From Loxodes magnus (Eukaryota; Ciliophora; Karyorelictea; Loxodida; Loxodidae): DNA of 64,000 bases. The stretch spans positions 372,001-436,000 of the forward strand of contig CAMPDV010000236.1 of NCBI GenBank assembly GCA_946699065.1, in the 5' to 3' direction. A program made the position numbers and the translations under genes. Every line of letters begins with the position of its first letter. Within the stretch, counting starts at the first letter, position 1. A model generated the notes under the pieces. The model worked only from the letters and a program-made list of their open reading frames with translations, was not told the origin of the DNA and ran no database searches. Shown piece by piece: positions 1 to 64,000 of the stretch.

Positions 1-988
1 ACAATTAAAGATGTCCAAATATCTTTTTAGTTTAAATATTAATTTTGATCAATTGCTTAATTAAATTTTCTTACATTTCCTTCTTCTTTATGTTAAGAAA
101 CTAGTACGATTTTTTGATGTCTTAATTTAGATTTTTTTAGATTTGCTTTCTTGCTTAGTGTTCTTTATGAGTTGAAGTGTTGATTGAAAGGGTAATTTAT
201 GGTTGTTGTTATTTAATATAAGAGGTTTGAAGTTGGTTAGGTTTGTAAGGTATTGGAAGAGCTATATGAGATTTTTTGTTTGTAGCTAAAGAGTAAGTGT
301 TTAGGTATTATTGGATGACTATGAGAGTGTTAAGTAATAACTGATAGTACTAGATAAGTTTGGCCTGATTTTGTTAGAAAGGATATGAATTTTAGATATT
401 AGTATGCTTATATTAGTAGCAAATTAGATTTGCTTAATAGCTCTAAATAGGTCTAGCATCTTAATTAAGCTATATAGCAATATAGGATTATTTATTAATG
501 GCTTAGATTCTAAGCATCTATTTAGAATAACTAAACTATTGACTCTTTTATACAAATTGCATAATTTGAATGGATATTAAAAAATAATAAAAAGCTTAGT
601 TTAGATTGCAAATGGCTTCAGTAGCTATATGGCTTTCAGCTTTTTAGATCATTAGATGGCCTAAAATATCTCATTAGGCTACCTTAAGAGATTATAAAGG
701 ATCAATAGATACTCAGGAACAACCAAAGTTAAGTAGATTTATAAATCAAACTCTTTATAAGGGGATTAAGAACCTAACTACTCTACCAAATTAATTAGAC
801 AAGTAAACTACGGATAAATTCCCTATCAATGGAATTTCTAGCTAAAATTATCAATATGGATAGTTTAAAGCAGCAAAAATAGTAAAAAAGAAACTAATCT
901 TTAAGAATAAAGGCTTAAGTTAATATCTAGTAAAAGAGTTGGAAAACCAATTTCAAAAATAAATATATACTGTAAAAATTAAAGCAGC
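1..988. other. No recognisable gene
   Basis: About 1 kb of AT-rich sequence before the 636-bp unit. I found no motif or frame that I would call coding on either strand. It is repeated at 40,727-41,714. Confidence 0.5.
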
Positions 989-1624
989 AGGCTGTTATAG
1001 TTCCAAACAAACAAAATAAGAGCAATTAAATTTAGAACTTATTAAATACCAAATTAAGTGTTTAGTGAGCAAAAAACTATGGAAGTAGTAAAAGATACTT
1101 AAGGAAATATTTATTAAGAAGGATTATAACAAGAAGCCTCGGAGGAATAAAACAAGTATAAAAGGAATTTAAATCATTCAATCAAAAAAATTTACCGATG
1201 TAAGCAATTCTTTGCTGCTTATAAATCAATTTATTGAAATAGTTTCTCGTAATTATTCTGAAAGTTGGCCTTAAGAGTAGATTGTAAGAAATGTCCCTGA
1301 GTTATTGGATATCTTTAGAATAATGAGACTTGTTCATAAGAGAAAAATGTAATGGTAAAAATAAGGATTATAGTTAGTAGATGAGAATAGGAGGCCCAGA
1401 ACTTGATTTTACCTTAAGATATAGTTTAATTATTTTGGAGAATATTCCAGACAACAATGAGATTGAGTATTTACGAATTTTAGAACTTGAGTAGTTTGTT
1501 TATCTTTGTTGGAGCTGTTAGAGGCGATCTCCATTATAAAGGTTTGTATGAGGACTTGGATGAATAAAGTATGAATTATAAAAAGTAGTTAGGAGTCTTA
1601 GATGCTTTAGCATATGATTTAGTA
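989..1624 (+). repeat. 636-bp repeat unit, instance 1 (inside copy A)
   Basis: This 636-bp block occurs three times with no difference that I can see: here, at 17,221-17,856 and at 41,715-42,350. It has coding character but in three successive frames. One frame runs about 1,160-1,390 (with FTDVSNSLLLINQFIEIVSR), a second about 1,380-1,500 (LDFTLRYSLIILENIPDNNE), and a third about 1,500-1,624 (GAVRGDLHYKGLYEDLDEQ). The shifts suggest a decayed gene or unrecognised short introns. I do not recognise the family; the helical Leu-rich pattern would suit the N-terminal part of the NACHT gene downstream, but that is inference. Confidence 0.85.
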
Positions 1625-3640
1625 AGGTAATACTGAAAAGAGAATTTGGAATAATTTGAAGATACCATATTGAAAGCTGGACTTGAGATTTAGAGCATGT
1701 TTTCTTCTAAAAAAGATGATAAAAAATGGTAAAGCTACTCCTAATTAAGGATTCATGTTTACTTTTAGAATATTTAAATAATGATATAAATTGGTAGATA
1801 CGATATTATGCTTTAAAAACATTATTAGAACTAAGTAATGAACAATATACCATGAGTATTTAAATAAAAAAGCTTATTCTAACATGTTAAGTAGCATTAG
1901 ATAATAATAGAGCTATTTACAAATCCAGAGCATGTAAATCACATAAACTATGGAATTGACTGGCACACAGTACAATCTATTAAAATATGATAAAAATTTG
2001 AAAGATGATATTTAAGAGAAAACAGAATATTACGTTAGTTTACTATGTGCACCTAATCCTAATTCCTAGATCTAAATTGAAGAAGAAATTTAAACATTTT
2101 TAGTCAATTAAAATAAAACTGCTTTATTACTTCTTGGGGATTCAGGGAAAACTTTTGAAAACTTTAGCATTAAAGTATCTGGAGTAAAAGCATGAGTACT
2201 TACCTATATACGTAAACCTTCCAACTATTAAAGCATTTGAAAACAATTTAGTAGAATCTGCTTTAATCAACTATTAAATTGAACGAAAATTTGAAACTTA
2301 AGAAGCTACTATTTTTATTAGACGCATATGATGAATTAGGCTAGTATATAGCTATTATCGGTAGCAATAAGCAAAAAATATCCTTAAGCAATATATATAT
2401 GCAGAATTAACTATGACAGCTGAAAACTATAGGAATTTCTATTCTCCTTACAAAAATGAAAAGGCTTAAACATAAGAGTTGGAAGAGTTTTAAAGCTTTT
2501 GATAAAAATTAGATAGAATAATATATAAAGTTATTCATGAGGAAACTAGATAAAGAGCAAAATAAAAATCCAAATACAAGTACAAAGAAAAGTAAATACA
2601 AAATACTGAGGTTAAAGAATATATCAACATTATCTCAAATATTCCAGGATTAATCGATATTTTTAATAATCCATTTTTGTTATATATATGAGTGAAGAAC
2701 AAATAATCAACTATTTAAAAACTATAAAAACCAAAAATATATCTTTATATGGAATGAAAAGATATACAAAAAGTTGCAGGATATAGGTTACGATCAATAG
2801 CAAATCAACTAGAAAAATATTTCAGCATATTTAGATAAGTGTACCATATTAAATGTTAAGGGGTCAGTTAGAGTTAGATAGATTAAGCTACTTAAAAGTT
2901 AATTCAGTAATTTACTGAAAAACCATATAGGATATAAATCAAAAATTAGAACTAAAAGAAAATATTTTAATTTATCCATACTTCGATAAGAGATTACTAT
3001 ATCACAAGGGATACAGTAAATATAGCTCTCAATTTACAAAGTAATAGAAACATCTTTGAGAATCACCATATAAATAAGTATTCTATAGTGGACACTTAGG
3101 AGATCTAATAGTTTGTGAAATAAATAATTAAAGTGAATTCTAATAAAATTTGTTGGAGATAGTATAGTTGACAAAAGAAAATAAGAAGTTATAATAGGCA
3201 GCTACTAACTGTATTTCGAAAGTGAAATGGATGGATTATCAGTTAAGGCAATAGAACCTTTCAGATTTATAAGAAGCTGAAGCAGATTTGAGTGATTCAG
3301 CATTTGACAGTTGTGATTTGAGAAATTCTAATCTGAATAAAGTTAATTTCAGTAGAGCATGATTGAGGAAAAGCAACTTTAATAATGATAAATGAGTTAG
3401 GATAATTTTTGTTAATCGATAAAGTTAGTAAGTCATATTAGTTATGCTTGTTCAGTAGTTGTAACTAATGAACAAAGATTTCTAATATAAGGAAGTAATG
3501 ATAAAACAATTTAAATAAAAGATTCTAAAACAGCAAAGAAGTTTTTATATCTATAGCTTTATAAAAAATGTAAAAATAATGAATGCTAAGATAATCTGAA
3601 GAAATTTAGTAAGATATTGTTTGTAAGTTTTACATAAGAA
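1625..3640 (+). pseudogene. NACHT-type STAND NTPase with pentapeptide and WD40 repeats, decayed (copy A)
   Basis: NLR-like STAND ATPase remnant. In order: a HEAT-like stretch (about 1,745-1,830, NWQIRYYALKTLLELS); a NACHT-type P-loop region with a damaged Walker A (about 2,125-2,155, LLLLGDSGKTF, two residues short of GxxxxGKT); then, after a frame change, YLPIYVNLPTIKAFENN; a Walker B (about 2,305-2,340, LLFLLDAYDELG); NIPGLIDIFNNPFLLY (about 2,640-2,690); and the conserved FIHTSIRDYY (about 2,970-3,000). Pentapeptide repeats follow at about 3,240-3,400 and one WD40 blade at about 3,430-3,530 (GSNDKTIQIKD). At least four frame changes mark it as a pseudogene unless short introns explain them. 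The family couples nucleotide-driven oligomerisation to a repeat sensor. Any immune or self-recognition role is inference. Confidence 0.8.
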
Positions 3641-4066
3641 AGAATATAAAGAATAAAACATATTATTAAAGAAGATCTTGATAGTATGTAAAAAGTTTGT
3701 TATTCCAAATGAAGTAACTTTATTGCGATATTATGGAATTATTGAGGAACTGATTATTTGGGTGTTAAAAGGTAGATATAATTAAACATGATTGCTATAT
3801 CTTTTACAGTTTGATATTTCTTTTGTTTATTCTAAATATTATAAGTTTATTAACAAGCATATTTATAGAATTCCTATTACTTCACTTTTAAAAATGTTGT
3901 CTAACTTCACGGAACATTTGGTTCTAAAATAATCTCTTTTAAAGTCTATTATTAGAATGACAGAAAGTATAACTTTCATTTTATACATTTTATAACTAGA
4001 TGTAAACTAGTTTATGTCAGAGAACTACAGTAAGGTTTTTAAGTGAAGTAAAACATATAAAATTAA

Positions 4067-4147
4067 GACACTATGGCCGAGTGGTTAAGGCGACAGACTT
4101 GAAATCTGTTGGGTTCTCCCGCGCAGGTTAAAATCCTGCTGGTGTGG
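4067..4147 (+). tRNA. tRNA-Ser(UGA), possibly a pseudo-tRNA (copy A)
   Basis: An 81-nt cloverleaf with a serine-type long variable arm (GGG TTCT CCC). The anticodon loop CTTGAAA gives anticodon UGA, reading the Ser codon UCA; it is not a suppressor of UGA codons. The A box TGGCCGAGTGG is canonical. Two oddities: the T loop reads TTAAAAT instead of TTCGAAT, losing the near-invariant C56 and changing the B box to GGTTAAAATCC, and the first acceptor pair would be G-G. A TTTTT run follows at 4,148-4,152, suitable as a Pol III terminator. The B-box change makes function uncertain. Confidence 0.85.
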
Positions 4148-4159
4148 TTTTTAGTAAAG

Positions 4160-5860
4160 TCTTAATAAGAAATGATACTTATTGTAGTGAAACAATTAAT
4201 TATAGATGCCCTTGTAGCCTAGGAGTCTATAACTACTTTTAGAATGAATAAAGTAATTTCCAAATTAAGATTATAAACTAAGCAAAATAACTAAATGATT
4301 TGTAAAATAAAGGTAAAAAGAATTAATTAAAAGAAGTTGCTAAAGAAATATACGATAAAACGAGAGTAGTGCTAGTTATAGTTTATGAAGATGATGCCAA
4401 AATAATACTTAATTAGTTTTATGAGTTAGGAGCAAGAGAAGGCGATTTTGTCTTTATATCTTTTTCATGGCTTACATTAAGCTTTATTGATTAAGATGCT
4501 GAACAAATGAAATGTAAGAAGTTATTAAAGGAGCAATTTAATTTGAACCTGCAGGAATTTAAGGAGAATTTGGATAAGAAATAAAATAATAGTTTTAGAA
4601 TTATTTTGGAATTTAGTAGATAAATAGCTTATACTGAATTTGATGGAGTACTATTAGGAGCTTATGCTTTATAAAGTTTAATAAGGATCAAATTATACAG
4701 ATTAATCAAATCTTTAGAAAGCAATAAGAAACGTAAAATTTATCGGCTCTACAGGAAAAGTAAGGATCTATTATAACTCCAACGATAGAACCTCAATTCA
4801 ATGAATAATTTAGAACTATAGGAAAAACAATTAAAGCCAATGATAAATTTAGAATATAGGATTATATTGTCTCACTTGTAATGTCGTTTTTAGTTTCAAT
4901 TAATAGTTTATGTGAGGAGATGGAAGTACTGGGATCTTTTAAGATAGCTGATAGTTATCATGTCCTTTTAAAGAAAGGGAAAGAAAATAATTAAAAAATG
5001 GATAAGTAATTAAGTATGCTATATTAATCACAATGGTATTTATATAAGTGGTGGTTTCTTTATTGGAAATAAAAGCAAATTACAATTATGAATTTGTTAA
5101 GCTTGAAAGAGGATTTGTAATGTCTACTTGAGACTTTATTTATATCTTGCATTTACTTTTATATTTCTTATAGATTGTATCAGTAGGAGCCTCTAGCTAG
5201 GGAAATTTGGTATAGTTGATTATAAACTGCGTTAAATTAGACTTTGTAAATATTTTAGTTGATTCGAATAATAAGCAATACTCTAACTATATAGTTGCAT
5301 GTATTTTTGCTGTTTTATGAATGATATGCTTTTTATCTATCCTACTTAGGCTTGAGTTTTCAAGATGAACAATTTTCTATTTAATAGGAAGCGTATCTTA
5401 TTATATAGGGCCTTTCTTAACTTATAGCTTTTTTCTCCCTTTAAATTTTATGGATCTGTTTATTTAGGAGTAGATTGAAATCACGATGGAAAAATACAAT
5501 TTTGAGAATCGTTTGATTATAAAGATTGCAGCTGAAAATGCTGATAAGGAGTTCATCTTAAGCTTGTAATTTGATGTTGAATCTGCTTTTTAATTTATTA
5601 AATTTATGGAACTAAAACAGTTCTGATGTGGAGCTTTATGGATGGTTAATGAAAGTAAAATATAAAAAAAGTGACTTAGTAATTTTAAGAGTCCTGCTAA
5701 TAGTATTATGTTCCTTTAACATTGTTTTATAAAAGTAGAATAAAATAATACATGCTGTGCTTTATCTGTTAGCTATGCTTTTTCTTTTCTATTATACTTA
5801 TAAGTCGAATCCATGTAACTATCCGAAATTGGGAATTGTTATATTTCTTTCTTATAATAT
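4160..5860 (+). pseudogene. Receptor with periplasmic-binding-protein-like (ANF/class C type) ligand domain and membrane region, N-truncated (copy A)
   Basis: Second half of a type I periplasmic-binding-like receptor domain followed by hydrophobic segments, as in class C GPCRs and ANF receptors. Visible landmarks: VVLVIVYEDDAKIILNQFYE and GDFVFISFSWL (about 4,350-4,475), KGAIQFEPAGIQGEF (about 4,525-4,575), FDGVLLGAYALQSLIR (about 4,635-4,690) and the hallmark FIGSTGKVRIYYNSNDR (about 4,740-4,790). Membrane-type segments lie at about 5,290-5,460 (YIVACIFAVLWMICFLSILL, then YYIGPFLTYSFFLPL). The first half of the ligand domain is absent because the tRNA and the NACHT remnant lie directly upstream, and several frame changes occur, so I call it a pseudogene. 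The end is uncertain: the frame crosses a TGA near 5,625. Confidence 0.7.
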
Positions 5861-6479
5861 TAATCATGCTGTAGTTTAAATTTTTAGAATATCACTTTCT
5901 TCATTTTATATGAAAGAATTTATATAAGTTTATAGGCTGCTTAATTACTAGTTTAGTAGCCTATAAATTTCAAACCAAATATAAAACCCCTATTACTATT
6001 TTCGAGTTGGACGAAACATATTTATTCAGATGATCATTCTAATGCAAAAATAGAATCTACTTTACTTTTACATTTACAACTAATTAACCTATCTTAATTT
6101 TAGAAAATACTTAGCAGAGAAGTAAGGATTAAGGAATAAGACTTATGAATTTAGATAAAATTATTAATATAATTTAAACATTATAGCAATATACCTATTA
6201 CCAACTAACTACTTTTAGTTACTTCTTTATTTCATCTATTCATACTTTTAAATCTATTTAACACAAAATATCCAAATTATACTAATGTAAAACACCAGAA
6301 AACTTACAGAGTCATTAATTGTTTTATTAAACCAGAAATACTCAAGAATAATATTGGCTACTTAAATTAATGTAACTATTTAAGTTTATAAGCATTAAAG
6401 TTTTTAAAATTCAAGCTTTATACATTTCCAGATCTATTTCTAAGTTTAAATATTTTATATATTTATATTATTATTATCA
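5861..6479. other. AT-rich spacer, nothing recognised
   Basis: No motif or convincing frame on either strand. The TATTA run near 6,460-6,475 is 3 bp shorter than in copy B (near 47,195). Confidence 0.5.
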
Positions 6480-7355
6480 ACTATAAGTTTTATAAATGTT
6501 TGCTTTCATTGGAATTTCAGCCAGATCCAGCTATCAATTTTTATTGAATTTGGATTCCTCGACCATTTTTTTATGTGGATAGTTACAATCCTTAACCATC
6601 TCACTTAGATCTGTTCTGTGTCAAATATTTTTTTTTAAACTCCATTGCTATTTATAAAAAATCTTGTTTACTATTTAGGTCCTTTAATTATCTTGCTTTT
6701 TAAGCATTTTGCAATCTATGCAGTTTTATATTAGATATTGTAAAGAATTGCAATATCTGCTCCTCTTTAATTTATATTTCTGTTTCTATTTCGGAATAAT
6801 AAAACTCTCAAATTTTTCCAATCTTTTGTTATTTTAATTCTTTAAATTTTATTAGTAGTTACCTTATTAGTTACGATATAATTCTTAGTTTCTTCAGTGA
6901 TAATTGGAATTTCCTTAATTTAATTGCTTTAGGATTAACACCACAGTTTTTTTCTGCTAAGACTTTGCTTTAAACAAGTTATTTCCATGAATAAGTCATT
7001 TTTAGGGACAATTACTCAACTTGAGACAATTCTCTTATTCTATCTGAAAGAATGTAAATTACCTCGTCCTGCTTGTTGAGAATTTTCTTAATTTTATCAT
7101 AATGTTTAGATATGGATTCATTTCCTGTTCTATTAATGAAGTTCTTTCCTAATTTCCTTACAGTTGTTTGCCTTGAAAAGATGAGGAAGATTCCGATGGC
7201 TTTTGCTTTTTCTCTTCAATTCTAGCTTATTTCATAATCTTTCTTTGCTAAATTTTTGATGCCTTAATATTCTCCATTTCATACCAAGCTTTTATGTTTA
7301 TATAAATTACAAATGAAAAAAAAATTAAGAATAATATTCTTTTAAAAAATTTCAT
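6480..7355 (-). pseudogene. Decayed ORF with signal-peptide-like start, family unknown (copy A)
   Basis: A minus-strand ATG at 7,355 opens a hydrophobic N-terminus (MKFFKRILFLIFFHL) that looks like a signal peptide or anchor. Protein-like sequence continues downstream but moves between all three frames. Examples are a Lys/Glu/Ser-rich stretch near 7,200 and a heptad-like stretch (ILNKQDEVIYILSDRIRE) near 7,050-7,110. I do not recognise a family. The frame changes, and a different frame at the copy B start, suggest a pseudogene or many short introns. Confidence 0.35.
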
Positions 7356-8149
7356 ATTTACATAAAAATTAATCTTATACACTTTATTTTTATTATTTTT
7401 ACTATTTATCTAATAAAATATCTTAATTTTTTATAAAGATAATCATATTCAATTTTATTGTATTTAAAAAACACTTAATAGAATAATCAGCTTAGTCTAA
7501 ATATAATTATCTTTAATCTAGGAATTTAATATTCTAATATGAGTAAATTTTAACAATTGTAAGTATATTTAATTTAATAGCAAAGAATCATTTTTTAATA
7601 CTTTTTTCATAATAAATAAATAAATTATTTTTAGTATTTCTATCTTTATGCATCATTATCAACTATGATGATATAATTTAATTTTTAATTTATTTTAGTT
7701 TGCTTTATTATGATTTTCTTTCTAAAAATTAAAATGTGATTTTTAAATTTAATTATATACTTTGCTTCTTACAAGCTGTGTTATTTCTATTATTCAGTTT
7801 AAAAATTTACTTAATTTTGCTATATTTCTAAATTTATCATATAAACAAATAAATTCTTCATTGAAGGAATATATTTTTAATTTTGATTTATTTTTAATAA
7901 AGGATTTCAAACCTTTTTTATTAAATTAAAGCTATTTTTATGAATCTGCTTAAATGAGGGATTTAAAAATTAACCTTTCATACTTTTAAACAATGATTTC
8001 ATATACCATTTTTATAACCTTAAAATTACTTAATATAATAATAGATATTAAAATTTTATAATTAATAGCAGTGAAATAAATCATAGATGTATTTATAAAT
8101 TATCTAAGTAATTATTATTTAACTAAATGTAAAATAAATATTTGAGAAC
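7356..8149. other. AT-rich spacer, nothing recognised
   Basis: Very AT-rich with long T and A runs; no gene seen. The copy B equivalent is about 48,089-48,880. It carries a TTA microsatellite (48,826-48,846) that is reduced to three units in copy A near 8,112. Confidence 0.5.
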
Positions 8150-8803
8150 CTTAGGTTTTCAACCAGATATCAACGGAAAATTTTTTTTCGTTGTTGTATT
8201 CCACGATTTTTTTCATAAGGGATGATTACCACAAAGGAATCTCTTAGTTTCTTATGAATAAATTTTATTTATAAAATCGAGTTCAGTAATTCAAAGCTTA
8301 TTTAGGTTTCTTCAGGATCTTTGATCTTCATTGTGCTTGAGTAGCCTTCATTCTTTGCAATGTCTTAGTAGGTGATATTTAGATTGACAGTACCAACAAT
8401 TTTTATATAACTTCTCAGCTTTCTTCTTTGGATAAATCTTTCTTTCTAACATTTCACTTTTGCTTAGGTTTAAATCAATTTGTTCTTAACTTTATTTTTC
8501 TTAATGCACCTGTTAGTGTAGATCTTCTTTTATAATCATTCTTTGCGATTATTTGAAGTTGGATTAAGACATTTCGTAAAGTTAAATTTCTGTTACTAAA
8601 CTATTTTTTATCAGTTAACTTTTAAGAATTAGCGATTCGTTATTTTAATCTTCTAAGCAGTTCATTAGCTCCCGGATTTTTTCTCCTTGATTAAAGAAAA
8701 TTTCTTCATATTTCGCAATTTATGCTTTCATTTGTTCAATTTAATTTTAGAGTAATTTATTATTTTGAACTCTAGGATTAACTTATTCAGTAAGGCCGAC
8801 CAT
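8150..8803 (-). CDS. Coiled-coil protein with CCHC zinc knuckle (gag/LINE-ORF1-like), Z1 copy A
   Basis: Starts at ATG 8,803. About 130 residues rich in Gln, Lys and Glu with heptad-like spacing (from MVGLTEQVNP) lead to a CCHC knuckle at residues 136-149: C136-x2-C139-x4-H144-x4-C149, in KNCWYCQSKYHLLRHC. Such knuckles bind single-stranded nucleic acid and are typical of retroelement gag or ORF1 proteins, but no RT is adjacent, so a domesticated gene is possible. Two TGA codons follow the knuckle within 20 codons and a third soon after. Any could be Trp or stop, so the 3' end is approximate. It lies just downstream of a related gene on the same strand (8,985-9,745). Confidence 0.65.
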
Positions 8804-8984
8804 TATTTTTCCCTCTGAAGATGAGCTGGACTCTCGATTCTGTCTTTTTTTTTAGTTCCTCAGCAGTCGTTTGCTTTCTTTCTTTTCTTTTTCAATTCTT
8901 TGAAAGTCGGATGTTCTACTCCATTTTTTTAATTATTATAAATTATCTAAATTATTAATAATATTAATAATAAACTAAATTAAG

Positions 8985-9745
8985 TGTTTGAGGCTTCGAG
9001 GAATCTCAATCTCATTTCCACTGCTAACCAGTGATCATTCCTGGAGGTTTAAAATAAAAATTCGGGTCATCTAATTTTTTCAGAATTCTGTAACTCGATT
9101 GTAAAATTGTCTTTCTGTAGATTCTTCCGTCCATCGTCACATAAATTCTTGCTAATTCTCTTCATACTTCTTCGCTGTTTCTCTTCATCTGTTCCTTGTA
9201 TATCTTACATCTCTTGTAATTATGGAATCTTGATTAACACAGGTAACATCTCTTGAGGATTCTTCTAATATTGGTTGTTTCTATTTGCCTATCGTCTTCT
9301 ACTTCCATTTTTATTTCTTAGATTAAAGGTTCTATTCTTTTTTGCTCAAGTTGCTTTACTTCTTTTTCTTATTTGACTAATCTTTCTTCAGTGTTTTAAC
9401 TTTTTTCTAATAATTTTTTGTTTTCTTACAGAATTCTAGCAGATTTCAAAAGAGTTTCAATTGGTATTTATTCTTCATTTTCTGTTTTTGCATTATCGGA
9501 TTTCATATAGCTACTTGGTCTTGGCTTAGTAAGAAAGTAAATATTTTATTATTCGTTTGCTTCTGTTTCTGTTTATTTAAGTTCTTATTTTATTTAAGAT
9601 TGTCTTTGATTTTCTACTGTTGTAGGTTAAGAAAATGATTATTTGACTAAAGAAGACGTGGCGGATGAAGAATTAGAAGTTTCTGGTTTTTGCTCGTTTA
9701 TCTATCCTGGAAAAGAGCGTTCTTACGTTGTGGGATTTTTGAAAT
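8985..9745 (-). CDS. Coiled-coil protein with CCHC zinc knuckle, Z2 copy A
   Basis: One frame runs from about 9,745 to 8,985. A Ser/Thr/Gln/Glu-rich region, including the first in-frame ATG at 9,506, leads to a heptad-like Lys/Glu stretch and a CCHC knuckle near 9,205-9,255 (RCYLCQSRFHNYKRC, spacing C-x2-C-x4-H-x4-C). A C-terminal region with DGRIYRKTILQ follows. The protein-like sequence extends upstream of the ATG with no further ATG for about 300 bases, so an upstream exon is possible. Paralogue of Z1 (8,150-8,803) and of 28,980-29,735, where GQIYRKKF matches GRIYRKTI. Late TGA codons (near 9,000) make the end uncertain. Confidence 0.7.
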
Positions 9746-9779
9746 GATCTAAGTTATTAAGATAAATTAGAATTTTGAT

Positions 9780-12700
9780 TAAAAGATTTAATAAATGTTT
9801 ATATAATAAATGTATATCTTTTTTAAAGGAATTGTAACTAACTTTAAATATTGTGTTAAATGATCTCCTTTTAGGTATCTTTTTGATTATTTAAGTTGAT
9901 TAGGTTCTCTAAAATATTAGTTTGGTTTTATCTGTAAATAATTTGAGGTAAAATATTTAACTAGAAATTGTAGATTAAGGAAATATTTTTATAATTTAGA
10001 CTGACAATTAAAAATATTTTAGGCTTATATAAATTATCATGCATTTCTCTTAATTAGCTATTTAAATATTTTAAATGATAACTCTTGGAAATAAATTAAA
10101 TTTTCAATTAAATAAAGATAGCTTTCTAATGTTATAATACATTCTCTGAGTAGTGACTTTATAATTTAAAAAAGTCTCGCATTTAAAAATAAACATACAA
10201 CTAAATTTCTCTTTTTCCATTTTAAAATTTAGGCTATTTGTTTGTCTTATCTTAGCTTTACTTACTAACTTTGATGGAAAAGTTTGAAAATTGATATATG
10301 AGAGTGATTATAATAATTAAATATGAGGTTCTATGAATATTAAGCTAAAATAAAAGTTTAGAATAATTGGAAATATTTACTAAAAGTTAAAATTATCCTA
10401 TCTATACATAAATCAAAGATATAAATTTAACTTATATCAAATAATTCCTTTCTAATTAAATAAACTATTTTTTATATAATTTTCTATATTTTTTGATTTT
10501 AACATTTTCAAACTTTTCTTATTATTGCTTAAGAAACAAGAATATGCCTTTATCATTTTAAATTCTATGCTATTTAACTTGGCTACTTATAATTAGCTTT
10601 ATACTTTTAGCTTTTTCTCTAATAATTTATGATAAACAAATAATTTCTAATAATTAAACTACCATATATATTCTTAAAATATAAGCAATTCTGGAAATTT
10701 ATTAGAATATTAAGGTTATTTTTGAGGTTTAAATCAAAGATATATTTAGCAGACAATAATTTCTATGAAGCACAATTTATTTAAAATAAGTATGTTAATA
10801 TTCGATCTCTATAAATAAATATCTTGCTTTTGATAGTTTCAGCTTTATTTATTAGATGCTTTAAATGTAAAATTAATTCAAAATATCTAGATTCTTCACT
10901 TTATCTAGCATATTTCTACTTACACTTTATTATTTGCAAGAGAGCAATTAACATAGTTTATGACCAAAATTTTAGCTAACAGAGCTTTAATCTAAAAAGA
11001 TAAAAGTAAAGAAAGCAAATTCATAAAACTAATTATCTGATCACTCTAATTGAGTGATTTCATTTAGAACAAATAACTATTCAAATTATAATCAAGCAAT
11101 GTATAAACAAACCATTTATATTGTCATTCAATATTTTTTTAATAAGATTCTAATTAATTCAGAAGAATCCAAATTCTAAATTACTTTTAAGGTCTATCTT
11201 CATAGCCAAATTTTATTTATTTAAACTTACCAAAAATTATCTCAGTTAAATAAATATAACTCTTCAAAATTTTAAATTAAGTTCATTAGTTTTCTAAGCT
11301 TTTGTCAAAGATAAATATAAATCTAAATATTATTCTCTTTTTAACCCAAAATAAGTTCCCCAAAAGGCTTTCTTTATTTTCACTTTGCTAATTAGTTCAT
11401 TTAAGTATTTACATTTCTATTTTTATGATATTAATATAGTAGTTTTTTATCTAACAAAATTTAAAGTTTTATGTGCTTAGATAAAGCTTTCCAAAAGCTT
11501 AGCAAAGTATTTGGTTTAAAAAGTAATAAATGAATAAAAGACATTTGACAATAAATGGTTTAGATATAATTCTATTAGAAATCTTTAAAATAGCGTAGAT
11601 AGTAGAAATTACTTAAATGTGTTTTATCTTTTGTCTCTTATTATTTCGCTATTAATTTTATTAAATAAATTTACCATTATTTATTTATAAATTACCATTT
11701 ATGCCTTACTTAAAGGAGATCAACTTTAATCAACTAAATTAAAGCTAAACACTATTTCAATAAGCTATTGCAATGTCTTTTAAACTTTAAGATATAAGAC
11801 TTAATACTTTATCATCATTAAACCAATATAATTACTAAAGCAAGCCAACCATATTTAGTTATTCTATTTTATCTTTCAACAGTAATATGATATAAGCATA
11901 GTTCTATATTTCAATTTATATCAAACAAACTAAAATAATAATAGTTAGAAAGGATAATAGATTTAACTAAAATAACTAACAAGTTAAATACATTTAATAA
12001 CTAACCTTGGAATTCAAATATACCTAATTCATTAATTTAACATCTTCTAAATTATTAGATTTATATTTTACATTTATTACTCCTTTCAATTAACCAACAT
12101 TGCCTTTAAATTTAAACTACATTTTCACTAATATATCTTTAGATAATATACTAGTCCATCTTAGAACTTTTCTTATTTATTGGCTAAACATTAAGTTCAA
12201 ATCTTTAAGAATCAAATTTTATCATCAAAATATTAATCGAAAACTTAGGATAGCATCTGCTGTTTTCCAATAATATTCAATGCTTGTTTTAATTATTTCA
12301 CTGACATATCTTATTAAAACTCTTTTAAATTATTAATTAACTTCCTTAAACAGCAGCTAAGATCACTTTCTTTCCTAATCTCCTTAAAAATCATTTTTCC
12401 TACTATGAAATCAACAAGTTTTAGTAATTTACATCCAATTGATAATCTTCACTAATTATTTGAATAGTTACACTCTTAAGCAAAGTAATTTCCTTTACCA
12501 TAAGTTTTAATGAAAATAATTTTACACTTAAACTTTTCTTGAATAATATTTAGAGCATTTATTTTCTTTTTCCTATGAAGTAGCAGTTTTCTTTCTACAT
12601 CCTTTTGATAATTCTTGGTCTTTTTCTTAAAATTAGCTATAAGAATATAATGTTAATGCAAATTAAATTATTAACTTATTCAATTTTTTAAATTTGGAAA

Positions 12701-15700
12701 TGTTTAGCTATTTGACTCATCCAACTATATATGTCTTTTTTGGATGATTTCCTGTTGTTACTAAATTAGTTTAAAAGAATTATACTGATCAATGAAAGTT
12801 GATCACGAAGTTGTAATTTGTTTATGAGTAGAATAAAATTTTGGGCAGGTTTAATGTATTTATTTAGATTAGCAAGTTACTGTTGCACACTAGCAAATGT
12901 ATAAAAGGATTTTTAAACTAGTTTATTAAACTTGATTACATGATTAGTATTTTAAGGTTTAATTGAATACTTAATATCTTAAAGTTAGCTAAATGTTATA
13001 TGGTTTTAGTAAATCTAATTAGGATTACTTGGTTAGAAGCAAAGAATACTGGTTTGAATATTTGGGTTGAAAATAAATTTGAGTATTATTAAATTTGGTG
13101 CTTAAAGTTAGTCATGCAAATATAGGAAGTGGATGTTCTATTCCTTTTGATTTCAGAAAATTTTGGTTTAATATAATTTAAAACTCTAAATAATATCGGT
13201 ATCCTGTAAATTTCTAATTTTCTTTTCCTTTGCAATGATCCCAGCCACATATAGTACAGTTGATGTCTTTTGTTTGTTTAAATAGTCCATGTAGTTGGTC
13301 TATGAAGAAAGCTATCTAAGCATAATAAAGCAATAATTAATTTCTATAATTCTTTCTTCTTTAACTTTGACTTATAATTGTAAGATTTTCTGATGCAAAG
13401 CTAGTAGCTAATAAATTAAACTAAGTTAAATTCCCTAAGTAAGCACATTTAATGGGATTGATAGCAATAAAATAATCTAATGAATGCCTTGAATCGCATT
13501 ATTAGGATCTAAAATGATTTTGGTGCAGAAATTGCAATTTACTAGTATTTTTATAAAGAATTATAAAATAGGTTGGCACTCTTAACATTGCTGACTTAAC
13601 TCTTTAATACTTATTTAATTTTAACTTAAAAGTTCTAGTAAATATCATAAAGCTATTAACTACTATATAGCTTAATGATTTAATTTAGCATTTCCAAGAT
13701 TTTGTATAACTTTAATAGCTCCACTTGTTGAAATGATTGTTGCTATTAAATGTTTGATAAGAATAATTTTTGATAAGCTTATGCTTTTGATTAATAGTGA
13801 TATACATTGATTTGCCTTTAACTAATTGATTTACTAAAATAGATTTAACTTTATAATAAAGCATTCTAATTAATATACTGCTTGCTTATTTAAAAACTAA
13901 ATTATTTAATAACCAGAACAAATAGTTAAATAATAAGGGTGCTAGCAACTAATATATGAAGGAAAGTAATAAACTTAGCTTAATCATTTAAATATGCTAC
14001 TTATTTCCAGCTTTAAGTCAATTGCTAAATTTCCTTTTGCATCAATTAAGATATTTTACAATTGCTTAACTGTTTTTTCTAAATAATCAATAGGTTATGG
14101 AGTTTCCTTAGCTTGTGATAACATCAAAATTATTAAATTTAATTTTAGAGGCAATGCTTATTTAAATACTCTTAAACTACATAAAATAATTATAAAATTT
14201 AACCTTAGATCTAGATTTAAGTCTTTTAAGAGAGGATAGAAGTATTAAAGGCTATTTACATGATCAAACTAAATAAAGCTTATAATTGTTTTTAAAGCTT
14301 TTGATTGTATTGAATTTTGCTTTATTGCTAGTTTTATTAAACAATTATGAAATATCTAACTTACTATTTATTATTTCTTATGCTTTCATTTAGCTAAATT
14401 TGTTCTATAGCAAAGGTTGTTTCTTAATCAATATAATATTATGAATAAATTGCTATTTTAGTTATTAGATAGAGTATCCTAACATTAAAGGTATGATGTT
14501 CAATGCTAAAGAGATTGCTAGAATTTTCTATTATATTGTAAAATACCTGACAATCTATATAGATAAATCAAGCTATTAAGAGTTACTAAATTGGTTAGAT
14601 ATTTCTATATAGGTATTGCTTAATTAATTTCGAATAAAATCCTGTCTATTATAATTAAATGCTCATTTGATATATTAGAGTTACTAATATTTCCAAATTA
14701 TTACAAAAATTAATTGATAGAGAGCTAGGCTCAAATAAATTTAAATAGCTTAAGCAGATTAAAGCCCTATTTTCTAATTTTTAAATCTAGAACTTTAATT
14801 TAATAATTTAGTAAACCAATTTAATATTATTAACTATTATGATTATGAACAATTATATTTTCTTTATTTCTATTATGCTAAAAACTCAAGATCAAAACAC
14901 TTTTTTACATTCTTTTTATCAAATTTTATTTTAACTTTTGAAGTCATCATCGTGTCTTCTTTCTATTAATAACATACTTTCTATATAAAACCTGCATAAT
15001 CTATTTGTAAAAAGCATAGTTCCCTTTATGTTTATAGTTTTAGTTCTAAATGTCTCTCTTTTTTCATATTTTTTATAAGAATTTACATTTAGTAAATGTT
15101 CACAGCTTAGATTCCTTAGATTCTCAATTTTTATGGTTTTCTCTATCAAATTTATTGGTTCTTCCTTTTTTATTGGTTTTAAGATAACTATTTTCTGCAA
15201 AGGCTTAATTTTTCGCTTTAACTTTTTATTAATTTAAAATTATTTCTTCAAATATGAACTTAAAAACACTGAGGCATCTTGCTCTTGATTTATAACTCTT
15301 TTTCTTAATCTAAACAGAAATCCAATATTTTTTAGCATTGTTTTCTTAATTTTTTCTACTTTGAAAGTTTTCAAAATATAACTGCTTTGATGGTTTTAAA
15401 GTTGAATTAGTTAGTACTGGACTCTATTGTCGAATCACCTATTATCTGGTTATAAATTGATAATAAATGTGTTGCTTTTGTAAGAGCTTGGAATATTATT
15501 GTTCCTTTTTAGTTGATTTGTATTTTTTAAATGATTTGTTGAGGATGATAATTAAATTTATAATTGTTTAAAATATATTAAATAATAAATTACTAAGATA
15601 ATAGAATATATTAAGTTCAAATATTTTTCTATTTGAGATCTTCTTAAAATCAAATAAAAACTAATTTATTTCTAAATGTGAGTAAAAGGACTTTGTAGTG

Positions 15701-15957
15701 AGTATAGTTTTCATTTTAGTTATAAAATCACTTTCATTTATTAAGTTTATTTTGTCATGCAATTAAAAACTAATAAACTTTTAATTAACTATTAGTTGCT
15801 TCATCTTAGATCTAATTTTATTATTTCCATTCTTATTTATTTCTAAGTTCCATAAGTAGGATATAACTTCTATTCCTTGCTATATTCACTTAGAATAAAC
15901 CTAATTTTTAATCTTTTTAGTTTATAAGCAAAGAAACTATTTTCTTATCAAATCAAA
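9780..15957. other. ~6 kb AT-rich block without recognisable genes (copy A)
   Basis: No homology or motif could be assigned on either strand. Open minus-strand frames can be read for long distances, but with all three stops sense this is expected by chance, and the in-frame TGA density (near 2 percent) is what random AT-rich sequence gives. One candidate is a minus-strand frame from ATG 15,338 to about 14,900 that lacks TAA, TAG and TGA for 89 codons (LINLIEKTIKIENLRNL-type, Lys/Arg-rich). A CTICGWDHC-like Cys/His cluster lies near 13,230-13,250. The block is almost identical to copy B except for about 12,300-12,620. Confidence 0.5.
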
Positions 15958-17223
15958 ATGCTACCCTTGCTTATACTCCTTGCTATTCTATTCAAAGCTG
16001 ACTCTCTAAATGTACTTATAGTAAGTTCTCCACATACAATTCCTTACATTTCAGATGCTTTAACTTATCAAATTTACTAGAGTAAGTTTGAATAAACTAA
16101 CTTTTAACTAATTCCTTTATACTTAGAAAATTAAGACTTTTAACTAACTGAAATTGAAACTAAAATAAGAGTTTTAGACATTTAAATCATTCTTGATATT
16201 AGCTTCAATCACTTTTACACACAAACAATTAGTTAGTTAAGTAAGCTATGCCTTTATTGCTTATAGAAGCGATAAATCACTTTAAATCCAAAATCTTTAC
16301 TAAATAATGCCAACCTATCAGTAACAAGGAATGCCTCTGCAAACTCTATTTCACTAAATCTTAAAAAAATATCTTACTTAAGCTAGTAGGAGTACACCTT
16401 TTATAAGCCAAGTCAATACTTTTATCAGACCATAATAAGAATAAGTACTTCAGTTCATATTCCACTCAATATTATGGCTTTAATTAAAACCAATGTCAAA
16501 ATACTTCAATCCAAAATACCCTGTTCAATGAAGTAAAGCTATCACAATTATCTTAATACAAGCAGATATATGCTGATAGGCCTTTATTTTAAACCTACCA
16601 ACATTTTACTAAATGGCCAGAAGTTAGTATGCATGAGTAATAGGACAAGGATCATCGAACTTAATAAAAGCTGAAATAACTCAGTTAGTTTAAGAAAATT
16701 CCAAGATTCATTTAAGTATTCTAGATAACGGAATGATCGCTTTAACACCAAAAGTATTTATTCCAGGAAACTATTTGGAACTAACTGCATATTATGTTTT
16801 AAGAACCTTAAAATTCATAGATTATATCAATTAATTTAGAGATTTCAACTTGGACAAAACTTATCCTGAGTTTTTCAAAATATATCAAAGCTTATTCTTT
16901 AATCAAAATAGACAGATTTTAGCAGAATTTTCAGTTTATAATGTATAGAGCAAAGAGCTTATAGAGGTTTATTAAATAGTTAACAATAATATTGCTTAAA
17001 AATCATCAATTATATATTCTGGCCCTAGCTCCATCCCTCCACCTGATAAAATCACAATTTAAATGTCTTACTCTACTAATGATAAAGAACCAAATGGCCA
17101 AAAACCTTATTTGGCGATTACAATTCCTCCTCTTCATATTCCTTGCTTCATTGATTATATAAATAAAGATAAAAGCCTGCTCAGTAACTATTTGATAAGA
17201 GCTAATCCTCTTTCTTATGGAGG
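15958..17223 (+). pseudogene. Receptor ligand-binding domain (ANF/class C type), truncated at the duplication breakpoint (copy A)
   Basis: ATG 15,958 opens a signal peptide (MLPLLILLAILFKADS) followed by a periplasmic-binding-like receptor domain. The region AWVIGQGSSNLIKAEI (about 16,635-16,680), followed by NSKIHLSILDNGMIALTP, corresponds to the family's conserved viGp-sS segment. One frame then runs unbroken from about 16,635 to the breakpoint (through YLAITIPPLHIPCF to NPLSYGG). Upstream of 16,630 the frame changes at least once. At 17,221-17,223 the gene is cut and fused to the 636-bp unit, so the second half of the ligand domain and the membrane region are lost. The complete counterpart is at 56,710-60,653. 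Confidence 0.75.
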
Positions 17224-17856
17224 CTGTTATAGTTCCAAACAAACAAAATAAGAGCAATTAAATTTAGAACTTATTAAATACCAAATTAAGTGTTTAGTGA
17301 GCAAAAAACTATGGAAGTAGTAAAAGATACTTAAGGAAATATTTATTAAGAAGGATTATAACAAGAAGCCTCGGAGGAATAAAACAAGTATAAAAGGAAT
17401 TTAAATCATTCAATCAAAAAAATTTACCGATGTAAGCAATTCTTTGCTGCTTATAAATCAATTTATTGAAATAGTTTCTCGTAATTATTCTGAAAGTTGG
17501 CCTTAAGAGTAGATTGTAAGAAATGTCCCTGAGTTATTGGATATCTTTAGAATAATGAGACTTGTTCATAAGAGAAAAATGTAATGGTAAAAATAAGGAT
17601 TATAGTTAGTAGATGAGAATAGGAGGCCCAGAACTTGATTTTACCTTAAGATATAGTTTAATTATTTTGGAGAATATTCCAGACAACAATGAGATTGAGT
17701 ATTTACGAATTTTAGAACTTGAGTAGTTTGTTTATCTTTGTTGGAGCTGTTAGAGGCGATCTCCATTATAAAGGTTTGTATGAGGACTTGGATGAATAAA
17801 GTATGAATTATAAAAAGTAGTTAGGAGTCTTAGATGCTTTAGCATATGATTTAGTA
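17221..17856 (+). repeat. 636-bp repeat unit, instance 2 (at the copy A breakpoint)
   Basis: Identical by eye to 989-1,624 (offset 16,232). Its left end is fused directly to the receptor gene of copy A, with AGG shared at the joint. Its right end leaves the copy A/B version after TTTAGTA. Here the reading frame that ends the unit continues smoothly (GLENDPDNIYWIIGEQQFW and onward), whereas at 1,625 and 42,351 it runs into different sequence. This instance may therefore preserve the original right-hand neighbour of the unit. Confidence 0.9.
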
Positions 17857-18320
17857 TTAGGGCTTGAAAATGATCCTGATAATATCTATTGAATTATCGG
17901 CGAACAATAGTTTTGGTAATAATTAGAGGAAGATTGTTGATAAGCAGAGTAATTTTAGAGGTTTAATATGGAAAAAATAAGAGATAAATGTCTCTAAGCA
18001 TTTGATTTAAAGTTAGTAATTGAAAATAATTAGGGTATTGTTAGTAACCCTGTTCTAGTTATTACAAATATTGGTTATACTATCCCTTTTAAAGCTATTT
18101 AAAATAAATATTAAGCATTCCCTAGCTAGCCTCACAATTAAATTAATATTTTCTTTCAATAAAGTTAAGCTTTCAAGTCTTAAGTATAAAATTAGTGCTT
18201 TTATTATATTTTGGTATTTAGCGTTTTTATTAGATTTATAGCCTTTAATGAAAGAAGAAATTAAACTAATATAAAATGAGTTAGAAGGGTATTGACTTAA
18301 TTCTAGCTATAAGAGTGTTG
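17857..18320 (+). other. Coding-like continuation of the 636-bp unit
   Basis: The last frame of the 636-bp unit runs on for about 150 codons (GLENDPDNIYWIIGEQQFWQ, then CLQAFDLKLVIENNQGIVSN), containing several TGA codons read as Trp. No family recognised. It is absent after the other two instances of the unit, where the NACHT remnant follows instead. Confidence 0.4.
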
Positions 18321-20009
18321 ATGCTAATTCATTAACTTTTAAATAGCATTAGTCTCTATTATTGTATAAGATAGACTTATAAAATAAGAGCTAATTAATA
18401 TATATTCATTACAATATTGTTGTGTAGTGAACATTCCTGCTCTAAAGGAGTAATCATTGTATTTCAAAAAATCTATTCTTTAGGTAAATTTCTAAATTAA
18501 AAGGACTTTAGCTATGAGAATAATAGACTATTAGTGAAATTATAGAAAATATCCAGAAATTATAGTTAATTTAAATTCCTGAAAGGCTTTTCAGATTTTG
18601 TTTGAAACAATCTTAAAATAAAAATTTAGTTTATTCAAATCTGCTTTTTAAATGAATAATGCTTTAATCTAACTAAACAAATGATTAAGTCTAAAGCTAG
18701 CAAATTAAATAGCTTTCAATTTATAGATAAGTCATTAATACGATTTATTAAGCCTTTTTAAAGGAAAATTTAAGCAAGCTAGCAAAATATAAGAGCTATT
18801 AAAATATAGCCATTATTAATTTACCTTATCTTACTAAAACGTAATATTCCTTTAGAAAATGAAGCTGCTTATTTAGTGTTTTTAAGATTTATAGAATATC
18901 TAAATTTAGAATTGCTTTAATAGCTATAATAAGCTTAATAAATATGCTAAAGTAAAGCTTTTGATCTTAGTTCAATTTAGAAAGTTTAGTAAAAGGTATA
19001 AAAGGACTAGAATTACAATTACATTCTTATTTATTTTTAAATTAAAGAGTCTGAATCTTCGTTTTCTTTAAGAAGACTCATATAGCAATTTGAATAATGC
19101 ATTTACTAGTTGGTTTGGTAGATTTCTATTTAGATAAGCTTAAATGGTATAAATTAAATGAATAGAATAAAAATAACTTCTTAATCATTTTAATTACTTA
19201 AAACTAAATAAAATGCTTGATGGTATAAAAGAACTTGCTACTACTAATAGTAGAACTAGTTTATATAAATCAAAAGCTACTACAAGGATATTTATTGGCT
19301 TTATATTACAATTGTAGCTATTTAGGTTTATAAAGTCAATCAATCATTTTCAAATTTATGAGAACCCGATTCAGTTCATTTCAAATGTTTTTCCTAAAGC
19401 AGTTAGCAAAATAATTTGATAACATTACTAAAATAGATATCCTAAGCATAAGTAAATTTGGTAAATAAGGATATCTATTTATTAAAACTTCCACTAAATC
19501 TTGAAGAGTTTATGATATAGCTTCTTAACACTGGATATAATAATATTAAATAATACCATTTATAAATCATTTAATTGCTTAATATCTTAATAAGCTAAGT
19601 CTCATAACTTTAACCATCTAATTCATTATTAATAACTCATATTCTAAATCAATAAAACTAACCTTATAATTATCAATTCCCTAATTATTAGATACTAAAA
19701 CACTTCATTTTTACCACCATCTTGAGGCTTATTCCCATTTAAAATAGACTTTTCATTTAATTAACTTTAAGAACAAATATTTAAAACTACTTGAACAAAT
19801 ATTGCTAAGAAAACCTATTTTAACTACTAAAATATTAGCAAAGCTGATTAAATAAAGTTACCATGCTAGTAAGATTTACTTTCTTAATCAGATAAATTAA
19901 CTTAACTTATTTATTAGCTAATTAAATGCTACCTAAGAAATAGTAAACTTCTTAAGAACAACAAATCACTTTAATAAAAATGTTAATTAAATTAAGTTAC
20001 TGATATAAA
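18321..20009. other. AT-rich region, nothing recognised
   Basis: About 1.7 kb with Leu-rich frames on the plus strand (for example near 18,970-19,060) but no motif that I can name. No repeats or RNA genes seen. Confidence 0.45.
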
Positions 20010-21720
20010 TCAGATACTTCGTTTTAATTATGTTCAAAAAGTTCAAGCAACGTTCTTTCCATCTTCCAACTTTTCCCGTTGTTTCTTGTGCTTTCTTATT
20101 GTTCTTCTTTAGGCTCCAATCAATCATCTGTGTTTTGTTCTACAATTTCAATTCTTTTTTTCGTAGATTCTTATGAAAAATTTTTATCTGAAGATCTGCA
20201 TCCATTTACTTATGAGAAGTGAACTGCTAGTTTATTGAAAGTTAATCGTAAGTTACTAGTTTTTCCAAGTTTTTTCCAGGAAATTTATCAGAGATATTTC
20301 TAACTATGTCCTATTAGTAGACACATTCCAAGATATGTCTAAACGTGTCTTTTCCGCCAATTTTACAAAGGCAATTTTTTACAGGATAATAACGCATATA
20401 TAAGTCATATTGAAACTGTAAGAATTAGTTCGTAATTTAAAGATTGAGATGATTTCTTTTTTATATTCTTTGTTTAGTTTAGTGTAATTTATTTCAGGAA
20501 ATTTCAAAAGTCCTACAAGTTGCTCTCTAAATATCTGTGCAGTGGGCATGTCTCTATATCGTATAGTTGCTTCTTAATAGAATTTGTTTCTTATTTTTCT
20601 TCAATAAGATTCTCAAAAGAAAGTTAATTAGAAATCATGGTTTGGTCGTCATTGCTAATTCCGTAATACTAAAACATCCTTTTAACTTACTAAAAGTAAA
20701 AAGATTTTTAGTTTCAATTGTATTCAAAGAGTCTTCCTATATCGGATTCTGGATAAGTCCTAGTTTCTTTCCGTATTTTAAAGTAAAACGGAAAAAGTGA
20801 CTAACCATAATATGCTCAAAAGAGAGTCAGTTAAAGTCTATGTAACAGGATTCATTAAAGACAGAGATAGGCGACTGTAAAACCTTCCTCGCAATTATAG
20901 CATACTTTTATTTATCTTCTCTTTCATAGACTATGAGCCCCTCATTATAGTTCAAAGAACAAATTCTCCAACGTATTCAGCCTTAGGCAACGTAAACATG
21001 CGACAAAGCATTTTAAAGTGTCAGGGAGTAACATTCTTGTATCGGCTGAGAATATAAATGCATTTCTTTACCGATTCTAAATATGTTTAATTTCTCTATT
21101 TACAGTGATTGATCAAAAGACCATTAACTTGTATTATGACTCCAAGGTATGTCACTTGATTCTTCTATTTGATATGTTAATCTTCCAGTTTCAAGTTTAA
21201 TTCTATTTTTTTAGCTCTTCTTTTTTTAACAAATTGTATTGCTTCAGTTTTACTAGTGTTTATTTACAGAAAAATTCACTGAAAAACTCTATTGCATTAA
21301 TCTATAAGTTATTACATCCTTTAAGCAGAACAAGAAAGGAGTATAAGGTCATCTGCCCACGCTCTGCATACAAAGTTCATATTGTGCAGATTGATACCTA
21401 GATGTGTATTTCTTTACTATAGATGTCTGATTACTATATCATAATATAAGAGGGAGAGTACAGGACCATGTGAATTCCTTTGCATAACTACATTGTTGTA
21501 ATGAAAACGTCGAGTTGTTTACCCATCGATTAGAAAAGAGGAATTCAGGTTACTGTAGAAAGACTCTAGTGCCAGTATCAATCCCAGAGGTAATTTTATT
21601 CTCTAAGATGCTGAAAAAGTGTTTTTCTTCAATACTATCAAACATCTTCTCAACATAAATAAGATTAGATACCTCCTTGTTTAGCAGATTTATATAAATA
21701 ATACACTATGATCTTACTGA
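20010..21720 (-). mobile_element. LINE-type reverse transcriptase fragment, 5'-truncated (LINE A)
   Basis: Non-LTR retrotransposon RT on the minus strand. In order: motif A-like VEKMFDSIEEK (21,621-21,654), QRNSHGPVLS (21,455-21,485), the catalytic RAWADDLILLS (21,331-21,366), NTSKTEAIQF (about 21,235-21,265), VTYLGVII (21,138-21,160) and a C-terminal Cys/His finger CLCKIGGKDTFRHILEC (20,330-20,378). The finger region is followed by a Lys/Glu-rich end near 20,030. TGA is read as Trp before the KTE motif, where this family commonly has an aromatic residue. A frame change separates motif A from the next block, so it is inactive. Sequence upstream of motif A (fingers, endonuclease) is missing beyond 21,720, the usual outcome of 5' truncation. 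Confidence 0.85.
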
Positions 21721-21860
21721 ATCCTATTCTAATCCAATAAAAGGAAATCTAGCATCTAAAAGATTACTTTTATCTAATAGATAAAACAGACTACTAAGAA
21801 TAAGACTGGAATAAGTTATCTTTTTTGTAAGAAACTAAATAGACATCAATTAGTATGCTT

Positions 21861-24453
21861 ATGGTTAATGGCTCTAAACATGAATTGGATAATTTAAGAG
21901 AAATAAAAATGTAAGGATTTGCAGATAAATTATAATAGATAGAAAACCTTCTTAAATCTGCTGCTCCTTCTCGTAATGTATAGACATAAATACCAAAGTT
22001 AAGTAGAATACTATCTATAGCTCTAATAATTCTTTAGCCTCATTTTAAATCTAGCGATGATAAGAGATAAAACTTGAAAATATTGAATAGAAGGAGCAAA
22101 TTATACTAAGAAAGACTTTCCCGATAAGATTACTGTTACATCTTTTATATCCTATATAGAAAAAAAAATTGAGTAAAAGTACAGGAGTGATCTATAGTGT
22201 TAACTTCTATGCTATTGAAATAAATATTTGTTGTCCATACTTAGAAAATAAAAAGAAAGGAGAAGAACTTAAGGAGAGAATCCTTAAATCGTTAAAGAAA
22301 TCACCAGATGGGTAGTATGAAATAAAAAAATTCCTGTTATCATTAAAATTACTCTAAATTATTGAAACTCTGAGATCATCATAAATCCTACTAAAGAAGG
22401 GGGAGGGAAGCTTAAGTAGTTACTTTAACTTTCAATTCCAGGATTATAAGATCAATTACCCTCAAGAAAAAATTTTTAGGATAGCTGAAGAATTTCTTTT
22501 TACTAGTGGCATAGTATCAGTAAAAATGTTGAGATATTTGGCCTTAAGAAAATGTTCTAATGTAGCGAAATATATTTCAGATATTTATATTTTTGTAAAT
22601 GGAGGAATAGTCACTGTAGATAATTCTGTTAAATTCATAAATTATGGAGCAAAAACATTATAGCTTTGTTCTTTTGCTTAAAATTAGGACTTTTCAACAG
22701 TGCTCTATTAACCTTAAAATAAGTCTGTGAGCATATATTTATATTTTGAATTGCAAACATCTTTGTTGAGAAGGAAAGGTTAAAAATGATAAGAATTTCT
22801 ATTTATGCAATATAAAAGAGAATAAAATAATAAAATTAATAAAAGAAGTAAGTGCTTATCTATAACAGATAGTAAAACTAGTATTAAGATTATTAATTAA
22901 ACTTTAGTTTGACTCTTCAAATAATAAGAAAAAGAAGAGAAATAAGTAAAGTAATTTAAATTTTTAAGAAGTATAGTAGAAATAAAAGCTAGTTATGAAA
23001 TATAACTTAGAAAAAAAATTGAAGAGCAACGAAATAATAATAATTTTGGAGTATAAAATGTGATATAATCTCAAATAGGAAGTACTTGAAAGATTTAAAA
23101 TAAACTCGAAGGAAATTAGGAGAGATTGAAGATTTAAGAAGCTATATGAATGAAGACTCAAATAAAGAAATGAAATAAAATTTCGTTCAAATGAGAGCGA
23201 TGGATTCTTTATTAAAAAATGACTAAATAAGTTTTGCTATAAGATAATAGATTTAGTAAGAAAATGAAAAAAGGAAGAACAGAGCATATATAGGTAAATA
23301 GGAGTATCAAATTAACTAGTGAATAAACAAAGAATAATTCAAATATAAATGATCATATAAGCAAAGGCACTTACTCTAGGTTTTAAATGTAACTTAATGA
23401 GTATAATAGCTTTATAAAAACCTAAAATAAACAGTATTTCAAGGACAGTTTTGAAAAGTTTCTTTCCTTCTTGAAGTTGGACTAAGAAACTCTTGTGTTT
23501 TATAATGGTAGATAGTAAATAAAACCTACTCAGGTTCTGCTTATAAATGCAAGTGAGGCAATTTTAAAGGAGGATAATAGCTCATCAGTGATAGAGTAAA
23601 TTATTTTAGAAAAGATTTAGGAACTAAACTCTGTAGTCTCTTCCTCAATAATAACAAATAACTCAAAAAGCTGCTTTCTAATGAGTTCTTAGACGACCAC
23701 GATAAATTCCAATCTCAAAGAATTGTAGATAAATAGGAATCCCATAGTCTTAAAAAAAGCTTAATCCTTATCTACTGAGCTATCTAGAATGCTTTAAAAG
23801 GATAATATATTTAAATTTAGGAAGAATAGAGAACTTAAAACAGTTTAGTAAAAAGATTAATAAAGAATCAGAGGTTGCTGGTGATAACGAGCAACAGAAG
23901 AGTGAAGAGGAGTAGAATAAAGAATAGCCAAGCCAACTAAAATTATAAAGCTTTTAAATGAAAGTAACGTTTCATAGATCTGTAGCATTGACTAATTAAA
24001 CTCAATTACCAATTATATACGAGGCAGAGGATAGCGAGGTATTTTAAAGTGTTAGGAAGATGAAGATAGAGCAAAAGAATTAAGTAGAAGAAAATTTGAT
24101 AAAAAGCTAGAATTTAAATTTGGGAAAGCTAAAAATTAAAAGAAACTTTCTAATCAATTAATATGATTAGAGAAGTTAACAGCATTCTATATGAAAGCTT
24201 TCTATCTCCATATGTACTTGAGGAGATAAACAGTGAGGAGAATATAATTTAAAAGTCAAAAAGTTAGTATACTGAGAGCGGAGTAATATAAAGCTAATTT
24301 TAAGTAATTCAGTCTTAGAAAAGTTGCAACTAGCATAAAAGGACAAAAAATTTACTTTAGAATATCATCTAGGAAAATAGAAACTTAATTGAGAGTAACT
24401 TACTATTAGTAGAGATGTTATAATACTTAGAACAAGCTGAAGAACCAAAATGA
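21861..24453 (+). CDS. Unrecognised long Gln/Lys-rich protein
   Basis: ATG 21,861 starts a protein-like frame (LLKSAAPSRNVQTQIPKLSR near 21,950-22,010). After a frame change near 22,110-22,210 a single frame runs from about 22,215 to 23,870, about 550 codons. It contains EEFLFTSGIVSVKMLRYLAL and IYIFVNGGIVTVDNSVKF (about 22,480-22,640) and LDQETLVFYNGRQQ (about 23,478-23,520). A further frame change leads to SEVAGDNEQQKSEEEQ and then MIREVNSILYESFLSPYV, ending AEEPK-TGA at 24,451. The family is unknown to me; composition suggests a soluble regulatory or coiled-coil protein. The frame changes may be short introns. A second protein-like frame from ATG 24,555 to TGA 24,899 could be its last exon or a small separate gene. 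Confidence 0.6.
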
Positions 24454-24554
24454 ATATGCTAGACTTACTTAACACAAATGGAATTCTATTTAATAAGAAA
24501 AATAAGAAACAGACATAATATATTAAATCTTCTTTTAGAACCCAAAGGAAAAGA

Positions 24555-24901
24555 TCATTATGGATAGAAGTGAGCTAATCAACAAATTCTTCTATAACAT
24601 CGAATTTTCAGATTAATAGATAGATTTTATGAAGAACAACAGTCACCATAAGAATTCTTTCAAGATAAACGACAAAAACCTGAAGTTCTTAGTCTATTAT
24701 TAGAAACATTTTTATAAGATCAATCAGTAAAAAATTTTGATAGTAACACTGTATGAATTGGATATTATACTATATTTATATGGAGCTTACGAGGGCAGTG
24801 AACAAAACTAGAAGCAAATTTACGATTACGCAGTAAGAATTCTAGAATATACAAAAATATCCGAATATAATGGAATGCCTCTGCTATGGTCCATGTGCTG
24901 A
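24555..24901 (+). CDS. Small ORF or last exon of the preceding gene
   Basis: A frame from ATG 24,555 (MDRSELINKFFYNIEF) to TGA 24,899 contains IVTLYELDIILYLYGAYEGS and ends GMPLLWSMC, with no internal TGA. It lies 100 bases after the previous TGA and on the same strand. The frame can be extended upstream past the ATG (QIFFQNPKEKII), which favours an exon of the preceding gene. No family recognised. Confidence 0.45.
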
Positions 24902-25259
24902 TATTTTTAGCAAGTTATGTTAATTTATTATTTACACATCTTAAATAAAAATAAAATACAGCATTTTTTAAATTGGTGCTAGCTTATTAAAGTCTACTAA
25001 TTAGTCTCTTTAATTCTAAGCATAATTAAGTAGTCAAATATAGCCTAAATTAATAAATTGAAGTTTAAAGTCTAATTTAAATAAGAAGATAGTAATACTA
25101 ATAATTAATTATTAAGATATACAGTTTAAGTAGTTAAGTACCTTTGTCTATTAGTCTATTTTTATTTTAAAATTTCTATAAGATTTAATGCTAAGAAGCT
25201 AAGGATATGTTTAAATAGATCATATTTTTTAACTATGAAATCAATTAAAATAAGTATAA
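24902..25259. other. AT-rich intergenic spacer between convergent genes
   Basis: Lies between the plus-strand gene ending at 24,453/24,901 and the minus-strand RING/B-box gene. No feature seen. The minus-strand gene's end may reach into it. Confidence 0.45.
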
Positions 25260-26511
25260 ATCTAAATGCCTGAGTAAACCAAGTCTCTTCTAGTGTTGCT
25301 ACTTAAGAGAGTAGCTTTTAGAATTACTTTCTCAATTATATACCAAAATAGAGCTAAAGGACGACTTTTAGATGTTTTTCTTTCTGATTAATGATTTCAA
25401 TTTTTTTCCTTTCCAAGATATTTTCAGCATAGCTTTGTATTTTTTTGATTTTACTACGCTAATATAAATGAGAGAGTGATTTCATATTCTACTTGGAGTA
25501 CTGTCAAGATTTAAGGCCAATCAGAAATATTTTTCATGCTTACGATTCACAGAAAAATTTCAGCTGCTGGAAAATAGCTCGTTTTTCGTCTACTTTAGAG
25601 CTAGATTAAATAATAATTATCAATTCTAACACTGGATTTTAGTACTGATAGTCTTCAATTCTATATTATAATTGCATTCCTTAATTTAATTAATAGCTGA
25701 TCTCTCTAATCTTTCCTTCATTTAGATTGCCTTTTCAATCCCAATACTCTTTTATTTACTTAGAAATACATTAGCTTTTTAGCTCTAGAACTTATTCTAG
25801 ATTGTTAACTCAAACTAATCCAACTAATTCCTCTTATTCTCGCACTGATTGATACTGTCTTAAGAGAAGCTTGAGATAGAATTAATCTAACTACCTAACT
25901 GCTGATAGCAATCAGATGTTTCCTAAATTAACTACATTTATTTCTTTTTTAAGCTTTGTTAGTTATTTTCCATCTCCTATCAAGTTTACTAGATATTCTA
26001 TTTGACTAAGAGTTATATTTAAACTATATTGCTTATTCTCCATATATACAACTAACTTAACTACATATATCATTTATTCAATATAGATATATAGTAGTCT
26101 AGTCTCTACTTAATGTCTCTTAAAGTAGATTCTATGTAACTCTTTAAATTGCTATATTGCCTTTTATATAGTAATGCATCTATGCTCTTGATGAGATTCT
26201 TACTAGCATTGTACACAGATTCTTATGTTATCCTATATAAAATATAGAGCTAAATAATACTACTAATCTATCTAGCAAATGTCCTAAGGATTTTAGTTCT
26301 ATATCTATTGACTAACTAGATTCATAATTGGTAATGTCTCGATTGGTCTTTCAGTAATAAGATTGTGATTGCTACAAATAAATTTCAAATAGAGGTTGTA
26401 GACAGTTTTTATGCATTTCTTACAGAGAATACGTTCTCAATCTAATTTCCTTGGTCATCTCAGTTCTTAGTTGAAATCTTCTTCACATGCTTCACAATTA
26501 GCTGCTGACAT
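25260..26511 (-). CDS. RING/B-box coiled-coil protein (TRIM-like) with degenerate RING
   Basis: Starts at ATG 26,511 and stays in one frame for about 400 codons. N-terminal RING-like region: C6-x2-C9, RWPRKLDW-E-R-ILC30-x2-C33, then C46. The usual CGH is replaced by W25-E-R27, so two zinc ligands are missing. A B-box follows with C99, C102, H107, H110 and C112 (CVQCQQESHQEHRC). Long Gln/Lys/Glu/Leu-rich helical sequence follows. TRIM-type proteins are mostly E3 ubiquitin ligases, but the altered RING makes ligase activity doubtful. Several TGA are read as Trp, two of them next to conserved RING residues. The 3' end is not defined, because the frame stays open into AT-rich sequence. It faces the gene at 26,853 across a short spacer. 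Confidence 0.7.
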
Positions 26512-26882
26512 TTAATTTTTTGAATGAATAGGTTACTTAATATTTGATTGTATAGATATCACTTAAGGAAGTAACTAAATTAAATTAGCTTTGCATTAAT
26601 TATATTAGATTACTTATTAAATAATAGTTATTACCTACTTTTAAAATTATTACATTAAATGGAAGATTTTACCCACTGAATCTAAGTCATTATACAACTT
26701 TTAAGAGGAATTAGTGAAAGTCACTTCTAAGCTATACTACTAAATAGAACTAAATCATCCTAAAATTAGTTTATTAACTAATTTTCCAACCTTGTCACTT
26801 CTAAAACGAAGGAGAAATATCTATAAAGATAAAAAAAAGTAAGAAAATAATAGGACTTTCAAAGGAAGTAGTTCAACTATAG
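26461..26882. repeat. 420-bp repeat: RING/B-box 5' end plus upstream spacer, instance 1
   Basis: Bases 26,461-26,882 match 34,250-34,682 with scattered substitutions and indels (offset 7,789 to 7,800). The block contains the first 17 codons of the minus-strand RING/B-box gene, its upstream region, and the first codons of the divergent plus-strand gene. It probably holds a shared, bidirectional promoter, though no specific element can be named. Confidence 0.85.
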
Positions 26883-28520
26883 GTAAATCTATTAACTAAT
26901 GGAAAATTTGGAATTACTGGAGAGGAAATGAAAAGAATACTAAACCTAAATTCTAATATCTAGCTTTTAATCAGAGTAAAGACTGAAATTTTTAATTATT
27001 GAAAGTCTTAAAAAAGAAGACTGTATTCAGATAAATTTTTATATGCCATATCATTATAAAAACTACCAACAATATTTTAGAGAGGTATATTGTAGTTAGC
27101 TAAATAAAAATCTAATAATATTATTGCTAAATTAAAATTTTTGAGACTTGAAAGAATATGAAAATGAGAAAATTCTAAACTAGAACAGCTGGTTTCAGTT
27201 CCTTAAAATAATTAGTCTAAAATATAGGAATACAAGAAATAATTAAAGTATAATATTAAGCTAAAATGAGGAAATACTTACCTAACAAAGTAATGCAAAA
27301 ATTAAAGGAAACGGAAAATAAATAAGGTGTGATATTAGATAAGATAGGTAAAATTATTCAATTAAATGCTTTAAAGAAAGAAGCAACTTGATAATAATAC
27401 ATCTAGTTGCTAATTCAGCAAATAAATAACTAACTTATAAGCAATAAGTTTAATTCAATATTAAGTCAAATCAGCTTTTAACATTAAATACATCACAGAA
27501 AAAATCAATCATATAAGCAACAATTTAGTATAATGCCACAAAACCAAGAAGATTAGGTTAAATATACTTTATGGAGAGAAGCATGAAAAAAACCTAATAA
27601 TTTAAAAGAAAAGTCCATGTGTAATATGCAAATATGATTATAGGAAATCTATTTGAAGATAGGAAATGCTAAAACCTAAAATATGAGAAGAGGAAAAATA
27701 AAATATCTTGTATATACGTTAAGTTTTTAGAGCGTTTCAACTTTGTATTGTTTTAAAAAACTTAAATCTCTGATGTAAATGTCAATAATAATTTCAATTA
27801 AAATGACAGTTTAAAGAATTTATTCCTTGTGTGTAAAGTTAATGTGATTGAAACTAAATACTTTAAGAAAAGTTTAACTAAGTTTACGGAGATCTCATAT
27901 AAGAATCTAGCCGAAGTTAAAAGGCTAATAGAAATTAGAAGTTATAATTTGATAGTAAGTAAAGAGAAAGATTGATAAAGCATGTGACCAAATAACAGAC
28001 AGAGATTTAGAAGTAAATGAATAATAAATAGAAGCTATAAAAGCAAGTTAAGCTTTATTTCTTGGGATATTATAAAAAGTAGAAAATAACGAATATGTTG
28101 TGAGACACATTGTAATCTTGCCAAGATATGAAGTAAATAGAAAAGTAAGAAATAAAATTTTAAGAGAATAGTCACAAGATTAATAAAAATTCGCTGAAAA
28201 TAAAATATTTATAGATTATACTAAACTTAATTAAGAAATTACTTTAGGCGAGAGCGATGTTAGTGATAGATCTCAACTAATTATTATATATTCTTTAATA
28301 AAATTTAGTATAACTAACTTAAAGTAGAGATATTAAGCTCTTAGATTAGTCGAATAACTATCTAACTCAACTTGAAAAAGAGATTAGATCTTAGTATTTT
28401 AATAGTAGACTAACACAGATTAAGCATTCTAAGAAGTAACTATCAAAGAATAAGAAGTAGATGATAAGTATATAGAGGATATTAAAGAACCTTATATTTT
28501 TTGCTTTTAGATTATATAGT
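26853..28520 (+). CDS. Unrecognised plus-strand gene, divergent from the RING/B-box gene
   Basis: Protein-like sequence starts in the shared spacer (LSKEVVQLQVNLLTNGKFGI, from about 26,853) and runs about 150 codons. After less clear sequence, including KSPCVICKYDYRKS near 27,610-27,650, a strong frame follows at about 27,975-28,500 (LEVNEQQIEAIKASQALFLG, HIVILPRYEVNRKVRNKIL, then an acidic KEQEVDDKYIEDIKEPY). The parts lie in different frames, so introns or lesions intervene. I recognise no family and cannot fix the start or stop. Confidence 0.45.
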
Positions 28521-28554
28521 AAGACAGAATATTACATTTAATTTTTAATCTCTT

Positions 28555-28880
28555 TACTTGCCTTTTCATCTTCTCTTCTTTTACACTTTTTTCTTTCAAA
28601 TATTTATTCTACTAATTTTTATTCCAATTTATTCTTCTTTTCCTTCCTTTTATCTTTATTACTTAATAATTTTATATTCTTTCTTATACTTCAGACTTAT
28701 TTCCGAAATTTCTTAGTATATTCTTTTAAATTACCTTATATACCTCTTACTACTATCTATTCATTTTTTCTTCTCTTTACAAGCTAACTCTAATTTATTA
28801 ATCCTAATCTGCAACTCTGTATTTTCCGTCGATATTATTTGTATTATTTCTTCAATCTTTTTTCCTATATCTTAAGATGA
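28555..28880 (-). other. Coiled-coil coding-like fragment, minus strand
   Basis: A pyrimidine-rich plus strand gives a minus-strand frame with a heptad-like stretch (KIEEIIQIISTENTELQIR, then INKLELACKEKKKWIDS). It resembles the coiled coil of retroelement ORF1 proteins but has no diagnostic motif. It lies between two plus-strand coding regions. Possibly a fragment of a LINE ORF1. Confidence 0.35.
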
Positions 28881-28979
28881 TCTTTACGATTTTTTAAGTC
28901 AGATACCTTTATTTTACTATATATTATATAATAAAAAGGCACCTAAGAAATAATCCTCTCTTGGCTCTTTCGTAAAAGA

Positions 28980-29735
28980 CAAGAATAATAATCTAACATA
29001 AATGAATAAGAGCATCAAAAATATTAAGAAATAGAATCTAAGTAAGATTTTGCATAATCTGAATAACAAAGAATTTACTAATATAATTCAAATTAAAATA
29101 AATAAGATAAAGGATAGAAAAACTAGAGAAAGTGTACCAAGAAATGATTTAATCACTAGATCATTAATTTCTATCATTGGAAGAAACAATCGATAAATTC
29201 AAATCGTAAATAGAAATTAAATTGAAAAAAATGTAATGAAATTCCTCAAATGTTTTAATTCCAATTTTCTAAACTATAATACGAAATAAAATAACTTTAG
29301 GAAAAATAAGAATAATAACAAGTATAATCAAGTATTCCAATGGAAATCGAAACGCAATATTAATAATAAGAGGCAAATAAGATATATTTCTATCGTAGAA
29401 AGATCCTGTGCTACATATGCTAGAAGAATTACTGCTGAAGAAAATGCTGAAAGAAGGTAGAAATTGAAAGAATTAATAAGAAACAAATATTAGAAGAACT
29501 CTTCTGCTTCTGACCAACAAGGACAGGACAAATTTACAGAAAGAAATTTTATAACTCGAGAGTCAACGAGGAGAATAACAACTGGAGAAGAAACTAAACG
29601 GAAAATTATTTTTTGAGGTGAAGACAAGGAAGTCGGACTAATGAAGTTCTACGACATCTTTTAGCTTAGGAGAGAGCAGGAAAAAATAGAAGTTAACTGT
29701 GGAGCTCTTCTCTAAGAATATAAACTTAATTTTTC
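28980..29735 (+). CDS. Coiled-coil protein with modified zinc knuckle (C-C-C-C), Z3
   Basis: Plus-strand paralogue of the Z1/Z2 proteins. A Gln/Lys-rich stretch (IPQMFQFQFSKLQYEIKQLQ, about 29,245-29,305) leads to a knuckle at 29,408-29,446: LCYICQKNYCWRKC, spacing C-x2-C-x4-C-x4-C, with Cys in place of the usual His. GQIYRKKFYNSRVNEE (about 29,530-29,580) matches GRIYRKTI in Z2. Several TGA codons are read as Trp, three of them close to the knuckle. The start is unclear: an ATG at 29,001 lies in another frame. The end near 29,735 is approximate. Confidence 0.55.
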
Positions 29736-29739
29736 TCTT

Positions 29740-31390
29740 TTTTTATAAATAAAATTCTGAGTAAATCTATTAAAATCTTTCAGATATTTTTTTGATTTTG
29801 TTGTATATCTAAACAAATAAAACTAAAAATTAAGAAAGTAAAAAAGAAAATATAAAAGTGTTTAGCAATGCTAGTCATATACAGTCCATATTGTTAAAAT
29901 CCAAATAAGAGAAATATATATGTAAACATATTAGAAATTATGAAAAGAAGTTATATTAAACACCTTAAAGGCTATATACAAAATTAAAAAAATATAAAGC
30001 ATCTTAGAGTTAAATTTAACACACTTATAATAAGATGAAAAGTTGCAGGAAAATAAGTTTCAAGTCAAAAAATTTTGGAAATTACATGGAAAAAACCATA
30101 ACAAATAAGTTCAAATTGAGTAGATCTACATAAGATAAAATAGATTTTTAGTATAACATAAACATCATAAATGATCTCTATAATAAATCATAGGAATATA
30201 ATTTCTAAAGCGATTAAATAAAAAATCATAGCAATCTATTTAAGCTTAAGTATTATAAAAAGGCTTATTTTTAGGCAAGTTAAGATTTAATCGCAAAGAT
30301 TCTTTGAAAAAGACAAAAATGCAAGCTCACTAGAATTTAATATTTATAAAAAAATCAGAATTCTATGGAGTTTAAAGCGTATTATAAGAAACAAAATTTG
30401 ATATTCAAAAGATTTGAAGATACAAAAGTCAATCAATCACTTTCGCAAAAGTGTTCAAAACAACGAATAAATTTTTTAAGGGAAATATATATCAATAGCA
30501 ATTATTTTTGCTTTCAAAACTAGATGCTAATTTACCTTAATTTTAGTTATTAAGAAGAAAATTAGAAAGCTACAGCGTAAATTCATAAGAAGTTCATATT
30601 TAACAAGGATCGATTTCAAGGAAAGCAGTCACTTAATTAAAATACAATTATAACAATTTTCAGTTAATGAAACACAAAAAGGAATTCTAAAACTTCTAAA
30701 AATATATCATGTTTATGCATTAACAAATATATAAACCAATTTCTTTTAGCGAAATATTTTTTAATGGTACTTTATAATTTAATAGTGGATTCAATTTTAT
30801 AATTCTTTCAATTCCAATAAATGTCTAGAAAGTATAAACTCTCATATCGAATAAGCTTTATTTAATTCAATATTAGAGCATAATTACATGTATGTAAAAT
30901 TGTAGAAATCTAATAGTTAAAATGCTTTTATCTCTCGACCATACATGGGAAAACTAATTATTTTAAGTGTCTTCTTTGAAAATAAATAACATCCTTTGCT
31001 TAACTATGGTAAATTATACTCTCCATAGTCTCTTTTCAAAACTACAGTCTAGTATTTTATACGGATATCTAGTTTATTGCTTTAAGATACTTTTAATTAA
31101 CAGACAGAATGATATCTTTAGTTACCAGTTTACTAATTTAATTTACTTTCTGAGCCATTCTACTATAAAACTAGGGTACTTTGATACAAGTGCTTTAAGC
31201 AATTTTATATTATAAAGCTATTCGCTTAAACTAAATAGCTTTCTTTATAGTTTACCTTAAGTGCTTAAGATAAGATAACACTCAATATAATTTACACTGA
31301 GCTCTAGAAAGAGCTTATATGTATATATGTTCAATTTGCTTATAATAAGTTCAGTTGAAATTAACTTAGAATGATAGCTGAAAAGGCTCA
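29740..31390. other. AT-rich region, no gene called
   Basis: A Lys/Ile-rich plus-strand frame from ATG 29,870 stays open for about 280 codons. Its composition is what A-rich sequence gives when no triplet stops translation, so I do not call it. Nothing recognised in 30,750-31,390. Confidence 0.4.
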
Positions 31391-31394
31391 TTAA

Positions 31395-32321
31395 GTCATT
31401 AAAATAATCTACCTAAGAAAGCTTATAAAAAGCACAAATGATCAAAGTCAAAGTCGTCTGTTTGGTAGATTAGAATTGGGGATAACTAGATTTGAAGTAT
31501 GTTCGAATTTATAGAACTTAAAGAACTTCAAAGAAGTGATCAAAATATCTACCATTAAAAGAGATTCTTATGTAAGAAGGGTGTATTCGAGAAAAACAAA
31601 AGCATTCAGTGAGAAAGAAATTAGAATAGCTAAAACTGATGGGTCTTGGATTTAAGTAGAGTAAATATAGGATGAAAGTTAGATCATATCAGGAGGAAGG
31701 TTAATAATAACTATCGATTTGAAATTATTTCAGAAAATAGTTGAACTTAGAAATTTAGAATGCAATTCTAGAGAAACTTACACCGGACTATTTTTGATAA
31801 AAAAGACAAGGTTTTTATAGTTTCTGGTACTAATTTCCTTAACAAATAATAAATAGACATAAGTGAGTGTGAAGTTCTAAATCTCTAATCTAAAAACTTC
31901 GATATGATAGCGTAAATTAAGACTTCTGTAAATATTTTTGGATTTGATTAAATAGACCAATAAATGCATGTATTTGGCGGCTCTTACTTGATCATAGAGA
32001 AAGATTTTAAGCAAAATGTAATAGTATAATAGCTAGAGAAATTAAGCATTCGAATGCTAGTAGTAATTAACTCAAGAGACGGCTACTTCGGCTGTTTGAT
32101 TTTCTTCGCAAAAATAATTTCTCATTTATGCAAATTGATCTACTATAGAAACTCAAATATTCGACTTGAAAGAAATAAGAGTTTAAGGTGATAAATATAG
32201 TCAGCGTTTCTATAACTATACTTAGTTTATTTAATTCTGGAAATATGTGTTTCAGTTCAATGGGGAAAGTGACTTATATTGTTTTGATATTCATAACGGA
32301 AACTGGAGAGCTATGAAATGA
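31395..32321 (+). pseudogene. Kelch-repeat protein, decayed
   Basis: Kelch motifs are visible but in different frames. One run at about 31,800-32,130 reads KDKVFIVSGTNFLNKQ, then FGFDQIDQQMHVFGGSYLI with the double-Gly signature. The last blade at about 32,225-32,321 reads FNGESDLYCFDIHNGNWRAM and ends at TGA 32,319. Earlier sequence (from about 31,450) is protein-like without a clear motif. The frame breaks mark a pseudogene or unresolved introns. Kelch propellers bind protein partners. It is a relative of the intact RING-Kelch gene at 37,973, but no RING is visible here. Confidence 0.6.
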
Positions 32322-33120
32322 TAACTTAAAATTTTTATTTTACTGATAATTTTTTACATCCACACTAACTTCCAAATTATAGCCTACATCATCTTTTACC
32401 AATATAATATTTCTATTCTTTAGTTTAAAATTTATGAATAAATAGATTATTTTTTAACAGAGCAAAGTATATTCAATTCAAGTCTTTAAGCAAATATAAA
32501 CTTAACTATGATAATCTCTATAAGCTTATAGTTTTAGATACCAAGTAATTTATTAATGTACTGAGTCTGTTTAACTTTGCCAAATACAATTTTTCAGCTT
32601 CAAAATTAAAAAAACTAGTTTTGAGAGGAAAAGCTTAAACTATAATTATAGTTATTTTAATAAAGTTCTTGAGTTTACTTACTAACTGAATCTAAATTAT
32701 GTCTAAGAAGGTAAAAATCAATTTCTAAAGATTTAGATTTCTAATTTTCAGTTTTTCAATGAAATAAAAACTAAATATTAAAGCTTAGTCTTTTCAAATC
32801 TTTCATTAAACCTAAGCAATGTAGTTACTTTTACAGTACTATTATCATGCTCAATATTATAAGTGAGATAGTTCCTTAGAAAAATCAGATATCTCTTAGT
32901 GAATATCTTAGAAAATAAGAATAGTAATACATGTGGATAGAGCAAAAACCTTATTAATAAGAAAAGCATTATTTTATGAGTCGTTATCACAATTAGTGCA
33001 TCAAAGAATAGGAAACCTGTAATAAGAGTTAAGGTAATAAAATAAAAACTTGAAAAATTAGAATTGGTAATAAAGAAAAAAGGCGAAGAATTAAGCTTTT
33101 TATTTCCATCTATAGAGTAA
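32322..33120. other. AT-rich region, nothing recognised
   Basis: No motif on either strand. The open frames seen with standard stops near 32,780-32,990 (minus) have no coding support. Confidence 0.45.
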
Positions 33121-33129
33121 GCTAATAAT

Positions 33130-33270
33130 AAGATTTAATATAAAATGTGACAAAAGCAAAACGAGATTGATTAACAATTCAATCAAATTCCTCAAAAGTT
33201 TTAATTTTAATTTTCGTAATTCCAATATTAATTAAAGAACTGTAGGAAAAGCAGACATTATATCAGAAAA
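33130..33270 (+). pseudogene. Zinc-knuckle family fragment (Z4)
   Basis: NQIPQKFQFQFSQFQYQLKN at about 33,175-33,240 matches IPQMFQFQFSKLQYEIKQLQ of the Z3 protein at 29,245-29,305. The knuckle region is missing, because the sequence switches to an unrelated minus-strand ORF at about 33,280. A short, truncated family member. Confidence 0.55.
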
Positions 33271-33289
33271 TCATTTAAAGGATGCTATT

Positions 33290-33767
33290 ATCTTTCTTCA
33301 TTGTTAAAGATCAAATTTACTATTCCATTTTATTTAACGATGAATTTCGGCACTGTTTGTCAGTATTCGCTCCATATTTGATTCCGAAACACTTGTATTA
33401 CTTCTTAATCTATGACTTTTTTCTCTACTGAATCAGTATTTTCAAGATAGTGATTAAAATAAACTGTGACCACCATATTTGATAGATCATCATAGGTATT
33501 TACTAAACTCTTATCATTAAGTCTTCAGGGACGTTGGTTGAAATAAGTTGCTCATTCTTTTGTTAAATTATTGCTTAAGTTATGTACTTTTTTTATCATT
33601 TAATTCCTTTCTTATTTTATACTCCTTCTTTTAGTAAAGCCTGTCCAACCATAGATATATTGATATCCTTTTTCCGCTGAGTGTATTATTATATCATGCT
33701 TCTTCAATCGGTGAATTTGGTTCGGTGTATTCTGAGTGCTTGAGTTATGAGTCTAGTTTCCATTCAT
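33290..33767 (-). CDS. Unrecognised ~155-residue ORF
   Basis: ATG 33,767 opens a frame that stays protein-like to about 33,290 (IHRLKKHDIIIHSAEKGYQ, YIYGWTGFTKRRSIKQE, FNQRPWRLNDKSL, MVVTVYFNHYLENTDS). It uses both TGG and TGA for Trp and TAA/TAG for Gln, with a balanced amino-acid mix unlike the flanking AT-rich sequence. No family recognised. A strong nested hairpin (33,819-33,874) lies just upstream. It could be part of a mobile element, since it abuts a truncated zinc-knuckle gene. Confidence 0.5.
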
Positions 33768-33818
33768 AATAAAGAAGATAGGAGTAATTAAAGCGAAGAC
33801 CCGGTAGAAGAAGTAAGT

Positions 33819-33874
33819 GCTTCAGGTTTTTCTCTCCTACTTTGAGGAGGTGGTATAAAAACCCTTCTTGAAGC
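33819..33874. repeat. Nested three-stem inverted repeat (hairpin)
   Basis: Three perfect stems nest: GCTTCA/TGAAGC (33,819-33,824 with 33,869-33,874), GTTTTT/AAAAAC, and CTCCT/AGGAG closed by a short loop. The GC-rich inner stem stands out from the AT-rich surroundings. It lies about 50 bases upstream of the minus-strand ORF at 33,767. It might be an element terminus or a structured leader; the function is unknown. Confidence 0.6.
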
Positions 33875-33879
33875 TAACC

Positions 33880-34249
33880 ATTTTTTTAAATATATAATGA
33901 AAGCAGACATATTAACCCATAAAAAGCTATAAGATCATTTATTATATATATCATAAAATGTATTTATTGAATCATAAATCAAGAAAGCACTACAGAAGAT
34001 AATTTTATTTTAGTTAATAAAAGGATCATGACCAATATGTATATAAAATAGAAGATATCGATTTAAAAATCTAATAATTATTCAAAACATATACTAATAT
34101 CATATAACTATATCAAGTAGAGAAGCTGAGAGTGAAAATGAAAAAGAAAGTCAAAGAGAAGAACATAAAAATAAAAAAGTATTAAATTGTATATTTTGTA
34201 CTTTAAAAAACAAATATGATGAAAGAAATTTCATAAAAATTATAAATTT
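33880..34249. other. AT-rich spacer, nothing recognised
   Basis: No motif or repeat seen between the hairpin and the orphan RING/B-box 5' fragment. Confidence 0.45.
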
Positions 34250-34682
34250 CAGTTCTTAGTTGAAGTCTTATTCACATGCTTCACACTTAGTTTCTGACAT
34301 TTTATTTTTTGAATGAGTGAAAAATAAAGATGTTACTTAATATTTTATTGTATAGATATCACTTAAGAAAGTAAGTGAAGGTAAATTAGCTTTGCATTAA
34401 TTATATGAGATTACTTATTAAATAATAGTTATTACCTACTTTTAAAATTATTACATTAAATGGAAGATTTTACCCACTGAATCTAAGTCATTATACAACT
34501 TTTAAGAGGAATTAGTGAAAGTCACTTCTAAGCTATACTGCTAACTAGAACTAAATCATCCAAATATTAGTTTATTAACTAATTTTCCAACCTTGTCACT
34601 TCTAAAACGAAGGAGAAATATCTAGGAAGATAAAGAAAAGTAAGAAAATAATAGGGTTTTCAAAGGAAGTAGTTCAACTATA
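34250..34682. repeat. 420-bp repeat: RING/B-box 5' end plus upstream spacer, instance 2 (orphan)
   Basis: Copy of 26,461-26,882. The minus-strand ATG is at 34,300 and the first residues are MSETKCEACEQDFNQEL, against MSAANCEACEEDFNQEL at the full gene. Both flanks then diverge, so only the gene's 5' tip and upstream spacer are present. The residue changes with frame kept suggest that it came from a once-functional paralogue rather than from the neighbouring gene by recent copying. Confidence 0.85.
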
Positions 34683-35029
34683 GAAACTGATAAAAAGAAG
34701 AGGAAGATTATTTAAAAATAGTAGGATATGCTTAGAATGATAATAGATCGTTAAATGGTTTAACTATATTTTAGTGATTTTAGAAGCTAATTATTTAATA
34801 AGCTTAATCAACATTAGAGAATTATCCAATTAGAGTAATCTATAAAAAGGATTTTGAAAGTACTTCTAATCTAGAATAAATGCTTAATATTATAATGTAT
34901 ACTCTTTGATATATCAAGAGGATAAATTAGAAGAGATATTTAATTGTTGTATTTTCTTATATGAGATAGAGTTGCAAGTAAGATATTTGAGAGCTCTTAG
35001 TAATTTAAAAGATAAAAAAAATAGATAGG
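34683..35029. other. Spacer between orphan 420-bp repeat and LINE B
   Basis: No gene recognised. This is where the RT of LINE B would be expected to begin, but no RT motif is present. Confidence 0.45.
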
Positions 35030-37740
35030 AGGCGAAGTTGAATAGAAGTAGTCTTAGAGCTCAGCCTTTAAGACCTTATCTCTAATTTTCTTTATTAGTT
35101 ACACTCTATTTGAGACGTTAAGAGATTTAATGCTTTAGCCTAGCAGATAAACTTTCCTCTCAGTTTTCTTTAAAATTCTTCATATTTTTTTCGTTTATTA
35201 ATGTCCATGGTGCACATTTTCTCTACTTAAATCATTTTTATAATCCTTTTAAAATGTTTCTTAAGTTTTCTTAATTAATTTCATCTAGGAAAATATTTAA
35301 TTGATTTTTCCTATTTTTTTTGATTCAGTCAAAATTTTATTCTTGCTTCTTGTCTCAAATATAATTATCAATTTCTTACTATCCTTATCTAATTAGATAT
35401 TTTACTTATTTCGCCTACTGATAGAATCTTTTCTTAATTTTATTGCTTCTGCTGTATATTAGTACCTTCTCATTTAATTTATTACAAAGCCATATATAGT
35501 TTTGGTCGCTTCTTAGATGTATTCTGATCATTTGTCATAGTATGCTTAACTATCTAAATTTTCGAATTCGCTAGATCTATTTTCTCGAATCATTATTTGA
35601 ATTTCTTTGAATCTTCTATAGCTTTAATTTTTGAAAGCTTATCCTTTTAATTTATGGGCTTTTTCGACATTCTTCCGCAATTTTTATCTTTATTTGCCTG
35701 ACTAATAATCTTCTATTGGTCTCTATTAAAAGAATTTTGTGCTGATAATGTTAGGTGTGATATATTGATCATTAAGAAGTATTCTATTTTGAATTTTCCT
35801 TTCCCTTATGTTGTGATGAAGGTTGGATCTTTAAATCTAAATGATAATCTCTCATCAAGTTAAGTAAGTATTAGCCTGCATTATTCTGCTCATATGGTAA
35901 AAATTGGGGAATATGCGCACTAAAATCCCCTAATATTAAAATTTATAATCTTTTGCTACTTGCTACTATTATTTATTATTATAGACTTTCTTAAAAGGTT
36001 ATTAGTTAATCAGAGTCGGATCTTGTAGTGCATATATGCTTATCAAAGCCAGCCGATCATTAAGTGTTAAACCTATTAATCTTTCTCTCTAAAATAATTC
36101 CACTTGATTGAGATCCGCAATGTCCAATACTTTGGTTCTGTAGGTAATTCCATCTTTTATATAAAATGCTACTCCTTTGCTGTGTTTTGTGTTCAATTTT
36201 ACTATTGCTCTGAATCCATATATGTAAGGCATTTCAGCAGTTTGATCTCTAAATATTTCTTAAATCGTCAAAAAACTTACCTTCTTTTCACACTTGAACT
36301 TCTTTAGATCTTCCTTGCTTGATTTTATTTATCTGACATTTGCTGTGCCTATGTTTAATTATGTCTATTTTATAATACTAGTATTCCCTTGTACTTCCTA
36401 TTTTTCTAGATCCTACTATCCTGTATTTTTAGCTTCCTCTTCTTTAATAGAATGAAACCAAAATCTTTTTTTAAGTTTACTACTTTTCCTGTACTTATGT
36501 CTTCATCTTTTCTACTTGATAGTATCTTCCTTGCCATTGTATTTTATTTTCTATCTTTTTTGAGACAGCTATGTGTTTATGCATACTTCTTCATGTCACT
36601 GTTTTCTAGTTGTTTCAGTTTTTTTTGCCATATTTCTTATTTTTTTTCTGTTTTTTGCGGCGTTGTTAATTTTTTCTCAGTTTTTATTTATTTAATTTTG
36701 TAGTTAGGTATCTATTAAAGTCAATCTGATTTTAAAGTAACTTTAGTATGGCTTAAACTTGATGCTTTTGCTAGAAATTCAAAGTAATATTTTATTTGAA
36801 GGTTAATCCTCTTCAGTTTTTATTCACTTTTTTCCTTCGCTATCTGTTTCTCTTTATAGTAAGGTATTTTCTTCCTAATTTTCAACCTTGTTTTTACTTT
36901 CTTAGCATTTTAATTACTCACTTTATAGCTTTTTTTCTTAAGCCTTAATTTGTGCATGCCCTTTTTGATTATAGTTCATACATTTTCAAATTGATGGATG
37001 ACTCAAGTAAATACTTATACCTCCTTCGTCTAACTTATTTGGTATACTTTCTGCAACTTTGATCTCCTTCAATTCTAAATTAGTTTTCATTTTCCCATTG
37101 GCTCACGTTGTACCTTTTACGGTTCCAATTTCTGTACATACTTTTTTTCCGTACTGGTCCGATTATTTTTTACCTTGTTCAAACTTGAATAAATGTTAAG
37201 TGCTCAATAAATCGGGTAGTTCTTAATGTTGTAGAATTCTCCCATATTTCTTTGCTCTGTTGGTATTTAAAAATTTCTACACTTCCATGTTTAATTATTT
37301 CCGAATTGTTTAAGTGTTTCCTTATTTTTGAATCATATAATAATTATTCCTTTCTGAAGGATATTCACATTCTCAATATTTTTGCCATATTCTTGATTCA
37401 GATTTTTGAGAATTGCTTGAACGATTTCATTTCTTGCCTTTTTGTCGGACTAAATCTTTGGTTGTAGTATTTTTTTTTAAAATTTATTGAAATAGGTAAC
37501 TCCTACCCTTTTAGCTGCTTTGAACGACATATTCTCGTCCTCATTTTATGGCATTTGCTGGTTCTTTTCTTCCTACATTTTAAAGATTTGCCAAAAGCTT
37601 TTTTCTTATTAAATGTTCTAAATTACCTACTTTTTTTGATAAGAAGCTTAATTTTAAGATTTTTGTTCCCTTTTTCTTAGTACTTTCCTCCTAGTATTTT
37701 AAAAATTTTGCGGCAGAGACGTTTTTCTTAAAAATAAATC
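35030..37740 (-). mobile_element. LINE fragment with ORF1 and APE-type endonuclease but no RT (LINE B)
   Basis: Minus-strand non-LTR element. ORF1-like part (about 36,700-37,740): an RRM-like stretch NEIVQAILKNLNQEYGKNIE with KGIIIIWFKNKETLKQFG (about 37,330-37,470), then a decayed knuckle WKCMNYNQKGHAQIKA (about 36,930-36,985) in which the second and fourth Cys of CCHC are lost. Endonuclease part (about 35,740-36,440): GVAFYIKDGITYRTK, LISIYALQDPTLIN and the signature LILGDFSAHIPQF (about 35,905-35,945), then NSKIEYFLMIN. A frame change just before GDFSAH, and others, show decay. After the endonuclease a Lys/Gln-rich linker runs to about 35,030 and the sequence leaves the element before any RT. 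Loss of the 3' half is unusual for LINE insertions, so a later deletion or rearrangement is likely. Confidence 0.75.
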
Positions 37741-37972
37741 AAAAATCTGATTAAGTAGTAAAAGCTATTTAATACCTTTATTAAATTTACCAAGTAGTCC
37801 CGATCTAAGATTGGCGGCATGTGGATTGGGAGATAGGTACTTAATATAATAGGTTAATATTGTACTTTTAATTAATGTAATAATAGATATTTTAATTTAT
37901 AATGGCTAGAATTTTTGATGGTAACTGTTATAAATTACCTTTATAGTTTTTGTAATCTAAATAATAATCAAA

Positions 37973-39418
37973 ATGTAAGCGTTACCAAAATGCTTAATCT
38001 GCCTAGAAGATTACAACTTAACTAATGCTCTTCCAACTGTCTTACCTTGTGGACATATTTACTGTGGTTTGTGTTTGAATACTCAGTACTGATTATAAGG
38101 CATAATGTAATGTCCTATTTGTTAAAAAGGATTCCATTTTAGATTTGAAGACTTAGCTTAAGAAAGTGATTTAATAAGAATGATATTTTAAAACTAATAA
38201 TACATATAAAAGATTTAAGATGCTAGATAGAAATTAAAAGAAACCAAAAGCTAAATTATGCAAAAATCTAAAACCATTACAACCAAATTATCAAACATTA
38301 CTAATACTCTCATAATACCATATACTAATATCATCCAATACACTACCATTAACCTACTTTTATCTACAACTAATAACACTCAAATATTATACAATCATCC
38401 TAATTCCCTATTTACTAATATCTAAAACCAACTAAAATCTAATATAACATAAGCAGTCTAACTATATTCCACTATATAACCAGCTTTAATACAAAAGCTA
38501 TCTAAATTAACTTAAAGTTAAATCTAACTAATAAGATAGAAACTATAATACAATACTAAGTAGGAAAAATTAAATAACAGTAAAGATAAACTAACCTAAC
38601 ACTTTATATCATCCTATATTCACTTTTTTAATTACTTTATTTAAAAATTAAGTTTATTTAATATTTAAACAGAGTAATTAAGATAAATCCAAGTTTAAAT
38701 TATAATTCCTGATGCTAGCAAAAGTATAGAATATTAAAATAAGTTATATTTAATTGGAGGATATTACTAAAATTAAAATAAAAGAATAAAAGAAACTTGA
38801 TAATTTGATTTTGAAGGTAATAATATAAAATTTAGTAATCTAAATGAGGGAAGAGATAGCTTTGGAATAGCAGCTGCTTAAAATTATCTTTATGTGGTTG
38901 GAGGAATTACTAATAATTATCAAGTTTTATAATCAGTAGAAAAGTTAAAGATAGGAAACTAAAGTAAATGATAAAACTGCTCTTAATTTCCATTCTAAAT
39001 AGCAGGTTAAGTTTTAGTAGTAGATAAAGATGAATAAAATATTTATTCTTTTGGAGGTGTAAATTAGAAAAAATAATACTTAAAAGAAATATTAAAGTAT
39101 AACATATAGAATGATAGATGGATTAAGTAAAATTTGAATCTTCCTGAAGCTGTTGCTTCTCCTATAGTTTCTTTAGAGCCTTTTGTCATATTTGGAGGTT
39201 TAAAAAAATATTCTACGAAAGAATATTCAAGAAGAATATATAAAAGAAACAAAGAATAATGAGAATAAAGTTAGATTTTTAAAGATATTTTAGCTTTAAC
39301 GGAGATGAAAATAAGAGGTAACTATGGATATGTTTTTGCTATAGAATAGCCAAGAATTTCAATAATGAGGATTGATTTAGAAAAATTGAGTTATAGAAGT
39401 ATAAAAAGTCATAGCTGA
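37973..39418 (+). CDS. RING-Kelch protein, intact
   Basis: The cleanest gene here: 1,446 bases, one frame, 481 residues, ATG 37,973 to TGA 39,416. A canonical C3HC4 RING occupies residues 7-50 (C7, C10, C26, H28, C31, C34, C47, C50; PTVLPCGHIYCGLC and QCPICQKGF). A Gln/Lys/Asn-rich middle, partly Ile/Asn/Thr-rich, runs to about 250. Kelch repeats follow from about 255: LYLIGGYY, LYVVGGITN, IYSFGGVNQKK, DRWIKQNLNLPE, FVIFGGLKK. TAA/TAG are read as Gln throughout and four internal TGA as Trp (for example QYWLQG), while the gene still ends at TGA. RING-Kelch architecture suggests an E3 ubiquitin ligase with a Kelch substrate-binding propeller; that role is inferred from the domains. Confidence 0.93.
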
Positions 39419-39869
39419 TAAACATAATAATAATATCTATATTATTAATAGTATTTATAATAAATATAATCTCTTATGTAAAGAAGTAGTTTAAAGATCT
39501 ATAATTAGTTAAATATGTTACTACTTATTAAAATATTTAAAGTATCTGAAATAAATAAAGAATCAAATTTTATCTAAATATATTTAAAAATCTATTATTC
39601 AAATATTATCATTAGATACTAACATACAGCTTATAACATACAAAGACATATTTAACATAGTCAAATAAACTATCTTTAAATACATCCTTATATTAAAATT
39701 ATGCAAGTACTACTTAGATTACTCTAATATTTATCTAATCAAAACTATAATCAAATAATCATTAAGCTATACCTATACCTATATCTAAATACTAATTAAG
39801 TCATCACTACTATCATCAAATCAACATCTTCAACCCTAAAATACATTATTTCCTTTAATCATTTAAACT
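39419..39869. other. AT-rich spacer, nothing recognised
   Basis: Downstream of the RING-Kelch stop. Rich in ATA/TAA triplets, with no motif on either strand. Confidence 0.5.
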
Positions 39870-40726
39870 AATTACTGTATATACTTAAAATGTCACCTTG
39901 ACATTTAAAACTTTTCGTAGTATTTCCACTATTCCAAAAACTGAATATGGAGAAGAGTTAATGCCGTGAAGTACTTAACAAGGAATATTTGCTGTAGTAA
40001 ATAAAATAGAATAAAGTATATGATTTATCTCAAGTAAAGCATTCTAAGGTACAATTAACTAATGGTGTTATATTGATATGAATTGAATGCCCTTCAACAC
40101 ATTATGGGTCTGAGGTTAAATAGTTTAATTTGAAAGTATTGATTATCTAAGTATAGGGTTTTGTAATTGGAATAAGGATATGAGTAATTAGATGGCTGCA
40201 TACTATAATCCTTAGATAACTACATAATTGCAGTTTAAAATAATTGACATATAAAAATGTAAATTTAAATTTGATACAGCTGCAACCATTTGATAGAATG
40301 CCTACTATACTGAATAATTTAAAAATCTATATTAATTTCCAGAATTAACTAAACAAATCATATAGAAGAGAAATTATAAGTATATAAGCTCAGAACCTAA
40401 TCATTAAATTTCCGAAAAGATCTTTAAGACCGTCATTTGCTTATTGATAGCCCTTATTGCATCTATGAAGATTATGACACTTTTGAAGATGTAACTACTA
40501 TTGAGACATAAGGGAATGACTATAGTATAAGATTTGAAATAAAAGTTTTATTCTTTATAATTAAGTGTATATAAATATGTTTCCTAGTAGTAAAGCAGTA
40601 GAGATAGATTTAGAAATAAAAATATTACACCGATTGCTACTTGATCTAGTTAAAATAGAAGGATGTATAAATGTTGATAGGAAGTGATGAAACATTTAAA
40701 TGTCTTTAATTGGAAGAAGAAATCTT
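39870..40726 (+). other. Coding-like region cut by the left edge of copy B
   Basis: A plus-strand frame at about 39,900-40,480 looks protein-like, with TGG and TGA Trp codons and mixed composition (STIPKTEYGEELMPWSTQQG, IDYLSIGFCNWNKDMSNQ, FKFDTAATIWQNAYYTEQF). A second frame from ATG 39,890 competes over part of it. No family recognised. It stops being readable near 40,700, directly before the duplication copy begins at 40,727, so it may be a gene truncated by that event. Confidence 0.4.
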
Positions 40727-41714
40727 ACAATTAAAGATGTCCAAATATCTTTTTAGTTTAAATATTAATTTTGATCAATTGCTTAATTAAATTTTCTTAC
40801 ATTTCCTTCTTCTTTATGTTAAGAAACTAGTACGATTTTTTGATGTCTTAATTTAGATTTTTTTAGATTTGCTTTCTTGCTTAGTGTTCTTTATGAGTTG
40901 AAGTGTTGATTGAAAGGGTAATTTATGGTTGTTGTTATTTAATATAAGAGGTTTGAAGTTGGTTAGGTTTGTAAGGTATTGGAAGAGCTATATGAGATTT
41001 TTTGTTTGTAGCTAAAGAGTAAGTGTTTAGGTATTATTGGATGACTATGAGAGTGTTAAGTAATAACTGATAGTACTAGATAAGTTTGGCCTGATTTTGT
41101 TAGAAAGGATATGAATTTTAGATATTAGTATGCTTATATTAGTAGCAAATTAGATTTGCTTAATAGCTCTAAATAGGTCTAGCATCTTAATTAAGCTATA
41201 TAGCAATATAGGATTATTTATTAATGGCTTAGATTCTAAGCATCTATTTAGAATAACTAAACTATTGACTCTTTTATACAAATTGCATAATTTGAATGGA
41301 TATTAAAAAATAATAAAAAGCTTAGTTTAGATTGCAAATGGCTTCAGTAGCTATATGGCTTTCAGCTTTTTAGATCATTAGATGGCCTAAAATATCTCAT
41401 TAGGCTACCTTAAGAGATTATAAAGGATCAATAGATACTCAGGAACAACCAAAGTTAAGTAGATTTATAAATCAAACTCTTTATAAGGGGATTAAGAACC
41501 TAACTACTCTACCAAATTAATTAGACAAGTAAACTACGGATAAATTCCCTATCAATGGAATTTCTAGCTAAAATTATCAATATGGATAGTTTAAAGCAGC
41601 AAAAATAGTAAAAAAGAAACTAATCTTTAAGAATAAAGGCTTAAGTTAATATCTAGTAAAAGAGTTGGAAAACCAATTTCAAAAATAAATATATACTGTA
41701 AAAATTAAAGCAGC

Positions 41715-42350
41715 AGGCTGTTATAGTTCCAAACAAACAAAATAAGAGCAATTAAATTTAGAACTTATTAAATACCAAATTAAGTGTTTAGTGAGCAAAA
41801 AACTATGGAAGTAGTAAAAGATACTTAAGGAAATATTTATTAAGAAGGATTATAACAAGAAGCCTCGGAGGAATAAAACAAGTATAAAAGGAATTTAAAT
41901 CATTCAATCAAAAAAATTTACCGATGTAAGCAATTCTTTGCTGCTTATAAATCAATTTATTGAAATAGTTTCTCGTAATTATTCTGAAAGTTGGCCTTAA
42001 GAGTAGATTGTAAGAAATGTCCCTGAGTTATTGGATATCTTTAGAATAATGAGACTTGTTCATAAGAGAAAAATGTAATGGTAAAAATAAGGATTATAGT
42101 TAGTAGATGAGAATAGGAGGCCCAGAACTTGATTTTACCTTAAGATATAGTTTAATTATTTTGGAGAATATTCCAGACAACAATGAGATTGAGTATTTAC
42201 GAATTTTAGAACTTGAGTAGTTTGTTTATCTTTGTTGGAGCTGTTAGAGGCGATCTCCATTATAAAGGTTTGTATGAGGACTTGGATGAATAAAGTATGA
42301 ATTATAAAAAGTAGTTAGGAGTCTTAGATGCTTTAGCATATGATTTAGTA
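41715..42350 (+). repeat. 636-bp repeat unit, instance 3 (inside copy B)
   Basis: Copy B counterpart of 989-1,624 at offset 40,726, identical by eye. It carries the same three-frame coding trace as the other two instances. Confidence 0.9.
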
Positions 42351-44390
42351 AGGTAATACTGAAAAGAGAATTTGGAATAATTTGAAGATACCATATTGAA
42401 AGCTGGACTTGAGATTTAGAGCATGTTTTCTTCTAAAAAAGATGATAAAAAATGGTAAAGCTACTCCTAATTAAGGATTCATGTTTACTTTTAGAATATT
42501 TAAATAATGATATAAATTGGTAGATACGATATTATGCTTTAAAAACATTATTAGAACTAAGTAATGAACAATATACCATGAGTATTTAAATAAAAAAGCT
42601 TATTCTAACATGTTAAGTAGCATTAGATAATAATAGAGCTATTTACAAATCCAGAGCATGTAAATCACATAAACTATGGAATTGACTGGCACACAGTACA
42701 ATCTATTAAAATATGATAAAAATTTGAAAGATGATATTTAAGAGAAAACAGAATATTACGTTAGTTTACTATGTGCACCTAATCCTAATTCCTAGATCTA
42801 AATTGAAGAAGAAATTTAAACATTTTTAGTCAATTAAAATAAAACTGCTTTATTACTTCTTGGGGATTCAGGGAAAACTTTTGAAAACTTTAGCATTAAA
42901 GTATCTGGAGTAAAAGCATGAGTACTTACCTATATACGTAAACCTTCCAACTATTAAAGCATTTGAAAACAATTTAGTAGAATCTGCTTTAATCAACTAT
43001 TAAATTGAACGAAAATTTGAAACTTAAGAAGCTACTATTTTTATTAGACGCATATGATGAATTAGGCTAGTATATAGCTATTATCGGTAGCAATAAGCAA
43101 AAAATATCCTTAAGCAATATATATATGCAGAATTAACTATGACAGCTGAAAACTATAGGAATTTCTATTCTCCTTACAAAAATGAAAAGGCTTAAACATA
43201 AGAGTTGGAAGAGTTTTAAAGCTTTTGATAAAAATTAGATAGAATAATATATAAAGTTATTCATGAGGAAACTAGATAAAGAGCAAAATAAAAATCCAAA
43301 TACAAGTACAAAGAAAAGTAAATACAAAATACTGAGGTTAAAGAATATATCAACATTATCTCAAATATTCCAGGATTAATCGATATTTTTAATAATCCAT
43401 TTTTGTTATATATATGAGTGAAGAACAAATAATCAACTATTTAAAAACTATAAAAACCAAAAATATATCTTTATATGGAATGAAAAGATATACAAAAAGT
43501 TGCAGGATATAGGTTACGATCAATAGCAAATCAACTAGAAAAATATTTCAGCATATTTAGATAACTGCACCATATTAAATGTTAAGGGGTCAGTTAGAGT
43601 TAGATAGATTAAGCTACTTAAAAGTTAATTCAGTAATTTACTGAAAGTTACAACCATATAGGATATAAATCAAAAATTAGAACTAAAAGAAAATATTTTA
43701 ATTTATCCATACTTCGATAAGAGATTACTATATCGCAAGGGATAAGTAAATATAGCTCTCAATTTACAAAGTAATAGAAACATCATTGAGAATCACCATA
43801 TAAATAAGTATTCTATAGTGGACACTTAGGAGATATAATAGTTTGTGAAATAAATGAGTGAGTGAATTATGAAAATATTTGTTGGAGATATTATAATTGA
43901 CAAAAGAAAATAAGAAGTTTAAATAGGCAGCTACTAATTGTATTTCAAAAGTGAAATGGATGCATTATCAGTTAATGCAATAGAACCTTTCGGATATATA
44001 AGTAGCTGAAGCAGATTTTAGTGATTCAATATTTGACAGTTGTGATTTTAGAAATTCTAATCTGAATAAAGTTAATTTCAGTAGAGCATGATTGAGGAAT
44101 TGCAACTTTAATAATGCAAAAATGAGTTAGTCTAATTTTGGTAAAATGCCAACGTTAGTAAGTCATATTAGTTATGCTAGTTCAGTAGTTGTAACTAATG
44201 ATAACAGATTTATAATATAAGGAAGTAATGATAAAACAATTTAAATAAAAGATTCTAAGACTGTAAAGAAGTTTTTATATCTATAGCTTTATAAAAAATG
44301 TAAAAATAATGAATGCTAAGATAATCTAAAGAAATTTAGTAAGATATTGTTTGTAAGTTTTACATAAGAAAGAATATAAAGAATAAAACA
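42351..44390 (+). pseudogene. NACHT-type STAND NTPase with pentapeptide and WD40 repeats, decayed (copy B)
   Basis: Copy B counterpart of the NACHT gene at 1,625-3,640, with the same short Walker A and the same early frame changes, so decay began before the duplication. The 3' part is better preserved here. From about 43,975 to 44,280 one frame runs through the pentapeptide repeats (pattern A-D-F-S-D, then NSNLNKVNFSRAWLRNCNF) and straight into the WD40 blade (NDNRFIIQGSNDKTIQIKD). In copy A an indel near 3,385-3,415 breaks this frame. One TGA inside the run is read as Trp. Unlikely to give a working NTPase. Confidence 0.8.
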
Positions 44391-44787
44391 TATTATTAAA
44401 GAAGATCTTGATAATATGTCAAAAGTTTGTTATTCCAAATGAAGTAACTTTATTGCGATATTATGGAATTATTGAGGAACTAATTATTTGGGTGTTAAAA
44501 GGTAGATATAATTAAACATGATTGTTATATCTTTTACAGTTTGATATTTCTTTTGTTTATTCTAAATATTATAAGTTTATTAACAAGCATATTTATAGTA
44601 CTTCACTTTTAAAAATGTTGTCTAACTTCACGGAACATTTGGTTCTAAAATAATATCTTTTAAAGTCTATTATTAGAATGACAGAAAGTATAACTTTCAT
44701 TTTATACATTTTATAACTAGATGTAAACTAGTTTATGTCAGAGAACTACAGTAAGGTTTTTAAGTGAAGTAAAACATATAAAATTAA

Positions 44788-44868
44788 GACACTATGGCCG
44801 AGTGGTTAAGGCGACAGACTTGAAATCTGTTGGGTTCTCCCGCGCAGGTTAAAATCCTGCTGGTGTGG
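44788..44868 (+). tRNA. tRNA-Ser(UGA), possibly a pseudo-tRNA (copy B)
   Basis: Identical to the tRNA at 4,067-4,147, including the unusual T loop TTAAAAT, the G-G first acceptor pair and the trailing T run. The change therefore predates the duplication or the two loci have been homogenised. Confidence 0.85.
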
Positions 44869-44879
44869 TTTTTAGTAAA

Positions 44880-46590
44880 GTCTTAATAAAAAATGATACT
44901 TATTGTAGTGAAACAATTAATTATAGATGCCCTTGTAGCCTAGGAGTCTATAACTACTTTTAGAATGAATAAAGTAATTTCCAAATTAAGATTGTAAACT
45001 AAGCAAAATAACTAAATGATTTGTAAAATAAAGGTAAAAAGAATTAATTAAAAGAAGTTGCTAAAGAAATATACGATAAAACGAGAGTAGTGCTAGTTAT
45101 AGTTTATGAAGATGATGCCAAAATAATACTTAATTAGTTTTATGAGTTAGGAGCAAGAGAAGGCGATTTTGTCTTTATATCTTTTTCATGGCTTACATTA
45201 AGCTTTATTGATTAAGATGCTGAACAAATGAAATGTAAGAAGTTATTAAAGGAGCAATTTAATTTGAACCTGCAGGAATTTAAGGAGAATTTGGATAAGA
45301 AATAAAATAATAGTTTTAGAATTATTTTGGAATTTAGTAGATAAATAGCTTATACTGAATTTGATGGAGTACTATTAGGAGCTTATGCTTTATAAAGTTT
45401 AATAAGGATCAAATTATACAGATTAATCAAATCTTTAGAAAGCAATAAGAAACGTAAAATTTATCGGCTCTACAGGAAAAGTAAGGATCTATTATAACTC
45501 CAACGATAGAACCTCAATTCAATGAATAATTTAGAACTATAGGAAAAACAATTAAAGCCAATGATAAATTTAGAATATAGGATTATATTGTCTCACTTGT
45601 AATGTCGTTTTTAGTTTCAATTAATAGTTTATGTGAGGAGATGGAAGTACTGGGATCTTTTAAGATAGCTGATAGTTATCATGTCCTTTTAAAGAAAGGG
45701 AAAGAAAATAATTAAAAAATGGATAAGTAATTAAGTATGCTATATTAATCACAATGGTATTTATATAAGTGGTGGTTTCTTTATTGGAAATAAAAGCAAA
45801 TTACAATTATGAGTTTGTTAAGCTTGAAAGAGGATTTGTAATGTCTACTTGAGACTTTATTTATATCTTGCATTTACTTTTATATTTCTTATAGATTGTA
45901 TCAGTTGGGCCCTCTAGCTAGGGAAATTTGGTATAGCTTATTATAAACTGCGTTAAATTAGACTTTGTAAATATTTTAGTTGATTCGAATAATAAGCAAT
46001 ACTCTAACTATATAGTTGCATGTATTTTTGCTGTTTTATGAATGATATGCTTTTTATCTATCCTACTTAGGCTTGAGTTTTCAAGATGAACAATTTTCTA
46101 TTTAATAGGAAGCGTATCTTATTATATAGGGCCTTTCTTAACTTATAGCTTTTTTCTCCCTTTAAATTTTATGGATCTGTTTATTTGCTTGGAAGGAGTA
46201 GATTGAAATCACGATGGAAAAATACAATTTTGAGAATCTTTTGATTATAAAGATTGCAGCTGAAAATGCTGATAAGGAGTTCATCTTAAGCTTGTAATTT
46301 GATGTTGAATCTGCTTTTTAATTTATTAAATTTATGGAACTAAAACAGTTCTGATGTGGAGCTTTATGGATGGTTAATGAAAGTAAAATATAAAAAAAGT
46401 GACTTAGTAATTTTAAGAGTCCTGCTAATAGTATTATGTTCCTTTAACATTGTTTTATAAAAGTAGAATAAAATAATACATGCTGTGCTTTATCTGTTAG
46501 CTATGCTTTTTCTTTTCTATTATACTTATAAGTCGAATCCATGTAACTATCCGAAATTGGGAATCGTTATATTTCTTTCTTATAATATTA
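44880..46590 (+). pseudogene. Receptor with periplasmic-binding-protein-like ligand domain, N-truncated (copy B)
   Basis: Counterpart of 4,160-5,860. The ligand-domain landmarks are retained. Copy B differs by a cluster of substitutions near 45,900-45,945 and a 7-bp insertion (GCTTGGA) near 46,188, between the membrane segments and the tail, which puts the downstream frame out of register relative to copy A. The first half of the ligand domain is missing here too. Confidence 0.7.
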
Positions 46591-47214
46591 ATCATGCTGT
46601 AGTTTAAATTTTTAGAATATCACTTTCTTCATTTTATATGAAAGAATTTATATAAGTTTATAGGCTGCTTAATTACTAGTTTAGTAGCCTATAAATTTCA
46701 AACCAAATATAAAACCCCTATTACTATTTTCGAGTTGGACGAAACATATTTATTCAGATGATCATTCTAATGCAAAAATAGAATCTACTTTACTTTTACA
46801 TTTACAACTAATTAACCTATCTTAATTTTAGAAAATACTTAGCAGAGAAGTAAGGATTAAGGAATAAGACTTATGAATTTAGATAAAATTATTAATATAA
46901 TTTAAACATTATAGCAATATACCTATTACCAACTAACTACTTTTAGTTACTTCTTTATTTCATCTATTCATACTTTTAAATCTATTTAACACAAAATATC
47001 CAAATTAGACTAATGTAAAACACCAGAAAACTTACAGAGTCATTAATTCTTTTATTAAACCAGAAATACTCAAGGATAATATTGGCTACTTAAATTAATG
47101 TAACTATTTAAGTTTATAAGCATTAAAGTTTTTAAAATTCGAGCTTTATACAATTCCAGATCTATTTCTAAGTTTAAATATTTTATATATTTATATTATT
47201 ATTATTATCAACTA

Positions 47215-48088
47215 TAAGTTTAATAAATGTTAGCTTTCATTGGAATTTCAGACAGATCTAGTTATCTATTTTTATTGAATTTGGATTCCTCGACCATTTT
47301 TTTATGTGGATAGTTACAATTCTTAACCATCTCACTTAGATCTGTTCTGTGTCAAATATTTTTTGTAAAATCCATTGCTATTTAAAAAAAATCTTGTTTG
47401 CTCTATTTAAGTCCTTTAATTATCTTGCTTTTTAAGTATTTAACAATCTATGCAGTTTTATATTAGATATTGTAAAGAATTGCAATATCTGCTCCTCTTT
47501 AATTTATATTTCTGTTTCTATTTCTTTTTAATAAAGCTCTCAAATTTTCCCAATCTTTTAGTTATTTCAATTCTTTAAATTTTTATTAGTAGTTACCTTA
47601 TTAGTTAGGATATAATTCTTAATTTCTTTAGTGATAATTGGAATTTCCTTAATTTAATTGCTTTAGGATTAACATCACAGTTTTTTTCTGCTAAGACTTT
47701 GCTTTAAACAAGTTTTTTCCATAAATAAGTCATTTTTAAGGACAAATACTCAATATGAGTCAATTCTCTTATTCTATCTGAAAGAACGTAAATTACCTCG
47801 TCCTGTTTGCTGAGAATTTTCTTCATTTTATCATAATGCTTAGATATGGATTCATTTCCTGTTCTATTAATGAAGTTCCTTACTAATTTCCTTACAATCG
47901 TTTGCCTTGAAAATATGAGGAAGATTCCGATGACTTTTGCTTTTTCTCTTCAAGTCTAGCTTATTTCATAATCTTTCTTTGCTAAATTTTTGATGCCTTA
48001 TTATTCTCCATTTCATGCCAAGATTTTATGTTTATATAAATTACAAATGAAAAAAATATTAAGAATAATGTTCTTTTAAAAGTTTCAT
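47215..48088 (-). pseudogene. Decayed ORF with signal-peptide-like start, family unknown (copy B)
   Basis: Counterpart of 6,480-7,355 in one of the divergent patches. An indel just after the ATG (48,088) alters the frame of the hydrophobic N-terminus. Substitutions and small indels are spread through the rest. Confidence 0.3.
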
Positions 48089-48879
48089 ATTTACAAAAAA
48101 ATTAATCTTATACACTTTATTTTTATTATTTTTACTATTTATCTAATAAAATATCTTAATTTTTTAAAAAGATAATCATATTCCATTTTATTATATTTAA
48201 AAAGCACTTAGTAGAGTAATCAGTTTAGTCTAAATATAATTATCTTTAATCTAGGAATTTTAATATTCTAATAAGAGTAAATTTTAACAATTGTAAGTAT
48301 ATTTAATTTAATAGCAAAAAATCATTTTTTAATACTTTTTCATAATAAATAAATCAATTATTTTTAGTATTTCTATCTTTATGCATCATTATCAACTATG
48401 ATAATATAATTTAATTTTTAATTTATTTTAGTTTGCTTTATTATGATTTTCTTTCTAAAAATTAAAATGTGGTTTTTAAATTTAATTAGATACTTTGCTT
48501 CTTACAAGCTATGTCATTTCTATTATTCAGTTAAAAAATTTTCTTAATTTTGCTGTATTTCTAAATTTATCATATAAGCAAATAAATTCTTCATTGAAGG
48601 AATATATTTTTAATTTTGATTTATTTTTAATAAAGGATTTCAAACCTTTTTTATTAGATTAAAGCTATTTTTATGAATCTGCTTAAATGAGGGATTTCAA
48701 AATTATTCTTTCATACTTGTATACCATTTTTATAACCTTAAAATTATTTAATATAATAATATATATTAAAATTTTATAATTAATAGCAGTGAAATAAATC
48801 ATAGATGTATTTATAAATTATCTAAGTTATTATTATTATTATTATTTAACTAAATTTAAAATAAATTTTGAGTTCCCTG

Positions 48880-49533
48880 AGTTTTCATATAGGTATCAGC
48901 TGACAAATTTTTTTTCGTGGTTATATTCCACGACCTTTTTTATAAGTGGGTGGTTACTTAAAGGAATCTAGTAGTTATTTATGAGTAAATTTTATTTATA
49001 AAATCCGAGTTCAGTAATTCAAAGCTTATTTAGGTTTCTTAAGGTTCTTTGCTCTTCATTGTGCTTGAGTAGCCTTCATTCTTTGCAATGTCTTAGTAGG
49101 TGATATTTAGATTGACAATATCATAAATTTTTATATTACTTCTCGACTTTCTTCTTTGGATAAATCTTTCTTTCTAACATCTCAATTCTTTGCTTAGGTT
49201 TGAATCAATTTGTTCTTAACTTTATTTTTCTTAATGCACCTGTTAATGTAGATCTTCTTTTATAATCATTCTTTGCGATTATTTGAAGTTGAATTAAGAC
49301 GTTTCGTAAAGTTAATTTTCTGTTGCTAAACTGTTTTTTATCAGTTAACTTTTAAGAATTAGCGATTCGTTATTTTAATCTTCTAAGCAGTTCATTAGCT
49401 CCCGGATTTTTTCTCCTTGATTAAAGAAAATTTCTTCATATTTCCCAATTTATGCTTTCATTTGTTCAATTTAATTTTAGAGTAATTTATTATTTTGAAC
49501 TCTAGGATTAACTTATTCAGTAAGGTCGACCAT
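48880..49533 (-). CDS. Coiled-coil CCHC zinc-knuckle protein, Z1 copy B
   Basis: Counterpart of 8,150-8,803, starting at ATG 49,533. The frame and coiled-coil region are kept, but the first knuckle cysteine is replaced by Leu (TGT to TTA), leaving a three-ligand site that probably cannot hold zinc well. The next codon is Trp in both copies, TGG in copy A and TGA here, and the following Tyr changes TAC to TAT. This is direct support for TGA as Trp. The 3' end is approximate. Confidence 0.6.
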
Positions 49534-49724
49534 TATTTTTCCCTCTGAAGATGAGCTAGACTCTCGATTCTGTCTTTGTTTTTAGTTCCTCATCAGTCGT
49601 TTGCTTTCTTTCTTTGCTTTGTTAATTCTTTGAAAGTCGGATATTTTACTCAATTTTTTTAACTATTATAAATTATCTAAATTATTAATAATATTAATAA
49701 TAAACTAAATTAAGTGTTTGAGGC

Positions 49725-50493
49725 TTTGAGAAATCTCAACCTCATTTCCACTACTAACCAGTGATCGTTCTTGGAGTTTAAAATAAAAGTTCGAGTCCAG
49801 TTTTTTCGGAATTCTGGAACTCGATTGGAAAATTCTCTTTCTGTAGATTCTTCCTTCCATCGTCACACAAATTCTTGCTAATTCTCTTCATACTTCTTCG
49901 CTGTTTCTCTTCATCTATTGCTTGTATATCTTGCATCTCTTGTAATTATGGAATCTTGATTAACACAGATAACATCTCTTGATGATCCTTCTAATATTGG
50001 TTGTTTCTATTTGTCTATCGTCTTCTACTTCCATTTTTATTTCTTAGATTAAAGGTTCTATTCTTTTTACCCAAATTGTTTTTCTTCGCTTTCTTATTTA
50101 ACTAATCTTTCTTCAGTATTTTAACTTTTCTCTAATAATTTTTTGTTTTCTTGCTTTAATATTTTGACTTTTTCTTACAGAATTCGAGCAGACTTCAAAA
50201 GAGTTTCAATTAGTATTTATTCTTCATTTTCTGCTTTTGCATTATTGGATTTCATATAGCTACTTGGTCTTGGTTTAGTAAGAAAGTAAATATTTTATTA
50301 TTCGTTTGCTTCTGTTTCTGTTTATTTAAGTTCTTATTTTATTTAAGATTGTCTTTGATTTTCTACTGTTGTAGGTTAAGAAAATGATTATTTGACTAAA
50401 GAAGATATGGTGGATGAAGAATTAGAAGTCTCTGGTTTTTGCTCGTTTATCTATCCTGGAAAAGAGCGTTCTTACGTTGTGGGATTTTTGAAA
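49725..50493 (-). CDS. Coiled-coil CCHC zinc-knuckle protein, Z2 copy B
   Basis: Counterpart of 8,985-9,745, with first in-frame ATG at 50,255. All four knuckle ligands are kept, and the Tyr in the knuckle changes TAC to TAT silently. Copy B has an extra ~20 bp inside the heptad region (near 50,150) and other substitutions. Preservation of the knuckle here, against its loss in neighbouring Z1 copy B, suggests uneven constraint on the two paralogues. Confidence 0.65.
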
Positions 50494-50519
50494 TGATCTA
50501 AGTTATTAAGATAAATTAG

Positions 50520-53500
50520 AATTTTGATTAAAAGATTTAATAAATTTTAATATAATAAATGTATATCTTTTTTAAAGGAATTGTAACTAACTTTAAATAT
50601 TGTGTTAAATGATCTCCTTTTAGGTATCTTTTTGATTATTTAAGTTGATTAGGTTCTCTAAAATATTAGTTTGGTTTTATCTGTAAATAATTTGAGGTAA
50701 AATATTTAACTAGAAATTGTAGATTAAGGAAATATTTTTATAATTTAGACTGACAATTAAAAATATTTTAGGCTTATATAAATTATCATGCATTTCTCTT
50801 AATTAGCTATTTAAATATTTTAAATGATAACTCTTGGAAATAAATTAAATTTTCAATTAAATAAAGATAGCTTTCTAATGTTATAATACATTCTCTGAGT
50901 AGTGACTTTATAATTTAAAAAAGTCTCGCATTTAAAAATAAACATACAACTAAATTTCTCTTTTTCCATTTTAAAATTTAGGCTATTTGTTTGTCTTATC
51001 TTAGCTTTACTTACTAACTTTGATGGAAAAGTTTGAAAATTGATATATGAGAGTGATTATAATAATTAAATATGAGCTTCTATGAATATTAAGCTAAAAT
51101 AAAAGTTTAGAATAATTGGAAATATTTACTAAAAGTTAAAATTATCCTATCTATACATAAATCAAAGATATAAATTTAACTTATATCAAATAATTCCTTT
51201 CTAATTAAATAAACTATTTTTTATATAATTTTCTATATTTTTTGATTTTAACATTTTCAAACTTTTCTTATTATTGCTTAAGAAACAAGAATATGCCTTT
51301 ATCATTTTAAATTCTATGCTATTTAACTTGGCTACTTATAATTAGCTTTATACTTTTAGCTTTTTCTCTAATAATTTATGATAAACAAATAATTTCTAAT
51401 AATTAAACTACCATATATATTCTTAAAATATAAGCAATTCTGGAAATTTATTAGAATATTAAGGTTATTTTTGAGGTTTAAATCAAAGATATATTTAGCA
51501 GACAATAATTTCTATGAAGCACAATTTATTTAAAATAAGTATGTTAATATTCGATCTCTATAAATAAATATCTTGCTTTTGATAGTTTCAGCTTTATTTA
51601 TTAGATGCTTTAAATGTAAAATTAATTCAAAATATCTAGATTCTTCACTTTATCTAGCATATTTCTACTTACACTTTATTATTTGCAAGAGAGCAATTAA
51701 CATAGTTTATGACCAAAATTTTAGCTAACAGAGCTTTAATCTAAAAAGATAAAAGTAAAGAAAGCAAATTCATAAAACTAATTATCTGATCACTCTAATT
51801 GAGTGATTTCATTTAGAACAAATAACTATTCAAATTATAATCAAGCAATGTATAAACAAACCATTTATATTGTCATTCAATATTTTTTTAATAAGATTCT
51901 AATTAATTCAGAAGAATCCAAATTCTAAATTACTTTTAAGGTCTATCTTCATAGCCAAATTTTATTTATTTAAACTTACCAAAAATTATCTCAGTTAAAT
52001 AAATATAACTCTTCAAAATTTTAAATTAAGTTCATTAGTTTTCTAAGCTTTTGTCAAAGATAAATATAAATCTAAATATTATTCTCTTTTTAACCCAAAA
52101 TAAGTTCCCCAAAAGGCTTTCTTTATTTTCACTTTGCTAATTAGTTCATTTAAGTATTTACATTTCTATTTTTATGATATTAATATAGTAGTTTTTTATC
52201 TAACAAAATTTAAAGTTTTATGTGCTTAGATAAAGCTTTCCAAAAGCTTAGCAAAGTATTTGGTTTAAAAAGTAATAAATGAATAAAAGACATTTGACAA
52301 TAAATGGTTTAGATATAATTCTATTAGAAATCTTTAAAATAGCGTAGATAGTAGAAATTACTTAAATGTGTTTTATCTTTTGTCTCTTATTATTTCGCTA
52401 TTAATTTTATTAAATAAATTTACCATTATTTATTTATAAATTACCATTTATGCCTTACTTAAAGGAGATCAACTTTAATCAACTAAATTAAAGCTAAACA
52501 CTATTTCAATAAGCTATTGCAATGTCTTTTAAACTTTAAGATATAAGACTTAATACTTTATCATCATTAAACCAATATAATTACTAAAGCAAGCCAACCA
52601 TATTTAGTTATTCTATTTTATCTTTCAACAGTAATATGATATAAGCATAGTTCTATATTTCAATTTATATCAAACAAACTAAAATAATAATAGTTAGAAA
52701 GGATAATAGATTTAACTAAAATAACTAACAAGTTAAATACATTTAATAACTAACCTTGGAATTCAAATATACCTAATTCATTAATTTAACATCTTCTAAA
52801 TTATTAGATTTATATTTTACATTTATTACTCCTTTCAATTAACCAACATTGCCTTTAAATTTAAACTACATTTTCACTAATATATCTTTAGATAATATAC
52901 TAGTCCATCTTAGAACTTTTCTTATTTATTGGCTAAACATTAAGTTCAAATCTTTAAGAATCAAATTTTATCATCAAAATATTAATCGAAAACTTAGGAT
53001 AGCATCTGCTGTTTTCCAATAATATTCAATGCTTGTTTTAATTATTTCACTGTCATATCTTATTAAAACTCTTTTAAATTATATAATAACTTCCTTCAAC
53101 AGCAGCTAAGATCATTTTCTTTCATAATCTCCTTAAAATCAATTTTCCTACTATGAAATCAACAAGTTTCGGTAATTTGCATCCAATTGATAATCTTCAT
53201 AATTATTTGAATAATTACACTCTTAAACAAAGTAATTTCCTTTACCATAAAGTTTTAATGAAAATAATTTTACACTTAAACTTTTTCTTCTTGAATAATA
53301 TTTAGAGGAATTATTTTCTTTTTCCTATGAAATAGCAGTTTTCTTTCTACATCCTTTTGATAATTCTTGGTCTTTTTCTTAGCATTAGCTATAAGAATAT
53401 AATGTTAATGCAAATTAAATTATTAACTTATTCAATTTTTTAAATTTGGAAATGTTTAGCTATTTGACTCATCCAACTATATATGTCTTTTTTGGATGAT

Positions 53501-56500
53501 TTCCTGTTGTTACTAAATTAGTTTAAAAGAATTATACTGATCAATGAAAGTTGATCACGAAGTTGTAATTTGTTTATGAGTAGAATAAAATTTTGGGCAG
53601 GTTTAATGTATTTATTTAGATTAGCAAGTTACTGTTGCACACTAGCAAATGTATAAAAGGATTTTTAAACTAGTTTATTAAACTTGATTACATGATTAGT
53701 ATTTTAAGGTTTAATTGAATACTTAATATCTTAAAGTTAGCTAAATGTTATATGGTTTTAGTAAATCTAATTAGGATTACTTGGTTAGAAGCAAAGAATA
53801 CTGGTTTGAATATTTGGGTTGAAAATAAATTTGAGTATTATTAAATTTGGTGCTTAAAGTTAGTCATGCAAATATAGGAAGTGGATGTTCTATTCCTTTT
53901 GATTTCAGAAAATTTTGGTTTAATATAATTTAAAACTCTAAATAATATCGGTATCCTGTAAATTTCTAATTTTCTTTTCCTTTGCAATGATCCCAGCCAC
54001 ATATAGTACAGTTGATGTCTTTTGTTTGTTTAAATAGTCCATGTAGTTGGTCTATGAAGAAAGCTATCTAAGCATAATAAAGCAATAATTAATTTCTATA
54101 ATTCTTTCTTCTTTAACTTTGACTTATAATTGTAAGATTTTCTGATGCAAAGCTAGTAGCTAATAAATTAAACTAAGTTAAATTCCCTAAGTAAGCACAT
54201 TTAATGGGATTGATAGCAATAAAATAATCTAATGAATGCCTTGAATCGCATTATTAGGATCTAAAATGATTTTGGTGCAGAAATTGCAATTTACTAGTAT
54301 TTTTATAAAGAATTATAAAATAGGTTGGCACTCTTAACATTGCTGACTTAACTCTTTAATACTTATTTAATTTTAACTTAAAAGTTCTAGTAAATATCAT
54401 AAAGCTATTAACTACTATATAGCTTAATGATTTAATTTAGCATTTCCAAGATTTTGTATAACTTTAATAGCTCCACTTGTTGAAATGATTGTTGCTATTA
54501 AATGTTTGATAAGAATAATTTTTGATAAGCTTATGCTTTTGATTAATAGTGATATACATTGATTTGCCTTTAACTAATTGATTTACTAAAATAGATTTAA
54601 CTTTATAATAAAGCATTCTAATTAATATACTGCTTGCTTATTTAAAAACTAAATTATTTAATAACCAGAACAAATAGTTAAATAATAAGGGTGCTAGCAA
54701 CTAATATATGAAGGAAAGTAATAAACTTAGCTTAATCATTTAAATATGCTACTTATTTCCAGCTTTAAGTCAATTGCTAAATTTCCTTTTGCATCAATTA
54801 AGATATTTTACAATTGCTTAACTGTTTTTTCTAAATAATCAATAGGTTATGGAGTTTCCTTAGCTTGTGATAACATCAAAATTATTAAATTTAATTTTAG
54901 AGGCAATGCTTATTTAAATACTCTTAAACTACATAAAATAATTATAAAATTTAACCTTAGATCTAGATTTAAGTCTTTTAAGAGAGGATAGAAGTATTAA
55001 AGGCTATTTACATGATCAAACTAAATAAAGCTTATAATTGTTTTTAAAGCTTTTGATTGTATTGAATTTTGCTTTATTGCTAGTTTTATTAAACAATTAT
55101 GAAATATCTAACTTACTATTTATTATTTCTTATGCTTTCATTTAGCTAAATTTGTTCTATAGCAAAGGTTGTTTCTTAATCAATATAATATTATGAATAA
55201 ATTGCTATTTTAGTTATTAGATAGAGTATCCTAACATTAAAGGTATGATGTTCAATGCTAAAGAGATTGCTAGAATTTTCTATTATATTGTAAAATACCT
55301 GACAATCTATATAGATAAATCAAGCTATTAAGAGTTACTAAATTGGTTAGATATTTCTATATAGGTATTGCTTAATTAATTTCGAATAAAATCCTGTCTA
55401 TTATAATTAAATGCTCATTTGATATATTAGAGTTACTAATATTTCCAAATTATTACAAAAATTAATTGATAGAGAGCTAGGCTCAAATAAATTTAAATAG
55501 CTTAAGCAGATTAAAGCCCTATTTTCTAATTTTTAAATCTAGAACTTTAATTTAATAATTTAGTAAACCAATTTAATATTATTAACTATTATGATTATGA
55601 ACAATTATATTTTCTTTATTTCTATTATGCTAAAAACTCAAGATCAAAACACTTTTTTACATTCTTTTTATCAAATTTTATTTTAACTTTTGAAGTCATC
55701 ATCGTGTCTTCTTTCTATTAATAACATACTTTCTATATAAAACCTGCATAATCTATTTGTAAAAAGCATAGTTCCCTTTATGTTTATAGTTTTAGTTCTA
55801 AATGTCTCTCTTTTTTCATATTTTTTATAAGAATTTACATTTAGTAAATGTTCACAGCTTAGATTCCTTAGATTCTCAATTTTTATGGTTTTCTCTATCA
55901 AATTTATTGGTTCTTCCTTTTTTATTGGTTTTAAGATAACTATTTTCTGCAAAGGCTTAATTTTTCGCTTTAACTTTTTATTAATTTAAAATTATTTCTT
56001 CAAATATGAACTTAAAAACACTGAGGCATCTTGCTCTTGATTTATAACTCTTTTTCTTAATCTAAACAGAAATCCAATATTTTTTAGCATTGTTTTCTTA
56101 ATTTTTTCTACTTTGAAAGTTTTCAAAATATAACTGCTTTGATGGTTTTAAAGTTGAATTAGTTAGTACTGGACTCTATTGTCGAATCACCTATTATCTG
56201 GTTATAAATTGATAATAAATGTGTTGCTTTTGTAAGAGCTTGGAATATTATTGTTCCTTTTTAGTTGATTTGTATTTTTTAAATGATTTGTTGAGGATGA
56301 TAATTAAATTTATAATTGTTTAAAATATATTAAATAATAAATTACTAAGATAATAGAATATATTAAGTTCAAATATTTTTCTATTTGAGATCTTCTTAAA
56401 ATCAAATAAAAACTAATTTATTTCTAAATGTGAGTAAAAGGACTTTGTAGTGAGTATAGTTTTCATTTTAGTTATAAAATCACTTTCATTTATTAAGTTT

Positions 56501-56709
56501 ATTTTGTCATGCAATTAAAAACTAATAAACTTTTAATTAACTATTAGTTGCTTCATCTTAGATCTAATTTTATTATTTCCATTCTTATTTATTTCTAAGT
56601 TCCATAAGTAGGATATAACTTCTATTCCTTGCTATATTCACTTAGAATAAACCTAATTTTTAATCTTTTTAGTTTATAAGCAAAGAAACTATTTTCTTAT
56701 CAAATCAAA
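50520..56709. other. ~6 kb AT-rich block without recognisable genes (copy B)
   Basis: Counterpart of 9,780-15,957 and nearly identical to it by eye. The exception is about 53,045-53,340, where substitutions and 1-2 bp indels cluster. I assign no gene. Confidence 0.5.
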
Positions 56710-59700
56710 ATGCTACCCTTGCTTATACTCCTTGCTATTCTATTCAAAGCTGACTCTCTAAATGTACTTATAGTAAGTTCTCCACATACAATTCCTTACA
56801 TTTCAGATGCTTTAACTTATCAAATTTACTAGAGTAAGTTTGAATAAACTAACTTTTAACTAATTCCTTTATACTTAGAAAATTAAGACTTTTAACTAAC
56901 TGAAATTGAAACTAAAATAAGAGTTTTAGACATTTAAATCATTCTTGATATTAGCTTCAATCACTTTTACACACAAACAATTAGTTAGTTAAGTAAGCTA
57001 TGCCTTTATTGCTTATAGAAGCGATAAATCACTTTAAATCCAAAATCTTTACTAAATAATGCCAACCTATCAGTAACAAGGAATGCCTCTGCAAACTCTA
57101 TTTCACTAAATCTTAAAAAAATATCTTACTTAAGCTAGTAGGAGTACACCTTTTATAAGCCAAGTCAATACTTTTATCAGACCATAATAAGAATAAGTAC
57201 TTCAGTTCATATTCCACTCAATATTATGGCTTTAATTAAAACCAATGTCAAAATACTTCAATCCAAAATACCCTGTTCAATGAAGTAAAGCTATCACAAT
57301 TATCTTAATACAAGCAGATATATGCTGATAGGCCTTTATTTTAAACCTACCAACATTTTACTAAATGGCCAGAAGTTAGTATGCATGAGTAATAGGACTA
57401 GAATCATCAAACTTAATAAAAGCTGAACTAACTCAGTTAGTTTAAGAAAATTCCAAGATTCATTTAAGTATTCTAGATAACGGAATGATCGCTTTAACAC
57501 CAAAATAATTTATTCCAGGAAACTATTTGGAACTAACTGCATATTATGTTTTAAGAACCTTAAAATTCATAGATTATATCAATTAATTTAGAGATTTCAA
57601 CTTGGACAAAACTTATCCTGAGTTTTTCAAAATATATAAAAGCTTATTCTTTAATCAAAAAAGATAGATTTTAGCAGAGTTTTCAGTTTATAATGTATAG
57701 AACAAAGAGCTTATAGAGGTTTATTAAATAGTTAACAATAATATTGTTTAAAAATCATCAATTATATATTCTGGCCCTAGCTCCATCCCTCCACTTGATA
57801 AAATCACAATTTAAATGTCTTACTCTACTAATGATAAAGAAAAAATGGCCAAAAACCTTATTTGGCGATTACAATTCCTCCTCTTCATATTCCTTGTTTC
57901 ATTGATTATATAAATAAAGATAAAAGCCTGCTCAGTAACTATTTGATAAGAGCTAATCCTCTTTCTTATGGAGGATTGAGATACAATATTAGTTATACTT
58001 TGTAAGTGTTTGTAGAAAACTACTTTCAAATAGGAGTTGCTCGTTTAGGAAGCTTAGTGATATCAAGCTGACTACCAGCTTATTATGTGTTATAAGCAAT
58101 GAATGTGATAATTCCATATACATATATTAGTAGAGAAGATGAACTACAGAACATTTAAGTGCACTCAAATGCTTTTAATAATTATATCTCTTGGAAGTTC
58201 TTTGGAGATATGTACATTAAATAAGCTTAGAAAAATAAATTAAATAGCTTTGGATTATTTTTACAAGAAATAGAACCTTCTAACAAGAAAGTTCATGACT
58301 ACATTAAATAATAAGCCTAAAAGAACAATAAAAACATCCTTAATACCAATGAAACTACTTTTATTATTAATGTTCTTACATACGATTAAGACTATTATGA
58401 TAAGTTAGCTTGATAAATAATGCAAAAAGAAATAAAAATCATACTAGATTTTCCTGTTATAAATGTAATTAAATCAGTTAGTACCAAATTAAAGAAAATT
58501 GGATGAGAACCAGGTGATACTAATTTTATTATTTTATATACGACTAACGTAAATGAAAATTCAGCTGATGACGTTAATCAATTATAGAGGATAAAAAAAC
58601 TTTTGCAAGGGTCAATGACTATAACGCCAATTGAGTATATAGGAGAAGAAGGACAAAAGATTAAAGAAATTCAAACTGATTGCTTGGATATTCAAATTTC
58701 ATCATGTTACTATGTAGAAGAAACTCTTATAATAGCTCATGGAATTTCAAATTGCATCAACCAAGGTTAAGATTATTCAAACCCTCAAAGCATGAGATTT
58801 AATAAATTTGTAGGATGTAGTGGAAATGTGAAGTTTTAATAGAGTAATAATTTTAGAGGAGATTTAAATTTTTATTTTATTAACAATGTATATGATTCAG
58901 AATGAAATTTATAGTTAGTACCATATCTTGAATATTGCCCAATATGTGCTATTGTTTGGATTTTCCTAAAAAGTTCACCACTTTGAAATGATAATACAAC
59001 TCAGACTCCTTCTGACATATTTCCAATTTATAATGAAAACTGCGATTTTTTTGAACGAAAAGTAAGGATTCACAAAAGGATATCATTTAAATTTAGTTGG
59101 AATGCTAATTATTTTAATTTATACTCTTATTATTACAATTGCTGGATATAGAATTTGAAACAAAATAAAATTACCAAATTTAGAGAAAGAATTATGACTT
59201 TCAAATTTAGATCAATTATTTACCTTTTTATTAGTCATAAATTTGCTATAGATTTTAGCTGTTGGGCCAAATCTTTCTGATTTATTAATAAAGAAGTAGA
59301 CATTTTAATAAAAAGCTTTGTATTTGATATAATTGGATTTAATTTTCCAATTGAAGTTTTTTTAACCTTATTTTATTTATGTGTAATCATTGCTTTTGTT
59401 ACCATCATTTTTATTTAGGTTTGAAATTATCTTCGAGGATAAATGTTTCTTTATGAGATAACTAGGAAGTCTTTCATTTAATTTGTCTCTAGTTCTGACT
59501 GAAATCACATTTTCGCCAGTTTTGTATATTTTATTGAAACCTTTCTAGTGTATGTATGGAAGAGATGAAAACATTGACTTTTAACTCGATTGAAGTGAAA
59601 GTATACTGATGTCAGATTGTTCAACAAGCTGCTTCTCGCAGGTCCAGATTATTGCTTTTGTTTTGTCTTGCTTTTTTTAGGATTTTATTTAGCAATGACT

Positions 59701-60653
59701 ATTGTTTCATAGGCACACTGATAAGATTTACATGAATACTTGCACATTAAATCCTAAATTGATAATAATAAAGACTTATTTGGAAATTTAGTTAGTAACA
59801 TTAAATAAACTAGGTAAGGAAAAATAGGAAATTGAGCATAGTTTGATTTACTCGTTTCTAATAATTGGTCTTTGAACTTTGAAGGTAAAGGGTTTCACTT
59901 ATATTTTGATGTTTGTTTGTTTATGATATTTTATAGCTCATTAATAATAAAAGTATTGGGTAGCTCTCATATTTATATATTTATTATTTACTCAATAGGC
60001 TCAGCTATCATCCTTTCTTTAGGTGTGATCTATTAAAATTACTTTCCTAATGTTCTAAAGTAACTGAAAGCTGACTTTTTAGATTTGCTTTTAGACCTTG
60101 GGCTAATATTTGTTTGGTAAGAGAAAATATGGGAATTGAGCAGAGAAGAATTAGTTTAATGAGAAAGAATTTATATTTAAATGTTGAAAAATCAGAAACT
60201 GTCTAGCAAGAGAAATTAAAATCAGCGCTTCTTTAAGCAAGAAAACAAAGTCTAATATAAATAAAAAATTTAGATATGAACTTGCCTATGAAGAATGAGA
60301 AAATGCCATCTAGGAAATAGAAATTGAAAAAGAAAAAAATTAAGATACTACAAAAGTAGAAAGTGGCTACTCAATGGAAATTATTAATCATTTAGATAAT
60401 TCAAATTTAAACATAAGCATGTAAAGTATAGAAATTCCCGATTAAAATAAAACAGATTAAAAATTTATTAAGATAAGTGATTAAAATTAAACACATGAAA
60501 ACCAAATTAGATTAAGTAGCCTAAATGAAGAAAAATAAAATAAATCAATGAGTAAAAACATTTCAAGAGCTTTAAGAGAATTTGGATAAAGATGATCAAT
60601 CTATAAATAATAAAGGAATTATTTTTATAGAAAGCACAGAAGAAGTAATCTGA
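56710..60653 (+). CDS. Membrane receptor with periplasmic-binding-like (ANF/class C type) ligand domain, multi-pass region and acidic tail
   Basis: Begins with a signal peptide (ATG 56,710). The ligand-binding domain spans about 56,750-58,960: AYYVLQAMNVIIPYTYI (about 58,070-58,120), WKFFGDMYIKQAQKNK (about 58,195-58,240), LDFPVINVIKS (about 58,445-58,475) and the hallmark KFVGCSGNVKFQQSNNFRG (about 58,805-58,860). Hydrophobic segments follow, such as MLIILIYTLIITIAGY (about 59,100) and further ones to about 60,060, then a Glu/Lys/Ser/Gln-rich tail ending FIESTEEVI-TGA at 60,651. Several TGA codons are read as Trp. Its length is not a multiple of three: frames change near 57,842 (1 bp shorter than copy A), 59,060 and in the tail, so introns or lesions exist. 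Likely a surface receptor; the ligand is unknown. Confidence 0.65.
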
Positions 60654-60740
60654 AAACACTTATTTTATTAGCTAAGATATGAAATAATTTTTAAGATTTA
60701 AATAAAACCTAAAATCTATTAAATAAATAAATTTGATTAT
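60654..60740. other. Short spacer between receptor stop and LINE C 3' end
   Basis: About 90 AT-rich bases separate the receptor TGA (60,651-60,653) from the LINE C hairpin. The element's 3' end therefore sits close to the receptor's 3' end, in convergent orientation. Confidence 0.5.
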
Positions 60741-60775
60741 AAAGAGTGTAGCACCTCGTTGGTGCGCAGCTCTTT
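60741..60775 (-). repeat. Hairpin at the 3' end of LINE C
   Basis: AAAGAG (60,741-60,746) pairs with CTCTTT (60,770-60,775). Inside, GCACC (60,751-60,755) pairs with GGTGC (60,761-60,765) around the loop TCGTT. A 4-by-4 internal loop separates the stems. It is by far the most GC-rich point nearby and lies just downstream of the LINE coding region on the minus strand, where some LINEs carry a structured RNA recognised by their own RT. That role is inference. Confidence 0.65.
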
Positions 60776-60779
60776 AATA

Positions 60780-63700
60780 AATGTTTCAATACATGTCTAT
60801 TTCTTCAAGTAAGCCTTCAGGTAATAAAAATTTTTCTCTTTTCAGTTCCATATCTTCATCATTTTCTTCTTCAATATCTCTTGTTCTTCTGTCTTCTATC
60901 TATCTACGTTTTATTGATTCTTTGTTACAAGTGTCATTATTTTTTTTACATACTTTGCTAATTTTCGTTTCTAATTCTTTTCTTCTTAATCAAGCTTTTA
61001 TAAACTCATAAAAACTATCCTTTTCCTGCTCTATAATCTTTTCTTATTTCTTTTTTTCATTCAATTTTCTTTTCTAAGTATCCTTTTTTTCTTTTTTCTA
61101 ATATGTTTTTGATATAATCTTTTATTATCAAGTCAGTTTTAGCTCTTTTTTACTTTTCTTAGGTTCTAATGAATTTTTCGAATTTTGCCGTACCTCATAT
61201 TATATCAAATAGTTCCATTCCTTGTCTTTCTACTCCTATTGTTCTTAACTTTCTAATACATATTTATCTACTTTCTTTGTATTCTGAGCATTTTTCTATG
61301 ATATGCCTTTCGTTTTCTCTTGCATCATTACAGAAAGGGCATTTGCTTGTCGCAACTAGGTGTCTTTCTTTTAAACAATCCTGGCTTCCATTACATCTCG
61401 TTCTTATTCTAAATATGTAGCATATTTCTTCTTTTCTATTTTTATTGTATCTCAGGTAGTTGGGTGGGTGGTCCTACTACATATTCATCAAATCATGTTT
61501 TTCTATACTGTAGAGTTGTTATCATTTACTCCATCCTTTCTCTATCTTCTATGTATACTCTATGTACTCAAATTACACGATTAATTTTTTTTTTCCCTTT
61601 TTGATTATTATTACCATCATCTATAAATATATTTTTGTCTTCAATTTTTAATTCTAATTTTATTTTTGTGCAGTATTGTTCAAAAATGAAGTTCTCTTCT
61701 TTACTTAGGTCGAACATTAATCCATCTACTGTTTTTCCTTAGTTACCTATTAGTCTGCCTCTTAATCTCAGCGTTTTCTGCCATAGGTAATATTTGAATT
61801 TCATAAACTGTAACTCGTATTCTAGCATCTCATTTTACACTTAGAAAGGGGCATCTATGATTGCTCGTAAAGATCTTCTCTATATTATTTCTAATTTTTC
61901 CATCACTTATTTTCCTACAAATTATTCACAATATGGGATAACTTCTGTCCCATAGCTGAATACTGAGCTTACGAACATTTTTACCATTATTCCTGCGTTA
62001 TATGGTGTTAATCCCTTATTCATTGTTATTTTATCAGTATTCATGTTTACATCTTTTATGCTGCTTCTAGTCTGTTCTCCATGTGTTTTTCAAAGATGAT
62101 GGTCTCTTCTATTATATGCCCTAGGTACTAAAAGGACGTTACTCTTTCGATTCTTAAATTTCCCACCTCAATAGTATTGCCTATATTTTCTCAGTTTCTA
62201 TTTTCTGCTGCTTTTCATATCATTCATTTTGTTTTATCTGCAATTTCCAGTTTGTATTTTTCTGCCCATGAGGTTAAATTTTTGATTACTTCCTCTAATT
62301 ATTCTCATTCACTTATTAAGGCTAGGTCATCTGCATATGAAAAACATCCTGCATATATTTCTTGTGTTCATCCCTCTTCATTTTTAAAGTCTATCGTAAT
62401 TCCAAGCTTTTAATCTTCCAAGCTATGGAGAAGTCTTGCTATTATTAAGTTAAATAGTCTTGGCGACGTTATGCTTCCCTGATTTATTCCTTTATTTGTC
62501 GCGAATGATTTTGGTATTTATTCATTGATTTTAAGTTTAATTTCTTCTTCACAGTAGAAGTTTGCTAGGAGTTTAATTATCTATTCCGGTACTTTTAGAT
62601 CGTTTAGGATTTATCATATATCTTTTCTTTGCGCCGAGTCGTACGCTTTTTTAATATCAACAAATATTACGAAAACATCTTTTTTGTTCCGTATTGATCA
62701 TTCCTATACTGTTCTTAGGTTGAAAATTTATAGTGAGCATGATTTTTCTTTTTAAAGCCATATTAATATTCGCTTTCATCATTATGCAGATATCCTTATA
62801 GTTGCTAGAAAATTCATGCATCTACTTCTTTTAAAGCATGATTCAGTAAAGAGATTGGTCTATAATTCATCGGGTTCATCTGTCCTCCTTTTTTGTATAT
62901 TAATATTATGTATTATTATTTCATCTCTTAAGGTATTACTCCCTCTTAAATCATCTTAACTATCATTTTACATGTTACTTCTGTTAGTTTTTTCCCACCT
63001 GCTAATATTGTGCCTACTTGTATTTCATCAGGTCCTGGTGCTTTTCATTTCGCCAATTAGTTGATGATTTCTCAAATTTCATATTCGTTTACCACTATTT
63101 ATCTCTTGTTTAAGAATTTAGTTGGTAACGTATTATCGCCATCTTCATACAGTTTCTATCATTCATCCCTGAAAATATTAACATCTTCTTTTAATAAGGG
63201 TACTCATTAATTATTTTTTCTATTAAGTAAGCTTTTTAGTTTCTTCCACAAATCTGTTAGACTTCCTTTATTTACATTGTCCATAAATAGGTTTAGTTAG
63301 TTTCTTTATCTTTTTTTCTTGATTAAATGTATTCTTATCTTACTCTTTGGTATTCTCTTTGATTCTCAATTTATTGATTTTAATTTATTTTTTCTCTGTT
63401 CTTTACCCTTTATTTTAATTGTTTGCTGCATTTTCTAAAGATTTTATTACACTATTTTGTTGTTTCTGAATATTTATATATTTTAGAGTTTTATGTTTTG
63501 AATTTTCCACAAACTATTTAAACTCCTTCTTATATCTTTTTCTTTCATCATTTATAAGTCTATGTGCCGTTTAGGTTATCAATTTCTTCTTCTTAGAGAT
63601 TTTCTTGTATAAATCTTTCAAATTTTTCTTATATCTCTTTTTTCTTTAATAGTAGGTAGTTTATTTTTGCTATCTTTTATGGCTTTCTTACTTCTTTACC

Positions 63701-64000
63701 CATCTTTACCTATATAATACCAGGCCTATGGTCACCTATTACGTATGAGTAATAAAAATCACTATTAACACCTTTTCTCTCATTCTCTCTTCGATTAAAA
63801 ATTAATCTATTTTATATCATTGTTTTAGTGAATAAAGGTACCTATTTCAGTTGGGTCTAGGCATATGAAATTATTCTGTTCCATAAACTGTGTCATTCTC
63901 TTTCCTGCTGAGTTTGTTTTCTTTGGCAGTCATTTTTCTATGTGCGCATTTCAGTCTCCTATTATCATTATATTAAGTCATCTTGCATCTTATTCTTTTT
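60780..64000 (-). mobile_element. LINE with APE-type endonuclease and reverse transcriptase, near-complete, 5' end outside window (LINE C)
   Basis: Minus-strand non-LTR element. Endonuclease: MIIGDWNAHIEKWLP (63,925-63,962) and, after one frame change, YVIGDHRPGII (about 63,730-63,765). RT in order: PGPDEIQVGTILAGG (about 62,995-63,035), NYRPISLLNHALK (62,830-62,875), motif A FVDIKKAYDSAQR (62,625-62,665), GINQGSITSPRLFN (62,445-62,500), the catalytic SYADDLALIS (62,310-62,340) and FQYLGHII (62,115-62,135). A C-terminal finger, KCPFCNDARENERHIIEKC, lies at about 61,285-61,340. TGA encodes Trp at the conserved GDWNAH position. All catalytic landmarks are present; only one clear frame change was found, so it may be recently active. 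It inserts by target-primed reverse transcription, as known for the class. Any ORF1 lies beyond 64,000. Confidence 0.9.

What the first reader, a model, noticed from the sequence alone, without database searches (positions are those of the whole stretch)
1..64000. All three standard stop triplets are read as amino acids; TGA is both Trp and the apparent stop
The longest standard-code frame is 89 codons, yet TAA/TAG as Gln gives clean proteins. TGA falls where conserved Trp is expected: LINE C endonuclease GDWNAH, and a knuckle codon that is TGG in Z1 copy A (about 8,390) but TGA in copy B (about 49,127). The RING-Kelch gene uses four internal TGA yet ends at TGA, as do the receptor (60,651) and the Kelch remnant (32,319). 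The code type itself is known (karyorelict, or Condylostoma-like); its use here is what the sequence shows.
Basis: partly seen in the sequence, partly recalled or inferred. Interest (0 to 1): 0.75.

Follow-up and report, generated by a model that had tools for sequence, protein, structure and literature searches.

The report
Ciliate code with dual-use UGA
This DNA is most likely from the ciliate Loxodes, whose published genetic code reads all three usual stop signals as amino acids and also uses one of them, UGA, to end proteins, so the reading is right but already known.

Summary
The code claim is correct and already published. The window lies in a 705,730,643-bp assembly, the size given for the Loxodes magnus macronuclear assembly (706 Mbp), whose paper states table 27: UGA is the only stop and can also be Trp. 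Both eRF1 genes carry RAQNIKS / FLCENTF / Ala70, the row printed for Loxodes striatus.

In a codon-to-residue test on four host genes elsewhere in the assembly, TAA faced Gln 9 of 36, TAG 6 of 17, and masked TGA faced Trp 3 of 5. Both eRF1 genes end at TGA. tRNA-Trp(CCA) has, by position, a 4-bp anticodon stem, as already reported for Loxodes.

Much in-window evidence is weak. Open frames are no longer than in shuffled sequence. Copy B of the zinc-knuckle pair has lost the first Cys. Masked alignments of the LINE RT, RING and Kelch are inconclusive. The RING-Kelch gene, with four internal TGA and a terminal TGA, is the best in-window case. The tRNA-Trp(UCA) search did not complete.

The parts
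37973..39418 (+). RING-Kelch gene under table 27: in-frame TGA at 38090, 38798, 38969, 39260 (read as Trp), one TGG at 39119, apparent stop TGA at 39416, 52 codons after the last internal TGA
   Evidence: Pfam Kelch E 2.2e-16, RING E 2.4e-9; codon positions; GC 0.24 in the frame, 0.10 in the next 60 nt. TGA-masked PDB alignments, read by hand: TGA 38969 faces Trp in 8pjw and Thr, with Trp one residue off, in 8pjx; TGA 38798 faces Glu in both; TGA 38090 faces Ala in TRIM25 and Ser in RNF4. TGA 39260 was outside the printed alignments.
60599..63999 (-). LINE remnant, frame-shifted; RT domain with in-frame TGA in one frame, endonuclease piece GD(TGA)NAH in another
   Evidence: RVT_1 E 7.7e-23; Exo_endo_phos_2 22.8 bits, below cut-off. 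TGA-masked RT against R2 protein 9nl2: three TGA face Gln, Met and Thr, one falls in a gap; the one facing Thr lies beside a Trp that HMMER placed as an insertion, so this is inconclusive. Genome copies hold 3-9 TGA in the RT match (150 scored of 3403 candidates).
36128..37150 (-). second LINE remnant (endonuclease piece)
   Evidence: Exo_endo_phos_2 E 8.2e-4, below Pfam cut-off; coding-score segments
8200..8458 (-). zinc-knuckle ORF, copy A (CWYC...; TGG at 8395); the counterpart in copy B near 49127 has TGA there but also Leu for the first Cys
   Evidence: codon comparison of the two copies
9062..9638 (-). second zinc-knuckle ORF (CYLC...), copy A; differences from copy B include CAA/TAA and CAG/TAG
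   Evidence: TGA present; no Pfam match in three + frames at E 0.05
   Evidence: TGA present; no Pfam match in three + frames at E 0.1
4237..4692 (+). ANF_receptor (ligand-binding) domain, duplicated copy A
   Evidence: Pfam E 3e-8; no PDB match at E 0.01 for 4123-5000

Best explanation
The window is macronuclear DNA of the karyorelict ciliate Loxodes (most likely L. magnus) and uses the published karyorelict code, NCBI table 27. UAA and UAG are Gln. UGA inside a gene is read as Trp by a tRNA-Trp(CCA) whose anticodon stem is shortened to 4 bp, competing with an eRF1 of UGA-only type that carries Ala at the Ser70 position. A UGA close to the mRNA 3' end is taken by eRF1 as stop. Shown here: the codon-to-residue preferences, two eRF1 genes ending at TGA, the tRNA stem by position, and the eRF1 residues. 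Inferred from the literature: UGA reading by the 4-bp-stem tRNA, the effect of the eRF1 residues, and the choice of stop by distance to the poly(A) tail.
For: Assembly size 705,730,643 bp fits 'MAC 706 Mbp' and table 27 in PMC11441545. eRF1 motifs RAQNIKS, FLCENTF and Ala70 in both paralogues equal the Loxodes striatus row of Table 2 in PMC4695839. Codon-to-residue table over 1493 aligned positions, TGA masked as X and UAR entered as Gln: TAA-Gln 9 of 36 (P 4e-6), TAG-Gln 6 of 17 (P 2e-5), TGA-Trp 3 of 5 (P 1.5e-5), TGG-Trp 9 of 14. Both eRF1 paralogues (60 of 436 codons differ: 41 silent, 19 not) end at the same TGA, and by eye a 1-nt difference breaks the frame a few codons later. tRNA-Trp(CCA): 130 pattern hits against 19 for the reversed pattern; 97 of the 100 listed rows are one identical 29-nt match. 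ARAGORN on 11 of the 30 fetched loci: every tRNA found (in 8 loci) is Trp(CCA), and L012-L014 have none. The top anticodon-stem pair (linear positions 26 and 42) is A.C, leaving 4 bp.
Against: Two of 5 aligned TGA face Ser and Asn. Counts are small and come from outside the window. UAR had been entered as Gln when those alignments were made, which leans the UAR counts towards Gln. Terminal TGA other than in eRF1 were picked as the first TGA after a conserved domain, so they fit by construction; in a sixth gene (RMND1 homologue) the end is unclear. In-window masked alignments are inconclusive. RNAfold's best structure for the tRNA is not the cloverleaf. Species identity rests on assembly size and eRF1 motifs, not on rRNA.
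Confidence: 0.95

Rival explanations
1. Condylostoma-like code: all three triplets are both sense and stop.
For: All three triplets occur in-frame in genes here; in C. magnum the eRF1 is inferred to recognise all three as stops (PMC4967479, passage).
Against: The two eRF1 paralogues end at TGA, and UAR codons stand close to the chosen ends without ending them (TAA at -2 in KAT, UAR at -4 in ABCA), though those ends were chosen as TGA. The published code of the matching organism has UGA as the only stop.
Confidence: 0.03
2. UAR-only (or standard) code with decayed genes: in-frame TGA are plain nonsense mutations in repeats.
For: The window holds frame-shifted LINEs; open frames are no longer than chance; TGA sites differ without visible constraint between the duplicate copies.
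Against: Conserved host genes elsewhere in the assembly carry TGA at Trp sites: ABCA transporter twice, kynurenine aminotransferase once.
Confidence: 0.02

Closest known systems
Karyorelict nuclear code, NCBI table 27, as described for Loxodes magnus (PMC11441545; section 9 and passages read)
   Same: UGA the only stop and also Trp, AT-rich sequence after the stop, abundant LINEs, assembly size
   Different: nothing found
4-bp anticodon-stem tRNA-Trp(CCA) of Blastocrithidia nonstop and Condylostoma magnum, reported also for Blepharisma and Loxodes (PMC13092985 and PMC12005148; passages read)
   Same: CCA anticodon, top stem pair unpaired (here A26.C42 in linear numbering)
   Different: the unpaired bases differ (26C.42U in B. 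nonstop, U26 and C42 in C. magnum by those passages); here in large tandem arrays, which the passages read do not mention
Loxodes striatus eRF1 (PMC4695839 Table 2; passages read)
   Same: RAQNIKS, FLCENTF, Ala70
   Different: two paralogues 34.9 kb apart on one contig here

Membership tests
Karyorelict code (table 27) | UAA and UAG encode Gln | tested here: met
   15 of 53 aligned UAR codons face Gln, P 1.7e-10; UAR was entered as Gln for the alignment. CAA/TAA and TAG/TAA are the only UAR-involving differences between the eRF1 paralogues.
Karyorelict code (table 27) | UGA encodes Trp inside genes | tested here: met
   3 of 5 aligned TGA face Trp with TGA masked, P 1.5e-5; small sample
Karyorelict code (table 27) | UGA terminates at gene ends | tested here: met
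   both eRF1 paralogues
Karyorelict code (table 27) | UAA and UAG are never stops | tested here: inconclusive
   six gene ends looked at: ends other than eRF1 were taken as the first TGA, so they are no test; one (RMND1) is unclear
Karyorelict code (table 27) | coding UGA depleted for about 20 codons before the stop | tested here: inconclusive
   nearest internal TGA at -52 (RING-Kelch), -106 (KAT), -131 (RMND1), -655 (ABCA), none in the two eRF1 genes; too few genes, ends partly chosen
Karyorelict code (table 27) | tRNA-Gln with UUA and CUA anticodons | not tested
   planned; the genome machine did not answer
[quoted passage not shown]
   by position in the C67 copies; RNAfold does not return the cloverleaf
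4-bp-stem tRNA-Trp(CCA) mechanism | no tRNA-Trp(UCA) | not tested
   the pattern search was sent 28 times and never answered
4-bp-stem tRNA-Trp(CCA) mechanism | eRF1 change at Ser70 | tested here: met
   Ala at the position of human Ser70 in both paralogues; Gly in Blastocrithidia
Condylostoma code | UAA and UAG also used as stops | tested here: inconclusive
   not seen at either eRF1 end; no wider unbiased test was run

The most novel reading that the evidence does not exclude
Loxodes tips the tRNA-versus-eRF1 contest at UGA by gene dosage: the 4-bp-stem tRNA-Trp(CCA) is held in two tandem arrays of about 50 listed copies each (periods about 187 and 241 bp), set against a duplicated eRF1 with Ala70.
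Probability: 0.15. Interest if true: 0.4.

Novelty: already known. Interest (0 to 1): 0.13.

Why it matters
Mainly annotation hygiene: anything predicted from this window must be translated with table 27, and frame openness must not be taken as evidence of a gene. How one codon can be both sense and stop is a real question, already studied in these ciliates. The tandem arrays of tRNA-Trp(CCA) are the one feature that the passages read do not mention.

Tried and rejected
Open-frame length as evidence: rejected, no longer than Markov simulations. The knuckle TGG/TGA pair: rejected as evidence, since copy B has lost the adjacent Cys. Within-family LINE comparison on 8 loci (amino-acid letters only): one copy has Leu and one has Cys at a TGA column, and two copies have TGA where others have Gly; recent copies look unconstrained, so uninformative. 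TGA-masked RT, RING and Kelch alignments: inconclusive; Trp residues of the relatives often lie one residue off the masked TGA. The Pfam match on C2 (L009), first taken as eRF1, is Pelota; eRF1 is L010/L011. A paralogue search for the 57.9-60.7 kb stretch inside the window gave nothing usable. Pfam scans covered parts of the window only. Planned but not done because the genome machine stopped answering: tRNA-Trp(UCA), tRNA-Gln(UUA/CUA), histone H4 ends, a kinase-wide codon test, 39 further LINE RT copies. RMND1 homologue in L014 (Pfam DUF155): one TGA stands where I recall a conserved Trp, but there was no PDB match, so it is not counted.

Full report
Identity. The window is G000:C236:372001-436000 of a 705,730,643-bp, 7843-contig assembly. 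PMC11441545 (section 9 and passages read) gives the Loxodes magnus macronuclear assembly as 706 Mbp and states that karyorelicts, Loxodes included, use table 27, with UGA the only stop and also Trp when far enough upstream of the poly(A) tail. The two eRF1 genes of this assembly (L010, L011) carry RAQNIKS and FLCENTF, with Ala where human has Ser70. Table 2 of PMC4695839 (passages read) prints this row for Loxodes striatus. No rRNA comparison was made.

Observation. The longest standard ORF is 89 aa. Openness carries no information: with TGA as the only stop the longest frame is 522 codons against a mean of 474 (375-628) in 20 Markov simulations; with all three stops it is 118 against 106 (89-127). 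The RING-Kelch gene is real and has four internal TGA, one TGG and a terminal TGA. In alignments made with TGA masked and read by hand, TGA 38969 faces Trp in 8pjw and Thr, with Trp one residue off, in 8pjx; TGA 38798 faces Glu in both; TGA 38090 in the RING faces Ala in TRIM25 and Ser in RNF4. In the LINE RT, three TGA face Gln, Met and Thr of the R2 protein 9nl2, the last beside a Trp placed as an insertion, and one falls in a gap. The zinc-knuckle TGG/TGA pair sits next to a Cys-to-Leu change in copy B, and two further TGA of copy A are TTA and TAA in B. No Pfam domain backs the 'receptor' ending at 60651 or the 'Kelch remnant' ending at 32319, though both TGA are there. An ANF_receptor domain does lie at 4237-4692.

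Test on host genes. Four proteins lay in loci brought in by the eRF1-domain and tRNA-pattern searches, so they were not chosen for TGA: kynurenine aminotransferase and Pelota (L009), eRF1 (L010) and an ABCA-type transporter (L013). Each was aligned to one PDB chain, the first listed (for eRF1 the second, human), with TGA masked as X and UAR entered as Gln. Over 1493 aligned positions TAA faced Gln 9 of 36, TAG 6 of 17 and CAA/CAG 5 of 24; TGA faced Trp 3 of 5 (the others Ser and Asn) and TGG 9 of 14. Trp was the most enriched residue for TGA (P 1.5e-5) and Gln for TAA and for TAG. Entering UAR as Gln leans the UAR counts; TGA had no such help.

Termination. The two eRF1 paralogues differ at 60 of 436 codons, 41 of them silently. 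Both end ...DEDFL-TGA and have another TGA three codons on; by eye a 1-nt difference breaks the frame shortly after that. Neither has an internal TGA. GC falls from 0.33 to 0.18 and 0.25 in the 60 nt after the stop. For KAT, ABCA and RING-Kelch the first TGA after the conserved part was taken as stop, so they fit by construction; UAR codons at -2 (KAT) and -4 (ABCA) lie before those ends. For the RMND1 homologue in L014 the end is unclear.

Reader of UGA. A tRNA-Trp(CCA) pattern hit 130 times and its reversed control 19 times; 97 of the 100 listed rows are one identical 29-nt match, on C67 (48 rows) and C148 (49 rows), the other 30 hits being unlisted. ARAGORN, run on 11 of the 30 fetched loci, found only Trp(CCA) genes, in 8 of them, and none in L012-L014. 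In the C67 copies the top stem pair is A.C, leaving 28U-42A, 29C-41G, 30G-40C and 31A-39U in standard numbering; one copy lacks a base in the D arm. The 5' half of the C148 copies was not read. RNAfold's minimum-energy structure is not the cloverleaf. The 4-bp-stem tRNA-Trp(CCA) has been reported for Loxodes (PMC13092985 passage; PMC12005148 passage), and Ser70Gly in Blastocrithidia eRF1 is tied to UGA readthrough (PMC12153298 passage). Kachale 2023, Seah 2022 and Swart 2023 were not read. The search for tRNA-Trp(UCA) did not complete, so its absence is not claimed.

Verdict. The mechanism parts found here are also in print. The tandem arrays of tRNA-Trp(CCA) and the eRF1 duplication are not mentioned in the passages read; whether other tRNAs are arrayed too was not tested.

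Noticed in passing
window 1-17223 and 40727-57974: 17.2-kb direct duplication at 97.8% identity with mosaic divergence: kilobases without a mismatch beside 500-bp blocks with 37-44 mismatches. Gene conversion, partial recent exchange or a haplotype mosaic in the assembly are possible.
   Followed up: partly
window 989-1624, 17221-17856, 41715-42350: a 636-bp unit present three times at 100% identity, one copy beginning where block A of the duplication ends
   Followed up: no
G000:C67:482324-491201 and G000:C148:155465-168697: tandem arrays of tRNA-Trp(CCA) genes with identical matched parts, about 187- and 241-bp periods
   Followed up: partly
L010, L011 (G000:C196): eRF1 is duplicated 34.9 kb apart; the proteins are conserved and both genes have a second in-frame TGA three codons after the stop
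   Followed up: partly
window 4067-4147 and 44788-44868: tRNA-Ser(TGA) genes in both copies of the duplication
   Followed up: no
window 22211-22684 +: weak dihydroorotate dehydrogenase match, E 0.0015, below Pfam cut-off
   Followed up: no
window 3279-3386 +: pentapeptide-repeat match, E 1.5e-5
   Followed up: no
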